64,000 nt of DNA from Thermoplasmatales archaeon SW_10_69_26 (GCA_003009755.1 PXUB01000042.1:55821-119820); one strand, 5' to 3'. Numbered from the stretch's first letter, positions 1 through 64,000 are shown. Made by a program: numbers and translations. The notes: generated by a model from the sequence alone, not told the origin.

Positions 1-1186
1 AGACGCCGGGGTAGTAGTTGTCGAACGTGATATGGTTGTAGGCGAACTCGAAGTCGACGCCGGGCGCGTCGAGGCCGTCGTTCTGGGCGAAGAAGTCGCT
101 GGAGAACCCGGAGTCGACGTACCCGATCGTGTCCCACACGGTGCCCCAGTCGTTGAACTCGCCGCCCCAGGCGCCGGCCTCGGGCGCGGCGTTCCACTCG
201 GCGAAGCTCGGGTTGGCGTTCAGCCGCTGCTTGATGAGTTCGGCGAGCGCGGTCGTGACCTTGACCTCGGCCGGCTCCATCTGCGCGGCGGGCAGCATCG
301 TCAACACGAAGTTGCCCTCACGCAGGCAGACCTCGCCCTCGCCGGCGACGTTGGGCGGGTTCACGCACTGCACCTCGCGGCTGGAGTCGATCAACGCGTT
401 GGCCGGGTAGAGCATGCCGTGCAGGTCGCTGGCGAGGTGGATGTCCGTGAAGTTCGTCGTCAGCCACGTCCAGAACGCCCGCGTCTCCGGCTCCTTGAGC
501 GCGGCGTGCGAGAGCTCGGTCGTGTTGCCGCGGCTCCAGCCGGTCGTCGGGGCCTGGCGGTTGAGGTCGGTCCCGTTGCCGTTGCCGCGAACGTAGTTCT
601 GCGTCTCGACGCCGGCGACGGAGAGGTACTCGGCGTCGTTTTGCCGGTACTCCGCCTGCTCGTGAGTCCAACCGTCGGGGTTGGGGAATAGGAAGATCAA
701 CCGCGTGTAGTCCAGCATGGCGAGCCGGTCCTCGGTCGCCACGCCGGTGTCCGTCTCGTCGTTGGTGGCCTTGGCGAAGTCCTCGATGACGCGGAGACCC
801 CCCTCGCGGCCACCCTTCTCGTTGCCGTGGATCGAGAGCATGAACAGGACGTTCAGCTTCTCGTCCTCGGGCACGGTCGACGCCTCGTTCGTGACCGTGA
901 CGGCGAACGTCGGGAACGTGTCGTGACCGCCGGCTGCGTTGTCCCAGCCGTAGGATGGCCCGATCTCGTGGTAGGTCACGAGGTCGGGGTTCTCCTCCTC
1001 GAGGGTCTCGAGCCCGTCGAGCGCGTCCTCCAGGGACGCGAAGTCGTTCGTCTCCATCGCCTCCGGGAACAGCCGTCCCGTGACCGTGCGGGCCTCCTCC
1101 CCGAACAGGCCGGGGGTCGGGAGGGCCGAGGCCATCGGCGTCGTGATCATCACCGCCGCCAGCAGGATCGCTCCAACCCGTCGCAT
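1..1186 (-). CDS. Secreted M14-family zinc carboxypeptidase (partial, runs off the left edge)
   Basis: My reverse translation from the ATG complement at 1184-1186 gives MRRVGAILLAAVMITTPMASALP... (signal peptide). It continues with ..LFMLSIHGNEKGGREGG.. (HxxE zinc motif), ..LFPNPDGW.. and ..DLHGMLYPANAL... It is absent from the ORF track because it is truncated. Confidence 0.85.
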   Translation of the reverse strand, partial: MRRVGAILLAAVMITTPMASALPTPGLFGEEARTVTGRLFPEAMETNDFASLEDALDGLETLEEENPDLVTYHEIGPSYGWDNAAGGHDTFPTFAVTVTNEASTVPEDEKLNVLFMLSIHGNEKGGREGGLRVIEDFAKATNDETDTGVATEDRLAMLDYTRLIFLFPNPDGWTHEQAEYRQNDAEYLSVAGVETQNYVRGNGNGTDLNRQAPTTGWSRGNTTELSHAALKEPETRAFWTWLTTNFTDIHLASDLHGMLYPANALIDSSREVQCVNPPNVAGEGEVCLREGNFVLTMLPAAQMEPAEVKVTTALAELIKQRLNANPSFAEWNAAPEAGAWGGEFNDWGTVWDTIGYVDSGFSSDFFAQNDGLDAPGVDFEFAYNHITFDNYYPGV

Positions 1187-1303
1187 GCTCGCTCGCTACT
1201 CACCCTCCGGCTACTTAGGCGTTGTTGGTGAACGGACGGGCGCTTCACCCAGCCGTCCCCTCAGGCCGCAAACGTCGTAGGCCAGGTCCGACTAGGCCGA
1301 CCG

Positions 1304-2014
1304 ATGCCCTTCGACACGAAGCAGGCCGCACGCGAGCGCGTCTGGTCCACGCTCGAGGACGAGGGCCTGGCCCGGTTCCCCTTCCCGCCCCAGGGACGGA
1401 TCCCGAACTTCGCCGGAGCCCAGGATGCCGCCGCCCGGCTCGTCGACCAGCCGCTTTTGCGCGAGGCCGACCGCGTCAAGGTCAACCCCGACGCGCCCCA
1501 ACGCTTCGTGCGCCAGGCCCTGCTCGAGGCCGGCACCAGGGTGTTCGTCCCGACCCCGCGCCTGCGGGGTGGGTTCAAGCGCTTGGACCCCGACGCGATC
1601 GCGGCCGAGGACCTGGCGGACGCAGCCAAGCTCTCGCAGATGGACGCCCACGCCGAACCGGTCGACCTCGACGAGCTGCCCGCCATGGACGCGATCGTCG
1701 CCGGCAGCGTCGCCGTCACCCGCGAGGGCCGCCGCGCGGGCAAGGGCGAGGGCTACACCGACCTCGAGTACGCGATCTTGCGCGAGCTCGGCCACCCGGA
1801 CACGCCCGTCGCCACCACCGTCCACCCGGTCCAGATCGTCGACGGCCTACCGCGCGACGACACCGACGTCCCGCTGTCGCTCGTCGTCAGCCCCGAGGAG
1901 GCGATCCGTGTCGACGAGACGCCGCCCGCGCCGGAGGGCATCGATTGGACGAAGCTCGACGAGGACCGCATCGAGGAGATGCCCGTGCTCGCTGAGATGC
2001 GCCAGCGGTCGTGA
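1304..2014 (+). CDS. 5-formyltetrahydrofolate cyclo-ligase family protein
   Basis: 236 aa. N-terminal KQAARERVWSTLEDEGLARFP, then VFVPTPRLRGGF, DAIVAGSVAVTREGRRAGKGEGYTDLEYAIL and TTVHPVQIVD, as in archaeal MTHFS-like proteins. Confidence 0.88.
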   Translation: MPFDTKQAARERVWSTLEDEGLARFPFPPQGRIPNFAGAQDAAARLVDQPLLREADRVKVNPDAPQRFVRQALLEAGTRVFVPTPRLRGGFKRLDPDAIAAEDLADAAKLSQMDAHAEPVDLDELPAMDAIVAGSVAVTREGRRAGKGEGYTDLEYAILRELGHPDTPVATTVHPVQIVDGLPRDDTDVPLSLVVSPEEAIRVDETPPAPEGIDWTKLDEDRIEEMPVLAEMRQRS

Positions 2015-2070
2015 CGGGCGCAAAGCTAAGTCTGGCGAGCGGCGGTCCAGTGAGAAGGGACAAAGGGAAG

Positions 2071-2119
2071 GCCCAGGTCGATCCGAGGATCGACGTGGGC
2101 TAGGCGTCCTCGCGGACGC
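2071..2119. other. Tandem strong hairpins (candidate structured RNA or bidirectional terminator)
   Basis: GCCCAGGTCGATC-CGAG-GATCGACGTGGGC (13-bp stem, one mismatch, 2071-2100), followed by GCGTCC-TCGC-GGACGC (2104-2119). Confidence 0.5.
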
Positions 2120-2140
2120 AGCCGGGGAAGGCGAGACCGG

Positions 2141-2267
2141 TCAGTAGGGGCTGTCGAGGCGCTCGACGTCGGTGGCGCGGAGGCCTCGGTCGCCCTCTTC
2201 GATCTCGAACTCGAACTCGTCCCCTTCTTGGGGCTCACCGCCTTCGATGTCGTCCATGTGGAAGAAT
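2141..2267 (-). pseudogene. Truncated cold-shock protein remnant (C-terminal half only)
   Basis: The minus strand reads ..FFHMDDIEGGEPQEGDEFEFEIEEGDRGLRATDVERLDSPY*, homologous to the C-terminal half of the intact Csp at 2774-3001. It lacks the N-terminal GKVxFFHDRKGYGF half. Confidence 0.75.
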
Positions 2268-2294
2268 CGTGTGGGGTAGGACGATCGCTACAGG

Positions 2295-2513
2295 CTAGGT
2301 GCCTCCGCCACCGCCGGTCTCGATCCGGTCCAGCTGTTTGGCCCGCAACCCGCGGGGGCCCTCCTCGATCTCGAACGCGAACTCCTCGCCCTGCTGGGGC
2401 TCGGGGCCGTCGATGTCCTCCAGGTGGGAGAAGGGATCATCGTCGGCGTCGGTCGTCTCGAGGAAGCCGTATCCTTTCCGGTCGTGGAAGAACGTGGCCT
2501 TCCCGCTCGGCAT
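2295..2513 (-). CDS. Cold-shock domain protein (CspA-like) with Gly-rich C-terminus
   Basis: MPSGKATFFHDRKGYGFLETTDADDDPFSHLEDIDGPEPQQGEEFAFEIEEGPRGLRAKQLDRIETGGGGGT. RNP1-like KGYGFLE is present. Confidence 0.85.
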   Translation of the reverse strand: MPSGKATFFHDRKGYGFLETTDADDDPFSHLEDIDGPEPQQGEEFAFEIEEGPRGLRAKQLDRIETGGGGGT

Positions 2514-2557
2514 GGTGGGGCTCCGTTGGAGCAACGATCGCCCGCCGTCAGGCGACC

Positions 2558-2727
2558 TCAGAAGCCTCCGCCGCTGTCGAGGCGGCTGATGTCGGTGGCG
2601 CGGAGGCCTCGGTCGCCCTCTTCGATCTCGAACTCGAACTCGTCCCCTTCTTGGGGCTCACCGCCTTCGATGTCGTCCATGTGGAAGAATTCCGGTCGTG
2701 GAAGAACGTGACTTTCCCGCTCGGCAT
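2558..2727 (-). pseudogene. Cold-shock gene with internal deletion and frameshift
   Basis: Starts MPSGKVTFFHDR, then shifts out of frame (NSSTWTTSKAV). The other frame reads FFHMDDIEGGEPQEGDEFEFEIEEGDRGLRATDISRLDSGGGF*. The KGYGFIETxEADDD segment is missing. Confidence 0.8.
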
Positions 2728-2773
2728 TGTCGAACCTCGCTGTGTTTGTCTCGGTATCGGAGATCGGTGAGGC

Positions 2774-3001
2774 TTAGAAGCCTCCGCCGCCACCGCTGTC
2801 GGTGCGGGTGAGGTCGGTGGCGCGGAGACCGCGCTCTCCCTCTTCGATCTCGAACTCGAACTCTTCGCCCTCTTGGGGCTCAGGGCCGTCGATGTCGTCC
2901 ATGTGGAAGAAGACGTCGTCGTCGGCCTCGGGGGTTTCGATGAAACCGTACCCCTTCCTATCGTGGAAGAAGGCTACCTTACCGCTAGCCATCAAACCCA
3001 T
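2774..3001 (-). CDS. Cold-shock domain protein (CspA-like)
   Basis: MGLMASGKVAFFHDRKGYGFIETPEADDDVFFHMDDIDGPEPQEGEEFEFEIEEGERGLRATDLTRTDSGGGGGF. Intact CSD with RNP1 KGYGFIE and RNP2-like VFFHM. Confidence 0.92.
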   Translation of the reverse strand: MGLMASGKVAFFHDRKGYGFIETPEADDDVFFHMDDIDGPEPQEGEEFEFEIEEGERGLRATDLTRTDSGGGGGF

Positions 3002-3056
3002 TCAAGAACGCCTATTTGATAAGCTTTTCCCTCCTGGTCGGGGGGCCTCGGCGGTT

Positions 3057-3494
3057 TCAGGCCCGTTCGAGCGCCGAATCGACGTCCTCACGCCGAACCT
3101 CCAGCGTCGCTTCGACGCGACCGTCCCGGACGAGGACGGGGACCTCCTGCAACCATCGATCCCGCAGGCGCTCGTCCTCGGTCACGTCGACCTCCCACAA
3201 GGCGAAGCCGAGCTCGGCCTGGGCATCGCGCAGGATCGCCCGAGCCTCGTCGCAGTGCGCGCACTCGTCGCGCACGACGAGCAGCAACGTCTCCCGACCG
3301 GGATCCTCCTCCACTCGCAGACTGAACGCCAGAGCCGTCAACAGACCCCCAGCGAGGATCAGGCCGGCGCCCAGCCGCCGCGATCCCCGGGCCAGGCGCT
3401 CGAGGCCCAGCCCGAGGACGGCGGTGGCGATCGCCAGCAGGACGCCCGTCGCCTCCGTGAACCGGCGAGCGGGCAGCTCGAACATCGGCCTCAC
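3057..3494 (-). CDS. Membrane-anchored glutaredoxin/thioredoxin-like protein (DUF836-like)
   Basis: 145 aa. N-terminal hydrophobic segments are followed by LLLVVRDECAHCDEARAILRD...VDVTEDERLRDRWLQEVPVLVRDGR (CxxC, cis-Pro region). Confidence 0.7.
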   Translation of the reverse strand: MRPMFELPARRFTEATGVLLAIATAVLGLGLERLARGSRRLGAGLILAGGLLTALAFSLRVEEDPGRETLLLVVRDECAHCDEARAILRDAQAELGFALWEVDVTEDERLRDRWLQEVPVLVRDGRVEATLEVRREDVDSALERA

Positions 3495-4312
3495 CGCACG
3501 CGGTAGTAGTTGCGGTTCAGCTTGAAGACACGGTCGCCCTCGTCCATCATGCGCTCACGCCACGTCTTGATGCCGACGTACGTGAGCACCGCCAAGGTCA
3601 GCGGTAACAGCACCGTCATCCAGCTCAAAAGATCCCACTGCAAGAACTGGAAGAAGGGACCGATCAGGTCCTGGCCGAACTTGGTGGCCGTGACGGGCCA
3701 GCGGTTGTAGATCACGTTGTTGATCGAGTAGACGCTGGCCATCGTCAGGACGCCGAGCGCGAACACGCCCACGGAGGTCGTGAACGGCTGCTCCTGTGGG
3801 CGTTGGGCCTTCCCCCGATCCAGGAACGGGATCAGGAACAGCGGGATCAGCAACGGTGTGTGGAGCCCGATCAGACCCATCAGCTTGGCGTTCATCGGCC
3901 CGATGATCGGGAGCTGCACGATGGCGGTGCTGGGGCCCATGTCCCAGGGGGTCCACCACTGGCGGTCCCAGACGTGCCACCACTCGCCGACCCAGGCGCC
4001 CTCGGGGCCGTTCAACAGCTGGAAGTCGTTGCCCAGCTTGAGGAGCCCGTAGGACCACAGGAGGTACCAGTCCGGCAGGATGACCTCGGGTTGGCCGGCC
4101 GGATTGGCCGGTCCCTCGAGGAAGTAGGGCATGAACGCGGCCAGGTACAGCAGGGCCGCGGTGAAGAAGCAGACGATGACGATGTTGCGCACCATCTCGT
4201 GGGGCCAGAAGGGGAAGCCCTCGACCGGGCGCAGGGATTTCTCATCCCGGCGCTGGTTGTCCATGCGTTCGGCCTCCTCCACGTACTCCTGGGTGAGGGC
4301 CTTCAGGCTCAC
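3491..4312 (-). CDS. Cytochrome b C-terminal domain subunit (PetD-like) of bc-type complex
   Basis: 273 aa, multi-TM, PDWYLLWSYGLLKL (variant PEWY Qo motif). Adjacent to cytochrome b N-terminal and Rieske genes. Confidence 0.88.
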   Translation of the reverse strand: MSLKALTQEYVEEAERMDNQRRDEKSLRPVEGFPFWPHEMVRNIVIVCFFTAALLYLAAFMPYFLEGPANPAGQPEVILPDWYLLWSYGLLKLGNDFQLLNGPEGAWVGEWWHVWDRQWWTPWDMGPSTAIVQLPIIGPMNAKLMGLIGLHTPLLIPLFLIPFLDRGKAQRPQEQPFTTSVGVFALGVLTMASVYSINNVIYNRWPVTATKFGQDLIGPFFQFLQWDLLSWMTVLLPLTLAVLTYVGIKTWRERMMDEGDRVFKLNRNYYRVR

Positions 4313-4375
4313 TGCGGACCCCTCCCCGTCGTCGGATGCCGTGTGAACGGTGTGGGCGTGGTCATCGTCGTCTCC

Positions 4376-5179
4376 TCAGTGCGGCTCCGCGATGCCTTGC
4401 CACCAGACGATGGCGACGTGAGCGATCGAGGCGCCGAACGTCAAAAGCGGTAGCAGGATGACGTGCAAGACGTACATCCGCGTCACGGTCTCCTGTCCGA
4501 GCTCGACGCCCCCGAACAGCAGCCCGGCCAGCCACTTGCCGAGGATCGGTGTCGACAACGACATCTCCAACCCGATCCGGCCGGCCCAGAACGACAGCTG
4601 GCTCCAGGGCAGGATGTAGCCGGTGTAACCGAGCCCGAGCGTGAGCAGGAACAGGACGACGCCGAGCAGCCAGTTCAGCTCGCGCGGTTTCTTGTACGCC
4701 TGCGTGAAGTAGACGCGGGCCATGTGCAGCACGACCGCGGACACCATGACCATCGCGCTCCAGAAGTGGACGGCGCGGATCATGAAGCCCAGCGGCATCT
4801 CGGTCATGATCAAGGCGACCGACTGCCAGGCTTGCGTCGCCTCGCCGACGCCCTCCATCATGACCGAGGACGTCGACGGGATGTAGTAGAACGTGAGCAG
4901 GATGCCGGAGATCGTGGCGAAGATGAACGCCAGGAACACGATCGAGCCCAGCGCGTACAGCGGGTACCAGTACCAGATGACGCGCAGGTTGTACTTCTCC
5001 GTGTGCGTGCGCGGGAGCTCGAAGTTCAGCTGATGGTAGAAGTGCTGGATGCTGTCCGCGTAGTTGCGGATGCGGTAGCGCTCGTCGAGCCAGGCGAAGG
5101 CCGCCAGCAGGAGCTTGGCGATTGGGCCGGGCTCGGTGAAGTCGTCGTCACGGCGAGCTTCGACGCCGTCCGGACTCAA
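4376..5179 (-). CDS. Cytochrome b N-terminal domain subunit (b6-like)
   Basis: 267 aa. GIxLTFYYxP, AVHFWSAMVMVSAVVLHMARVYFTQAYKKPRELNWLLGVVLFLLTLGLGYTGYILPW and VLHVILLPLL: haem-ligating His pairs and Qo region. Confidence 0.93.
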   Translation of the reverse strand: MSPDGVEARRDDDFTEPGPIAKLLLAAFAWLDERYRIRNYADSIQHFYHQLNFELPRTHTEKYNLRVIWYWYPLYALGSIVFLAFIFATISGILLTFYYIPSTSSVMMEGVGEATQAWQSVALIMTEMPLGFMIRAVHFWSAMVMVSAVVLHMARVYFTQAYKKPRELNWLLGVVLFLLTLGLGYTGYILPWSQLSFWAGRIGLEMSLSTPILGKWLAGLLFGGVELGQETVTRMYVLHVILLPLLTFGASIAHVAIVWWQGIAEPH

Positions 5180-5181
5180 GG

Positions 5182-6051
5182 CTAGTGCCCACCTCCGCCC
5201 TCGCCGCCTCCGCCCCCGCCGCCGCCACCGGGACCGGCGTCGGGGTACTCGAAGATCGTGCGGTTGTACGTCTCGATCTGGAACGGATCGTAGCGGGACA
5301 GGTGGCAGGTGCAGAAGATCGTGTCGCCGTAACCGGACGAGATCGCCAGCTCGGCGGTGTGGAAGTCCGGCACGCAGCAGAAGTGCGTGCAGAACGAGCA
5401 GCAGGCCATGAAGATGTCATCCGGGTCGTCCGGATGCTCGGGGAACCAGCCCTCGCGGATCTCGTCCGCGATCGGCGTGGGGACCGTCGACATGAACCCC
5501 AGCTCCTCCTTCGGGGCTCGAACGATGATGCCGCTGATCTTGCTCTCGGGCTCGACGCCCTCCGAGCGCCATCGGAACGCGGCGCCCGATCCGGGGTAGC
5601 CCTCCCACTGCTCGTCGGGCGTGTCCTTCGGGAAGTCGCTGTAGTGGACCTCCTCGTCGATGTGCTCGGTGAACCAGGCGTCGAAGCCCTTGGCGACCTT
5701 CTCCTCGCTGACGTCGTAGCGGAGGACGTTGTCGGACTCGAAGCCCTGGAACGTCCCGGGCGCGCGCTCGTGAGAGCAATACTTGTACCACTTGAGCTGG
5801 TCCTCGGCGGCGTCGGGCCGGCCGCGGAGGATCCCGTCGTCGGTGATCTCCAGCGGGATCAACGGCAGGCCGTAGGGCGCCGGCGAGCCGGGGAGGACGC
5901 GCATGCCAGGGTACGAGATGTTGACGATCTCGACGCCGACGTCGGACACGGGTTGCAGCATGCCGAACCCGGCGGCGGTCACGGCACCGCCTGCCCCGAC
6001 ACCGGCACAGGCTTTCACGAAGCTCCTCCGATCGAATCCGTCTCCTGGCAT
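5182..6051 (-). CDS. Rieske [2Fe-2S] iron-sulfur protein with Tat-like signal
   Basis: MPGDGFDRRSFVKACAGVGAGG (twin-Arg); CTHFCCVPDFH...TIFCTCHLSRYDPFQIE (Rieske C-x-H / C-x-x-H pattern). Confidence 0.87.
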   Translation of the reverse strand: MPGDGFDRRSFVKACAGVGAGGAVTAAGFGMLQPVSDVGVEIVNISYPGMRVLPGSPAPYGLPLIPLEITDDGILRGRPDAAEDQLKWYKYCSHERAPGTFQGFESDNVLRYDVSEEKVAKGFDAWFTEHIDEEVHYSDFPKDTPDEQWEGYPGSGAAFRWRSEGVEPESKISGIIVRAPKEELGFMSTVPTPIADEIREGWFPEHPDDPDDIFMACCSFCTHFCCVPDFHTAELAISSGYGDTIFCTCHLSRYDPFQIETYNRTIFEYPDAGPGGGGGGGGGEGGGGH

Positions 6052-6056
6052 GGTTC

Positions 6057-6344
6057 TCACAGCAGGTCTTCCCACTTCTCCTTCCGCTGCTTCACGACGA
6101 TGATGTCGTCGAGGTAGAAGCGGCGGTAGAGGGCGAGGATGACGCCCAGCACGAGGAACGCGCTAGCGAGCCAGAACGTGAGGATCTGTTGAGCGTTGGG
6201 CGAGTTCCAGCCGAGCACGACGCCGGCCGAGAACAGGCCCACGAACGCGAGCTCCACGATCGTCAGCAACACGATGGCGACAGCCACGCCAAGCGGGGCC
6301 TCGGCCGGTTCGTGTCGGACGACGTCGCCGGGCTCTCTCGCCAC
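6057..6344 (-). CDS. Small membrane protein of the bc-complex operon
   Basis: 95 aa, two predicted TM helices (VAIVLLTIVELAFVGLFSAGVVLGW; ILTFWLASAFLVLGVILALYRRFYL), between the Rieske and cupredoxin genes. Confidence 0.7.
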   Translation of the reverse strand: MAREPGDVVRHEPAEAPLGVAVAIVLLTIVELAFVGLFSAGVVLGWNSPNAQQILTFWLASAFLVLGVILALYRRFYLDDIIVVKQRKEKWEDLL

Positions 6345-6353
6345 TCGAACACC

Positions 6354-7133
6354 TCACAAGATCAGGTAGATGCCGAGCCCGATCAGAGCCACCGCGATCA
6401 GGACTTGCGCCACGCGGCCGGGCGAGGGCAGGATGGGCTCCACCATCTCGCGCTCGTCGCCTTCCGCGGCGCCTGCGGCCACCGTGATCGTCTCGGGGCC
6501 ACCGGCGCGATGATCGGTCACGTTCTTGGACTCGCCGTAGCGGAGGAAGAAGAACGTGGCGAACAGGACGATGAAGATGATGACGAAGGAGATGACACCG
6601 ACCCAGTAGGCGAGGTAGTCGACACCGAAGTCCTCGATGCCGCCCTCCTCGCCGCCACCGGTCGCGCCGACGGCGAGCGTGCCCTCCATGCCTTGGGACT
6701 GGTGACCGGGAACCGAGCAGATGTAGCCGACCTCGCCCTCGTAATCCTCGCCGAACGTGACGGTGAGGTTGTACTCCTCACCGGGGTCGAGCAGCGGCGT
6801 CTTGACCGCCTCGCCGTTGCCGTCTTCGCGCTGCCGGACGTCCTCCTCGGCGTGTTCGAAGTCTTGGCTGAGGAACGCGAAGTCGTGGGCGACCCCCCCG
6901 ACGTTGACGACGTGGAAGGTCACCTCGGTGTTGGGGCCGACCGTCATCTCTTCGGGATGGGTCGCGAACGGATCGTCCTGGCCCGGACCCAAGCGAACCT
7001 CGATCGTGGCTTCCGTGGGGCCGGTGAGCTCGTCCTCGGCGGCGTCGCCCTCCTGAGCGGCGACGAGGCCGGAGGCCAACGCGAAACCCGCGATCACGGC
7101 GACCAGGAGGGCGCATCGGGCTCGGGTTCCCAT
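6354..7133 (-). CDS. Halocyanin/cupredoxin-like blue-copper protein with two C-terminal TM helices
   Basis: Signal peptide, then VNVGGVAHDFAFL...GEVGYICSVPGHQSQGMEGTLAV (His...Cys-x4-His-x4-Met copper ligands), then TM helices YWVGVISFVIIFIVLFATFFFL and VLIAVALIGLGIYLIL. Confidence 0.85.
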   Translation of the reverse strand: MGTRARCALLVAVIAGFALASGLVAAQEGDAAEDELTGPTEATIEVRLGPGQDDPFATHPEEMTVGPNTEVTFHVVNVGGVAHDFAFLSQDFEHAEEDVRQREDGNGEAVKTPLLDPGEEYNLTVTFGEDYEGEVGYICSVPGHQSQGMEGTLAVGATGGGEEGGIEDFGVDYLAYWVGVISFVIIFIVLFATFFFLRYGESKNVTDHRAGGPETITVAAGAAEGDEREMVEPILPSPGRVAQVLIAVALIGLGIYLIL

Positions 7134-7187
7134 GATGACGTCTCGCCGAAGCGAGTCGACCTATTAGACTTTTGCTTAGCCGACCCC

Positions 7188-7336
7188 CGGCTGTCTGGTT
7201 AAGCAGGGGCCGCGAAGGACACGAAGGATCGCCATGGCCACGAAGGGCCTGTGACTCGCCGCCGGGCGGCGTTGTCACGGCAGCTGCTCTCCTTTGTGCC
7301 CTAGCGTCCCTTCGCGTGCTTGGTGGTCCCCCCGTT
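7188..7336 (+). repeat. Copy A of a ~150-bp imperfect-palindromic dispersed element
   Basis: ctgtctggttaagcaggggccgcgaaggacacgaaggatcgccatggccacgaagggcctgtgactcgccgccgggcggcgttgtcacggcagctgctctcctttgtgccctagcgtcccttcgcgtgcttggtggtcccccc. Nearly identical to the reverse complement of 58652-58801. Confidence 0.92.
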
Positions 7337-7491
7337 TGTTATCCTTACAGCGCGAGCCGACCCCACCCTCGGGAGGGTCTCCCTGTGCCGGATCGCCAAC
7401 CCGTTCCGGCGACGCCGCGGGGGCTGTGGCTCCCCGTGACCCCGAAAACCTAAAGACCTCATCTGCGGGTCGTGCATGTGGAGGCGAGCCA

Positions 7492-8694
7492 GTGAACCGA
7501 ACCTCGACCGCGATCCTCGTCGCCGTCGCGATGCTTTCGATGTCTGTTCCCGGGCAGGTGTCCGCGCACGAGAGCACGGCGGCGGACCTCAACGAGCTTG
7601 CTTACGACAACGTCTGGCAGATCCTCGGTCCCGGAGGAGAGACCGACGATCCGACCGTCAACGAAGGCCTCAGCACGCTGGGGCTCGACGCCGAGGAGCG
7701 CGGCGGCGAGGCTCCCGACGACAACGAAGCCAGCTGCACGCACCACGACGACGGGATCATCGACGGTCAGGCTCCCGGCGACAACGTCTGCACCGACGAC
7801 GACGGCGACAGCGAACCGGACGACGACGTCCAGAACCTGAAGTTCTTCCAGTGCCAGGGAGCGAAGAGCTTCGCCAACCCCACCGAGCAAGCCGATCTCG
7901 AGTTCGAGGCTCCCTTCCCGGTGAACCACAACGACCTCGAGAACGGCATCTTCGAGGCGACCGGCAGCTTCTTCGTCCCCGTCGGGTTCAGTGGCGAGAA
8001 CGCGAGCGATGTCTCTGAGGTCCACTTCGGCTTCGCGCACACGTTCGCCTGGCCCGCCTCCTCCTCGCTGTGCCAGCCCCCGTTCCCGCTGTCCGGCGCC
8101 TACTACGAGTTCTACCGCGGCGACACGACGCCCGAGGACGGGTTCGAGATCCCGGTCAACACGCTGCTCGTCCCCGACGCCCCCTACGGCGCCGTGCTCC
8201 GCGCCCTCGACGAGACCGGCAACACGCTCGGCGTGGCCTTCGTCTACGCGAACGTCAACAACTACCTCAACGACGCCAACTTCCGGCCGAACACGCCGAG
8301 CACATGCGATAGCGATAACCCCGGCAACGCCGGCACCGACCTGTGCCCCTACCACGACACGACGCCGCCGCGCGCGACCGTCTACAAGTCCTTCGAGATG
8401 CCCGACGACGTCTTCCCGCGCGGTGAGAACGCGGACGACGAATGCACCGAAGGTGTCGCCCTCGAGTACGGCGAGCCGGTGGAGACGTTCGAGGTGACCC
8501 GACCCAACGGGAACTCGGTCAGCTTCGACACCTACGACCCCGCCAACCGCGACGTCGACTCGACGCCCCTGGTGACCACGGCGAGAGACGACTGGGGTCC
8601 CGGCTTGTGCATCCTGAGCCCGCCCGGCGAGTTCACCGTGAAGGCGTGGGACCAGTCCGGCAACATCGGGGCGCAAACGATCATCACGACGTAG
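7492..8694 (+). CDS. Secreted acidic protein of unknown function
   Basis: GTG start with upstream ggaggcgagcc SD-like sequence. VNRTSTAILVAVAMLSMSVPGQVSAHES signal peptide; Asp-rich, Cys-containing mature region. The track ORF starts at 7294, but the signal peptide places the start at 7492. Confidence 0.75.
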   Translation: MNRTSTAILVAVAMLSMSVPGQVSAHESTAADLNELAYDNVWQILGPGGETDDPTVNEGLSTLGLDAEERGGEAPDDNEASCTHHDDGIIDGQAPGDNVCTDDDGDSEPDDDVQNLKFFQCQGAKSFANPTEQADLEFEAPFPVNHNDLENGIFEATGSFFVPVGFSGENASDVSEVHFGFAHTFAWPASSSLCQPPFPLSGAYYEFYRGDTTPEDGFEIPVNTLLVPDAPYGAVLRALDETGNTLGVAFVYANVNNYLNDANFRPNTPSTCDSDNPGNAGTDLCPYHDTTPPRATVYKSFEMPDDVFPRGENADDECTEGVALEYGEPVETFEVTRPNGNSVSFDTYDPANRDVDSTPLVTTARDDWGPGLCILSPPGEFTVKAWDQSGNIGAQTIITT

Positions 8695-8712
8695 TCCCGA
8701 GGCCACCACCAT

Positions 8713-8761
8713 GGCCGCGCTCCGCGCGGCCTCCCCTCCCGTCTCTTCTCTGCTGTCTTCC
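8713..8761 (+). terminator. GC hairpin plus pyrimidine tract
   Basis: GGCCGCGC-TCC-GCGCGGCC followed by tcccctcccgtctcttctctgctgtcttcc, just after the stop at 8694. Confidence 0.5.
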
Positions 8762-8871
8762 ACCGCCCAGCGGAGCTATGCCACCCTGCACGTTCTGTGC
8801 CCCAGGTCCGTTGTCCCCCATCACTCAAGTAGGACGAGACGCCTCGGTAGACCGAGGCAAGGAGGCAGTCG

Positions 8872-11358
8872 ATGAGTCGCAAAGCTATCGCTATCCTCGT
8901 CGCCGTCGCGATGGTGACCGTGTTCGTCCCCGTGTCGGCCGCGACGCACTTCAGTGCAGGATACGAAGATACCGTCGCGACCGGGGCCGTGGAAACCCCC
9001 GAGAGCCCCTCGGTGGCCGGGGACGAGACGGGAACCGACGACACGCCCTACGGCGTAGGGACCAAGGAGTCGGGGTGCTACGACGCTGACGCCACGATCA
9101 GCGCGGACGAGGCCACGGACGCGGCCACGACGGACGGGTTCTGCGGCGAGCTCGTGTACCAAGAGGACACGAACTACAAGCTCGTGAGCCCGCCCGACCA
9201 GGAGATCGTCGACGACGGGTTCATCGACGACTTCGACGTCCAACGCACCTACTTCGTCGGCTCCGGGATCGGCTTGTGCGAGCCGATGTGCGACGACGGC
9301 GACGACGCCGTCTCCGCCCAGAACCTGACCTGGAACGCCACCCACACCGCCGGCTCCGAAGCAGGCGTCACCGACGGCCCCGGGGACGCGCACGGGGAAG
9401 AGGACGGCCGGTCCAACAGCTACGTCGTCGAGGCGCAGACGGCCCACGCGCCCGGCGTCGTCCAACGCAACACGGACCTGTGGGAGATGAACGGCTGGGT
9501 CATTCCCTCCCTGGGCTACGGCGGCAGCTTCGTCGGGTTCCTCGAAGACAACGAAGGCAACGTCATCGACGACGACCGCCTCCAGAGGGAGATCGAAACG
9601 CGGGTCCTCGACGGGCGGTTGAGCCCCGAGACCGAGGCCAGCATCTGCGGGTACACGCCCGACCGCCAGTTCCAGTCCACCGGCGAGCAGGGCTTTTGCG
9701 AGGCCCCGCTGCTCTACGTCCCGCCCGACGAGGGTCCCGATCCCTCCGATCCCGGCTTCGACGACTACGACGACTCGTGCGAGTCGCCCACCTACGTCTG
9801 CGGTGAATCCACCGAGGGCGGGTACTGGGAGTCCGAGGCCGTCGGCCTCGCCGGCGCCTACGGCGGCCGCTACCAGGGCGAACACATGCGCTGGCACTGG
9901 GTCATCGCGCCGAACCAGCCCGATTGCCCCAACATGGAGCCAGGCTTCGACTTCGGCTCCGATCGGGCCGAGATGCCCTACCTGGCGCACGACCTGGACG
10001 TCTACACTCCGCCCCAGCGCCTGTCCGCGTTCGGCGACCAACCGTCCACCGACAACCTCTACAGCATCGACGACGGCGAGGACGGGTACGCGAACAGCTT
10101 CATCCAGGAGTCGCCCGACGTGCCCGCCGTCCCGATCGAGGAGACCGAGGAGCAGGCCGAATCGACCGCCGAACCGGTCCGCAAGGGTGACGTGCTCGAG
10201 CCCAACCACGCCTCGCCGGCCCCCAGCGGCATCGACGACAACAGCCGCGTGGCGATCAGCGAGGATCGCACCCTCGGCCTAGGCTGCAGCGAGCTCGGCC
10301 AGACCGAGACGGACGCCACCAAGGACCCGTGGGTCAACTACCTCGACACGAGCGTGAGCGTCGACCGCACCCTGACGGTGCGCGAGCCCGTCGTGGAGGA
10401 GCGGGCACCCCCGACGAAGGGCGGCGTCTCGACCGCACAGTACGGTCTCTACGGATCGCAGGACGACGAGCACGACGGCGACAACGACCCGACGACGGAC
10501 CTGTACTCGACCTCGGGCAACGTCGGCATGTTCACCGACAAGAACGACGACGGCGAGTACGACGTGGTCGTCGGTCCCAGCAACGCCGCCAGCGGCTTCG
10601 GCGCCGGCGTCTACTCCGGCGGCAACATCGAGGCGACGGGCGCCTACCCCATGCTGTGGGACATGCACGTCAACCAGACCGACTCCGGTCTCGAGGTCGA
10701 CGAGACCTCCGGCTGCAGCGGCCCGTCCAGCCAGGAGTTCGCGAAGACGATGAAGCAGGCCGGCTACGGTCCGAACACCGGCCTCGCGCAGGCGATCTAC
10801 CTCCGCGAACCGACCGTCTTCGAGGACAGCCAGCTCGACGACGCCGACACGGCGGTATACGACGGCAACAACATCTACGTTCTGCTGAACGACGCGGCGC
10901 GGACCGCCTGGGACGGCGAGATCGACGACGGCGGCGACGACACCACGCTCGGCGAGGAGGTCGACGCCCTCGTCGAGAACCTGCGGACGTTCGTCGTGAC
11001 CGAGCACGAGGCCCCCACAGCCTCGCTCGAGGTCGAGGAGCCGGGCTCAGACCTCGGCCTGGACTCGGACTTCTTCAGCCAGTGCGGGACCGACACCGGT
11101 GGCTACTCGCTGAACCCCTCGTTCCTGCACAGTTGCCGCATCGACTGCTCGGGAGACACGATCGCGACCATGTACACGTTCGAGGTCGACCGCGACGACC
11201 CCGGCACGATCGGCGGCGGTCCGATCCCCGGCTTCCAGATCGACGGCTCGGCCTACGACTTCGGGACCGGCCAGCACACCTGGTACGACGTGGACCCGTT
11301 CGACGGTGACGCCGACCGCAACGAGCAGCGGATGACGCCGCCCTCGACGGCGCAGTGA
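8872..11358 (+). CDS. Large secreted acidic Cys-containing protein, paralog 1
   Basis: 828 aa. MSRKAIAILVAVAMVTVFVPVSAATHFSAGYEDTV signal peptide; aaggaggcag SD. Contains FTDKNDDGEYD (DxNxDGxxD Ca-loop-like) and C-terminal GSAYDFGTGQHTWYDVDPFDGDADRNEQR. Homologous along its length to 11521-13997. Confidence 0.8.
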   Translation: MSRKAIAILVAVAMVTVFVPVSAATHFSAGYEDTVATGAVETPESPSVAGDETGTDDTPYGVGTKESGCYDADATISADEATDAATTDGFCGELVYQEDTNYKLVSPPDQEIVDDGFIDDFDVQRTYFVGSGIGLCEPMCDDGDDAVSAQNLTWNATHTAGSEAGVTDGPGDAHGEEDGRSNSYVVEAQTAHAPGVVQRNTDLWEMNGWVIPSLGYGGSFVGFLEDNEGNVIDDDRLQREIETRVLDGRLSPETEASICGYTPDRQFQSTGEQGFCEAPLLYVPPDEGPDPSDPGFDDYDDSCESPTYVCGESTEGGYWESEAVGLAGAYGGRYQGEHMRWHWVIAPNQPDCPNMEPGFDFGSDRAEMPYLAHDLDVYTPPQRLSAFGDQPSTDNLYSIDDGEDGYANSFIQESPDVPAVPIEETEEQAESTAEPVRKGDVLEPNHASPAPSGIDDNSRVAISEDRTLGLGCSELGQTETDATKDPWVNYLDTSVSVDRTLTVREPVVEERAPPTKGGVSTAQYGLYGSQDDEHDGDNDPTTDLYSTSGNVGMFTDKNDDGEYDVVVGPSNAASGFGAGVYSGGNIEATGAYPMLWDMHVNQTDSGLEVDETSGCSGPSSQEFAKTMKQAGYGPNTGLAQAIYLREPTVFEDSQLDDADTAVYDGNNIYVLLNDAARTAWDGEIDDGGDDTTLGEEVDALVENLRTFVVTEHEAPTASLEVEEPGSDLGLDSDFFSQCGTDTGGYSLNPSFLHSCRIDCSGDTIATMYTFEVDRDDPGTIGGGPIPGFQIDGSAYDFGTGQHTWYDVDPFDGDADRNEQRMTPPSTAQ

Positions 11359-11376
11359 TCACGCGCGTCACCACCT

Positions 11377-11396
11377 GCTGGGGGGCAACCCCCAGC
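11377..11396 (+). terminator. Perfect GC hairpin after secreted paralog 1
   Basis: GCTGGGGG-GCAA-CCCCCAGC 8-bp perfect stem, starting 19 nt after the stop at 11358. Confidence 0.45.
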
Positions 11397-11520
11397 CCCT
11401 TCTCGGGGCCAGCCACCACCGCCGACAGAGCTCGGTGTTCCCCCAGATGCGTGCAACAGGAAAGCTTTTGAAGGCCCAGTGGAACTTCTTGACACGGCTC
11501 TGCCAGGCAGGAGGCGTTCC

Positions 11521-13997
11521 ATGAAGGCGAGAACACTTGCGGTTTGTCTAGCGGTAGCGATGCTCACGGTCACCGCGCCATCCGCCATGGCGCTTCACTT
11601 GAGCGCCGGCGGGGAGGACACGGTGCTGACGGGGATTCAGGAGGGGCCGGACTCCCAGAGCGTGGCGGGAGAGGAGAAGGAGACCAACGACACCCCCTAC
11701 TGACGCAGAAGGGCTTCTGCAGCGACCTGGTGTACAACGAGGACACCGAGTTCGTGAGGTCCAGCCCTAAAGATCAAGATCTCCGGCCCGCGGACACCGA
11801 GGGCAAGATCACGATCGACAAGTTCGACGTTCAACGTGCCTACTACACGGGCAACCTGTTCGGCGCCAGCTTCCTGCTGGGCTTCTCCGGCGAGCTCGTG
11901 GGCGTCGATGGACTCGCGTGCGTGCCCATATGCGACGACGGCGACAGCACGGGCGCCCAGAACACGACGTGGAACACGGTCCACGAGGTCGGGGCTGAAG
12001 CCGGCCTCACGGACGGCCCCGGGGACGCGAGCCAGAACGAGGACGAGGCCGACAACGACGGCCGAGCCCAGGACACCGGGGTCGCGCTCCACGTGCGCAA
12101 CGCGCCCGGCGTCATCCAGGACAACACGAACGCCTGGCAGATGAACGGCTGGGCCATCCCGTTCCCGACCGAGCGCTTCGTCGGTCAACTGGTCGACGAC
12201 GAGGGCAACACCATCACCGACGACCAGCTCGAGGATCGCGTCACCACGCTCGTCGACGAGGGGATCCTCACCAAGGGGACCACCCCCCAGATCTGCGGGT
12301 ACACGCCCGACATCAACTTCAGGTCCACCGGCGAGCAGTCCTTCTGCGACAGCCCGATGCTCTACATCGGCGACAAGGAGGACAACTCCGACGGGCTCCG
12401 CTTCGACGACTACGGTGAACAATGCGGCTCGCCCGCCTACGTGTGCGGTCCCTCCAACGGTGCCTACTGGGAGTCCGCCGCGGTCGGCCTCGCCGCCTAC
12501 GGCGGCCAGGACCAGGACGACCACATCAGGTGGCACTGGGTCGTTGCGCCCAACCAGCAAGAGTGCGGCTTCACGCAGCCCGGCTTCGACTTCGAGTCCG
12601 ATGGCGCGAAGAAGCCCTACCTCGCCCACGACCTCGACGTTTACACGCCGGTGCAGGACCTGAACAACGCTCCGCACACGTCGATCGACGGCACACAAGC
12701 GTACGCGAGCGCCCTGTCCACCGAAGGGACCGACGTCCTATTCGATGCCCTCGACCAGGTGCCGGACCTCCCCGGTGGCGTCGACGACGCCGTCAACGAC
12801 ACCGCGGACGCGGTGGACGAGGCGACCGCCTCCGTCACGACGGACAGCGTGCTCGAGCCCAACCACGTCGGCGCCGAGGACACCACGATCGACGACGACA
12901 GCCAGCAGCGCGTCGACGAGGAACGGTCCGTCACCGAAGACCCCTGCCAGCAGCTCGACGCCGACGAGAGCCCCGTCACGGTCGATCCGTGGGTCAACCT
13001 GCTCGACGCGGGCGTCGAGGACACCCGCGATCAGAACGTCGTCCTGGCCCCCACAGACGATCCGCTCGCCGGGACGAGCACCGTCGCCGACGGGATCGGC
13101 CTCTACGAGACCGACGACGACTCGGTCGACGACGACAACGACCGGACCACCGACCGCTACGTGACCGACGGCTTCACCGGCGTCTTCACCGACAAGAACG
13201 ACGACGGCGAGTACGACCGCATCCTCGGCTTCGGCGACGCCACGGACGGCTTCGGGTCGCCGGTCTACAAGCCGGACGACGTCCAGAGCGTCGGCGCCTA
13301 CCCGATGCTGTGGGATATGGAGATCAACGTCGAGAACGGCCAGCCCGTCGTCGACGAGAACGCCGGCTGCTCGCTCAGCGACTTCCCGTTCTCGAAGGCG
13401 ATGAAGGATGCTGGCTACGGGCCGAGCACGGGTCTGGCCCAAGCGATCTACCTCGAAGAGCCGACCGTGTTCCAGGAGGCCTCCAGCCCCTCGAACGCGG
13501 CGCCCTACGACGGCGGCCAGATCTTCGTCCTGCTCAGCCAGTCGCCACGTACCCAATGGGACGGCGACATCAGCCAGACGGACAGCGACCTCCCCCTCGA
13601 CGGCGAGGTCGATCGCCTGGTCCGTGAGCTGATCGACTACCTCGAGGCCGAGCACGGCATCACCGTGACGGCCGACGACGTGGAGGAGCCGGGCGCCGAG
13701 CTGGGTCTGGACAGCGACTACGAGAGCCAGTGCGGTGAGTCCACCGGCGGCTTCACCTCCGCCGTGTCGTTCACGCACACCTGCGAGTCCGGCTGTGCGG
13801 GCGACACGATCGCGACCGCGTACAGCTTCGAGGTCGCCGACGATCCGCTCGGCGGTGGGGAGATCCCGTCCTTGACGATCGAGGGCTCCGCCCACGAGTT
13901 CGGTCTCGGCCAGCAAACCTGGCACGACATCGACGCCTTCGACGGCGACCCGGACCGCAACGAGCAGAGGGAGAGCCCGCCGCCGACCGGCGACTGA
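11521..13997 (+). CDS. Large secreted acidic protein, paralog 2, interrupted by an apparent -1 frameshift near 11697
   Basis: MKARTLAVCLAVAMLTVTAPSAMALHLSAGGEDTVLTGIQEGPDSQSVAGEEKETNDTPY* (stop 11701-11703). It continues in another frame as ..LTQKGFCSDLVYNEDTEF... to 13997, colinear with paralog 1. Junction gacACCCCCTACTGA. Confidence 0.75.
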
Positions 13998-14013
13998 TCG
14001 GCTGATCCAGCGC

Positions 14014-14065
14014 ACGGGGGCCAAGCCCCCGTTTCCCTCTTCCTCTTCTCCGTCTTCCTCCTCGT
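14014..14065 (+). terminator. GC hairpin plus long pyrimidine tract
   Basis: ACGGGGGC-CAA-GCCCCCGT followed by ttccctcttcctcttctccgtcttcctcctcg. Confidence 0.55.
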
Positions 14066-14144
14066 CGCAGATCGTTGTGCCCCTGCGCCGACCCGCGATC
14101 GGGGCGGTCCCCCCAGGGATCGTCTCCCCCGGGCCGAACTGGCA

Positions 14145-14157
14145 AAGGTTTAATGAG
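14145..14157 (+). promoter_or_regulatory. Archaeal TATA-box-like element
   Basis: AAAGGTTTAATG in otherwise very GC-rich DNA, about 25-30 nt upstream of the ATG at 14180; fits a (near-)leaderless archaeal promoter. Confidence 0.45.
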
Positions 14158-14179
14158 CTGCTGGGGGTCCCTTCCCACG

Positions 14180-15421
14180 ATGCGACGGTTCTCCCGAGCC
14201 AGCGCGGTCCTGTTGACCGCCGTCCTCGTCATCTCTCCGATCGCCTCTGCACAGCCGATGCTGCCGAGGGTGCTCGACGAGCACGTCGGCGAGGTCGACG
14301 AGGATCTCAAGGAAGCCAACTCGACGTACGGGAACCGATCCGAGTTCCAGCGCGCGACCGCCTCGCTGTCCCGGGCCAGCCTGTCGTTGCTCAACGACGC
14401 CTGGATCGTCTCCCAGGACGAGCTCGTGAAGGCCAACGGTGGCCTGGAGACCGGGCTCGCTCGCGCGCAAGCGAGCGGGTCGGGATCCGACCAGCAGATC
14501 GTCGACCACGGCCGCCAGCTCGCCAGCGAGGCTCGCAGCGAGCTGCAGCGGATCCGCGGCAGCCTGGACAGCATGGAGCGCACCGGCCTCGAGCCGGTCG
14601 CCTTCTCCGGCGGCCTGACCGCCGCCTACACGGCCAACCGGGCGATGGATCTGCTCCGCGAGCACGACCGCGGGCTCCAGCAGTGGGAGAAAGGCAACCA
14701 GAACGAACAGGTGAAGATCGCCATCGTCTCCGGCGGCGCTGGCGCCAAGCTCGCCACCTCGATCGCCTCCGACGTCCTCGAACGGACCACCGAGGCCCGC
14801 GCCAACGCGTCCACGAGCGACCTGCTCACCGGGGACGAGCTGGACGAGCTCGTGAAAGACCGCGTGGGCTGGTCGGAGGCCAACGCCGCGCCCGCCGCCC
14901 AACCCAGCCGGGAGCGCGTCACCTCGCTGGCCGACGAAGACGAGCGGCTGATGGCCCTGTCGGCGTACACGATCTACTTCCAGGACGTCGCGTTCAACGG
15001 TGCCAACATGCAGCAACAGCGCGGCAAGGACATCGACGCCTTCCAGGAGGCCCACGACCTCGTCGAGCGGGACAAGCCGGCCGTCGAGGCGTGGGTCCAA
15101 CAGCTGGACGTCCCCGGCGACGTCGCGCTCGGAGCGGTCGCCAGCGCCGACTTCACGCTCACGCTCAACCAGAACGCGACCGGACAGGCTCGCAACCAGT
15201 CCGGCGCCTACGCGCTCGGCATGGCCCACCTCGGCATCGAGCAGGCCGGCCTGCTCGTCGAGGCGTACTCGGACCTCGAGCACGAACCCGGCACCGAGCT
15301 GGTCTCCCCCGACGCCAGCTCGCAAGACGAGGGTCTGCTGTCGGTCCCGGCTCCCGGAGCCCTCGTCGCCGCGGTCGCCGCCGCGTTCGCCGCGATCCGA
15401 TCGCGGAGGGCCCAACGGTGA
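14180..15421 (+). CDS. Secreted protein with C-terminal Pro/Gly-TM-Arg sorting-type tail
   Basis: MRRFSRASAVLLTAVLVISPIASAQ signal peptide; C-terminus LLSVPAPGALVAAVAAAFAAIRSRRAQR. Confidence 0.78.
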   Translation: MRRFSRASAVLLTAVLVISPIASAQPMLPRVLDEHVGEVDEDLKEANSTYGNRSEFQRATASLSRASLSLLNDAWIVSQDELVKANGGLETGLARAQASGSGSDQQIVDHGRQLASEARSELQRIRGSLDSMERTGLEPVAFSGGLTAAYTANRAMDLLREHDRGLQQWEKGNQNEQVKIAIVSGGAGAKLATSIASDVLERTTEARANASTSDLLTGDELDELVKDRVGWSEANAAPAAQPSRERVTSLADEDERLMALSAYTIYFQDVAFNGANMQQQRGKDIDAFQEAHDLVERDKPAVEAWVQQLDVPGDVALGAVASADFTLTLNQNATGQARNQSGAYALGMAHLGIEQAGLLVEAYSDLEHEPGTELVSPDASSQDEGLLSVPAPGALVAAVAAAFAAIRSRRAQR

Positions 15422-17091
15422 AGCGCGCCCTCGTCCTCCCGCTGGTCCTCGTGGTCGTGACCGGCATGATCCCGGTCGGGACAGCCCAGGAGGACGAGGG
15501 CGAGGACGAGCCTCGCTGCATCGAACCGCCCGACGTCGAGCCCACCTACGAGTGGGCCTACAACCTCTCGAACGACCGCACCCGGTACGTCGAGGTCGTC
15601 GATGCCGACACCCCCGCGACCACCTCGCGTGGCCACCACAACATCACCAAGCTCGGCTTCGAGGAACAGACCGCCGACGGGGAGCGCAAGGCCTGGGGAA
15701 GCCAGGTCCGCTTCGCGGCCGATTCCCCCTACCCGTGGGCGTTGTCCACGCAGGACCGCTGGGAACGAACCGACGAGGGCGAGCTGCGGCGGATGGACGC
15801 CTACGATCCGCCGTTCCGCAACGTCCACTACACGCAGGAAACCTGTCCCGGCCAGTTCTGGGAGTTCGAGACGCACCACACCATCCGGTACGGCAAGTAC
15901 GGGCAAGCCTCCAGCGATCAAGCCAACGAAACCTGGCAGGTCCGTGCCCTGCAGTGGTCGAACGTCTCCGTCCCCGCTGGGACCTTCGAGGCGCTCGAGA
16001 TCGCCTCGGTGCGGACCGCCGACCAGTACCGCATCACGACGCACTGGAGCCCGGAGGTCCAGGGACCGGTAAAGGTCGTGCAGGGGCCGGGCGGAGCGCC
16101 CGAGAGCACGCGCGAGCTGAGCTGGTACATCCTCGACCAGCGCCCGAGCCCGGTCTGGTGCTACAGCGTCGAGAACGCCACGTGCGGTCCCGACGCCGTC
16201 CACCCCACGGCCGGCGACACGCTGTACCTGAACGGGTCCGCCAGCTACGACGTCGAGGGCAACGTCACCGACTACACCTGGCGGGTCAGCGGCGAGGTCC
16301 ACCGCGGCCCCGTCGCCTCGTTGAACCTCACCGAGGAGCGGACCCTCGACGTCCGCCTGTTCGTGACCGACGAGGCCAACCGCACCTCCACGCTCGGCCA
16401 GACGATCTACGTCGCACCCGAGGAGGGCACCGGGGTCGGCGTCAGCGGACCGACGAAAGCTCTCGAAGGACAGGTCGTCACGCTCGAGGCTCACACGAGC
16501 TTCGACCCCGTCGAGATCCGATGGCGGGACAACTCCACCGTCGTCGGCGACGGGGACACCTACCAGTTCTACATGGAGGAGACGACGAACCTCAGCGTCG
16601 ACGCCTTCCACGAGTCCGGCCGCGTCTCCACGACCAACCACACCGTCCACCTCGTCGACGACGGCGAGGGGTCCGAGGGCAGCGACGAGCAGACCCAGCG
16701 TTACCCGCCCGGCGGCTCCGAGCGGCTCGCCATCCTCGAACCCTTGGAGGGCCAGGTCGTGCCCTCGAGCTTCGAGGTCGTGGTCCGGGCGGAGACCGAG
16801 GCCACGCTCACCGCCGACGACCGCCCCGTCTGGCAGGGCACCGCCGACCCGTCCGAGCGCGTCCCCGTGAGGCTCGACCAAGGCGATCGAACGCTCGTCC
16901 TGGCGAGCTCATCCGAGCAACAGACGGTGAACGTGACCGTCTCGGCCGACGCGACCGGCAGCGGCGACGAGGCCGCGACGACGGACAACGCCTCGACCGG
17001 CGACGGCCTGGCACCGACACCGGCGCCCTCCGCACTGCTCGTAGCCGGCCTGGTGGCCAGCTTGGCCCTGGCTCGCCGACGCGAGCGGTGA
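15418..17091 (+). CDS. Secreted/surface protein with PKD-like domain and C-terminal TM tail
   Basis: GTG start overlapping the previous stop (GTGA). VKRALVLPLVLVVVTGMIPVGTAQ signal; GDTLYLNGSASYDVEGNVTDYTWRVSGEV (PKD-like); C-terminus APTPAPSALLVAGLVASLALARRRER. Confidence 0.75.
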   Translation: MKRALVLPLVLVVVTGMIPVGTAQEDEGEDEPRCIEPPDVEPTYEWAYNLSNDRTRYVEVVDADTPATTSRGHHNITKLGFEEQTADGERKAWGSQVRFAADSPYPWALSTQDRWERTDEGELRRMDAYDPPFRNVHYTQETCPGQFWEFETHHTIRYGKYGQASSDQANETWQVRALQWSNVSVPAGTFEALEIASVRTADQYRITTHWSPEVQGPVKVVQGPGGAPESTRELSWYILDQRPSPVWCYSVENATCGPDAVHPTAGDTLYLNGSASYDVEGNVTDYTWRVSGEVHRGPVASLNLTEERTLDVRLFVTDEANRTSTLGQTIYVAPEEGTGVGVSGPTKALEGQVVTLEAHTSFDPVEIRWRDNSTVVGDGDTYQFYMEETTNLSVDAFHESGRVSTTNHTVHLVDDGEGSEGSDEQTQRYPPGGSERLAILEPLEGQVVPSSFEVVVRAETEATLTADDRPVWQGTADPSERVPVRLDQGDRTLVLASSSEQQTVNVTVSADATGSGDEAATTDNASTGDGLAPTPAPSALLVAGLVASLALARRRER

Positions 17092-17135
17092 CCGGTCCCC
17101 GAGGACGAGGGCCGATCTGTGAGGCCCCTCGCGCC

Positions 17136-17228
17136 GAGGGATCAGCGACGGGCGCCCCCGCCGAGACCGCCTGGACCGACGTCGGCCCCTTCGAGGGCGA
17201 TCTGGACCGCGACGGCGAGGACGGCAAC
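17136..17228 (+). pseudogene. Possible C-terminal relic of a third copy of the 8872/11521 secreted-protein family
   Basis: Frame reads EGSATGAPAETAWTDVGPFEGDLDRDGEDGN. Compare EGSAHEFGLGQQTWHDIDAFDGDPDRNEQR (paralog 2) and ..HTWYDVDPFDGDADRNEQR (paralog 1). Confidence 0.45.
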
Positions 17229-17352
17229 CGGCCCCAACACCACGCGAGACGTGCCGGCCCGCCGGTGATCGGCGCCCGCTTGCCCCCACCTGAATACAGA
17301 CGCACCACAAGCTTGAAGGGCACTTCGGCGGACTGCCGAGCGGGGACCACAC

Positions 17353-20300
17353 TTGGGCAAGAAGAAGACCGCGATCGTTCTCACACTGGCATGCGTCGTC
17401 GTGGCGTTCGCTATCCCCTACATGATGGGGGGTTTCGACGCCGCGAGCGACGCCGACGGAGAGGCTACGAGCACGGACGACGCCGACGGAGCCGACGCCT
17501 TCGAAGGGCCCTCGGCTACGGCCAACGGCGACGATGCCAACGGTGCCGGGTCCCCCACCGACCAGGCGATCGTCGACGATCTGCTCACCGCGGCCAACCC
17601 CGGCTCCTCCGAGGGAGACACGATCCGGTCCCGTCTTGCCCCCCTGACGGCCACCGCCAACGACTCGGCGGCTGAACCCTACCCCACCCCCGAAGCGACG
17701 ACGCTGTACCAGGCGACCCTGGCCCACCCCGCGCACAGCGACCAGGACCTGCGCTACGTCGAGACCCTCCAACCGCTCCCCGAGGACCTCGACCGCGCGC
17801 TGGCCCAGATCGTGATCGCCCACGGCGTCTCCACCCAGATGCTGAACAGCGACCCCGCGCCCGGCGCCAGCCTGCGCGCATCCGTCACGATGGCCACGGC
17901 CCTCGACACGGCGATGCCCACGCTCGAGCGCTACGTCAACCACCCCGTCTGGGACACGACGAGCTCCGCCGACGAGGACGCCTCCACGGCCGAGCTGCAG
18001 GCGCCCCCGCTGCCCGAGGCGCTGCTCGACCTCTACGCCTCGCTGGGGTACGACCAGGCGACGGTCGACGAGCTCGAAGCCCCCGCCGAGGCCGCCGCTG
18101 GTGAGCTCCCCCCCGAAGAAAGCCGGGCGCTGGCTCGCCTGGTGACCGCTCAAGCCAACGTGCAGCGCGCTACCGCAAGCTCCCTGCTGTTCGTCGCCGC
18201 CCCGGCCTCCCACGGACCGTCCGAGGACGCCGTCGACGCGATCGACGACGGCATCTCCGGCACCCCGCTCGAGCAGCTGACGGTGGCCACCCAGCAGCTG
18301 CGAGCCGCCGCCCAGTCCGCCCACGACACGATCGAGACCTCGCCCGCCGACGAACAGGTCCGCGAGGAACCGTGGAGCGACCCGCTGGGCCTGATCGTGG
18401 TCGGGACCCGCGGCGAGGACACCTACGACGACCAGCACGGCACCGGTCAGGCGATCCTCGACGGGGCGGCCGACGCGGCCGCCGGGCAGGCCGACGGTCT
18501 GCGCGCGCTCGTAGGTAACGCGACCGCGAACACGAGCGACGTCTCCACCATCGCCCAGCTCGACGAGACCAGGGACGGGACCACCCGCAGCGAGGCCGGC
18601 GTGGACGCGGCCAACCGGTCCACGGAACCGAAGCCCGGCTGGCACATGCTCGTGCTCGACCCCGGCGGGAACGACACCTACCGGAACAACGCCGGCGGCA
18701 TCGAGGCCGGCAGCGTGATCGTCCGCGCCGACGTCGACGCTCGCGGCGCCAGCGAGGGCGTCGAGAGCCTGATCGTCCGCGGCGACCGCGTGTGCTCGCC
18801 CGGCGTCGGGTTCTGCGAACCGGACCAGCCTCCGCGCGTCGGCGCGCAGCTCCAGAGCATCGCCGCCGGAGCCACGGCCAGCCAGGGACCGGTCCCGCTC
18901 GGGCTCCCCCTGACCGCCACCGTCGTCGACACCGACGGCGACGACAGCTACGAGGACACCGGCGACGCGATCCAGGGCTCCGCCGACGGTCTCGGGGTCG
19001 GTCTCCTCTACGACCGCGCCGGCGACGACGAGTACGAGGGCACGCACGTCGCCCAGGGCGCCAGCGAGAACTACGGCATCGGGATCCTCGTCGACGGCGA
19101 AGGCAACGACACCTACGAGGCTCGCGAACGAGCCCAAGGGTGGGTCGAGCTGCCCGACCCCAGCGCAGAAGCCACGGTTCCCCTCCTGTTCTTCGAAGGT
19201 GAGGACCCCCGACCTGAGATCGCGCTCGCCCGCATCGCCGAGGGCTCCCTCATCGACACCGGCGGCAACGACGGCTACCGCCTGGCCAACGACGTCGGCG
19301 GCCAAGGCATCGTCGAGACCCCCGAAGGGATCCCCCGCCAACTCGTCAACAGCTTCGGCTACCCGGCCGAGCAGGTCACCGCCCAGCTCGTCGACGTCGG
19401 CGGCGACCAGACCCTCCCGATCCCCGAGCTCACGATCCGCGGGCGGACGACCGAGATGACACCCTCGCGGGTCAACGTCAGCGAGGAGACACCGGCTCAC
19501 TTCTGGCTCACCCGCCGCGTCCCCGAGCCGCCCTCGGACGACCCCGGCGGCCTCGCAACCGACACGTCCCGGTTCAAGACCGCGGTCCAGCTCGACCCCG
19601 AGGCGGTCCCGGATCCGGTCAGCGAGGACGCCGTGCGCGCCGGCAAGGTCCAGTTCACCTGTCGCGAGGGGGGCTCCTTCGCGAACGACGCGAACGAGGA
19701 CGCGACCGCGGAGCGCCTCGCCTGCGGGGTCGGCGCAGGCCTCGGCAACACGCCGCCGCTGTTGCTCTTCGGCGAACCGACGAACGTGACCGATCCGCCT
19801 GCGCTCACGGTCACGTTCGGCGGTGACACGCACTACAACGGATCCATCGCCTCGATGGGTCACGAGTCCTCCCCCAGCCAGTTCTTCGCTGGTAGGATCG
19901 CGGCCAGGTTCACCCCGGAGATCCTCACCGACCTCGCAGGGAACGACACCTACGAGGGGGAGAACAACACGATCGCCTCCCTGGCCAACTACGGTGTCGG
20001 GATGGTCATCGACCGCCAGGGAGCGGACGAGATGATCGCCCAGAACCGATCGGTCGCCTACTCGGAGGCCGCCCTCGACCTCCGGTCCGGCCCCGTGGCG
20101 GCCGTGCTCGACCTCGACGGTGACCTCACCGTGCGCTCGGGCGAACGGTCGCAGGGCTTCGCCAGCCTGATCGACAGCCGGGAGGTCGTCGCCGACGAGA
20201 ACTTCCCCCAGCGGACTCCCCGCGGTCAGATCGTCCCCCCGATGGCGCTGCTCGACGCTGGCGCCTCCGCCGACGAGCTCGACCCCGACACGGCCACGCC

Positions 20301-23300
20301 GGGTCTCCCCAGCGAGGACGAGGCCCGCAACGCCGTCGAGACCGCCGGCCTCGATCTGACGGCCGGGAACGAGAGCCAGGGGTTCAGCGAAGGCCTCGGT
20401 GTCGGCGTCGTCGTCGGCTCCCCCGCCAGGGACAGCTACGAGGTCGACGGCTGGGGCCAGGGCGTCCACGACGGTCAACAGCTGCTCACCCGCTTTTGCG
20501 AATTCGACCCTGCAAGCAATGCAGGCGAGGGCCAAGCCGACACCGTCCGGAATCGGCTCCGCGACGTCAACCCGTGGGCCGGAGGCATCGGCCTCCTCAT
20601 CGACCCGGCCGGCGACGACGACCACCTCGTCGACAGCGGCGTCGGTCTCGGCGACGCCACCGCCGACGAGGCCGCCTGCTCCAACCCCAACTCGCTCGGG
20701 CCCCACCACGTCAACGTGCTCGGGCTCGGCACCGTGCTGGACGTCCGCGGTGACGACGCCTACGAGGTCACCGACGAACCGCCCCGTCCGGCCAGCTTCC
20801 CGCCGCGGAGCTGCAGCGGAGGGAGCCTCTCCGAGTGCGAACCCAACGACGACAGGGCCTGGATGTCCATCTCCGAGGAGAAAGCCGCTGGCGGCAGCAC
20901 GACCGGTGTCGTCAACGGACCGAGCACGATCGGGTTCGGCGTGGACAACGTCCGCAACGCCCACCACCTCGGCATGGCCGCCTGCCGCAACCTCGACGCC
21001 TACGAGGCCGGCTTCCTCGACCGGGAGAAGATCGAAGGTGCCCGAGAGAGGGTCGAAGACGCCGGCTTCGGCGGCCCGAACACCAGCGCCGCCGCCTCGG
21101 CTGCGGTCCTCGAATGCGACGAGGCGCTGGCCGACCTGTGGGAAGCCTACCTCGGCGAGGTCGTCGAGGACACGCTCTCCGTCGACCGTCGCCCCAACCT
21201 CGAGGTCGCCCTGCCGCGCGCCGGCGGCGACGTCGACGTGGCCTCCGGTCAGACCGTCGACGCCTCCGACGAGCTCGGCGACGACCGCCTGCCGCTGCCG
21301 GACGAGATCACCACGCCCGAGGATCCCGAACCGCTGTTCCTCGGCGAGGCCGCCCGACCGCAGTGTCAGGACCGCCAGGACGACCGCGAGGTCAGCCCTC
21401 GCGGGGACCCCGATCTCGGCTGCCTGTCGGTCACCCGCGACATCGACATGGGCCAGTGGTTGACCAACGACCCCGCCTCCGACCGGCTGGACCCCGGGGA
21501 CACGCTGGGCTGCAACTGCTCGGTCCGCCTCTTCATCGAGGCCGACCAGGGCGGCGACAGCATCAACCTGCGCACGCTCGACGACCGCGGCCTGTACCCC
21601 GACCGCGGCCGAGCCACGACGCAGACAACCGACACGCAGACCTGGTACGACGCCTTCAACCGCTTCCGCGTCCCGCTCACCGTCGACGAACCGATCCAGG
21701 ACGGCCGCCTGCGCGGCGACTTCGTGCAGCCGGAGGCAGCCGCCGACTTCCCGCTGAACCTCTCCCAGCTGCCCACGGGCCTCGCGCGCGCTCAGGTCAC
21801 GGCGGTCGTCGAGGACACCGCCGCCGAGGAGACCGGCGGCGCCATCCCCTCGGCCGTCGAGCGCTGGCGACCCACCTTCATCCACGAGCGCTCCTTCCAG
21901 CAGGCCTACGTCAGCCAGACCGACGACGAGACGACGGTCTTCCTGGCCGCACCGGGCCCGGTCAGCGACACGACAGAGGCCACGCTCGCCATCGCCCAAG
22001 CCGACGCGGACCTGCGCGAGGAGCTCACCGACCAGGGCTGGACGGCGGCCAACGCGACCTCGTTCAGCCACGAACTCCCCTCGAAGACTGTGATCGACGG
22101 GCCCAGTCGATCGCCCGTCATCCCGCAAGCGGGAGCTCCCGCCTGCGCGGCGTTGATCGACGACCGGTTCGACGGCGACGCCGGCGTCTGCTGGACCGGC
22201 TCCGAGGTCGTCGTCGGTCTCCCGCTCGGCGAGGTCGACCCCGCCGACGTCGACGAGCTCGGCGCCGACGGCGAAGGCCTCCCCGTCGAGGACCTGACGC
22301 TGTCGGACAGCGAAGCCGAGCCTCGCATCCGCTTCTCCAGCGAGGACACCTACGGCGTCGACACGAGCGCCGAGAACGTCACCGAGCAGCCGGACGTCTC
22401 CGCGCTGCCGGACGTCCGCGGCGTCCCCGGCAGCGAGGTCGGACCGGCCGGCCGGGACGTGGCCGAGACCATCCTGGGCGATCGCAGCGACGAGAACTGG
22501 GCCCTGCTCACCGTCGAAGCCGACGAGGACGAGGCGATCGGGTTCTCGGCGATCGACCCCGACGACCGCGGCGATCTCGACGAGGTCAACCTAACCACCC
22601 AGCATATCCGCACGGAGGACTACAGAGGCGAGGGGACCGTCGAGAGGCTGGATGACCCCAAGCCCACCCACGAACACGCGCCGGTGCACCGTTCGCTGGG
22701 CGTGGGCGATGCCGACCACGCCCACCTGGAGATCTGGCAACCGCCCTCCAACGACGCCGAGGTTCTCGAGGACGAGAGCCTCGTCTTCGATGACACCGAG
22801 CGCCACGTGATGCCGTGCGCCAACCTCAACTACGTGAAGACCGACGACGTCCAGCGCCTGCTCCAGGAACAAGCGAGGAACGACTCCGATCTCCGCCACC
22901 GCACGTGTGCCACCTTCGCCGCCGACGGCGAGCTCAACTACCTGCTCCCGCTCGGCGGTCTCTCCGGCACCCAGATCGTGCGGCTGGAAGCCCACGGCAT
23001 CCAGGCCGACGGCGAAACCACGACCAAGCAGATCACCGGGTACATCGATCCGGTCGGCCCCCAAGGCCAGGTCTTCGTCGACCCGGCAGCCAACAAGACG
23101 GCCGAGACGTCCGTGCGGCTGCAGCTGTCGACGCAGACCGCCGAGACCCCGATGCTCACCCAGGCCCCCAGCGATCCCGGCTCCGACAGCGACCTCGACG
23201 CGATCGCGCTCGAAGCCCGCGGTCCCAACACCACCTGGCAAGAGGTCGACGACACCTGGGACCAGATCCCGACCCCGCTGCGCCCCAGCGTGGACGCTGA

Positions 23301-25536
23301 CGTCAACCTGACCAGCTTCACCGACCCCGAAGCCGACGCCTCCACCGTCGAGCTGCGGGGCGTGCTCGAGGACGAGTCCAACAACACGCTGCGGACCAAC
23401 GTCCGCGAGTTCGTGGTCGACCGCGCGGAACCGAACATCACCGAGTCCCGGATCGTCTCCGGAGCCGGCCAGGACCGACTCATCCTCTCCGTCGACGAGG
23501 CGATCGCCGACGTCGACTGCCGGACCGAGGACTGCCCGCTCGAGCCCCAGGAACCGATCCCGGGCGCCGAGCCGGAGCCGTTCCTCGACCGGACGCGGAT
23601 CGACATCGGGGCCCGCACGATCTCCATCCCGATCTTGAACCTGGAACGCGGCCCCACCTACCAGGTCGGCCTCGAGGTCACCGACACGCTCGGCAACACC
23701 CTCGCGACCAACCTGACCCTGGACACGTACACACCGATCACCGTCGATGCGAGCCCGATGGAGAACACTCTCGTGAACAAGACCGTCACGCTCAGCTGGA
23801 CGACCGAGACCCGCGACAGCCAGACGATCTCGACCTTCTCGAGCGCCTACCTCCTCCTGCCGGACGGCCCCTGCGCCCTGATGCAGTCCAACCCCGGCGT
23901 CGTTCCGGCCAACGAGGAGCAGACGAACGAGGAGGGGCCGCTCAGCGTGCGCGGCGAAGCCGGGGAGTCCGCGTGCGTGATCCCCGACGAGGGCGTCGAC
24001 GCCACGCTGCTCATCTACGCGCTCGCCCCGAACATCGACGGGCTCGCGCTCGACCGCGTCCCCGTCCACGTCGACACCGCCGGTCCCTCGGTCACCGTCG
24101 ACGGGCCCGAGGGATGGGTCAACGACACCGCGAGAGTCCAGGCCTCGTCCAACGACTCCCTGGCCACCCAGCTCGAGATCTTCGTCGACGGCGAACCGCA
24201 AGGGATCGAGGGCTCCGAGGGCGAGATCACGATCAGCGAGGAAGGCGAACACGCCGTGCTCGCCCGCGCCACCGACGAAGCCGGGAACGCCGCCGTGAAC
24301 CGGACGACCGTTCGCATCGACAAGACCGACCCCAGCGTCGACGCCCGCGTGCTCGGCGTCCGCGGCGGGCTCGCGCTCGTCAACGCCACCGCGGCCGACG
24401 AGACCTCGAGCGTCCGCGACGTGCAACTGTTCACGCGCTCCACCAGCGGCCCGGCCGTGCCGGGCGTCGGCGACGAGAGCGTGCTGCTGTCCGTCCCCGT
24501 CGAACCCTCCGAGGACGAGCTCGTGCTCCGCACCCGCGACCAAGCGCAGAACACCCGCGACCTGCGGCTGTCGATCGCCGACGTGCCGCGCGTCGAGGAT
24601 GGACCGCTCGTCACCGGCGTGGACCTCACGACGCCGGCTCCCGACACGCTGCGGGCCTCGTTCGACACCTCGAACGAGACCACGCCCGTGGTCATCGTCG
24701 ACGCCGGCGACCGCCACGTCGAGCGAGCCCTCGAGCCCGGCACCGAGCACGCGCTCACCATCGAGCGACTGCCGCCCGGGTCACAGGCCCAGTTGACGAT
24801 CACCACGCCGCGCGACAGCTCCCTCGTGCCCGTCCTCAACGCGACGGCCCCGATGCCCGAGGACAGCCAGCCGCCCACCGCGCTCGGCAACGTGCAGGCC
24901 GAGCCCGTCGAAGGCGCGGTCCGGTTGACCTGGGAGGAGGCCGACGACGACATCGGCGTCCGCGAGGTCGTCATCCAGCGCGATGGCACCGAGGTCGCCC
25001 GCCCATCGGCGAACACCTATACGGACGAGCCGGGTGTCTTCGACGAGCACACCTACAAGCTGGCGGCGGTCGACCACGCCGGCAACCGTGGTCCGTGGAG
25101 CGAGATCGACGCTCGACCGATCGCCACGTTCCAGATCACCGAGCTCACGACCGATCCCGAGGTCCTCTCCCCCGACGACACCGTGACGGTCGAGGCGACC
25201 GTCCAGACGCCGGCCGGCCTCACGCCGGACGTCGTCACGGTGAGCCTCGGCGGTGAGCAGCTGCCGATGCAGCCGGCCGACGAGGGTCCCTACTCGGCCA
25301 CGTACGAGGTCACCACCCGGCTGCCGACGCTGGACGTGGCGGCCGAGGAGACCGACATGGTGGTCAACGCGACCGCCGGCGACCGAACCGAGACCGAAAC
25401 GTTCCCGGCCCCGGTCGTGGCTACCGTCGGCCCGACCGGCGGCGCCGACCCCGACGAGGTCCCCGCGGCGGGGATCGGTTGGGCGATCGCGACGATCGCC
25501 CTCGTTGCTGTCACCCGACGGAGGTGGTCCCACTGA
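17353..25536 (+). CDS. Giant secreted surface protein with GxDxY repeats, Ig-like and FN3 domains, C-terminal TM
   Basis: 2727 aa. LGKKKTAIVLTLACVVVAFAIPYMMGG signal/anchor; about ten [ILV]DxxG[ND]DxY repeats. FN3-like QPPTALGNVQAEPVEGAVRLTWEEADDDIGVREVVIQRDG...YKLAAVDHAGNRGPWSE. C-terminus VPAAGIGWAIATIALVAVTRRRWSH. Confidence 0.85.
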   Translation: MGKKKTAIVLTLACVVVAFAIPYMMGGFDAASDADGEATSTDDADGADAFEGPSATANGDDANGAGSPTDQAIVDDLLTAANPGSSEGDTIRSRLAPLTATANDSAAEPYPTPEATTLYQATLAHPAHSDQDLRYVETLQPLPEDLDRALAQIVIAHGVSTQMLNSDPAPGASLRASVTMATALDTAMPTLERYVNHPVWDTTSSADEDASTAELQAPPLPEALLDLYASLGYDQATVDELEAPAEAAAGELPPEESRALARLVTAQANVQRATASSLLFVAAPASHGPSEDAVDAIDDGISGTPLEQLTVATQQLRAAAQSAHDTIETSPADEQVREEPWSDPLGLIVVGTRGEDTYDDQHGTGQAILDGAADAAAGQADGLRALVGNATANTSDVSTIAQLDETRDGTTRSEAGVDAANRSTEPKPGWHMLVLDPGGNDTYRNNAGGIEAGSVIVRADVDARGASEGVESLIVRGDRVCSPGVGFCEPDQPPRVGAQLQSIAAGATASQGPVPLGLPLTATVVDTDGDDSYEDTGDAIQGSADGLGVGLLYDRAGDDEYEGTHVAQGASENYGIGILVDGEGNDTYEARERAQGWVELPDPSAEATVPLLFFEGEDPRPEIALARIAEGSLIDTGGNDGYRLANDVGGQGIVETPEGIPRQLVNSFGYPAEQVTAQLVDVGGDQTLPIPELTIRGRTTEMTPSRVNVSEETPAHFWLTRRVPEPPSDDPGGLATDTSRFKTAVQLDPEAVPDPVSEDAVRAGKVQFTCREGGSFANDANEDATAERLACGVGAGLGNTPPLLLFGEPTNVTDPPALTVTFGGDTHYNGSIASMGHESSPSQFFAGRIAARFTPEILTDLAGNDTYEGENNTIASLANYGVGMVIDRQGADEMIAQNRSVAYSEAALDLRSGPVAAVLDLDGDLTVRSGERSQGFASLIDSREVVADENFPQRTPRGQIVPPMALLDAGASADELDPDTATPGLPSEDEARNAVETAGLDLTAGNESQGFSEGLGVGVVVGSPARDSYEVDGWGQGVHDGQQLLTRFCEFDPASNAGEGQADTVRNRLRDVNPWAGGIGLLIDPAGDDDHLVDSGVGLGDATADEAACSNPNSLGPHHVNVLGLGTVLDVRGDDAYEVTDEPPRPASFPPRSCSGGSLSECEPNDDRAWMSISEEKAAGGSTTGVVNGPSTIGFGVDNVRNAHHLGMAACRNLDAYEAGFLDREKIEGARERVEDAGFGGPNTSAAASAAVLECDEALADLWEAYLGEVVEDTLSVDRRPNLEVALPRAGGDVDVASGQTVDASDELGDDRLPLPDEITTPEDPEPLFLGEAARPQCQDRQDDREVSPRGDPDLGCLSVTRDIDMGQWLTNDPASDRLDPGDTLGCNCSVRLFIEADQGGDSINLRTLDDRGLYPDRGRATTQTTDTQTWYDAFNRFRVPLTVDEPIQDGRLRGDFVQPEAAADFPLNLSQLPTGLARAQVTAVVEDTAAEETGGAIPSAVERWRPTFIHERSFQQAYVSQTDDETTVFLAAPGPVSDTTEATLAIAQADADLREELTDQGWTAANATSFSHELPSKTVIDGPSRSPVIPQAGAPACAALIDDRFDGDAGVCWTGSEVVVGLPLGEVDPADVDELGADGEGLPVEDLTLSDSEAEPRIRFSSEDTYGVDTSAENVTEQPDVSALPDVRGVPGSEVGPAGRDVAETILGDRSDENWALLTVEADEDEAIGFSAIDPDDRGDLDEVNLTTQHIRTEDYRGEGTVERLDDPKPTHEHAPVHRSLGVGDADHAHLEIWQPPSNDAEVLEDESLVFDDTERHVMPCANLNYVKTDDVQRLLQEQARNDSDLRHRTCATFAADGELNYLLPLGGLSGTQIVRLEAHGIQADGETTTKQITGYIDPVGPQGQVFVDPAANKTAETSVRLQLSTQTAETPMLTQAPSDPGSDSDLDAIALEARGPNTTWQEVDDTWDQIPTPLRPSVDADVNLTSFTDPEADASTVELRGVLEDESNNTLRTNVREFVVDRAEPNITESRIVSGAGQDRLILSVDEAIADVDCRTEDCPLEPQEPIPGAEPEPFLDRTRIDIGARTISIPILNLERGPTYQVGLEVTDTLGNTLATNLTLDTYTPITVDASPMENTLVNKTVTLSWTTETRDSQTISTFSSAYLLLPDGPCALMQSNPGVVPANEEQTNEEGPLSVRGEAGESACVIPDEGVDATLLIYALAPNIDGLALDRVPVHVDTAGPSVTVDGPEGWVNDTARVQASSNDSLATQLEIFVDGEPQGIEGSEGEITISEEGEHAVLARATDEAGNAAVNRTTVRIDKTDPSVDARVLGVRGGLALVNATAADETSSVRDVQLFTRSTSGPAVPGVGDESVLLSVPVEPSEDELVLRTRDQAQNTRDLRLSIADVPRVEDGPLVTGVDLTTPAPDTLRASFDTSNETTPVVIVDAGDRHVERALEPGTEHALTIERLPPGSQAQLTITTPRDSSLVPVLNATAPMPEDSQPPTALGNVQAEPVEGAVRLTWEEADDDIGVREVVIQRDGTEVARPSANTYTDEPGVFDEHTYKLAAVDHAGNRGPWSEIDARPIATFQITELTTDPEVLSPDDTVTVEATVQTPAGLTPDVVTVSLGGEQLPMQPADEGPYSATYEVTTRLPTLDVAAEETDMVVNATAGDRTETETFPAPVVATVGPTGGADPDEVPAAGIGWAIATIALVAVTRRRWSH

Positions 25537-28500
25537 AACGCGCGTTCACCATCTTGCTCGCCCTGATGACGATCGTCCCGTCGATCGTGCCCGCTGCCGC
25601 CCAGCAGCCGGACCCGGGACCGGAGGATCCGGCCCCCGAACAGCCGCCGGAGGAACCCCCCGAACAGCCGCCCGAGGAGCCCCCCGAAGAGCCGCCCGAG
25701 GAGCCCCCGGAAGAACCGCCCGAGGAGCCACCCGAGGAACCACCCGAGCAACCTGACCCGCCCGAGTCGCCCGCGGACGAGTCCCCGCGCGCGACGTACT
25801 TCTCGGAGGACTTCGACGACCTGTCCGGGTTCGCCCAGCTGCAGCTCGAGGGTGACCGCAACAGCGAATCCCTGTGGCACGTCGAGCCGTTCGGCGAGAA
25901 CGGCTCCAAGGCCGCCGTCCTGAGCGACAGCCAGGGCCTACCCCGCGGCCTCCACCAGGGGATCGCCAGCCCGGCGGTCGACCTCACGCCGATCCCGAGC
26001 CTCGTCCAGGACCAGACCGCGAACAGCGCCGCCGAGGCCGGCGTCGAGCGCGGCAGCCGCGCCAGCCAGGAGGCCGTGCGTAGCGCGGTCGCGTCCGAGG
26101 ACACGCTGGACTACTTCGACGACCTGAGCCGCAACCCCGTGTTCGAGATCGGCGACCTGACGCTGCCGCAAGGCCAGGCGTCGCTCACCCTCATCCACAG
26201 CTTCAACTTCGACCGGACCCAGAACGAGCAGGGCGAGGCCGTCAGCGGCTTCGCCGTGGAGGCCCGAACGCCCGGCGGGGAGTGGACCCCGGTCCAGGCG
26301 TCCGCGCTCGTCGAACCGGCCGAGGAGGCCGACGCCCCCGGTCCCCGCAAGCAGGCCGAAGGCGTCAACGTCCCCGGCAACGTCAACCCGTGCAGCATCG
26401 AACAGTCCACCCAGGACATCCTGGATTCGCTGCCCTTCCGGGATGTCGACGAGGAGGCCATCCCCGGCTACCAGGAGTGCGACCAGGATGGCCTCTCCAC
26501 CGAGGCCGAGACCGAGGCCAACCAGTACCTGATCACGATCGGGGACACCACGTTCCAGGTCTCCACCGGTCCGGCCAACAACGGCACCGTCCAGGACGAG
26601 GGCGCGCCGCTGTTGCCCAACGCCTACATCCAGCCGCTCGACCAGCGCGGCTACACCGGCACCAGCGACAGCGACGACGACGGCCAAGCTGACGTCGTCG
26701 GCCACCAGTTCGATCTCTCCCCGTGGGCCGGCAAGCACGTCGAGCTTCGGTTCCGCGCCGGGACCAGCGCCGTCACCGAGGTCCCCGGCGGGTTCTGGGC
26801 CATCGATCACGCCGAGATCAAGGCCCCCGCCCGCTCGGCCGACCTCCGCGTCAACCTGACCGCGCCCAGCCTCGACCACGAGGCCCCGCCCGAGCGCGCC
26901 CTGGACGACCGCGGCCTCGAGGAGCAGTTCCCGGTCCGCGCCGAGATCCAGAACGTCGGGTTCACCGCTCAAGACGGTCCCTTCGAGGTCGAGTTCACGA
27001 TCCGGCAGGACGGCGAACCCGTCGACCAGACCGTCGTCGAGGCCGACCCCGGCCAGCTCGGCTTCCTCAACACGACCACCGTCCAGTACAACCTGACCGC
27101 GCTCGGTAGCACGCCCTACCAGATCTCCGCCGAGATCGTCAGCCAGCACCCCGACCAGCGGCCGACGAACGACGCGGACGCCGACCTGCTGCCGGTGGGC
27201 GTCGACGAGAGCGCATCGATCGACATCCGACCGGCCACCACGGTGACCGAACCCGGCGAGCTGTTGTCGACCACCGTCGTCGTGGAGCCGGATAGCAACG
27301 TCCCGATCAACGGGACCCTCAGCCTCACAGCTTTCCCCTACGACCCCGAAACCCAGTTGCCGATCGGCGACGGGAAGATCGAGCTGGGCGAACAGCAGAT
27401 CCAGCTCCCCCGCGCCGCCGACAAGCACCCGGCCGGCGTCGAGGACGCCCTCGAGAGCGCCGAGTTCACCCGCACGCTCCCCAAGGGTGCCTACCTGCTC
27501 GTCGCCCAGATCGGTGACTCGACCTCGCAGACCCCCATCGGTGTCGGCACCCCGCCGCCTCCGGTGCTCAGCGAGGACTTCGACCGGGTCGATCCGGGCC
27601 CCGAGAGCTTCTCGCTGACGACCGACAGCGGCGAGTGGACGGCCCGACCGGCCGGCGACGTCCGCCCGGTGCCGAGCGTGATCGATCCCGGCAGCATCGT
27701 CAACGGTAGCGCCTGGGTCCCGCTCTCGCACGAGTCCACGACCCTCCGCCCCGAAGGTGGCGAGAACGTGACCTCGGGATCGGTGAACCAGCCCAGCCTC
27801 CCCGCATGCCCCACCCCGCTCATCCTCAGCGTCGTCGTCGACGAGGCCGGCGTGGAGTGCGAAGTCGGAGAGGGCGGGGATCGCGTCGGAACACCGCTCG
27901 TGCTGCGAAGCCCCGAGGGCACCCAACGCATCCACGCGATGGCGACCGAGGTCCCCCTCCACGACGCATCCGAAGCCAAGCTCGAGTACCTCTCCAGCCT
28001 CGTCCCGCCCAAGGGTGGGTCCGGGGTCAGCGAGGCGCGCGTGTACGTCGCCACCGACCAGGACACGCAAGATCTCGAGAGCCAGCTCACCAACCCCGAG
28101 CGGTGCGCCCCGGTGAGCCAGGCGGTCGACGAGACCGCGCCCAACCAGACCGACCTCCTCGCGCAGGGTCCCTGCGAGACCGTGAACCCCGAGCCCCGGG
28201 AGCGCTTCCTCGTCCAATCCGTGTTCGACCTCGAGGAGATCATCCGATGCGAGCTCCCGAAGGCGCTCGAGACGGGTGGCGAAGCCGTCACGGACGTCAC
28301 CTGCCCCGGCCAGAGCGGCGGATCCCAGGCAGCCTGTCCGAGCACCGGCGGTGCCGGGGCCGAGGGCGAGGTCTGCACCGTCTCGGAACCGACCCAGCTG
28401 GCCGCGCTCGCCCCGATGCTCAGCGGAACCCTCGTCGCCCGACACGACGAGGCCCACACGTGGCAACGGAACGCCGTCGATCTCGACGCCTGGGCCGGCC

Positions 28501-31500
28501 AGAACGTGACCGTCGGGTTCGTCTACATCGGCGAATCCCAGGAGGCCAGACAGTCCTACAACGTCCGTCCCTACGGCGACGTCGAACCGTTCGCAGGCGC
28601 AGGCGTCGACTTCCGATCCAGCGTGGCCGGCACAGCCACCGACCCGCTGTCCGGCACGATCGGGTACGAGCCGACCGGACAGTCCCAGGGCGCGTTCCTC
28701 TCCAGCCGCGTCAGCGTGGAGAGCGACGAGGGCGTCAAGCTCGAACCCACCGACACCGACCGCATCCGCAACCGCGTCGTGAACACCGCCCAGACCGTGC
28801 GGCCCGGCACCGCCGACACCGGGTGGAACACGATCGGTTACGACCACGCGACCGGGCTCGGTGACGCCGAGACCCCGCTGCGCTCCGCGGCCCAGGTCCT
28901 CACCGGCAACGGTGATCCCGTGGCCGAGGGAGCCCAGGCCGGCGACGGCATCGAGCTCGGCACCCGCGAGGAGACCGACAGTGGCGTGGAGCTTTTCCCC
29001 CGCCGCCTCCACGAGGACGCGAAGAAGGCCGGCCAACGCGCCCCCAGCTCGCTGCGAGCCCACGCCGACGACCCGGCCGTGACCGTGCTCGGGTCGCCGA
29101 CGATCGACCTCACGGGATCGGAGAACCCCCACCTGCGGTTCCGGCAGAAGTTCGATCTGCAGACGGAGGAAGGCGCCCAGCTCGTCAACGAGGAGTTCAA
29201 CCTGTCGAAGCTCGCCTCCACCCTCGACCTGCCGAGCAACGTGACCAACGAGAAGGAGTGCGCGGTCGGTCAACGTGATGCCGAAGCGGGACCCGGCGGT
29301 GCCAACGTCACCCTCGAAGGGTTCCATTGCCTGTTGGAGGAACGGAGATCCCAGGACGACGACTACAACGTCCAGAACGAGATCCTCAACCCCGCCGTCG
29401 CCGAACCGAGCGTCTCTGCGGGCCTGTACGTCCGAGCCAGCCCCGTCGGCGAGGACGAGACCCAGCTCGTGGAGCCGGTCGACGGCTACCGCTACCCGAT
29501 CGAGGACTCCGCCGGCTTCCAGCCGACCCTCGACTACACGGTGAACTCGCCCGACAGCTACCCCGGCTACCAGACCGGCTTCTCCACGAACTCCGCCGGG
29601 GACGAGGCGGTCTGGAACCAGCCCGTGTACAAGGAGGCCCGCCAGCCGTCGTTCGCCGGCACCCCCGCTTGGGCCGGTGACAGCGACGTCGACGGCGACG
29701 ACGAGGCCGACTGGGTCACCTCCGAGCTGGATCTCTCGGCGTTCGGCGGCGAGCGCGTGAAGCTGGAGTTCGTGCTCGTCGGCCGTCAAAACCACACCAC
29801 GCCCGGCGATCCCACCGAGGACGCCGGGACGCTGCTCACCGAGGAGCCGTGGTCCCTCGACGACATCGAGGTCGTCGAGTCCGACGTCGAGGGCGAGGTC
29901 GAGATCCAGTCCCTCGACTGGCCCACCACGGATCTGCCCGTCGTCACCCCCGGCACCGACCTGCCGGTCCGCACCACCGTCACCACGCCGACCGGGCTCG
30001 ACCAGACCATCCACGCCAAGGCGGTGCTCGTCGACGCGAACGGCTGTGTCCGCGGCAGCGACACCGTGCAGGCCCAGTTCGAGAACGACGCCGGACGGAC
30101 CGAACCGATGCCGCCCGGCGCCACCCTGACGATGCCGGACATGGTGATCGACGGGTCCAACGTCGACGGCGCCACCCCCTGGGACGTGCTCGTCGGCGTC
30201 GACGTGGGCCAAGAGCCCTCCGTGCTCGCGCCCTCGTCGGTCGAGACCCGCCCCATCCAGGGCGACGTCAGCCGACAGATCTCCACCGGGGCCCTCGACG
30301 TCTCCGAGGGTGCCACCATCGACATGGCCGCCCAGGACGCCAACTGCGAGCCGTCCGCGGACATCCTGACCGTCACCCCGCAGAACACCCGCCCCAGCGT
30401 CACGAAGGACGTCACCGACGACCGCGAGCTCACCTTCGAGGTCCTCTCCGACGACGCCGAGGAACCCGACCCCGGCTGCGATGCCGCTCGCATCGTCGGC
30501 GACACCCGCCGATCCTTCGGCGAAACCGGCAGCTGTGCCCCGATCCTGCTCGCGGTCTCCGAAGGCCAAGGCTCGGACGCCGGCGGGGAGAGCCTGCTGC
30601 TGTACTCCGACCAGGCCCCCGCTGACAGCTCCGAGAACCGGACCGCCCGCGTGGAGGCTCCCTCGCAGCGCGTCCCGGTCGGCAGCCCGATCGAGGTCAG
30701 CGTGGACGTACCCCGCGACCTCGACCAAGCGGCCATGCACGTGATCGACCCCAGCGCTCCCAGCCCGGACCCCCAGCGCGTCTGGGGTGGGCTCGGCACG
30801 ACGCTGGACGCGACCGAGGACACCAGGATCCCGCTCACGCTCGAGGACGCCGGCCCCAAGCTGCTCGTCCTCACCGGTGACAGCGAGGACCATCCCTCCA
30901 CGATCGGCGGCACGCTCGTCGTCGGCACGAACGCGGACAGCGCCGGCGACCCGACCGTGATCGACAACAAGGCCGAGATCACGACGATCGCCGGCGAGCA
31001 AGAACAGCTCGCGGTGACCGACGTGTCGGTCACCCCCAGCTCGGCGCTCTCCACGACCTCGCGAACCATCGAAGCCGAGGTCCAGAACACCGGGACCACC
31101 ACGCTCGAGAACGTCACCGTCGAGTTCAGCACCGAGGGCACCCTCGTCGCGGAGAAGAGCCGCAGCTCGCTGCGCGCCGGCGAATCCGCCACCTTCACCG
31201 TGCCGGACTTCAGCCCCGGCGGCGAGCCGAGCATCGTCATCCGCGTCGACGCCACCAGCAACGAAGGCCTCACGGCCACCGGTGCAGCCTCGGCCCGCTC
31301 GCTCGTCGAGATCGGATCGCTGACCCCGCTCGAGAACGCCAACTCCGACGGCTGGAACGTGCAAGGCGACCAAGCCCAGTTCCAGAACCCCGAGACCAGC
31401 GAGGCGCCCGCGGACACGACCGGCACCGTGGACCTCGTGCGGCAGGCAACCCGCGCCGAGGAGGGTGCCCGCCTGGAGGGTCTCGCGGGCGTCGCCGTCC

Positions 31501-34500
31501 AGCTCGACCACAAGCTCGACATGGAGGAGCGCTTCGACGGCGGCCAGGTCGTCCTCTCGAACGACACCGGGACGCGCCCGCTGTCCGTCGGCGACGCCAC
31601 CAAGGAGATGGGACCGTTCAGCCCGATCGGTGGCGAGGCCCTGACCGGGTTCCGCGACCGGCCCGACGAGACGGTGAAGCTCGACACCGCCGACGCGAGC
31701 ACCGAGCAGCTCGTCGAGCAAACCGCCGTCGACCGGTTCGGCTTCCCGCTGCTGACCGACGACCCCGAGGACGAACCCGAGCCGGATGCCATCGTCGACT
31801 GCGCGAGCCGGACCTTCATCGACGACCAGATCAGCGTCGATCGCTCCCAGCCGTACTGCGAGCACGCCCAGGCCACCATCCCGACGCCGAGCACGGCGAT
31901 GTCCCGCGGCGTGTTCCACCTCCAACCCTCCGAGTTCCTCTCCGGTGAGGACTCGTGGACCGCCGAGCACGACAACGGCGACGAGTACAACATCACCGTG
32001 AACGAGGCCACCAGCTACGTCTTCCTCGAGGGCGGCCGCGATCTCGTGGCCTCCGCCCAGGATCAAGGCAAGCTCTCGATCGCGTTCGAGGAAGCCCGCC
32101 AGCTGGACCCGTTCTTCGAGGCCCGCGAGCGCCCGATGTCCGTCGAGGTCTGCGCCCGCTTCATGTCCGTCGAGGACGACGGCAACGTCACGGTCCGTCA
32201 GGAGCCCGACGTCGTTCGCCGATGCACGGGCCTCACCCACGACGAATCCGGGGACCAGCTCCTCGAGAAGCCGTGGAGCAAGACGATCGTCTCGATCGGG
32301 AACATCCCCGAGACCGGGCCGGGCCAAGACAGGTACAACATCGTGCGGCTCGAACTGTCCCTGCAACAGGACCGGCGGTCCGACGATGGCACCGGCCTGA
32401 TCGGCGACGGCGAGGACACCCGTGACTCGCAGGGCCTCGACCAGCCCATCCGCGGCTGGTTCGTCGGCCCCGTCACGGCCTCGGCCGGCGACACCGAGAA
32501 GACGTGGACCCCCGACGCCCGCGCGCTCACCCAGACCGACCCCAACACCGGCGCCAGTGCCGGTCAGCTCGACGCCGCGATCGACCCCGGCGACAACCCG
32601 GGGAGCGATCGCAGGGAGAAGCAGATCGACCAGTTCAGCGCCGTCGGCCTGACCGACGTTGATATCGTCAAGCGAAGCGACGGCGAGGTCCAGACCCTCA
32701 CCGGCAAGAGCACGGTCAGCGGCATCGACGATCGCAGGGCGAAGGACGATCCCACGTTCAAGCTCCCCTTGACCGCGTGCGCCTGGTCCCGTGCCGGCTC
32801 CTGTAGCTGGACCCAGATCGTCGACACCTACCTCGGATCGAACTGGGGATCCACCCAGGACGACAAGATCCAGGCGCTCGCGACGGCTCCCTTCGCGATG
32901 AATCTCACCTGTTCGCAGCCCGCCGACCTGCCCTTCGAGGTCGACAACACCAACTCCGACGCGAAGGGCGACGACGACCCGCCGACGGCGAGCGGCTGCG
33001 ACCGCACGACCGACCTCCCCGGCATGGGGGTCCAGGTGCTCGACAGCTCCACGATCGACCGAGGCTCCGGCAACGCGTGCGGCGACGCCGAGGTCGGGTC
33101 CCCCGTCCTGTGGCGGACCCGGTGCCTGCGCGGTGAACGGTGGGATGCCTCGTCCACCACGACCGACGAGAACGGGGACAGCATCCGCTTCACGAACCGA
33201 CCGCTCGAGGCCAGCGTCCCCGGCCGTCTATCGGACCTGACGGCCCAGCCCAACGACACGACCTCGATCGAGGTTACCTTCGACGGGCAAAACGGCGACC
33301 TCCGGGTCTACGCCTGCCAGCGGACCGACCCCCTCGACTGCACCGTCGACGACCACTTCGACGCGCTGACCCTCGTCGACGGGGACGAGAGCCCGTACGT
33401 GCACGAGGATCTACCGGAGGACTCCCGCTGGTGTTACCAGGTGGTCGTCCCCAACTCGCCGGCCGCCAACCAGCGGTTCCGGACCGCCTGTTCGAGCACG
33501 CTGCGCTCGCCGGCCTCGGTGACCAGCTTCGAGGCACGCCCCAACGGGACGACCTCGATCACCGTCGAGTGGGACCGCAACGATCTCGACCAGCACGCCG
33601 ACGCCGACCGGTTCAACGTGACGCGCTGCACCCTGCAAGACCACCAGGACGACAGCTCGGCGTGCGGGTCCTACGCAGACCCCGTCGAGGAGGTCGACGA
33701 CGGGGAACGCTTCGTCGACGAGGATCTCGACCCCGGCGTCTACTGCTACCGCATCTGGGCGGTCCACGACCGCGGCGGGGAGGACGACCTCGCCAGCGAC
33801 CCGGTCGTCGACTGCGGCGCCACCGACGAAGGCGGCGATGCCGTCACCGGCCTGTTCGTCCAACGCGAGTCCGACCCCTACGAGCGCGTGCTGGACTTCG
33901 AGACCGTGGACCGCGAGATCGAGGGCCGAGCCCCGAACCTCACCGTCCGATGGAACAACTACACCGCGGACGGCGGCGGGCAGACGAACTACACGGTCGA
34001 CCGCTGCGACCCGCAAGGCGACGTCGACTGCTGGAGCGGCGAGGGCTTCGAGACGACCAACAACCAGACCGTCACGCTGCAGTCCCGCTACGTCGACGAC
34101 GAGGACCTCGACACCGCGGACCGGCGCTGCTACCGCGTCATCGCCACCACCGGCGAGGAGCCCCGCTCGGCGCCTTCCAACATCGACTGCGGGACGACCG
34201 TCGAGACGCCGAGCGCACCGCGCGCCCTCGACGTCCGACGCGGAGCCGACAGCTCCGGCGACCTGCGGTACACGTTCGACGCGCCCGCCCGCGATGGCGG
34301 CGCCATCGTCGAGAACTACACGATCGAGCGCTGCTCGTTGTCCACCGTCGACGACTCCTGCGAGGACGGCGAGTACACCACGGTCGACAACCGCTCGACC
34401 GCACCCGCGGGGGACATCAGCGAGACGTTCGAGACCGGTAGCGGTCCGCACTGCTACCGCGTCAGCGCCGTCAACGTCGCCGGTGCCGGCGAGCCCGCCG

Positions 34501-37500
34501 TCGACTGCGGGACCGCCCGCGGTGGCGAGATCGGCGGCCAGACCCCGCTCCGGTCGAAGGGCCACAGCCTGGACTACCGGATCGTCATGCCCGTCGACCT
34601 GCGCTTCGCGGCCGACCAGGCCCAGGTCTGGGCCGAGCCCGATTTCGAGGAGCTGACCAAGGAGGATGGGAACAAGGACCTCTCGGTCAGCGTCCGCGCC
34701 CAGGCGCGGATCCAGGGCCAGGACACCTGGGAGGACGTCCCGCAATGCGTCACGAAGGAACGCACGGATTCGAACTGCAACACCGGCTGGCAGCCCGTCT
34801 CGGGGATCGCCACCGGCAACAACCTCGACCTCAGCCGGTTCGTCGGGCAGCAGGTCGAGCTCGCGTTCCGCGTCCAGATGGCCCACCCGGCCGTCCAGGT
34901 CGATCCGCCCAGCGGCGACCCCGAACCGGCGCTCGCCCTCAACGACGTGACCGTCGAGGCCGGGTACCTGCAGCTCGTCGACCTCGACATGCTGCTGAAG
35001 GCCTTCACCGACCCCAGCATCCAGGGCGAGGGGTGGAACGTGCGCGGCGTGCAGCTGTTCGGGCTCCCGATCAAGGCCAACGTCGGGCTGACCGACATCG
35101 ACAGCAAGACCCTGGTCGAGGACGAGCTCCACGTTCACACCGACACGAGCGCCGAGCGCGACGTGTTCATGTCCGCTGCGGCGAACGTCACCGTTTACAA
35201 CCAGGGTGTCGAGCCCGAGACCGTGCCGCTGGAGGCCAGCCTCCAGGCGCGTACCAGCTCCAGCGACCCCTGGCAGTTCAGCACGAGCCAGGGCTGGACC
35301 GAGACCGACGATCCAGGCATCGGCGCCGATGGCAAGTGCAACGTCGACATCCGACCCGACGAGGTCGACCTCGAGCCCGGCCGATCCAAGCAGATCGCCA
35401 CGCGCATCGTCTTCACCCCCGAAGACGGGAGCGGGTGGCTGGACCCCAAGAACACGCCCGAGGACGAGCTGCTGGCGCAGTGCTTCCCCGCCTCGCTGGG
35501 CACCTCGGACTCCAGCTACGACTTCCGGTTGCAGATCAACGCCTCCGAGGTCCCCGAGGGTGACTACGTCTCCTCCGACGACCGGATCGAGCAGACCGTC
35601 CGGCCCAACCCCTTCCGGGACAATCTCGGCGACTACCGGTCCCACAGCCCGGGCCTCGGGATCGAGGACTTCTCCGTGGAGCCCACCCGCCCGGCGCCCG
35701 GTCAACCGGTGCGCGTCACGGCGAACGTGAGCCTCACGGACCAGACGAGCCGCGGCGCCGACATCGAGCTCCGGCTCGTCGACCCCGCTACCGGGGAGAT
35801 CCAGCGATCGCTGAGCGGCACCGACGCCGACACGCCGATCACCACCTTCGCGCCCTACCGGACGACCTCGCTCAACTGGACCCTGACCGACGTCCCCGAG
35901 GGCGAGTCGATGGTGAACCTCACCGCCGAGATCACCCGCACGAACCTCGAGAACGAAGAGGAGGTCCCCACCGATTCGGCCGCCGGCTGGATGGCCCGAG
36001 GGTCGGTCGAGGACGACGTCCGCGGATACGCATCCGACGACGTCGGGGCGCTGAGGACCGGCGGCGACGCCCGCTACCAAGGCGGGAACACCACCTACGT
36101 GACCACCCAAGGTCAAAACGAAGGCGACGATGGCTCCGTCGGGATCCTCGAGCGCTGTCGTTCGGTGGTGGATCCCGAGTCGGGCGAAACCTGCCTCAAC
36201 CAGGGATCCGACGGCGAGCTCGCGGCCGTCATCGGCACGCCGTGGATGAAGCTGGAGGACTCGCCGCCGCCGCTGATCGGGGTCCGAGCCCGATGGAACT
36301 TCGACAGCGAGGACCAGAACGAGGACGATCCCGGTCACCCGGTCGCCTCCGGGTGGGCCGTCCAGGTCTGCCACGTCGAGGAGGTCCGCTCCGGCCAGTG
36401 CCCGATCAACACCAGAGACGACGGTGACTCCGGCACCGAAGACGGCTGGGCCTGGCGGACCGTCGACGTCTTGCGGACCTCCGACGGCACGCTGACCGAA
36501 GCCGTCAACCCCGACAGCGTCCTGCCGAGAGGGGAGTGCGACGACCGACAGAATTCGGAGACCACCTGCTCCGCCGTGAGCGAGGACTGGGCCAACATGA
36601 AGACCGGCGACGACGTGATGACGAACACGTCGGCCGGGTTCGCCCGCGACCGAAGCGAAGAGGGTGCCTTCCGCACCGTCATCGCCTCCGGCACCGAGTG
36701 CCCGGACCTCGGCGAACAGCACTGCCCGCTGTCGTGGAACCAGACCGACGGCGGCGACCGCGACGACCACTACCGCGTCCGCCTGGTCGCCTTCTCGTCC
36801 GACAACAGCCGCAACGACGAGCTGACGGTCTCCGACATCACGATCGCCCCCGTCGGCCTGACCGGCAGCCAGCGGCAGGACACCTCCGGGTTCCCGATCC
36901 CCGAAAAAGCCCCGAAGGCCGTCCCGATGAACCTCGACTCGCTGGGAGAGATCGGGACCAAGGTCGACGCCAGCGTGGACGAACCCGAGGGCTGGGACGC
37001 CAGCATCGACGGCCTGCCCGCCACGAGCACCGTCGAGGAGGGCACCGAGCCCCGCCTGCTGGTCGAGGCACCGATCTCGCCCAGCGGCATCTCCCAGAGC
37101 GCGACGCTCAACCCCCGCTTCGGCGTCCAAGCCGAACCGCTCCGCAGCATCGAGGAGGTCGTCCCGATCGGCGTCCAGGCTGGGCAGCACCCAGACCTGG
37201 TCGTCGAGGACGTCGAACGAACCGACGACGTCAAGAAGGGTGACGAGACCCTCGTCCAAGTGCGTGTGCAGAACGTCGGGTTCGAGACGAGCGAGGAGGT
37301 CGAGGTGACCGGCGTCGCCCGCTACGACGACGGCCAGGTCAACCTCCTCGAACCGCCCAAGGACCAGGACAAGGTGACCCTGCCTGCGCTCCCGCCCGGC
37401 GTCGAGGAGACCGTCGTCCTCAAGTGGACGCCCTCCCAAAGCGGCAACGCCACCGTGCGCGTCGGGGCCGACCTCACGCGCGCGGAACCGCTGTCCGGCC

Positions 37501-39299
37501 CCGTCGTCTCCGAGTGGGGCGGCGGCGAGCTCGCCGAGCTCAAGGAGTGCAGCGACCCCGACTGCAACAACGTCGGCACCACCCGCGCCGACGTCATCCC
37601 GCCGCGGGAAGCCGACATGGGCGTCGACGTGGCCGTGGTCGCCGATCCGCCGCTCGTCGTCGGCGAACCCGTCGACGTGCGGGTCACCGTCACGAACGAC
37701 GGACCGGCCACCGTGCCCGCCTACGAGGTGCGACTGCTGGCGGGCGTCGTGAGCCTGCTCGAGGACGACCCGCTGCGCGTGACCGACCCGCTCGCCCCCG
37801 GCGAGACGTGGACGCGCACCGTGCGGATGATCCCCGGCTTCGGCGGCAACCTCGACCTCGTCGGCCAGGTCAGCGCCGACGAATCGCTCGTCCGCGAGCT
37901 CCGGGGTCTGCAACCCGGCGGCGGTACGTTCGACGACGACAACGTCGACGACCGTCGCATCCCGGTCGTGGCTCGCGGCCTGTCGGTCGACGTGCCTCGC
38001 GCCATCGACGGTCAACCGATCGCCGACAACGGCACGCTCGAGGTCCCCGTCACGTTGACGAACCTCGGCAGCGAGGAGCTGAACGTGAGCGCGGCCGCCA
38101 GCACCGACAGCGGCATCGGCACGCTGGTGGACGAGGACGGGGACCCGCTCGGGTCCGTGGACCTCGCCCCCGGCGAGGCCCAGAACGGGACGCTGCTGCT
38201 GCTCTACGAGCAGCTGCCCGACGCTGGCCGGCAACCGGTCACGATCGACGCCGTGAGCAAGGCCGGCGTGGAGCGCGCCTCGGTCGACGTCGACGTGCCC
38301 GCCCGCACCGACGTCGGGGTTCGACCCGTCGTCGAGCGAGCCAGCGCCGGCAAGGTCCAGCTCCCGATCACGGTGGACGCCACCGGGAACTCCCCGATGG
38401 AGGCCCAGATCGCGATCGACGCGCCCGGGCTCACGCCCGCGTCGCAGACGGTCGAGCTGGCCCCCGGCAACGCCACCCAGGTCACCGTCCCGACATGGCT
38501 GGACGCCTCTAGTGCCTCCACCGTGGAGGGCGAGGTCGTCGTGCGATCCGATACCCTGACACAGAAGGCTCCCTTGCGCATCACACAGGACGGCGACGTC
38601 ATGCCCACGATCGAGGACGCCCGCCCGACCGGCGGATCGAGCCCGCACACCTGGGTCGAGGTCTCCAACCTCGGCTCCACGGCCGGCAGCTTCGAGCTGG
38701 CGCTCGTGCAGGACGGTGAGACGCTCACGACCGAGACCGTGCGCGTCGACGGTCGCTCGACCGAGAACGTGACCCTGGAGGCTCTGCCGGACCCCGGTCC
38801 GGCCCAGGTCCAGCTGACCGCGCCCGCGACCGACGCCCAGCTGAACTGGACGATGGACGTGCCGGACCTGCAACCGGACATCCGGGTCCTGCACGCCCGC
38901 CTGGACCCCGTGTCGCCCGACGAGGGCGAGACCGTGGACGTGCAGGCGACGATCGCCAACGAGGGCGGCAGCGCCGTGGACCTGCGTCCGGGCCTGTTCG
39001 TCGACGGCGTGCTCCACACCGTGTCCGCGCAGACCCAAACGGTCGACCCGGGCAGCGTGACGAGCGTCTCGTTCGAGTGGACCGCCGACGGCGGCGAGCA
39101 CACTCTGTCCGTGAGCGCGGACCCGCAGGACCGGATCGACGACGTCCGCGCCAGCGACGACGCCCTCGCACGCGAGGTCGAGATCCAAAGCGGGTCGGCC
39201 GCCGGTCCGCTCACCGTGGACCTGCTCCCGCTGCACCCGCTCGCGGCGTTGGCTCTGATCGCCGCGGCGGCCTGGCTTCGGAGGGATCACAGCGGATGA
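25524..39299 (+). CDS. Giant modular surface protein (~4591 aa) with CARDB-like, FN3-like and immune-inhibitor/MAM-like modules
   Basis: Likely GTG start: VVPLKRAFTILLALMTIVPSIVPAAAQQ signal, then a (PEEP) low-complexity segment. CARDB-like modules (e.g. HPDLVVEDVERTDDVKKGDETLVQVRVQNVGFETSEEV), Cys-containing FN3-like repeats, C-terminal TM LHPLAALALIAAAAWLRRDHSG. Overlaps the upstream stop by 13 nt. Confidence 0.85.
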   Translation: MVPLKRAFTILLALMTIVPSIVPAAAQQPDPGPEDPAPEQPPEEPPEQPPEEPPEEPPEEPPEEPPEEPPEEPPEQPDPPESPADESPRATYFSEDFDDLSGFAQLQLEGDRNSESLWHVEPFGENGSKAAVLSDSQGLPRGLHQGIASPAVDLTPIPSLVQDQTANSAAEAGVERGSRASQEAVRSAVASEDTLDYFDDLSRNPVFEIGDLTLPQGQASLTLIHSFNFDRTQNEQGEAVSGFAVEARTPGGEWTPVQASALVEPAEEADAPGPRKQAEGVNVPGNVNPCSIEQSTQDILDSLPFRDVDEEAIPGYQECDQDGLSTEAETEANQYLITIGDTTFQVSTGPANNGTVQDEGAPLLPNAYIQPLDQRGYTGTSDSDDDGQADVVGHQFDLSPWAGKHVELRFRAGTSAVTEVPGGFWAIDHAEIKAPARSADLRVNLTAPSLDHEAPPERALDDRGLEEQFPVRAEIQNVGFTAQDGPFEVEFTIRQDGEPVDQTVVEADPGQLGFLNTTTVQYNLTALGSTPYQISAEIVSQHPDQRPTNDADADLLPVGVDESASIDIRPATTVTEPGELLSTTVVVEPDSNVPINGTLSLTAFPYDPETQLPIGDGKIELGEQQIQLPRAADKHPAGVEDALESAEFTRTLPKGAYLLVAQIGDSTSQTPIGVGTPPPPVLSEDFDRVDPGPESFSLTTDSGEWTARPAGDVRPVPSVIDPGSIVNGSAWVPLSHESTTLRPEGGENVTSGSVNQPSLPACPTPLILSVVVDEAGVECEVGEGGDRVGTPLVLRSPEGTQRIHAMATEVPLHDASEAKLEYLSSLVPPKGGSGVSEARVYVATDQDTQDLESQLTNPERCAPVSQAVDETAPNQTDLLAQGPCETVNPEPRERFLVQSVFDLEEIIRCELPKALETGGEAVTDVTCPGQSGGSQAACPSTGGAGAEGEVCTVSEPTQLAALAPMLSGTLVARHDEAHTWQRNAVDLDAWAGQNVTVGFVYIGESQEARQSYNVRPYGDVEPFAGAGVDFRSSVAGTATDPLSGTIGYEPTGQSQGAFLSSRVSVESDEGVKLEPTDTDRIRNRVVNTAQTVRPGTADTGWNTIGYDHATGLGDAETPLRSAAQVLTGNGDPVAEGAQAGDGIELGTREETDSGVELFPRRLHEDAKKAGQRAPSSLRAHADDPAVTVLGSPTIDLTGSENPHLRFRQKFDLQTEEGAQLVNEEFNLSKLASTLDLPSNVTNEKECAVGQRDAEAGPGGANVTLEGFHCLLEERRSQDDDYNVQNEILNPAVAEPSVSAGLYVRASPVGEDETQLVEPVDGYRYPIEDSAGFQPTLDYTVNSPDSYPGYQTGFSTNSAGDEAVWNQPVYKEARQPSFAGTPAWAGDSDVDGDDEADWVTSELDLSAFGGERVKLEFVLVGRQNHTTPGDPTEDAGTLLTEEPWSLDDIEVVESDVEGEVEIQSLDWPTTDLPVVTPGTDLPVRTTVTTPTGLDQTIHAKAVLVDANGCVRGSDTVQAQFENDAGRTEPMPPGATLTMPDMVIDGSNVDGATPWDVLVGVDVGQEPSVLAPSSVETRPIQGDVSRQISTGALDVSEGATIDMAAQDANCEPSADILTVTPQNTRPSVTKDVTDDRELTFEVLSDDAEEPDPGCDAARIVGDTRRSFGETGSCAPILLAVSEGQGSDAGGESLLLYSDQAPADSSENRTARVEAPSQRVPVGSPIEVSVDVPRDLDQAAMHVIDPSAPSPDPQRVWGGLGTTLDATEDTRIPLTLEDAGPKLLVLTGDSEDHPSTIGGTLVVGTNADSAGDPTVIDNKAEITTIAGEQEQLAVTDVSVTPSSALSTTSRTIEAEVQNTGTTTLENVTVEFSTEGTLVAEKSRSSLRAGESATFTVPDFSPGGEPSIVIRVDATSNEGLTATGAASARSLVEIGSLTPLENANSDGWNVQGDQAQFQNPETSEAPADTTGTVDLVRQATRAEEGARLEGLAGVAVQLDHKLDMEERFDGGQVVLSNDTGTRPLSVGDATKEMGPFSPIGGEALTGFRDRPDETVKLDTADASTEQLVEQTAVDRFGFPLLTDDPEDEPEPDAIVDCASRTFIDDQISVDRSQPYCEHAQATIPTPSTAMSRGVFHLQPSEFLSGEDSWTAEHDNGDEYNITVNEATSYVFLEGGRDLVASAQDQGKLSIAFEEARQLDPFFEARERPMSVEVCARFMSVEDDGNVTVRQEPDVVRRCTGLTHDESGDQLLEKPWSKTIVSIGNIPETGPGQDRYNIVRLELSLQQDRRSDDGTGLIGDGEDTRDSQGLDQPIRGWFVGPVTASAGDTEKTWTPDARALTQTDPNTGASAGQLDAAIDPGDNPGSDRREKQIDQFSAVGLTDVDIVKRSDGEVQTLTGKSTVSGIDDRRAKDDPTFKLPLTACAWSRAGSCSWTQIVDTYLGSNWGSTQDDKIQALATAPFAMNLTCSQPADLPFEVDNTNSDAKGDDDPPTASGCDRTTDLPGMGVQVLDSSTIDRGSGNACGDAEVGSPVLWRTRCLRGERWDASSTTTDENGDSIRFTNRPLEASVPGRLSDLTAQPNDTTSIEVTFDGQNGDLRVYACQRTDPLDCTVDDHFDALTLVDGDESPYVHEDLPEDSRWCYQVVVPNSPAANQRFRTACSSTLRSPASVTSFEARPNGTTSITVEWDRNDLDQHADADRFNVTRCTLQDHQDDSSACGSYADPVEEVDDGERFVDEDLDPGVYCYRIWAVHDRGGEDDLASDPVVDCGATDEGGDAVTGLFVQRESDPYERVLDFETVDREIEGRAPNLTVRWNNYTADGGGQTNYTVDRCDPQGDVDCWSGEGFETTNNQTVTLQSRYVDDEDLDTADRRCYRVIATTGEEPRSAPSNIDCGTTVETPSAPRALDVRRGADSSGDLRYTFDAPARDGGAIVENYTIERCSLSTVDDSCEDGEYTTVDNRSTAPAGDISETFETGSGPHCYRVSAVNVAGAGEPAVDCGTARGGEIGGQTPLRSKGHSLDYRIVMPVDLRFAADQAQVWAEPDFEELTKEDGNKDLSVSVRAQARIQGQDTWEDVPQCVTKERTDSNCNTGWQPVSGIATGNNLDLSRFVGQQVELAFRVQMAHPAVQVDPPSGDPEPALALNDVTVEAGYLQLVDLDMLLKAFTDPSIQGEGWNVRGVQLFGLPIKANVGLTDIDSKTLVEDELHVHTDTSAERDVFMSAAANVTVYNQGVEPETVPLEASLQARTSSSDPWQFSTSQGWTETDDPGIGADGKCNVDIRPDEVDLEPGRSKQIATRIVFTPEDGSGWLDPKNTPEDELLAQCFPASLGTSDSSYDFRLQINASEVPEGDYVSSDDRIEQTVRPNPFRDNLGDYRSHSPGLGIEDFSVEPTRPAPGQPVRVTANVSLTDQTSRGADIELRLVDPATGEIQRSLSGTDADTPITTFAPYRTTSLNWTLTDVPEGESMVNLTAEITRTNLENEEEVPTDSAAGWMARGSVEDDVRGYASDDVGALRTGGDARYQGGNTTYVTTQGQNEGDDGSVGILERCRSVVDPESGETCLNQGSDGELAAVIGTPWMKLEDSPPPLIGVRARWNFDSEDQNEDDPGHPVASGWAVQVCHVEEVRSGQCPINTRDDGDSGTEDGWAWRTVDVLRTSDGTLTEAVNPDSVLPRGECDDRQNSETTCSAVSEDWANMKTGDDVMTNTSAGFARDRSEEGAFRTVIASGTECPDLGEQHCPLSWNQTDGGDRDDHYRVRLVAFSSDNSRNDELTVSDITIAPVGLTGSQRQDTSGFPIPEKAPKAVPMNLDSLGEIGTKVDASVDEPEGWDASIDGLPATSTVEEGTEPRLLVEAPISPSGISQSATLNPRFGVQAEPLRSIEEVVPIGVQAGQHPDLVVEDVERTDDVKKGDETLVQVRVQNVGFETSEEVEVTGVARYDDGQVNLLEPPKDQDKVTLPALPPGVEETVVLKWTPSQSGNATVRVGADLTRAEPLSGPVVSEWGGGELAELKECSDPDCNNVGTTRADVIPPREADMGVDVAVVADPPLVVGEPVDVRVTVTNDGPATVPAYEVRLLAGVVSLLEDDPLRVTDPLAPGETWTRTVRMIPGFGGNLDLVGQVSADESLVRELRGLQPGGGTFDDDNVDDRRIPVVARGLSVDVPRAIDGQPIADNGTLEVPVTLTNLGSEELNVSAAASTDSGIGTLVDEDGDPLGSVDLAPGEAQNGTLLLLYEQLPDAGRQPVTIDAVSKAGVERASVDVDVPARTDVGVRPVVERASAGKVQLPITVDATGNSPMEAQIAIDAPGLTPASQTVELAPGNATQVTVPTWLDASSASTVEGEVVVRSDTLTQKAPLRITQDGDVMPTIEDARPTGGSSPHTWVEVSNLGSTAGSFELALVQDGETLTTETVRVDGRSTENVTLEALPDPGPAQVQLTAPATDAQLNWTMDVPDLQPDIRVLHARLDPVSPDEGETVDVQATIANEGGSAVDLRPGLFVDGVLHTVSAQTQTVDPGSVTSVSFEWTADGGEHTLSVSADPQDRIDDVRASDDALAREVEIQSGSAAGPLTVDLLPLHPLAALALIAAAAWLRRDHSG
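25630..25770 (+). repeat. Low-complexity Pro-Glu repeat-coding tract
   Basis: Encodes PEQPPEEPPEQPPEEPPEEPPEEPPEEPPEEPPEEPPEEPPEQPDPPESP directly after the signal peptide. Confidence 0.9.
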
Positions 39300-42200
39300 G
39301 GGCTGCCCCCCTGATCCTGCTCGCGCTCCTCGTGCCCGTCGGGTTCCTGATCGTCACGGGCGAGGAAGCCCAGGCCCAATCCGGCGGCCCCGACTGGTAC
39401 GACGAGGACTGGCCCTTCCGGCTCGTCGTCCAGGCCGACCGGACGGCCCAGGTGACCGATCTCGGTGAAGCCCGGTCCGATCTCGTCGGCTACGAGATCG
39501 CCTTCGACGACGCCCTCGACCGGGCGCAGTGGCCAAGCTCGCTCGTGACCGCCTCCGACCCCTCCTCCATCGTGGTCGTCCCCTACGGATCGCTGGCGGC
39601 CGGCACCCAGCCGGGGGACCCGCTCCCGCGCACCGTCTCCGACCCGGTCTCGACGACCGGCAGTTGCGAGGTCGGCGAGATCTCGCGCTGCCTGATCACC
39701 TGGGAACGCGTCCCGGGTGCGAAGGCCTATGGCATCTACTGGGCGCCCGATACCGCCAACGTCGACGTGCCAGACACCGGCGAGGGACCCCAGCTCGTCG
39801 GCACCACGATGGGCCAAGAGCACTGGGCGTTCTTGCGTCCCTTCGACCAGCCGGACCTCCACGTCTCCCCCGTCCCCGACGACGCCCGGATCACCGCCTT
39901 CACCGCGACCGGTCAGCAGACGATCTACGCCGACGGCAGCGGCTCCAACTGTGAGACGCGCAACGACGTGCTCACGTGCTCGGTGCCCTCCGTGAAGGTC
40001 CGCGTGCTCACCAGCGAGCCGACGACCACGGTCGTCACCGAGAACAACGGACCGGCGACGTACCCGCTCGTCGGTCCCCAGGGCCAGGTCGGCAACGAGC
40101 TGCACGGCGTCATCCCCGGCGGGACCTGGGACGAACCGCCCGAGCTCGTGCTCTGGGCGCACAACGGCTCCTGCAGTGGCGGATGCGAGGTCGAGGTCAG
40201 CCCCGCGTCCACCCGGCAGAGCCCGGTCACCGTGACCTCCTCGGCGGCCGTCACCGTCGAGCTCTCGACCCGGACCGACCCCCAAGCCGTCGTCGCGGAC
40301 GCGCCCGGCGACGAACAGATCCACGCCGCCTTCCGCGGGCCCGGGTTCATGCCTGTCGACGCCCGCGACGCCGAGCGGACGAACACGTGGCTGCCCGTCG
40401 ACAGGTTCTTCTCCGCCCAGACCCCCCAACCGACCCGCGTCGATCTCAACGACATCAGCAAGTCGAAGGTCCTGCAAGAGGACCGCCGCGTCGATCCGCC
40501 GATCTCGCAGGTGTCGCTGGACCCCGAGACCGACACGCTCGAGGTCGTCTCCGAGGACCCCGTCTACACCTACGCCGGCCGGATCACCGACCTGACGGAG
40601 GCCACGCACCAACCGATCCCCGCCCGGGATCGTCTCCCGGTGCCGGCCAACGCCCGCCTGCTGGCGCTCACGCCCCAACTCGGCGGCGCGACGCAGACGG
40701 CGAACCTCGAGTCCGTCTCCGGTCAGGACCCCACCACGCAACTGCTCCGCCTGTCCGCGGGGGCCTCCCGCGGGATCGTGGACCCCGGCAACGAGCCGTC
40801 CGTCGTCGGCGTCGACACGAACGCCCCGATGGGGTTCGTCGTTACGAACGAGGGAGCCGGCGACAGCAACCTGTTCGGTCAAGCTCTCGGCGTCCGGCAA
40901 CCGGTGCAGGCCACCGTCGACAGCGCCGACTACCTCGCCGACGCCATCGACATCGCCGTCACCCCGCAGAGCACGTTCGCCGGCTCCGGCGCCGTCGTTG
41001 ACTTCAACGTCACCGTGCGGAACCTCGCCCAGGGCTCCGGTGGCTCGGTCCCCTCGCTGTCGGTCGACCTCAGCCTCGATCCGATCGGGACCGCCGAAGG
41101 CAACGTGTCCACCACGCTGGAGACCTCGACCGTGCAGCTGCCCGGCGAAGCCGATGCCACCCGCACCGTCGGGGTCTCGGCCCGCGTCGCCGAGGGCCTC
41201 AGCGACGTCGTGCTGCCCCTCCGCGTCAACGCGACCGTGGAGGGCGCCGACGGGCTGACCGCCAGCGACAAGTCGCGTATCAGCGTCGTCACCATCCGGG
41301 ACTTCCAGTTCACCTACACCGACGGATCCAGCGAGCAAACCCAGACCGCGCAACCCGGCAGCACGAACACCTTCGACCTGCAGGTGCGCAACACCGGCAC
41401 CGTCCCCTCCTCGATCACGCTCGAGAAGGACGCCTTCGGCGGCGAGGGCTTCGACACGTGCCTGCGGGTCTCCGGCGGCAGCTGTTCGTCGTCGATCACG
41501 CTCGAGGACATCCAACCGGGGAACACGCGCACGGCCGAGCTCCGCGTGGATTCGCCCGACAAGGAGTCCGAGGACCGCCTGGAGGTCACCGTCCGCGGCG
41601 AGCTCGCAGACAACGCCGGCCCCGTGCGCACGGTGGACGCCACCGTGTTCCTCAACGTCCCCGTCGTCGCGACGATCGACACCGATCCCTCGCGCCTGCA
41701 GTTGACGCCCGGGGCGAGGGAGACCGTCGACGTGACCGTCATCAACCAGGGCGTGCAATCCGACGCGCGCCTGTCCTTGCCCAGCTCCGGCGGCGCGATC
41801 AACGCCACCCTCGTCGATCCCGAGACCGGCGAACCCAACGCCACCCTGTCCCAGCTTCTGGGCCCCCGCAACACGCAAGCCGCCGTGTGGGAGACCCAGC
41901 TCGAGATCGAGGTCGCCGAGGACGCACCGCCCGGCCTGCGCACCGAGACGCTGCTCGACCTCCGCCTGCAACCCGGCGGCGGACTGCCCTCGTTCGGGAC
42001 GAGCAGCAAGGTCAGCGTCCAGGTCATCCGCCAGCTCAGCAACGAGCCGTTGAACGCGCCCACGATCCCGCCCGGCACCGCGACCCGGGTCGAGGTCCCC
42101 CTGCAGATCGGCCTGTTCGGGGACACCAGCGTCGACGTGCGCCTCGACAGCGCCCCGCCGCTGTGGAACGTGACCCCGCCCACGGAGCTGAGCTTCGACG

Positions 42201-45200
42201 AGGACGGCCGCAGCCTGCTGGCGTTCAACGCGACCCCGCCCGCCGGTGCCGAGCCCGGGAACGCGACCGTGTCCTTCCGCGTGCTCGACCCCCTCGGCCC
42301 CGGCGGCGTGCTCCCCGTCGACCTCGGCGTCGCCCGCGGCGGACAAGCCGAGATCTCGACGCGCGAGCGCCTGGGCGTCGCCATGGGCAGCCCGACCGTG
42401 CTCCCGCTGACGATCCGCAACGTCGGGAACGAGCCCTTGTCGGGGGACATCGTCCTCGAGAACGCGCCCGGCAACGTCACGCTCACCACGCCGCCCTTGC
42501 CGACCCTGGCGCCCGCGAACGGCACGACGACGCTGCCGGCGACGATCACCGCTCGCGAGAGCGTCGAGGGCCCGGTCTCGGTCGGCGTGCTCGACGGTAG
42601 CCGCCGAGCCGGGAACACGACCGTGGACCTCGTCGCCGATCGCGCCGAGATCTCCCTCAGCCCGAACCTCATCGTCCCCCAAGAGGATCCCAGCCCCGGC
42701 GAGAGCTACCCCGTGACCGTTACCGTCAACAACGACGGCCGCGTACCCGTTCGCAACCTCACGGTGGCCCTGCTGGAGAACGACGCTCGCCTCGCCGACC
42801 GCGCGATCGAACGCCTGCCCGCGAACGGTTCCGCGACGGTCACGATCGAATGGCTCCCCGACGAGGAGGTCAGCCGCTCGGACCTCAGCGTCCACGCCGA
42901 CCCCGACGGCCAACTGATGCAAGACCGCGAGGACGACAGCCTCGGCTTCGACGATGCCAACGAGACGCCGGGTCCGGGCCTCGTGTTGCTGTTGCTCTCG
43001 CTGGCGGTCCCCTCCGGGCTCAAAGGCACCTGGCAGCTGTTCAGCCGACGCGAGCGCTGGCTCGCCATCGGCGGCGTCCTCCTGTTGCTCGTGCTGATCC
43101 CGGCCCTGTTCATCCCGGCGATCACCGTCGACCAGTCGCCGGCCGACGCCAGCACACCCGAGGAGTTCAACGACACCGACGCCGACGGCGTCTCCGACGC
43201 CGCCGAGGTCACCCGCTACGGGACCGACATCCAGAACAACGACACCGACGAGGACGAGGTCCCCGACGGCTGGGAGGCCCAGTACGCCCGCTTCAACCAG
43301 ACGTTCAGGGATTTCCGCCCCGACCCCGGTCGCCCCGACGCCGGCGAGGACATCGACGAGGATGGCCTCACGAACCGTCGGGAGTTCGAGGCCGGGACCC
43401 ACCCCCACGAGTCCGACACCGACGAGGACGGGTTCCCCGACGGGTGGGAGGTCCGCTCCGGGCTCGATCCGACCACGGCCACGCCCGGCGACGAGGACTG
43501 CTCCGGCAACGGGCTCACGAACCAGGAGGAGTTCGAGCTCGGCACGTTGGCGTGCCTGACCGACAGCGACCGCGACGGCATCCCCGACACCGCCGAACGA
43601 GCCGGCGAGTGGACCTTCCAGGACGAGGACTACGAGTTCGACCCGACCGACCCCGCCACGCGGTCCACCGGCGGCTCCGGGTCCCCCGACGGGTGGCTGC
43701 TCGTCCACGACCTCGACCCGCACGTCAGCGAACACTCGACCGCCGACCCCGACGGGGACGAGCTCTCCACCACGCGCGAGTGGAAGCACACCGAAGCTCG
43801 CGGCTTCGCCGATCCCGGCAACTGGTCTGAGGGGCTGGACCCGACGACGGCCGACACGGACGGCGACGGCCTCCCCGACGGCTGGGAGCTCCGCAACGGG
43901 CTCGATCCGCTGGACGCCGAGGACGGCAGCCTCGACTCCGACGAGGACGGCCTCACCAACGGGGCGGAGTTCCAAGCCGGCACCGATCCCGAGGCCGCCG
44001 ACAGCGACGGCGACGGGCTCTCGGATGGCGAGGAGGTCGACGGCTACGAGATCACGGTCGACGACGAGACGACCCAAGTCCGTTCCAACCCGCTGATCGG
44101 GGACACCGACGGCGACGGCCTCACCGACTTCCAGGAGCGCGAGGGCCGCGTCGAGGATCGCAGTTTCCCCGCGACGAACCCGCTGAGCAGCGACACGGAC
44201 GGCGACGGGCTCTCCGACGGCGGCGAGGTGTTCGCCCTCTCCGGGCCCGACACGCTCGATCCGACCGTCTCCGACAGCGACAACGACGGCCTGCTCGACG
44301 GCGAAGAGTGGGACCTGTGGATGGGGAAGGCCGAGCAAGCGCGCTCGGACGCGGGCTACGCCGCCCGCATCGACGCGCAGACGCGGCGCTCCGTCGACGA
44401 CATCCCCGCGATCCTCGAACCGACCGGCGACCTCGACGACGACGGGATGCCGAACGTCCTCGACCCGAACGCCGACACGCCCGAAGACCTGTCCTCCCTG
44501 CCCGAAGCCGAGCAGGAAACGCTCGTCGACGGCGAGGAGGCCTTCCCGCCCTCGCGGTCCGGACGCACCCTGCCCACCAGCGACCCCTCGCTGCGGGACA
44601 CCGACGGCGACAGCCTGCCCGACAGCTGGGAGCGCGAGTACACCGAGTTCTCCTCCGACGTCGGCGGATGGCTGCTCGACCCGCGCCGAGCCGACAGCGA
44701 CGGCGACGGCACCCCCGACAACGAGGAGGACCTCGAGACCGCCTGCTACAGCGACCGAGAGATCGAGGGCGACGGCGTCCCCTGGTTCAACTTCGCCTAC
44801 ACGAACGAGCTCGAGCTCGAGCGCGGCACCGACCCCCTCGCCTGCGACAGCGACGAGGACGGGCTCCCCGACGGATGGGAGATCGAGGGCGCTCGCCGCA
44901 TGCAGTCCTCCGGGCTGCAGGTCCAGCTGAACCCCAACAGCGAGGACAGCGACAGCGACGGCACGCTCGACGGTGACGAGACGAGCCCGACCGGTGTCCC
45001 CAACACCGACGCGATCCTCTGGGCCGAGGACCCCGCCTGCACCGACGGCGCCCCGAAGACCGGCAAGGGCGTGTGCCTGTACCGCTGGGGCGGGGGCGAC
45101 CCGGGCGTCCCCGACCGCTCGATCCCCACCGACCGCACCGACACGTCGTTCGTCCAGATCGCCGACGACCGATGCGACCCCGGTGAGCGCTGCCACCTCG

Positions 45201-48200
45201 TCCGCGCCCAGCTCGCGTTCGCTCACGAGGTCGCCCTGCAGACGGACCCCAGCCTCGTCGACACCGACGCGAACGGCTACGTCGACGCCTGGGAGGTCCT
45301 GCACGGGCTCGACCCCACCGATCCCACGTCCCCGCAGGGGGACAGCGTCGACACCGACCCCGGCCCCTCCCAGGGAGACGGCCTCACGATGCGAGAGGAG
45401 TACGAGGCCGGCACCGACCCCTTCAACCGCGACACCGACCAGAACGGGCAGGGGCTCCCCGACGGCGTCGACGTCGATCCCCTGGACCCGACCGACGACT
45501 CCGGGGACTGCGACTGGGACGGCATCGACGACCCCGAGGAGGCACGCCTGCCCGGCGCCGAGCCCGGCACCCCCGACACCGACGGCGACGGCCTGGTCGA
45601 CGAGAGCTACTCCCCCGAGGGCTGCCGGATCGACGGCGAGATCCTCCGCGAGCCCACGCCCGGCGTGGATCTCATCGCCATCCCCACCCCGAACGAGGAC
45701 CCCGACGACGACACCGACGATTTCCTCGGCGAAGCCGACATCGGGACCGACGCGGCCGCGTGGGAGACCAACAACGACGACCTCCCCGACGGATGGAAGG
45801 CCCTCTACGACCTCGATCCGGGGACCTCACACACCACCAGCGACACCGACGGCGACGGGATGAAAGACACCACCGAGTACGAGCTCGGCCGCCCCGCCTG
45901 GTGGCACGAGGGACCGATCGAGATCGACGGCGAGATCGAGGACGGTCACGGCGCCTGGTGGTTCGGCTCCGATCCGCGCTCGTCCAGCACGCGCGACCTC
46001 GACGGGGACGGGCTCGACGACGGCCTGTTCGACCCCGAACCGCTGAGCCCCGACAACGACTGCCAGCTGCCCGACGCCTGGTCGCTGCCCCCCGCCTGGA
46101 ACGAGGCCCACTGCCTCTCCGAGAAGCCCGCCGAGGAGGACCTCGAGGAGGTCCTCACCGGGCTGCGCCAGCTCGCCTACGAGCACGTGTTCACCGCCGA
46201 CGATCCCGACGCTCGACGCTCCGCCGACGAGGCGGCCGACGCCGTCGAACTCCACACCGAGGATCTGCAGATCACGCCGGAGGTCCTCTCCACGCACGAG
46301 CCGTTCAACGTCACCGTGCCGCTGTGCGCCGAGTCCGGCGATCGCTGCACGCAAACCGACGACCGTCCCCCGCTCGTGGGCATCTACGCCGTGACCAAGA
46401 AGGGCGCCGACCCCAACCCGAAGGAGGACCCCCTGCTGTGCGTGATCGACCCAGCGACGGACGGCGAGCCCTGGGTCGCCGACACCGAAAGCGACGGAAC
46501 CGCCCACGTCGAAACCGACGCCTGCCCGTTCGAGCCCGGGCAACGCACCCTCACCGACGACACGGACCCGCTCGTCCTCGCCCCCCACGCCCACGGCACG
46601 CTGCGACCCGGCGGCTCGTGGACGATCGAGGACGCCGATCTCGTCCCCGGCAGCCAGCTGCGCCTGGCCGCCTGGCCCCTGCCGACGAAGGTCGGGTCGA
46701 CGCCGCTCGTCGCCGACCAGACCGAGGAACCCGAGACCCCGGCCGTCGTCTCCCAGACCCCGGCCGCCGAGGGCGTGCTCTCCGTTCGCGACGACCCCGT
46801 GCTCGAGGCCGGCGAGGACAAGGAGGTGACCGTGCTTTTGCGGGACCGGGCCGGCTTCGTGATCCCCGACCGCCCGGTCGAGGCGTCCTGGAACGACGCC
46901 GAACCCGAGCGCCAGCTCGTGGACAGCCGCGGACGGCTGAACCTGACCCTCGACGGCATCGCCACCGACGAGCCGACGACCCGTCCGCTCAACGCGTCGT
47001 TCAGCGGATCCGGCGTCGTCGAAGGCACCGAGCGGACGTTCCCGCTCCCCGTCCGCGTCGGCTCCACGATGCGGCTCTCCGTCTCCCAGGGCACCGCGCC
47101 CGGCCAGCTCCCCGCCGAGGTGTCCCTCACCGACACCACCGGCACCAGCCTGTCCCAGCGACCGGTGACCGCCACGGCCCAGCTGCCCGGCGAGGGGACC
47201 GCGAGCGCGAACGCCACGACCGGGCCCAACGGCAACGCGACGGTCTCGATCCCGTTGCCCGCCGGCACCGACCCCGGCCAGGCGAAGGTCTCCGCGTCCT
47301 TCGCCGGCGACGACGAGGCCGCACCGAGCACCGCCGAGGGCCTGGCCGACATCCGCGTCGACCCGCAACTCGAGCTGCAGGCCCCCGACGAGGCGCGCCT
47401 CACCGAGGGCGTCCGTCTCACCGTCAACCTCACGCACCCCAACGGCGACCCGGTCGCGCCCGCGCCCGGTGAAGCCTTCCAGATGGTGTTCCGCCTCGGC
47501 TCGCTCGAGGAGACCCGCAAGATCGTGTCCGCGCCCACCAAGGGCCAGATCACGCACGTCTTCCCCAGCGGGCCCGATCTGCCGCTGGGCACCAGCTCGC
47601 TCGAGGTCGAGCTCCGCGATGGCCGCTTCAACCCGGCCTCCAGCGTCAGCGACGAGGTGACCGTCCGCAGCACGGTCGACACCGAGCTGTCCACCGACGT
47701 GCTCGGCGTGGGCGTCGACAACAACGTGACCGTCGAGGTTCGCGATGCACTGGGCCGACCGATCGACGACGCGTCCGTGACCGTCGACGTGCGCGAGGCC
47801 ACCGCCACCGCTACCACCGGCACCCGCGGCGAGGCCCCACTTGCCCTGTCGCTGCCGCTGTCGAGCCAGCGCGGACCCGCGAGGGCGACCGTCGACGTCG
47901 ACGGCACCAACCGCACCGTGCCCTCCTCCGAGGACGTGGACGTCACCGTCACGCTCGGCACCGAGTTCCGCACGTCCCCGACCGTCACCGGCTCGCTCGA
48001 CGGGTTCGATCTGCAGGGCCGGCTGGTCACCGCCACCGGCGAGGGCGTCTCCGAGGCCCTGGTGCGCGTCACCGGCCTCGGTTCCCTGGACATCGTCACC
48101 GGGCCCGACGGCGGCTTCTCCGCCCAGCTGACGCCACCGCCTGGCACCCAGCCCGGCAACCAGACGCTCACCCTCGCCTACGAGGGCGAGGACACGCTGG

Positions 48201-49237
48201 CCCCCGCCCGCGCCGAGGTCACCGCCGACCTGTTCCAGACGGTCAACCTCACGCTCGAGGAACCGCCCCTCGTCCCGACCGGCGGGCAAGCCCGCATCAC
48301 GGGCGAGCTCGTGTCCCGCGGCGAGCCCGTCGAGGATGCGAGACTCGAGCTCACCATCGGCAACGCGACCACGACCGCGACGACGGCCTCCGATGGCTCC
48401 TTCACGATCGAGGGCCCGATGCCCGAGGGCGAGTCCGGGGCCGTGGACGCCACCGTCGGCTTGCCCCGTCAACAGGGCCTGGCGGAGACGACGCGCGCCC
48501 TCCAGATCCAGGCGGTGGAACCGGTCGACCTCACCACGTCGAAGCGCTCGACCGACGACGGCGTGACCGTCACGATCCAGGCCGCCACCAGCAGCGGCGA
48601 CCCCGTGGCTGGCGAGACCATCGTGGCCTCCCTGCCCGGCGGCCAGACCCAGCTCACGACGAACGACGACGGTGTCGCCCGCTACCACCTGTCGTCCGAC
48701 ACCGCCGACGAGGGCACGCAGATCGAGTTCGTCTACCAGGGCTCGGACACGCAGGCCCCCGCCTCGACCACGGTCAGCGTCCAGTCCGCCAGCGCACCGA
48801 TCTCGGGCACCCCGATCGGGATCGCCGCGATCGTGCTCGTGATCGCCGTCGAAGGCGTGATCCTCTGGCGCGTCTACCGTCGACGCAAGGTCGTCGACAC
48901 CGTCGTGGACGCGGTGCAGGACCTCGAGAACCGGCTGCGCGCCGGCGACGAACTGCGCGCCGCCGTCATCCAGACCTTCCGCCGCATCCAGAACGGGCTC
49001 GAAGCGCTCGGCCAGGAGGAAGCCGAGTGGGAGACCCACCGCGAGTACCTGGCCCGCAGCTTCGACGCGATCGACGCCGACGTGGACGAGTTGGGACCGT
49101 TCATGGACCTGCTCGACCGCGCCCAGTACGGCGCCGAACCGCTGGGCCCCCAGGACCGGGTCCGCGCCCTCCAGCTCTCGCAAGGTCTGTTGGACGAGCT
49201 CGTGACCGCACCGACCCGCGGAGGGGATCAGACGTGA
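39296..49237 (+). CDS. Giant surface protein (3313 aa): CARDB-like region, internal TM hairpin, TSP3/EF-hand-like repeats, Ig/CarboxypepD-reg-like repeats, TM, cytoplasmic DUF4129-like tail
   Basis: ATGA overlap with the previous stop. MRAAPLILLALLVPVGFLIVTGEEAQAQ signal; WYDEDWPFRLVVQ; many DxDxDGLxDGWE repeats. C-terminus IGIAAIVLVIAVEGVILWRVYRRRK...AAVIQTFRRIQNGLEALGQEEAEWETHREYLARSFDAIDADVDELGPFMDLLDRAQYGAEPLGPQDRVRALQLSQGLLDEL. Confidence 0.87.
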   Translation: MRAAPLILLALLVPVGFLIVTGEEAQAQSGGPDWYDEDWPFRLVVQADRTAQVTDLGEARSDLVGYEIAFDDALDRAQWPSSLVTASDPSSIVVVPYGSLAAGTQPGDPLPRTVSDPVSTTGSCEVGEISRCLITWERVPGAKAYGIYWAPDTANVDVPDTGEGPQLVGTTMGQEHWAFLRPFDQPDLHVSPVPDDARITAFTATGQQTIYADGSGSNCETRNDVLTCSVPSVKVRVLTSEPTTTVVTENNGPATYPLVGPQGQVGNELHGVIPGGTWDEPPELVLWAHNGSCSGGCEVEVSPASTRQSPVTVTSSAAVTVELSTRTDPQAVVADAPGDEQIHAAFRGPGFMPVDARDAERTNTWLPVDRFFSAQTPQPTRVDLNDISKSKVLQEDRRVDPPISQVSLDPETDTLEVVSEDPVYTYAGRITDLTEATHQPIPARDRLPVPANARLLALTPQLGGATQTANLESVSGQDPTTQLLRLSAGASRGIVDPGNEPSVVGVDTNAPMGFVVTNEGAGDSNLFGQALGVRQPVQATVDSADYLADAIDIAVTPQSTFAGSGAVVDFNVTVRNLAQGSGGSVPSLSVDLSLDPIGTAEGNVSTTLETSTVQLPGEADATRTVGVSARVAEGLSDVVLPLRVNATVEGADGLTASDKSRISVVTIRDFQFTYTDGSSEQTQTAQPGSTNTFDLQVRNTGTVPSSITLEKDAFGGEGFDTCLRVSGGSCSSSITLEDIQPGNTRTAELRVDSPDKESEDRLEVTVRGELADNAGPVRTVDATVFLNVPVVATIDTDPSRLQLTPGARETVDVTVINQGVQSDARLSLPSSGGAINATLVDPETGEPNATLSQLLGPRNTQAAVWETQLEIEVAEDAPPGLRTETLLDLRLQPGGGLPSFGTSSKVSVQVIRQLSNEPLNAPTIPPGTATRVEVPLQIGLFGDTSVDVRLDSAPPLWNVTPPTELSFDEDGRSLLAFNATPPAGAEPGNATVSFRVLDPLGPGGVLPVDLGVARGGQAEISTRERLGVAMGSPTVLPLTIRNVGNEPLSGDIVLENAPGNVTLTTPPLPTLAPANGTTTLPATITARESVEGPVSVGVLDGSRRAGNTTVDLVADRAEISLSPNLIVPQEDPSPGESYPVTVTVNNDGRVPVRNLTVALLENDARLADRAIERLPANGSATVTIEWLPDEEVSRSDLSVHADPDGQLMQDREDDSLGFDDANETPGPGLVLLLLSLAVPSGLKGTWQLFSRRERWLAIGGVLLLLVLIPALFIPAITVDQSPADASTPEEFNDTDADGVSDAAEVTRYGTDIQNNDTDEDEVPDGWEAQYARFNQTFRDFRPDPGRPDAGEDIDEDGLTNRREFEAGTHPHESDTDEDGFPDGWEVRSGLDPTTATPGDEDCSGNGLTNQEEFELGTLACLTDSDRDGIPDTAERAGEWTFQDEDYEFDPTDPATRSTGGSGSPDGWLLVHDLDPHVSEHSTADPDGDELSTTREWKHTEARGFADPGNWSEGLDPTTADTDGDGLPDGWELRNGLDPLDAEDGSLDSDEDGLTNGAEFQAGTDPEAADSDGDGLSDGEEVDGYEITVDDETTQVRSNPLIGDTDGDGLTDFQEREGRVEDRSFPATNPLSSDTDGDGLSDGGEVFALSGPDTLDPTVSDSDNDGLLDGEEWDLWMGKAEQARSDAGYAARIDAQTRRSVDDIPAILEPTGDLDDDGMPNVLDPNADTPEDLSSLPEAEQETLVDGEEAFPPSRSGRTLPTSDPSLRDTDGDSLPDSWEREYTEFSSDVGGWLLDPRRADSDGDGTPDNEEDLETACYSDREIEGDGVPWFNFAYTNELELERGTDPLACDSDEDGLPDGWEIEGARRMQSSGLQVQLNPNSEDSDSDGTLDGDETSPTGVPNTDAILWAEDPACTDGAPKTGKGVCLYRWGGGDPGVPDRSIPTDRTDTSFVQIADDRCDPGERCHLVRAQLAFAHEVALQTDPSLVDTDANGYVDAWEVLHGLDPTDPTSPQGDSVDTDPGPSQGDGLTMREEYEAGTDPFNRDTDQNGQGLPDGVDVDPLDPTDDSGDCDWDGIDDPEEARLPGAEPGTPDTDGDGLVDESYSPEGCRIDGEILREPTPGVDLIAIPTPNEDPDDDTDDFLGEADIGTDAAAWETNNDDLPDGWKALYDLDPGTSHTTSDTDGDGMKDTTEYELGRPAWWHEGPIEIDGEIEDGHGAWWFGSDPRSSSTRDLDGDGLDDGLFDPEPLSPDNDCQLPDAWSLPPAWNEAHCLSEKPAEEDLEEVLTGLRQLAYEHVFTADDPDARRSADEAADAVELHTEDLQITPEVLSTHEPFNVTVPLCAESGDRCTQTDDRPPLVGIYAVTKKGADPNPKEDPLLCVIDPATDGEPWVADTESDGTAHVETDACPFEPGQRTLTDDTDPLVLAPHAHGTLRPGGSWTIEDADLVPGSQLRLAAWPLPTKVGSTPLVADQTEEPETPAVVSQTPAAEGVLSVRDDPVLEAGEDKEVTVLLRDRAGFVIPDRPVEASWNDAEPERQLVDSRGRLNLTLDGIATDEPTTRPLNASFSGSGVVEGTERTFPLPVRVGSTMRLSVSQGTAPGQLPAEVSLTDTTGTSLSQRPVTATAQLPGEGTASANATTGPNGNATVSIPLPAGTDPGQAKVSASFAGDDEAAPSTAEGLADIRVDPQLELQAPDEARLTEGVRLTVNLTHPNGDPVAPAPGEAFQMVFRLGSLEETRKIVSAPTKGQITHVFPSGPDLPLGTSSLEVELRDGRFNPASSVSDEVTVRSTVDTELSTDVLGVGVDNNVTVEVRDALGRPIDDASVTVDVREATATATTGTRGEAPLALSLPLSSQRGPARATVDVDGTNRTVPSSEDVDVTVTLGTEFRTSPTVTGSLDGFDLQGRLVTATGEGVSEALVRVTGLGSLDIVTGPDGGFSAQLTPPPGTQPGNQTLTLAYEGEDTLAPARAEVTADLFQTVNLTLEEPPLVPTGGQARITGELVSRGEPVEDARLELTIGNATTTATTASDGSFTIEGPMPEGESGAVDATVGLPRQQGLAETTRALQIQAVEPVDLTTSKRSTDDGVTVTIQAATSSGDPVAGETIVASLPGGQTQLTTNDDGVARYHLSSDTADEGTQIEFVYQGSDTQAPASTTVSVQSASAPISGTPIGIAAIVLVIAVEGVILWRVYRRRKVVDTVVDAVQDLENRLRAGDELRAAVIQTFRRIQNGLEALGQEEAEWETHREYLARSFDAIDADVDELGPFMDLLDRAQYGAEPLGPQDRVRALQLSQGLLDELVTAPTRGGDQT
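43160..46060 (+). repeat. Coding region of thrombospondin-type-3/EF-hand-like calcium-loop repeats
   Basis: Recurrent DTDADGVSDAAE, DTDEDEVPDGWE, DIDEDGLTNRREF, DTDEDGFPDGWE, DSDRDGIPDTAE, DTDGDGLPDGWE, DSDGDGLSDGEE, DTDGDGLTDFQE, DSDEDGLPDGWE, DTDGDGLVDE. Confidence 0.92.
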
Positions 49238-50193
49238 ACCGGCGACGTTGGGCCGTGATCGCGTGGGCGCTGCTCGTCCTCGGCTACACGGTCGCCGCCG
49301 GCTTCACCGTCCCTCCCCGCGAGGGCACGGCCGACCCCGACGGGACCGGGCACCACTCGGCCGCCCAGCTCGAACGGTTGATCGCCACCTCCGCCGACGG
49401 CAGCGATCGGCTGTCGCTCACCCCGAGCACGAGCATCCACGGCCCCACCGAGCTCACCGTGATGGTCGCCCCCGAACGCTCGCCGTACCCGACCGAGGGC
49501 GACGTGATGAACGACGTCCTGGCGGACGGCGGCACGGTCGTGCTCTTCGCCGCGACGCCCGCCTGGAACGGGTTCCTCGCCGAGCACAACATCCAGCTCG
49601 ACAACTCCACCCTCATCCCGACCGCGAACCCGTCCACGAGCAACCTGCTCACGCTCGATCTCCCCGCCAGCCTCGGCTCGGGGGAGCTGCTCATGCCGAA
49701 CGCGACCGCGGTCAGCTCCGAGGATCCCAACGTGACGACCTACCAGCCCGACGAGGAGACGGTGCTCGACGAGAACGGCAACGGACGCATCGAGGTCCCG
49801 CCCGACCAAGCCGGGGCCTTCCCCGTGGCCGCCTCCACGAGCGTCGGCGACGGCCGCCTGGTCGTCATCGCCAGCTCCGAAGCCGTGCTCGGCGCCGGGC
49901 TCGAACGCAACCTCGACGCCACCGGCGACATGCTGTCCACGCTCTCCGGCGACCAACCCGCCGCGTTCGACGCTGCCACCCACCCGCGAGGCTGGAAGGA
50001 TCTGGCCCGTGCGCCCGCCGGCGCCACGCTCGGCGTCGCGCAGGCCTCCCCGGCCGGGTTCGGCGTCGTCGCCCTGCTCGGCATCGGGCTCGTCTTCGCG
50101 CTCCCCAAGCGACCCACCGAGGAGGAGGTCACCGGCGCCCTCGACGAGTTCACCGACACCACCCGGGAGGTGATGCTCGATCGAGGCGATTGA
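49234..50193 (+). CDS. DUF4350-domain membrane protein
   Basis: GTGA overlap. VNRRRWAVIAWALLVLGYTVAAGFTVPPREG N-terminal TM; MNDVLADGGTVVLFAATPAWNGFLAEHNIQLD; second TM ASPAGFGVVALLGIGLVFALPKRP. Confidence 0.78.
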   Translation: MNRRRWAVIAWALLVLGYTVAAGFTVPPREGTADPDGTGHHSAAQLERLIATSADGSDRLSLTPSTSIHGPTELTVMVAPERSPYPTEGDVMNDVLADGGTVVLFAATPAWNGFLAEHNIQLDNSTLIPTANPSTSNLLTLDLPASLGSGELLMPNATAVSSEDPNVTTYQPDEETVLDENGNGRIEVPPDQAGAFPVAASTSVGDGRLVVIASSEAVLGAGLERNLDATGDMLSTLSGDQPAAFDAATHPRGWKDLARAPAGATLGVAQASPAGFGVVALLGIGLVFALPKRPTEEEVTGALDEFTDTTREVMLDRGD

Positions 50194-50200
50194 CCGCACC

Positions 50201-51409
50201 TTGGTCGCGGCCGGCCTCCTGGCCGCGGTCACCTTCGTCACCGGGTCCCCGATCCCCGCACTGACCGGCGCCGGCCTGCTGACGCTGGCCGGCCTGTTCC
50301 AGCTCGTCCCTCCGGTCGGATCCGTCGAGGCCGAACGGGAGGTCGACAGCGTCCGCACCGTCGAGGGCGGTGACGTCGTCTCGCGCGCCCGCCTCGACGG
50401 CACGCTGCGCGTCCCGGGCGTGATCACGCTCGACGACGAACCCCCGGCCATCGCCGAGATCCAGTCCCCCGGCCGGCGAACCCACCTCGGCGTCGGCGCC
50501 TTCGCGCTCGAGGGCGACACCGAGATGACACTGCCCGTGCGCGGCGTCGCGGACATCGGTCCGCTGACGGCGTTCGCCCTGGATCCGCTGGGCCTGGTGA
50601 GCCACCGGTTCGAGGCCCTGTCCCCCGACAGCGTGCACGTCTGGCCCCGTGGCGAGGACGCCGACGAGCAACCGCTGCGCGCCCGGTACGAGCGGATGCT
50701 CAGCGGCCGCCACAACGTGCCGAACCCCGGTGAGAGCCTGGAGTTCTACGGCATCCGCGAGTACCAGCCCTCCGACCCGATGCGCAAGGTCAACTGGAAC
50801 CAGACCGCGGCCAAGGGCGAGATGCTCGTCAACGAGAACGAGCAGCAGACCTACGGCGAGGTCGCGGTGTTCGTCGATGCCCGCCGCATCACCGGCATCG
50901 GCACCCACCGCGAGAACCCTCTGCACGAGGTGTGCCGGTTCGCGACCACCCTGGGAAACATCGCGTACGCGACCCAGGACGTGATGCGTGCCTACGCGTT
51001 CGGCCCGGCCGACTTCGACCGGTTCCGGCCCGACCCCGGCAGCCCCTGGAAGGACCAGTACAACGACTGGCTGACCGAGCTGGAACCCGCCGGCGACCTC
51101 ACCGTCGAACCCGTGCTCGACGAGGTGTTGCCCTACCTGACCGAGCGATCGATCGTCGTCTTCATCACCCCCCTGTTCGGTGACGACGTCATCGGCGACG
51201 CCGCCCACCGGGCGATGGCGTTGGAGAACGACGTGCTTGTCATCGCGACCGGGCTCCCCGACAGCCTGCCCGACGCCATCCAGGACAGCCTCGACGAGGA
51301 TCGCGAGGACCGGCTGGCGAACCTGCGCGACCGCGGGGTCCCCGTCATCGACGCCGCGGCCGGACGCACGCTCGAGCAAGCCATCGACGAGCAGGAGGCG
51401 ATGATGTGA
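50201..51409 (+). CDS. DUF58 domain-containing protein
   Basis: 402 aa. N-terminal TM pair, then GESLEFYGIREYQPSDPMRKVNWNQTAAKGEMLVNENEQQTYGEVAVFVDARR...VVFITPLFGDDVIGDAA, the diagnostic DUF58 R-x-Y-x(3)-D-x-x-R-x-(I/V)-N-W motif with vWA-like fold. Confidence 0.9.
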   Translation: MVAAGLLAAVTFVTGSPIPALTGAGLLTLAGLFQLVPPVGSVEAEREVDSVRTVEGGDVVSRARLDGTLRVPGVITLDDEPPAIAEIQSPGRRTHLGVGAFALEGDTEMTLPVRGVADIGPLTAFALDPLGLVSHRFEALSPDSVHVWPRGEDADEQPLRARYERMLSGRHNVPNPGESLEFYGIREYQPSDPMRKVNWNQTAAKGEMLVNENEQQTYGEVAVFVDARRITGIGTHRENPLHEVCRFATTLGNIAYATQDVMRAYAFGPADFDRFRPDPGSPWKDQYNDWLTELEPAGDLTVEPVLDEVLPYLTERSIVVFITPLFGDDVIGDAAHRAMALENDVLVIATGLPDSLPDAIQDSLDEDREDRLANLRDRGVPVIDAAAGRTLEQAIDEQEAMM

Positions 51410-51912
51410 ACCGGATCGCGCTCACGCTGGCCGCCCTCGGCACGCCCGGCCTTCTCGTCCTCCCCTTCGCCACGACCTCGGAACTGGTCCCGTTCGTCGC
51501 CGTCGTCGGTCTCGTCGCCCTCGGCGGCGTGACGGCGATCGCGGGCGCAGCCACCGGCCGCGTCCGCGTCCACGGCGCCGGGATCGCGCTCGCCATCACG
51601 GGCGCCGGCCTGACCGGCGTCGGCCTCCCGACCGCGTTCGTGGGCCTGGGGGTCGCATCCGCAACGCTTTTCATCGCGTCCCTCAACCTGCACCTGGTGC
51701 TACCCGAGCACGGGGGCGGCGTCACGCTCGTGTTCGCCGCGCTCGTCAGCTCGGCCCTCGTCGCCGCGCTCGGCCTCCTGGCCGGGCGAGGGGCACGGTT
51801 CCTGGGTGGCGGCGGTGTCGACGCCGCCGGGGGTGTCGCGGCCTGGCTCGTGCTCGTGGCCGCGGTCACCTGGGGACTGGTCCGATGGGCGCAGGAGGCC
51901 CAGCCTGGATGA
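51406..51912 (+). CDS. Multi-TM membrane protein of the DUF58 operon
   Basis: 168 aa, about five TM helices. GTGA overlap with DUF58 and ATGA overlap with the next gene. Confidence 0.7.
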   Translation: MNRIALTLAALGTPGLLVLPFATTSELVPFVAVVGLVALGGVTAIAGAATGRVRVHGAGIALAITGAGLTGVGLPTAFVGLGVASATLFIASLNLHLVLPEHGGGVTLVFAALVSSALVAALGLLAGRGARFLGGGGVDAAGGVAAWLVLVAAVTWGLVRWAQEAQPG

Positions 51913-54900
51913 CATCCGCTCGCCATCGACGCTCGGTCCTGTTCGCGCTGCTCGCCGTGGCTGCCCTCGTCGGCGTCGCCGCGGCTGCCCAGGGCCAGGA
52001 TCGCATACGTGGGGACGTGCTCGTCAACGAATCTAGCCTCATCGGTTTCACCGACGCCGAGGACACCGCGATCGAGGAGGTCGACGAGCGACCCTCGGAC
52101 TCCCGCCTCGAGGCCTCGGACGTCGGCCTGCGCGGACCCGACACGGTCTCCCGTCCCTCCGGGGACGAGGGACAGCGTGCCTACATGCTCGGCCTGAGCG
52201 CCAGCGCCGCCCTCGGCATCGACCAACCCGTGCTCGACCGGTACGCCAACGGCGAGCTGGACGACGCGTTCCTCGAGCTGTCCTACCAGAACGGCTGCAG
52301 CAGCCCCAACGGCGAGCTCGTCGTCCAAGCGATCGAAACCCGCTCCTGGTCCCCCTTCGACGTCGGATGGGACGACACCACGCTGGGCAACGGCTCGATC
52401 GCGATCGATGGCCCCGAGCTCGCTCGCGCCCCGATCTCGACCAGCAGCGCCCAGGACAACCCGGACATCGGCTGCAACCAGGCCACGTTGGCGCTCGAGA
52501 CCGACCGAGTGGAACGCGTCCTGAACGCCGAGCTCGGCGGGATCGCGCTCACCTGGCAGGGCGAGCAACCGCTCAACGTCTCCACGCTGAACAGCGAGGA
52601 CCCGCCCGTGCTCGACGTGAACTTCACCACGCAGGGCCCCTCGGTCGACGAGATCGCCGTCGCCGACGGGTACCCGGCCGTGGTCGACACGGGCGAGCGG
52701 TTCTCGATCGCCGTCAACGCCACCGATGCCCAGGACCTGCCCGACGACGCCGTCGCGATCGACGTCGCCCCCCAGAACGAGACCGTCAACAACGCCAGCA
52801 CGCTCGAGGCGACCCGCTCGGGCGATCTCTTCGTCGCCTCGCAGACCTTCACCGCCGACGCCGAAGGCCGCTACACGCTGCAGGGCCAAGCCACCGACAC
52901 GGACGGGTGGATCGACCGCGAGCCACCCGACGCCTCGGCCCCCCACGTCGTCGCCGACGGCACCGCTCCCGAGATCCCGGTGGCCACCCTCGGCCCGCAA
53001 GCCACGGGCACGCTCGTGGACGCCGACGAGGGGACCTCGTTGGATTTGGCCGCCAACGTCAGCGACCTCACGTGCGCCGCCGGCGTCTCCCCCTGCGGCG
53101 AGTGGCGTCTCGCGTGGCACGACCAGACCCTCGCCAACGGGACGCTCACCTCCGACCACCGCATCCAAGCCCAGGTTCCGCTCCCCCGGCCCGGCAACAC
53201 CACGGCCACGCTCGTGGTCGAGGACGCCATCGGCCACACCAACCGGTCCACGACCTGGACGCTGAACGTCACGGACACCGTCCCACCGACCGCGAGCCCG
53301 CTCGAGGGCACCGATCTCTCACCCGGCCAAGGCATCACGGTCGAGAACGGGACCCCGATCCAGCTGCGAGCCCAGATCGAGGACGACCTGCCCGTCGAGG
53401 GCCGGCTCGTGCTCGAGGGATCGCAGACGATCGACCGCGATCTGCCCGCCCCGGACGAGGACGGCCTCATCGAGGCCGAGATCACCGGCGTCCCCCAGGG
53501 CAGCTACCGCGCCCGGCTCGTGCTCGACGACGGCACCCACACGCGCCGCGTCGGGTTCGGCGACCTCACCGTCGCCGCCCAGGGCGCGCCCAGCGTCTCG
53601 ATCGACCTGCCCAGCACCCGGATCGGGCCCAAACAGGCGCTGGACGCCACCGTCCGCGACCGCGACCTCGACGAGGCCAAGACCACCGTCGTCGCCGAGG
53701 TCAACGGCCTCGAGGTCCAACCCGACGTCGACCGCGAACCCGTCGAGAACGGTCTCGATCTCACGATCCACCTCGGCGACGTCGGGCACGAGGACATCGT
53801 GAACGTGACCGTGCGCGCCCAGGACCGACAGGGCCTGGAAGCCGACGCCCGCGCCCGTGTCACCGTTGACGCCGAACCCCCCACCCTCGTCGAACCGGAG
53901 ACGGACACGTGGGCCGCGCCCGGCGACACGGTGCGCCTGTCCGCCAGGGACCCGGGAGGCGGGGACGTCTCGATGACGCTCGATGCCCCCCAGACCCGGT
54001 CGGCTGGACCCAGCCCGCGATCGGTGACCATCGACAAGCTCGTCCCCGAGCCGGGGCGCCTCGTCAACGTCTCCGTCACGTTGAGCGACGACATCGGCAA
54101 CGAGCAGACCACGTCCGTCCACGTCGGGCTCGACGACGCACCGCCCGAGGCCTCGCCGGTGTTCACCCGCGAGGGCCTCATCATCGACACCCAGGACAAC
54201 GCCAGCGGCGTCCTGCGCGTCGACGCCCTCGTCGGCGTCGACGGTGAACCGCTGAACGAGACCCAGGTGTTCCAGGAGAGCCCCACCCGGTTCTTCGTCG
54301 CCACCGGCGACCTCACACGCGGCGACGAGGTCGCCCTCGCCGCCCAGGTCCGCGACCGGGTGGGCCACGAGACCGCCCTCGGCACCGCCCAGGACCCGCT
54401 CGAGCTCACCGTGCCCGACCGCGCGCCCCGCATCGAGATCGAACGCGCCTCGGCCACGATCGCCGACGTCGGACGCGTGAACTGGACCGCCGAGGATCCC
54501 GACGAGGATCCCCTGGACGTGACGGTCGAGGTCACCCGCCCCGACGGCACGAGAGAGACCGTCTCCGGCCAAGCCATCGGATCGCACGCGATCGAGCCCG
54601 GGGAACCGGGCCGCTACGGCGTCACCGTCGAGGCCAGCTCGGCCGGCAACGCCACCCAGGCGAGCACGTTCTTCTACCTCGGCCCCGAGGGCCGCCTGGT
54701 GCAGGCCACCTCCGTGCCCGACGACGTGGAGCCCGGTCGCTCGCTCGTCGTCGAGCTGTCCTTCGCCAGCGAACCCCAGCAGGTGTTCGTGACCGCCACC
54801 GACGAGGACGAGGCCGTCACGAGCGCCACCGTGGACCTGCAAGGCTCGCAGGCCACGGCCACCTTCGAGGGGCTGCCCGAGGGCACCTACGACCTCGAGG

Positions 54901-55124
54901 CGACGGTCGTCCACGAGGAGGGCGCCAGCGAGACGGTTCACATCGCCAGCGTGCAGTCCCAGCAACCGCTGGGCGACCGCTTGGGCGAGTTCGCCATCCC
55001 CCTGTTGATCCTGCTCGCCATCGGGCTCGTCGTCGCGATCGCGGTCCTCGTCTACCGCCAACGCCGAGACGAGGAGGACGAGGACGCCGAACTCGAGCCC
55101 GAGGCGATCGACGGCGCCGCCTGA
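51909..55124 (+). CDS. Large membrane-anchored Ig-like surface protein
   Basis: 1071 aa from the overlapping ATG. RRSVLFALLAVAALVGVAAAAQGQ signal; repeated Ig-like beta-sandwich segments; C-terminal TM FAIPLLILLAIGLVVAIAVLVYRQRRDEEDEDAE. Confidence 0.82.
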   Translation: MTSARHRRSVLFALLAVAALVGVAAAAQGQDRIRGDVLVNESSLIGFTDAEDTAIEEVDERPSDSRLEASDVGLRGPDTVSRPSGDEGQRAYMLGLSASAALGIDQPVLDRYANGELDDAFLELSYQNGCSSPNGELVVQAIETRSWSPFDVGWDDTTLGNGSIAIDGPELARAPISTSSAQDNPDIGCNQATLALETDRVERVLNAELGGIALTWQGEQPLNVSTLNSEDPPVLDVNFTTQGPSVDEIAVADGYPAVVDTGERFSIAVNATDAQDLPDDAVAIDVAPQNETVNNASTLEATRSGDLFVASQTFTADAEGRYTLQGQATDTDGWIDREPPDASAPHVVADGTAPEIPVATLGPQATGTLVDADEGTSLDLAANVSDLTCAAGVSPCGEWRLAWHDQTLANGTLTSDHRIQAQVPLPRPGNTTATLVVEDAIGHTNRSTTWTLNVTDTVPPTASPLEGTDLSPGQGITVENGTPIQLRAQIEDDLPVEGRLVLEGSQTIDRDLPAPDEDGLIEAEITGVPQGSYRARLVLDDGTHTRRVGFGDLTVAAQGAPSVSIDLPSTRIGPKQALDATVRDRDLDEAKTTVVAEVNGLEVQPDVDREPVENGLDLTIHLGDVGHEDIVNVTVRAQDRQGLEADARARVTVDAEPPTLVEPETDTWAAPGDTVRLSARDPGGGDVSMTLDAPQTRSAGPSPRSVTIDKLVPEPGRLVNVSVTLSDDIGNEQTTSVHVGLDDAPPEASPVFTREGLIIDTQDNASGVLRVDALVGVDGEPLNETQVFQESPTRFFVATGDLTRGDEVALAAQVRDRVGHETALGTAQDPLELTVPDRAPRIEIERASATIADVGRVNWTAEDPDEDPLDVTVEVTRPDGTRETVSGQAIGSHAIEPGEPGRYGVTVEASSAGNATQASTFFYLGPEGRLVQATSVPDDVEPGRSLVVELSFASEPQQVFVTATDEDEAVTSATVDLQGSQATATFEGLPEGTYDLEATVVHEEGASETVHIASVQSQQPLGDRLGEFAIPLLILLAIGLVVAIAVLVYRQRRDEEDEDAELEPEAIDGAA

Positions 55125-55309
55125 GGCAGGCGAGGGTTCGGGACCCTTCGCTCGCGATCGCCTTCATCCTGCTGGTGGGTTGTGCCCTGCGGGCCCCTCG
55201 AGCCTCGGCCCCGCTGGATCCCCTCTCGGGCTGGCCCCGAGGGCGGCCCGTCTTCCCGCCGGTCCCCTCGTTGCTACTGTTTCCCTGCTCGTTTGCCCGT
55301 CCGTGACCG

Positions 55310-57163
55310 TCACTCGTCGGGGTACATCGTCTCGATCTCGTCGGCGAAGTGCTCCTCCACGACGCGGCGCTTGATCTTCATCGTCGGCGTCATCTCGTCG
55401 TGATCCTCGTCGAGGACGCGAGGCAGCAGGGCGATCTCCTTGAGGCTCTCGTAGCGGGCCAGATCCTCGTTGACGCGGTCGACCTCCGCCCAGATCCGGT
55501 CCCGGACGGCTTCGTTTTCCACGAGGTCCCCGTGGCTGTCGACGGCGAGGCCCTCCTCGTCGGCCCAGGTCGTCAGCTGCTCGAAGTCGGGCGCGATGAG
55601 CGCGGACACGAACTTGCGGTCCTCGCCGACGACGAGGACCTGCTCGATGAAGGGTCGCTCCTTCAGCTTGCCCTCGATCTTGTTCGGCACGATGTACTTG
55701 CCGTAGGCGGTCTTGAAGATCTTCTTCAGCCGGTCGGTGATGTAGAGGAACCCGTCGTCGTCGAGGCGGCCGACGTCGCCGGTGCGCAGCCAGCCGTCCT
55801 CGGTGAACAGCTCCTCGGTCTGCTCGTCGAGCCCGTCGTAGCCCTGCGTGACGTTGGGGCCTCGAACCTGGATCTCGCCTTCGTCCTCGGCGCCGTCCCA
55901 GGTCTCCTGCGCGATGCGGACCTCGACCTCGTCCAGCGTCTGACCGACGCTGCCGATCCGGTAGGCGCCCGGCCGGTTGCAGCTGATGACCGGGCTCGTC
56001 TCGGTGAGGCCATAGCCCTGCATGATCCACAGACCGGCGCTGGCGAAGAACTCCATGATGGCGGGGTTCAGCGCCGCACCGCCGGACACGAAGTACTTCA
56101 GCCGGCCGCCGGTGACGTCCTGCAGCTTGTCCAGCACGAGCGTGTCGGCGAGGTTCTTCTTCACGGCCAGCCAGCCCTCGACGGGCTCGTCGTGGATCTC
56201 GTGCCGGGCGACCTCGCGGCCGACGCCGACCGCCCACGCGAACAACCGCTCGGCGACGGGGCCCTTGTCCTCCATCTTGTCGCGGATGCTCTGGTGCATC
56301 TTCTCGTACAGGCGCGGCACCGACAGCATCACGGTCGGCTGCACCTCCTGCATGTTGTCCTGCAGCTCGTCCTGGCCCTCGGCGAAGCACACGGTGGATC
56401 CGGTCGAGTAGGGCACGAACTCGTCGCCGGTGCGCGCGAAGCTGTGCGCCAGCGGCAGGAACGCCAGGTGGATCTCCTCCTCGATCGGGAGAGCCTCGAC
56501 GGTGGCTTCCACGTTCGAGGCGAAGTTCCGGTGGGTGAGCATGACGCCTTTCGGGTCGCCTGTCGTGCCGCTCGTGTAGACCAGCGAGGCCAGATCCTCG
56601 GGCCCGCGCGCGTCCATGCGCTCGGGGAGGGTCTCGGGCAGCTGGTCGTTGTACGTGTTGCCCTGGGTGTACAGCTCGTCCATCCCCAGGATGTTGGACT
56701 TCTCCTCGTAGCCCTCGGGGACCGGGCCCATGACGACGATCGTCTCGAGATCGTCGAGGCGACCCTGTTGGCTGAGCACGCCCTCGAGCTTGTCCTCGTC
56801 CTCGACGAACACGACCTTGGCGCCGGCGTCCTCGAGGATGTAGCCCGCCTGGTCGGCCGGCAGGGTCTCGTACACGGGCGCGGTGACGGCGCCGGCGTGC
56901 ATCGAGGCGTAGTCGGCGATCACCCACTCGGGGCTGTTGGCCGACCAGATGCCCACGCGGTCGCCCGGTTCGAGATCGAGGAACAACAGGCCGCCGGCCA
57001 GGTCCTCCACGAACCCCTGCAGGTCCTCGTACGTGATCTCCTGCCAGCGTCCCTCGCGCTTGTAGCGCATCGCGACCTCGTCGGCGTGCTCTTCCGCCGA
57101 GGCCTGGAACAGATCGACGAGCGTTCGCTGTAGCAAAACGGGCCACCCTCCAGGGTGACGCAT
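55310..57163 (-). CDS. AMP-dependent long-chain acyl-CoA synthetase
   Basis: 617 aa. LVYTSGTTGDPKGVMLTHRN, MQGYGLTETSPVISCN, DGWLRTGDVGRLDDDGFLYITDRLKKIFKTAYGKYI. Confidence 0.95.
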   Translation of the reverse strand: MRHPGGWPVLLQRTLVDLFQASAEEHADEVAMRYKREGRWQEITYEDLQGFVEDLAGGLLFLDLEPGDRVGIWSANSPEWVIADYASMHAGAVTAPVYETLPADQAGYILEDAGAKVVFVEDEDKLEGVLSQQGRLDDLETIVVMGPVPEGYEEKSNILGMDELYTQGNTYNDQLPETLPERMDARGPEDLASLVYTSGTTGDPKGVMLTHRNFASNVEATVEALPIEEEIHLAFLPLAHSFARTGDEFVPYSTGSTVCFAEGQDELQDNMQEVQPTVMLSVPRLYEKMHQSIRDKMEDKGPVAERLFAWAVGVGREVARHEIHDEPVEGWLAVKKNLADTLVLDKLQDVTGGRLKYFVSGGAALNPAIMEFFASAGLWIMQGYGLTETSPVISCNRPGAYRIGSVGQTLDEVEVRIAQETWDGAEDEGEIQVRGPNVTQGYDGLDEQTEELFTEDGWLRTGDVGRLDDDGFLYITDRLKKIFKTAYGKYIVPNKIEGKLKERPFIEQVLVVGEDRKFVSALIAPDFEQLTTWADEEGLAVDSHGDLVENEAVRDRIWAEVDRVNEDLARYESLKEIALLPRVLDEDHDEMTPTMKIKRRVVEEHFADEIETMYPDE

Positions 57164-57177
57164 CCTGGCACGCCCTC

Positions 57178-57183
57178 ATAAAG
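57178..57183 (-). promoter_or_regulatory. Possible TATA element upstream of the acyl-CoA synthetase gene
   Basis: The minus strand reads agCTTTATgagggcgtgccaggATG. A/T-rich hexamer about 15-20 nt upstream of the start codon in GC-rich DNA. Confidence 0.3.
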
Positions 57184-57233
57184 CTATGTGCGCGGCCGCA
57201 GCCCGGCGGCGTCGACCCGGGTCCTCGCCAATC

Positions 57234-58031
57234 GTGGCAAGCAAGTACCCCCAGCTCGTTCGACCGAGCGTGGACGCCAGCGTCGTCGTGGTCGGCAACG
57301 AGCTGTTGTCCGGGCACACCGAGGACGCCAACGGCCCCTTCCTCGCCGAGCAGATGCGCGAGCTCGGCCACCGCGTGCGGCGGATCACCGTCGTCCCCGA
57401 CGACGAGCACGAGATCGTGTCCGCCCTGCAGGATGCCAAGGCCCGGGCCGGTCTCGTGTTCGTGTGCGGCGGCCTGGGCCCCACGGCCGACGACGTGACG
57501 ATCGACGCCGTCGCTGCGTTCCTCGAGCGCCCGCTGCACGAACCCGAGCCCGCCCGCGAGCAGATCCACCGCATCTACCGCAAAGGGCACAAGCGCGACC
57601 TCATCGACAGCCCCGACGTCGACGACGACGCCTGGCGCATGGCCCGGGTCCCCGAAGGCGCCACGGTCGTCCGCAACGACGAGGGCGCCGCCCCCGGCAG
57701 CGTGCACACGGTCGCCGACACCCGGCTGTACGTGCTCCCGGGGCCGCCCGCCGAGCTGCAGTCCGTCGTCCACCACCTCCGCCGCCGGGACCTGATCCCG
57801 GTCGAGGACGCGATGACGGAGATCGAGGTCGAGCTCGACACCTTCGAGGCCCCCGTCTCCAGCGAGCTGGACACGCTCGACCGCGAGAACCCGGACGTCG
57901 AGATCGGCTCCTACCCCCAGCACGGGGAACGCCGGGTGGTCGTGCGGTTGCGCGGCGAGCCCGAGGCCGTCGAGGACGCCCACGAGGCCCTGAACGAGGC
58001 GCTGGGCGACATCGTGATCGACGGAGCCTAG
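57234..58031 (+). CDS. CinA/MoaB-like molybdopterin-binding domain protein
   Basis: VVVVGNELLSGHTEDANGPFLAEQMRELGHRVRRITVVPDDEHEI...GLVFVCGGLGPTADDVTIDAVAAFL. GTG start chosen at 57234; the alternative is 57186. Confidence 0.9.
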   Translation: MASKYPQLVRPSVDASVVVVGNELLSGHTEDANGPFLAEQMRELGHRVRRITVVPDDEHEIVSALQDAKARAGLVFVCGGLGPTADDVTIDAVAAFLERPLHEPEPAREQIHRIYRKGHKRDLIDSPDVDDDAWRMARVPEGATVVRNDEGAAPGSVHTVADTRLYVLPGPPAELQSVVHHLRRRDLIPVEDAMTEIEVELDTFEAPVSSELDTLDRENPDVEIGSYPQHGERRVVVRLRGEPEAVEDAHEALNEALGDIVIDGA

Positions 58032-58032
58032 G

Positions 58033-58629
58033 ATGCACGTCAAGGACGAGGTCCGCCTGATCGGGTTCGACGAGGGCCCGTTCACCTTCGAGGATACCAC
58101 CTGCCCGCTGGCCGGCGTCATGACGCGCGGCGGCGGCTACCTGGAAGCCGTGCTCGTGGACGAGATCACCGTCGACGGCACCGACGTCGACGACACCGTG
58201 ATCGAGCTGCTCGCCGACAGCTCCCTGCTCGAGACCGCCCAAGCGATCGCCTTCCAGGGCGGCACGCTGGCCGGGTTCAACGTCCTCGACCTCGCCCGCC
58301 TGCACCAGACCCTCGGCCTGCCCGTCCTCGCCCTGACCGAGGACGAACCCGACCCGCCGGCGGTCCGGCAGGCCCTGAGGGACACCGTCCGGGACCCCGA
58401 CCGGCGCATCGAGCTGCTCGAAGCCCAGCCCGTGCACCCGGTCTCGCTGGACGAGGGCACCATCCACATGCGCCACGTCGGCGGCGACCACGACCAGCTG
58501 GCCGAGCTCGTCCGCGCCCACACCGTGCGCGGCCTGCGCCCGGAACCGGTCCGCATCGCCGGCCTCGTGGCTCGCGCCCTCGCCCGCGGCTCCTCCACCG
58601 GGACCCAACCCCCCACCGAACCGGACTAG
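58033..58629 (+). CDS. DUF99 family protein (UPF0215)
   Basis: 198 aa. VRLIGFDEGPFTF, LAGVMTRGGGYLEAVLVDEITVDGTD, AIAFQGGTLAGFNVLDLARLHQTLGLPVLAL, RHVGGDHDQLAELVR...PVRIAGLVARAL. Confidence 0.92.
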   Translation: MHVKDEVRLIGFDEGPFTFEDTTCPLAGVMTRGGGYLEAVLVDEITVDGTDVDDTVIELLADSSLLETAQAIAFQGGTLAGFNVLDLARLHQTLGLPVLALTEDEPDPPAVRQALRDTVRDPDRRIELLEAQPVHPVSLDEGTIHMRHVGGDHDQLAELVRAHTVRGLRPEPVRIAGLVARALARGSSTGTQPPTEPD

Positions 58630-58651
58630 CCCGCGCTGGAAGGAAGAAACG

Positions 58652-58801
58652 GCGGGGGGCCACCAAGTACGCGAGGGGACGCCAGGGCACAAAGAAGAGC
58701 AGCTGCCGTGACAACGCCGCCCGGCGGCGAGTACACAGGCCCTTCGTGGCCATGGCGATCCTTCGTGTCCTTCGCGGCCCCTGCTTAACGAGACAGCGGC
58801 G
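58652..58801 (-). repeat. Copy B of the ~150-bp imperfect-palindromic dispersed element
   Basis: Reverse complement ctgtctcgttaagcaggggccgcgaaggacacgaaggatcgccatggccacgaagggcctgtgtactcgccgccgggcggcgttgtcacggcagctgctcttctttgtgccctggcgtcccctcgcgtacttggtggcccccc matches 7188-7336 with few differences. Confidence 0.92.
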
Positions 58802-58822
58802 GGCTAGCCTGCCCTCACCTTT

Positions 58823-59830
58823 TTGCCGGCGACCCCGATGGCGGCTGCGGTGGCCGAACGACTCGTCCGCTCCCGAGGCTCGACCTCGCCCGATCACGGT
58901 GCCAAGCCCGCCAAGCGGCCCGTGGACGAGTACGTCCGCCGGGGAGCCGTCGTGCTCGACAAGCCCGAGGGCCCCTCCAGCCACCAGGTCGCCGCCTGGG
59001 TCCGCGACATCTTCGACGTGGACAAGGCCGGCCACGCCGGGACCCTGGACCCCAACGTGACCGGATTGCTCCCGATCGGGCTCGCCGACGCCACGAAAGG
59101 CCTGGAACCGCTGAAGGCCCAGGACAAGGCCTACGTCGGCGTCATCGAGCTTCACGACGACGTCCCCCGCAACCGCATCGAAGAGGCCTTGTCCACCTTC
59201 ACCGGCGACGTCTACCAGCGGCCGCCCAAACGCAGTGCCGTGAAACGCCAACTCCGGGTGCGCCGGATCGACGACTTCGATGCGATCGAGATCGACGATC
59301 GCCGCATCCTGGCCCGCGTCGACTGCGAGGGCGGCACCTACATCCGCAAGCTCGCCCACGACGTCGGCACCTACCTCGGCGTCGGCGCCCACCTCGACGA
59401 GCTGCGCCGCACGCGCGTCGGCCACATCACCGAGGACCGGGCCGTCACGCTCCACGACGTCAAGGACGCCTGGGAGGAGTTCAAGCAGACCGGCCGCGAC
59501 GACTGGTTGCGCGAGGCCGTGATCCCCTTCGAACGCCTGCTCGACCACCTGCCGCGGATCACCGTGCGCGACACCGCCGTCGACGCCGTCTGCCACGGCG
59601 CCCCGCTGGCGATCCCGGGCGTGCTCGACATCGAGCGCACCATCTCGGCTGGCGACCAGGTCGTCCTCATGACCTTGAAGGGCGAAGCGGTCGCGCTCGC
59701 CGAAGCCGAGAAGACCGCCGTCGAGACGATCATGCAGGAGACCGGCGTCGTCGCCCGGCCCCACCGCCAACTGATGGACGAGGGCACCTACCCCCAGCAC
59801 TGGGGCGAGGACGAAGCCGAGGACGCCTGA
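58823..59830 (+). CDS. cbf5: Cbf5/TruB-family tRNA/rRNA pseudouridine synthase (archaeal H/ACA RNP type)
   Basis: VVLDKPEGPSSHQVAAWVRDIFDVDKAGHAGTLDPNVTGLLPIGLADATK...QRPPKRSAVKRQLRVRRI...CEGGTYIRKLAHDVG, plus a PUA-like C-terminus. Start may be the ATG at 58838. Confidence 0.93.
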   Translation: MPATPMAAAVAERLVRSRGSTSPDHGAKPAKRPVDEYVRRGAVVLDKPEGPSSHQVAAWVRDIFDVDKAGHAGTLDPNVTGLLPIGLADATKGLEPLKAQDKAYVGVIELHDDVPRNRIEEALSTFTGDVYQRPPKRSAVKRQLRVRRIDDFDAIEIDDRRILARVDCEGGTYIRKLAHDVGTYLGVGAHLDELRRTRVGHITEDRAVTLHDVKDAWEEFKQTGRDDWLREAVIPFERLLDHLPRITVRDTAVDAVCHGAPLAIPGVLDIERTISAGDQVVLMTLKGEAVALAEAEKTAVETIMQETGVVARPHRQLMDEGTYPQHWGEDEAEDA

Positions 59831-59831
59831 C

Positions 59832-60596
59832 TCAGACCTGCTCGTCGTAGGCCAGCTGGCGCTGCAGCGTGCGTGCCTGCTCCAGCAGGCGACCGATCTC
59901 ATCCATGACCTCGTCGGTGATCTTGCGGTACAGGTCGACGTCGCCGACGCGATCCTCGACCCCGTGGTACACCATCGGTTCCCCGGCGTTGATCACCAGC
60001 GGGTCGTCGAGGTTCGGGACGCGGGCGTGCTTGGGCAGGATGCTGTAGCTCGTCAACGCCACGGGGACGACCGGCTGCCCGCTGCGCACGGCCACGCGCG
60101 CAACGCCGGTCCGACCCCGGCGCAGGGAGCCGTCGATCGTGCGCGAGCCCTCCGGGAAGATGCCGGACAGCCTGCCCTCGCGCGCCAGCTCGACCGACTT
60201 GTCCACCGCGGCCTGGTTGCCGCCCGAGATGCGGTCGACCTTGATCTGGCCGGCCTTCTCGAAGAAGGTCTCCGTGATGGGGTTGCGGAACAGCCCGGCC
60301 TTCGCCATCCAGTGCACGGGGCGATCGAGAACCGAGCCCAGGAACACCGGGTCGAACCAGGAGGCGTGGTTGGACGCGATCACGCCTCCGCCCTCGTCGG
60401 GCACGTTCGCCAGCCCTCGCGCCTCGACGTCGAAGCTCTCTTGGACGGGCCGGCTTGCCAGGCGCTTGAGCACCTCGTACACCGGCACCTCCTCCCACTC
60501 CTGGGGGTTGGCACCCCTGAGACCGAGATCGAACGGGAGGAGCCCCATCGCGTGGCGATACGAGGCGGTTGCCAATACGTTTGCGGCCCATGGCAA
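59832..60596 (-). CDS. 1-acyl-sn-glycerol-3-phosphate acyltransferase (PlsC-like)
   Basis: GGGVIASNHASWFDPVFLG (NHx4D), GRLSGIFPEGSRTIDG, GQPVVPVAL. Confidence 0.9.
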   Translation of the reverse strand: MPWAANVLATASYRHAMGLLPFDLGLRGANPQEWEEVPVYEVLKRLASRPVQESFDVEARGLANVPDEGGGVIASNHASWFDPVFLGSVLDRPVHWMAKAGLFRNPITETFFEKAGQIKVDRISGGNQAAVDKSVELAREGRLSGIFPEGSRTIDGSLRRGRTGVARVAVRSGQPVVPVALTSYSILPKHARVPNLDDPLVINAGEPMVYHGVEDRVGDVDLYRKITDEVMDEIGRLLEQARTLQRQLAYDEQV

Positions 60597-60618
60597 CCCA
60601 CCCCAGCCACGGGCGCCC

Positions 60619-61698
60619 TCACTCCTCGCCGGGCACCGGCGGCTGATCGAGCTCTTTCTGCGGCGGCGTGGGCCGCTGCTCCATGTAGATGCCGAGCATC
60701 GTCAAGAACAACGCCAGGATGACGGGACCCAGAAGGAAGCCCATGAACCCGAACGCGATCAAGCCGCCGATCACGCCCAGCAGCGCGATCGTCGGGTGCA
60801 TGCCCGAGCGTTCGCTCATGATCTTGGGCTTGACCACGTTGTCGATCGTGGACACCAGCAGGGCGCTCCAGATGAGCAACCCGACCCCGCGACCCGTGGC
60901 ACCGCTCGCGATGAGGAACACGCTCACCGGCAGCCACACCAACGGCGGCCCGATGACGGGGAGAAGCGACAGGATCGCCGTCAGGAACCCGAACAGGACC
61001 GGCGCTGGCACCTGGAAGATCCAGAACCCCAGCCCGGCGGCCAAGCCCTGCACGACGGCCGTGGCCACCTGCCCGAACACGACGGCGTCGGTGTAGTTGC
61101 GCACCTCGTCGAGGATGCGTTCCTCGGTGTCCGGCTGCAGAGGCATCAGCTCCTCCACGAAGTCCACCAGCCGGTCACCGTCCCGCAGCGCGTAGTACCC
61201 GATGAACAGGACCACGGAGACGCCCAGCCCGAACTCGGCGAGGAACTGGGCCGCGTTCGGCAGCGCGTTCAGCACCGCCTGGCGGGCCTGGGGGACGGCC
61301 TGCTCGATCGCGGCATCGGCCGGCGTTTGGCCCTCCCGGGTCTCCGGCCAGCCCAGGTACTCGCGCGTCCAGTTCGTCACGCCCTCCAGGCTCTCGCGGA
61401 CGTCGGCGACGGTGACCTGCTGGGCCAGGTCCTGCGTCTGCAACACGAGCTCGTACCCGAGGTAACCGGCGGGGACGAGCACCAGGATGGACAACACGAT
61501 CAGGGACAAGGCGGCCGAGATCGCTCGCCGGGGGGCCAACCAGTCGTAGATGCGGGCGAAGATCGGGTACCCGAGGTACCCGACGAGCAGCCCGCCGAAG
61601 ATCAGGGACCACAGCGGGGCCACCATGAGGAACGAGAGGACGGCCAGCGCGGCCAGCAGGAGGTACATGGCCGGGTGGATGTCCTCGCTGGTGCCCAT
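60619..61698 (-). CDS. AI-2E family (UPF0118/PerM-like) transporter
   Basis: 359 aa, multi-TM. FLTAILSLLPVIGPPLVWLPVSVFLI and VKPKIMSERSGMHPTIALLGVIGGLIAFGFMGFLLGPVILAL are signature regions. Confidence 0.92.
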   Translation of the reverse strand: MGTSEDIHPAMYLLLAALAVLSFLMVAPLWSLIFGGLLVGYLGYPIFARIYDWLAPRRAISAALSLIVLSILVLVPAGYLGYELVLQTQDLAQQVTVADVRESLEGVTNWTREYLGWPETREGQTPADAAIEQAVPQARQAVLNALPNAAQFLAEFGLGVSVVLFIGYYALRDGDRLVDFVEELMPLQPDTEERILDEVRNYTDAVVFGQVATAVVQGLAAGLGFWIFQVPAPVLFGFLTAILSLLPVIGPPLVWLPVSVFLIASGATGRGVGLLIWSALLVSTIDNVVKPKIMSERSGMHPTIALLGVIGGLIAFGFMGFLLGPVILALFLTMLGIYMEQRPTPPQKELDQPPVPGEE

Positions 61699-61821
61699 CG
61701 CCGGCCAAGGCTCGGTTTGCCTAAAGAAAGAACCGCTTCCCCGCTTGGGGCCTCCCAGCCTCGGGTCGCCCGTGGGAGAGACGTGCAGCCTTTAAGCAGG
61801 TCCAGATGTACGCGGGGGGTG

Positions 61822-62469
61822 ATGGCGTCCTCCAGGCCCGGCGTTGGCCGGTTGATCGTGGTCGAAGGCGTCGACGGGGCTGGCAAGACGACGGTGGCCC
61901 GACGCCTCGTCGACCGGCTGAAGCAGCGCGGCCACGACGTGCACGCCACGCGGGAACCGACCGACTCCTTCCGCGGCGACGCGATCCGACGAGCCCTGGA
62001 CGACCCCGACCACGATCCGGTCAGCGAGGCGCTGTTGTTCGCGGCCGACCACGCCGCCCACGTCGCCGGGCTCCGCCAGCGCCTGGCCGAGAACCAGCTC
62101 GTCGTCAGCGACCGCTACTCGACCAGCTGGCGCGTCTACCAATCGATCACGCTCGCGGACGCCTGGCCCGACCAAGCCGACGTCGACCCGGCGACGTGGC
62201 TCGAGGACCTCGTGGCGCCCTTCGAGCTGGCGCCCGACCGCGTGCTCGTGCTCGACCTCCCCGTCGAACAGGCGCTGGCTCGCCTCGACGACCGCGCCCG
62301 CGAGACCGAGAAGTTCGAACGCGGCCGCTTCCTCGAGACCGTGCGCGAGCGCTACCAGGCCCTCACCGAGCAAGAGGGCTACACCGCCGTGGACGCCACC
62401 GGATCGATCGAGGCCACCGTCGACACCTGCCTGCAGGCGATCGACCCCGTGCTGGAGGGAGAGCCGTGA
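61822..62469 (+). CDS. tmk: Thymidylate kinase
   Basis: MASSRPGVGRLIVVEGVDGAGKTTVARRLVDRLKQRGHDVHATREPTDSFRGDAIRRAL...LLFAADHAAHV...LVVSDRYSTSWRVYQ. TTTAAG TATA-like element at 61791. Confidence 0.93.
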   Translation: MASSRPGVGRLIVVEGVDGAGKTTVARRLVDRLKQRGHDVHATREPTDSFRGDAIRRALDDPDHDPVSEALLFAADHAAHVAGLRQRLAENQLVVSDRYSTSWRVYQSITLADAWPDQADVDPATWLEDLVAPFELAPDRVLVLDLPVEQALARLDDRARETEKFERGRFLETVRERYQALTEQEGYTAVDATGSIEATVDTCLQAIDPVLEGEP

Positions 62470-62801
62470 ACCTGCCCGGCAGCGCCAAGACCCACCTCTA
62501 CGTCGGCCTGATCGTGGCCTTCGTGGGCATCGTCGTCGGCGGCTACGCCTACACCGGCGATCGCATCTACGACATCGTGTACCTGCCCGTGGCCCTGTTC
62601 GGGCTCGCGCTCGTCCTCGCCGGCAGCGCGCTGGCCGGCTACGGCCAAGCCAACCGACCGCGGCTGGGCGGCCGCGGCCAGGACGAGGAACCCTCCATCT
62701 TCGGCAAGCTGGCGCTGTGGATCACGGATCGAGCACGCGGCGACGACGCCGAGCCCGAGGCCGAAGCCGACGACGTCGACGAACCGGCCGCCTCGTCGTG
62801 A
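62466..62801 (+). CDS. Small two-TM membrane protein
   Basis: GTGA overlap with tmk. VNLPGSAKTHLYVGLIVAFVGIVVGGYAYTGDRIYDIVYLPVALFGLALVLAGSALAGYG.., acidic tail. Confidence 0.65.
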   Translation: MNLPGSAKTHLYVGLIVAFVGIVVGGYAYTGDRIYDIVYLPVALFGLALVLAGSALAGYGQANRPRLGGRGQDEEPSIFGKLALWITDRARGDDAEPEAEADDVDEPAASS

Positions 62802-64000
62802 CTACAGCGAGGACTCGACCCGCTCGAGATCCACCCGCTCCCACGGCTGGCGGCGGTCCTCGTTGAACCCGTGCAGCCGGACCCGGTCGGCGTCCTCGCG
62901 GATCCGCGCCACGCGGTAGGGATCGTCGACGCCGACCACGTAGAAATCGTGGATCTCGGCCGTCTTGGCCTCCTCCCGCAGCGGCCGAAGCACGCGGCCC
63001 CGGCGCTGCACGTGCTGGCGTTCGCTGGTGCTCGAGGCCGCCAGCACCGCCGCGTCCGCGTCGGGTACGTCCAACCCCTCGTCCAGGGCCCGCACCGTGA
63101 CCAGGACCCCGGCCTCCATCCCGCGGTAGGTGGACAGCGTGCGGTCGCGCTCCTCGTCCCCCATGCCGGAGTGGTAGACCAGCGTGCGCAAGCCCTCGTC
63201 GCTCGAGCAGCGCGCCAGATCCTCGGCGAAGTCGATCTCCTCGGCGAACACGATCGTCTTCTTGTCCGACAGGCGATCGGTCAACCGCTCGAAGACGTCG
63301 ATCTTGCCGCGCGCGTTCTTCACGATCCGCGAACGGGCGAACAACAGCTCCTGAAGCTCCTCGGCCAGCTCCCCGGCGCCCTCGCCCCGTAGCAGGGCCA
63401 ACAGCTTGCCCAGCTCCTCCATGCCCGGTGGGTCCTCGAAGGCGTCGTCGATCTCGGCGATCACCAGGTTCAGCTGGCCGTTCAGGTCGTCGTAGGCCTG
63501 CTGCTCGCGCTCGGTCAGGTACGTCGAGTGCAGATGGTACTCGTAGTCGGCCAGGTGTCCCTCGTCGACGGCCTCCCGCAGCTCGTAGCGGTAGGCCACG
63601 CCCTCGAAGTACTCCTGCAAGCGTCGGGTGCCCTGGGGATCGTAGGGCCGGTGGGGCGTGGCCGACAGACCCAGCCGATGGTCGAAGGCGTCGACCAGGG
63701 CCTGGCTGTACGCCGGCGCGCCCGCCCGATGGCACTCGTCGACGACCAACAGCCGCCGGTCGTGCTCGCTGGCCATCGCTGCCAGCACGTCGGGGTTCCG
63801 GCGGGCTGTCTGGATCGGTGTGAGCGCGACCGGGGCCGCCTCGACGCGGCGTAGGCTCGCCGATCCGCTGACCGCTGCGATCTCGTCCTCTACGAGCCCC
63901 GCGTGGTCGACGAGGTCGGCCGTCCACTGGTGCAACAGGGCCCGCGTGGGGACGACGACCAGCGCGCGCTGGTTGCCGGCGCGGGCCCACTCGATCGCGC
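62802..64000 (-). CDS. SF2 DEAD/DEAH-box (RAD25/XPB-like) helicase, partial at the right edge
   Basis: ..VVVPTRALLHQWTADL.., RRLLVVDECHRAGA (DECH box), RLGLSATPHR, KTIVFAEEIDFAEDLA, ASSTSERQHVQRRGRVLRP (motif VI). The ORF stays open to the window end. Confidence 0.9.
   Translation of the reverse strand, partial: AIEWARAGNQRALVVVPTRALLHQWTADLVDHAGLVEDEIAAVSGSASLRRVEAAPVALTPIQTARRNPDVLAAMASEHDRRLLVVDECHRAGAPAYSQALVDAFDHRLGLSATPHRPYDPQGTRRLQEYFEGVAYRYELREAVDEGHLADYEYHLHSTYLTEREQQAYDDLNGQLNLVIAEIDDAFEDPPGMEELGKLLALLRGEGAGELAEELQELLFARSRIVKNARGKIDVFERLTDRLSDKKTIVFAEEIDFAEDLARCSSDEGLRTLVYHSGMGDEERDRTLSTYRGMEAGVLVTVRALDEGLDVPDADAAVLAASSTSERQHVQRRGRVLRPLREEAKTAEIHDFYVVGVDDPYRVARIREDADRVRLHGFNEDRRQPWERVDLERVESSL

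What the first reader, a model, noticed from the sequence alone, without database searches (positions are those of the whole stretch)
17353..55124. 37.8-kb co-directional gene train of giant surface proteins plus DUF4350/DUF58: candidate surface-assembly system
Seen: seven consecutive + strand genes (about 2727, 4591, 3313, 319, 402, 168 and 1071 aa). Every junction overlaps or is under 10 nt (13-nt overlap at 25524, ATGA at 39296, GTGA at 49234, 7-nt gap at 50194, GTGA at 51406, ATGA at 51909). Five of the seven proteins have an N-terminal signal or anchor plus a C-terminal or internal TM, and four of them are huge multi-domain ectoproteins. Established: DUF4129, DUF4350 and DUF58 genes co-occur in bacteria and archaea, often with MoxR AAA+ ATPases and transglutaminase-like proteins. 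Inference: here the cassette is dedicated to assembling, anchoring or maturing giant Ca-binding surface fibres, an envelope or adhesion system I do not recognise as described.
Basis: partly seen in the sequence, partly recalled or inferred. Interest (0 to 1): 0.92.

Follow-up and report, generated by a model that had tools for sequence, protein, structure and literature searches.

The report
Archaeal giant surface protein assembly cassette
A run of seven genes in a Thermoplasmatota archaeon, found in all seven genomes of its class that could be searched, encodes very large cell-surface proteins together with the membrane parts of a predicted but never tested archaeal secretion or assembly machine (the motor gene has moved elsewhere), so it is an unusual enlargement of a known predicted kind.

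Summary
In detail: seven co-directional, tightly spaced coding genes at the stated coordinates, three of them giants of 2,727, 4,591 and 3,313 aa. The synteny test that could have refuted the finding was passed. The order P1-P2-P3a-P3b(DUF4129)-DUF4350-DUF58-small membrane protein(-MoxR) recurs, whole or in contig fragments, in all seven genomes held for the class. Across 41 relatives DUF4129 occurs in 27 of 29 genomes with DUF58 and 0 of 12 without.

The cassette's MoxR ATPase is encoded on another contig, beside a DNA ligase gene that flanks the cassette in two relatives. P3 is homologous to phylum-wide giant transglutaminase-DUF4129 proteins, but no class cassette scanned retains a detectable transglutaminase domain, and none is detected anywhere in this genome.

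The core is not undescribed. Makarova, Galperin and Koonin (2015) predicted an archaeal secretion or membrane-remodelling complex from DUF4350, MoxR, vWA and Ig-like S-layer genes. This is an enlarged variant of it.

Most likely function: MoxR/DUF58-driven assembly and anchoring of giant surface proteins (about 0.6). Fibres, calcium binding and transcription are untested.

The parts
17353..25536 (+). P1, 2,727 aa giant ectoprotein: N-terminal hydrophobic segment, GDDxY repeat region, Ig-like domains, C-terminal hydrophobic segment with RRR tail (PGF-CTERM-like)
   Evidence: orthologue is the first giant in G004:C35, G006:C14, G002:C25, G006:C27
18655..20772 (+). P1 region with seven D..G[DN]D.[YF] motifs; the central ones (residues 525-580) spaced about 27 residues and predicted to be beta-strand repeats
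   Evidence: AlphaFold core about pLDDT 80, whole model 57.8; no PDB match
25524..39299 (+). P2, 4,591 aa giant ectoprotein: CARDB repeats, InhA-like MAM, weak FN3; N- and C-terminal hydrophobic segments; start may be CTG at 25533
   Evidence: orthologues of about 2,986-4,503 aa in the class
39296..49237 (+). P3, 3,313 aa; in-frame fusion of P3a (residues 1 to about 1250) and P3b (about 1250 to 3313)
   Evidence: separate genes in G001, G003, G004, G005, G006
42968..43120 (+). P3 fusion junction: PGPG, hydrophobic segment, RR (remnant of the P3a C-terminal sorting signal), then the N-terminal hydrophobic segment of P3b
43172..46075 (+). TSP3-type DxDxDG repeat region of P3 (20 motifs), candidate calcium-binding
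48809..48865 (+). P3 last hydrophobic segment (predicted membrane span)
48977..49177 (+). DUF4129 tail of P3, predicted cytoplasmic
49234..50193 (+). P4, DUF4350 protein, 319 aa, hydrophobic segments near both ends; modelled fold resembles the IFT52 GIFT domain
50201..51409 (+). P5, DUF58 protein, 402 aa, N-terminal hydrophobic segment(s) then DUF58
51406..51912 (+). P6, 168 aa polytopic membrane protein (about six overlapping hydrophobic peaks)
   Evidence: fused to P7 in G001:C183
51909..55124 (+). P7, 1,071 aa ectoprotein with C-terminal hydrophobic segment and acidic tail

Best explanation
The cassette is an enlarged, class-specific variant of the predicted archaeal DUF4350-MoxR-DUF58 envelope system. 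P1, P2 and P7 are exported, anchored giant or large surface proteins, and P3 is a giant surface protein whose tail reaches the cytoplasm as a DUF4129 domain. MoxR (an AAA+ ATPase, encoded elsewhere in this genome) acts with the membrane-tethered DUF58 protein inside the cell. That pair is coupled through the DUF4129 tail, the GIFT-like DUF4350 protein and the small membrane protein P6, and it drives assembly, anchoring or quality control of the giant proteins into an outer surface layer. Shown: gene order, coding, domains, class-wide synteny, phylum-wide co-occurrence, the detached MoxR, the P3 fusion and the absence of a detectable transglutaminase domain. Inferred: topology, protein contacts, direction of action, function, and co-transcription.
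For: Class-wide synteny with overlapping or short junctions. DUF4129 in 27 of 29 genomes with DUF58 and 0 of 12 without (Fisher p 1e-8), copy-number Spearman 0.91, 37 of 54 DUF4129 hits within 10 kb of a DUF58. In four genomes (G019, G027, G035, G040) DUF4129 giants are not near DUF58, yet counts match 2:2. The cassette MoxR is kept in trans at G000:C47, grouping with cassette MoxRs apart from the genome's other two (100/100), beside a DNA ligase gene that flanks the cassette in G002 and G003; L087 also has ligase-MoxR without the cassette. P6 and P7 are one ORF in G001. P4 model resembles IFT52 GIFT and OST subunits. Archaeosortase A is in all seven class genomes. Independent published prediction of the core (PMC5898192). 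Analogy: MoxR1 reported to interact with secreted RipA and mediate its transport in mycobacteria (PMC12067865).
Against: No experimental data for any member. Co-occurrence was not corrected for phylogeny. Whether DUF58 and DUF4129 face the cytoplasm is inferred from hydrophobicity; the 2015 paper treats the vWA protein as secreted. P2 lacks a clear PGF motif in this genome. MoxR is not in the operon here. The DUF4350 and DUF4129 Pfam matches of the window proteins are below the curated cut-offs, though relatives exceed them.
Confidence: 0.6

Rival explanations
1. It is a secretion system proper (as Makarova et al. proposed, by analogy with GldG and type IX secretion): P4, P5, P6 and MoxR form or energise an export route, and P1-P3 and P7 are its cargo.
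For: DUF4350 similarity to GldG and the authors' secretion model (PMC5898192); P6 is polytopic; giants are encoded with the machinery in every class genome.
Against: The giants have ordinary N-terminal hydrophobic segments, consistent with Sec export. P6 is only 168 aa with poorly conserved sequence. Many relatives carry the same core with modest ectoproteins.
Confidence: 0.17
2. It is an outside-in sensor: the giant ectodomains sense surface contact, ions or strain, and the DUF4129 tail passes this to DUF58/MoxR as an envelope stress response.
For: P3 joins a huge ectodomain to a cytoplasmic-type DUF4129 tail; the related PFNA operon was proposed to sense host signals and contains a kinase (PMC8430577).
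Against: No kinase or regulator gene was seen in the class cassettes; PFNA sensing is itself tentative.
Confidence: 0.15
3. It is a transglutaminase cross-linking system for surface proteins, with P3 as the enzyme.
For: P3b homologues in other families carry Transglut_core with DUF4129 (L227 2e-25, L196 5.6e-18, L228 1e-12, L226 4.5e-12).
Against: No Transglut_core in the window P3 or in eight other class P3b proteins scanned, and none detected in genomes G000 and G001 at all, against 37 of 41 genomes with one.
Confidence: 0.02
4. Chance neighbours: surface genes and the MoxR/DUF58 core happen to sit together and act separately.
For: Gene strings in compact genomes can join unrelated functions; in four relatives the DUF4129 giants are unlinked from DUF58.
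Against: The order is kept in seven genomes of four families, and unlinked copies still match in number.
Confidence: 0.03
5. A biological-conflict (anti-phage) MoxR-vWA system.
For: MoxR-vWA modules occur in predicted conflict systems (PMC7159879); weak bpMoxR match, E 0.0026, of a relative's cassette MoxR.
Against: No PADLOC match for P1, P4-P7 or the MoxR; class-wide conservation of the cassette; extracellular architecture.
Confidence: 0.03

Closest known systems
Predicted arCOG01314-associated secretion or membrane-remodelling complex (Makarova, Galperin, Koonin 2015, PMC5898192)
   Same: DUF4350 membrane-anchored ectodomain, MoxR ATPase, vWA-type partner, Ig-like surface proteins, small multi-span membrane protein
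   Different: Here giants of 2.7-4.6 thousand residues, a DUF4129-tailed giant, no DUF1616 gene, and MoxR encoded on another contig; the retrieved passages of that paper mention neither DUF4129 nor giant proteins of this size
PFNA operon of bifidobacteria (PMC8430577)
   Same: Large Ig/FN3-type surface protein encoded with MoxR ATPase, DUF58 and a transglutaminase-family protein
   Different: No kinase gene, no transglutaminase domain, has DUF4350, archaeal, very large surface proteins
TgpA locus of Pseudomonas aeruginosa, PA2875-PA2874-PA2873 (PMC3507681)
   Same: Co-transcribed locus with a membrane transglutaminase-fold protein; TgpA_N, Transglut_core and DUF4129 occur together in relatives of P3
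   Different: P3 lacks TgpA_N and Transglut_core and has CARDB, TSP3 and Ig domains
Mycobacterial moxR1/DUF58 operon next to ripAB (PMC12067865)
   Same: MoxR-DUF58 pair beside genes for secreted surface proteins; MoxR1 reported to interact with RipA
   Different: Bacterial cell-wall hydrolases; no giants

Membership tests
arCOG01314-associated predicted secretion system | Membrane-anchored DUF4350 ectodomain with GldG/flavodoxin-like (GIFT) fold | tested here: met
   DUF4350 E 3.5e-5, below curated cut-off; modelled fold matches IFT52 5fmr_A E 8.4e-7, mean pLDDT 74.8
arCOG01314-associated predicted secretion system | MoxR-type AAA+ ATPase in the operon | tested here: not met
   Absent from the window cassette; cassette-type MoxR is in trans at G000:C47; in cis in G002, G003, G004, G006. 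The paper says the majority of operons, not all, so this does not exclude membership.
arCOG01314-associated predicted secretion system | vWA-type partner (DUF58 here) | tested here: met
   P5 DUF58 E 3.7e-10; equating DUF58 with the paper's vWA families is my inference
arCOG01314-associated predicted secretion system | Membrane or secreted proteins with Ig-like domains | tested here: met
   CARDB, Big, PKD and MG-type matches in P1-P3 and P7, several sub-threshold
arCOG01314-associated predicted secretion system | arCOG02884 / DUF1616 component | tested here: not met
   No match in any cassette protein; present beside DUF58 in family f12
arCOG01314-associated predicted secretion system | Secretion activity | not testable with these tools
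   Needs experiment; the system itself is only a published prediction
PFNA operon | Serine-threonine kinase Pkb2 plus transglutaminase | tested here: not met
   No kinase match in the cassette proteins; no Transglut_core in cassette or genome
TgpA-type transglutaminases | Transglut_core domain with DUF4129 | tested here: not met
   DUF4129 present; Transglut_core absent
PGF-CTERM / archaeosortase A substrates | ArtA in the genome | tested here: met
   G000:C39, E 1.2e-40, over cut-off
PGF-CTERM / archaeosortase A substrates | C-terminal PGF motif, hydrophobic span, basic tail on P1 and P2 | tested here: inconclusive
   P1 ends VPAAGIGW...RRRW and P2 LPLHPLAA...RRDHSG; relatives end VPGF/LPGF...RRR; no PGF-CTERM hit in NCBIfam for P1, P2 not scanned there
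MoxR-vWA conflict systems | Match to known defence families | tested here: not met
   No PADLOC match

The most novel reading that the evidence does not exclude
A Thermoplasmatota class has turned an ancestral transglutaminase-DUF4129/MoxR/DUF58 module into an enzyme-free, ATP-driven machine dedicated to building a giant multi-protein surface layer (over 10,000 residues across P1-P3), with an internal sorting signal inside the P3 fusion that may be cut to release two surface proteins from one gene.
Probability: 0.3. Interest if true: 0.8.

Novelty: new variant of a known kind. Interest (0 to 1): 0.55.

Why it matters
DUF58, DUF4129 and DUF4350 are widespread families of unknown function, and MoxR ATPases have few known substrates. 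Here the candidate substrates are in the same operon, are enormous, and are conserved across a class, which makes the 2015 prediction directly testable. The loss of the transglutaminase domain suggests that the MoxR/DUF58/DUF4129 part can work without that enzyme, which separates a structural role from a catalytic one.

Tried and rejected
Transglutaminase cross-linking: rejected for this genome. Anti-phage system: no support. Absence of MoxR as evidence against the system: resolved by finding the cassette-type copy in trans. Gliding-motility naming from NCBIfam (CglD, MtsD, E 1.2e-23 and 4.3e-11): far below curated cut-offs and driven by TSP3 repeats, so not accepted. tRNA-Gly inside P3 on the minus strand: no Rfam match at gathering threshold, treated as a false positive. 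P1 repeat domain against PDB: no significant match. Part of P3 in G006:C14 is masked as N, and G002:C25 probably likewise. My gene calls in relatives come from a simple codon-based caller; start positions are approximate. A search with P1 over 293 phylum genomes scored only two candidates per genome and missed known class homologues, so it bounds nothing.

Full report
What was checked. The seven ORFs exist as described. Because the DNA is about 70% G+C, antisense ORFs of up to 2,142 aa also exist, so length was not taken as proof. A codon model trained on ten genes from other contigs of the same genome preferred the annotated frame in all 123 windows of 300 nt across the seven genes. Junctions are 4-nt overlaps or gaps of a few bases; P1/P2 may use a CTG start at 25533.

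Where it is. The window lies in a 2.8-Mb genome (G000) whose class has seven genomes held. The phylum is read as Thermoplasmatota, because the closest named MoxR relative is a Thermoplasmata archaeon from soda-lake sediment (PWVY01000186.1, 71% identity) and a phylum member has the size of the Aciduliprofundum boonei genome (from memory). The paper on those sediments reports abundant KTK 4A Thermoplasmata (PMC6146748).

Synteny. The order P1, P2, P3a, P3b-DUF4129, DUF4350, DUF58, small membrane protein, often MoxR, is seen in G004:C35, G006:C14, G006:C27, G003:C48 and G002:C25 (the MoxR position varies, and G003:C48 is cut at a contig end). Fragments of it are in G001 (C85 and C183) and G005:C385. 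A shorter second version, P3b-like, DUF4350, DUF58 and small membrane protein, with MoxR in the cassette in three of four, occurs in G003:C87, G003:C83, G006:C19 and G002:C23. In G004 the P3b/DUF4350, DUF4350/DUF58 and DUF58/P6 junctions are all 4-nt overlaps.

Phylum-wide pattern. In 41 relatives DUF4129 is present in 27 of the 29 genomes with DUF58 and in none of the 12 without (Fisher p 1e-8); copy numbers correlate at 0.91; 37 of 54 DUF4129 hits are within 10 kb of DUF58, against about 2% expected by a rough calculation. Relatedness was not corrected for. DUF4129 sits in open frames of 2,000-3,500 aa in 21 cases. In G019, G027, G035 and G040 such giants are not near DUF58, yet there are two of each.

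P3. Residues 1 to about 1250 match P3a proteins and 1251 to the end match P3b proteins that are separate genes elsewhere, including in the same family, where a 23-nt gap separates them. The junction reads PGPG, hydrophobic stretch, RR, hydrophobic stretch. The fusion is therefore particular to this genome among those examined. Relatives of P3b outside the class join Transglut_core, sometimes with TgpA_N, to TSP3, Ig and DUF4129 domains: L227 (Transglut_core 2e-25), L196, L228, L226, L203. By matching open frames between two searches I count 17 DUF4129 frames that also carry Transglut_core. No Transglut_core was found in the window P3 or in the class P3b proteins scanned, and none in genomes G000 and G001 (G001 is 75% complete).

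MoxR. The genome has three strong MoxR genes. Two sit with DUF58 on C37 and C11. The third, at G000:C47:42538-43551, groups with the cassette MoxRs (100/100) and lies beside an ATP-dependent DNA ligase gene, which flanks the cassette in G002:C25 and G003:C48 (ligase identified from sequence character, not by a family search). L087 also shows ligase-MoxR without the cassette. The simplest reading is that the cassette and its MoxR became separated in this family.

Other parts. P4 modelled with 14 sequences (mean pLDDT 74.8) matches the IFT52 N-terminal GIFT domain and subunits of the yeast oligosaccharyltransferase, in line with the GldG similarity reported for DUF4350. P6 and P7 are one ORF in G001. 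The central P1 repeats (about 27-residue spacing) are predicted as beta strands with no PDB match; similar repeats form 466-650 aa secreted-looking proteins in other families. Archaeosortase A is present class-wide, and giants of relatives end in PGF-like signals, while P1 here is degenerate and P2 lacks a clear motif.

Comparison with what is known. Makarova et al. (PMC5898192) described DUF4350, MoxR, vWA and Ig-like S-layer neighbourhoods and proposed a novel secretion system. This cassette matches most of that list; it lacks DUF1616 and has MoxR in trans. PFNA (PMC8430577), TgpA (PMC3507681) and mycobacterial moxR1 (PMC12067865) are bacterial analogues. Hence: new variant of a known, untested kind.

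Judgement. That the cassette is a real conserved unit is close to certain. That it assembles or anchors the giants is the best single reading at about 0.6; secretion proper and outside-in sensing remain open. Fibres, calcium binding, protein contacts and transcription were not and could not be tested here.

Noticed in passing
11358-13997: Second of two paralogous secreted-protein ORFs (first at 8872-11358) appears frameshifted: a signal peptide and matching N-terminus lie in another frame just upstream, so the gene is broken or misassembled.
   Followed up: partly
L195 (G024:C53) 6241-17462; L201 (G038:C146): In family f12 a DUF58 gene sits with DUF1616, a small membrane protein and a 2,534-2,558 aa protein; the L195 copy is an STT3/AglB oligosaccharyltransferase with CarboxypepD_reg domains, linking DUF58 to N-glycosylation.
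   Followed up: partly
L170 186-1586; L177 988-2940: Secreted-looking 466 and 650 aa proteins in other Thermoplasmatota rich in the GDDxY / SQG repeats seen in P1.
   Followed up: partly
43885-43965, minus strand: ARAGORN reports tRNA-Gly antisense inside P3; no Rfam support, probably false.
   Followed up: yes
14270-17091: Two overlapping ORFs upstream of P1 with PGF-CTERM-like tails (PAPGALVAA...RSRRAQR, PAPSALLVAG...RRRER); another secreted-protein pair.
   Followed up: no
G030:C70 and G011:C1: Transglut_core matches in open frames of 6,622 and 8,224 aa in family f9 genomes, even larger giants.
   Followed up: no
G000:C37:40-47 kb: The genome's other MoxR-DUF58 locus carries a 1,034 aa Ig-like protein with a DUF4129 tail and no transglutaminase domain.
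   Followed up: partly
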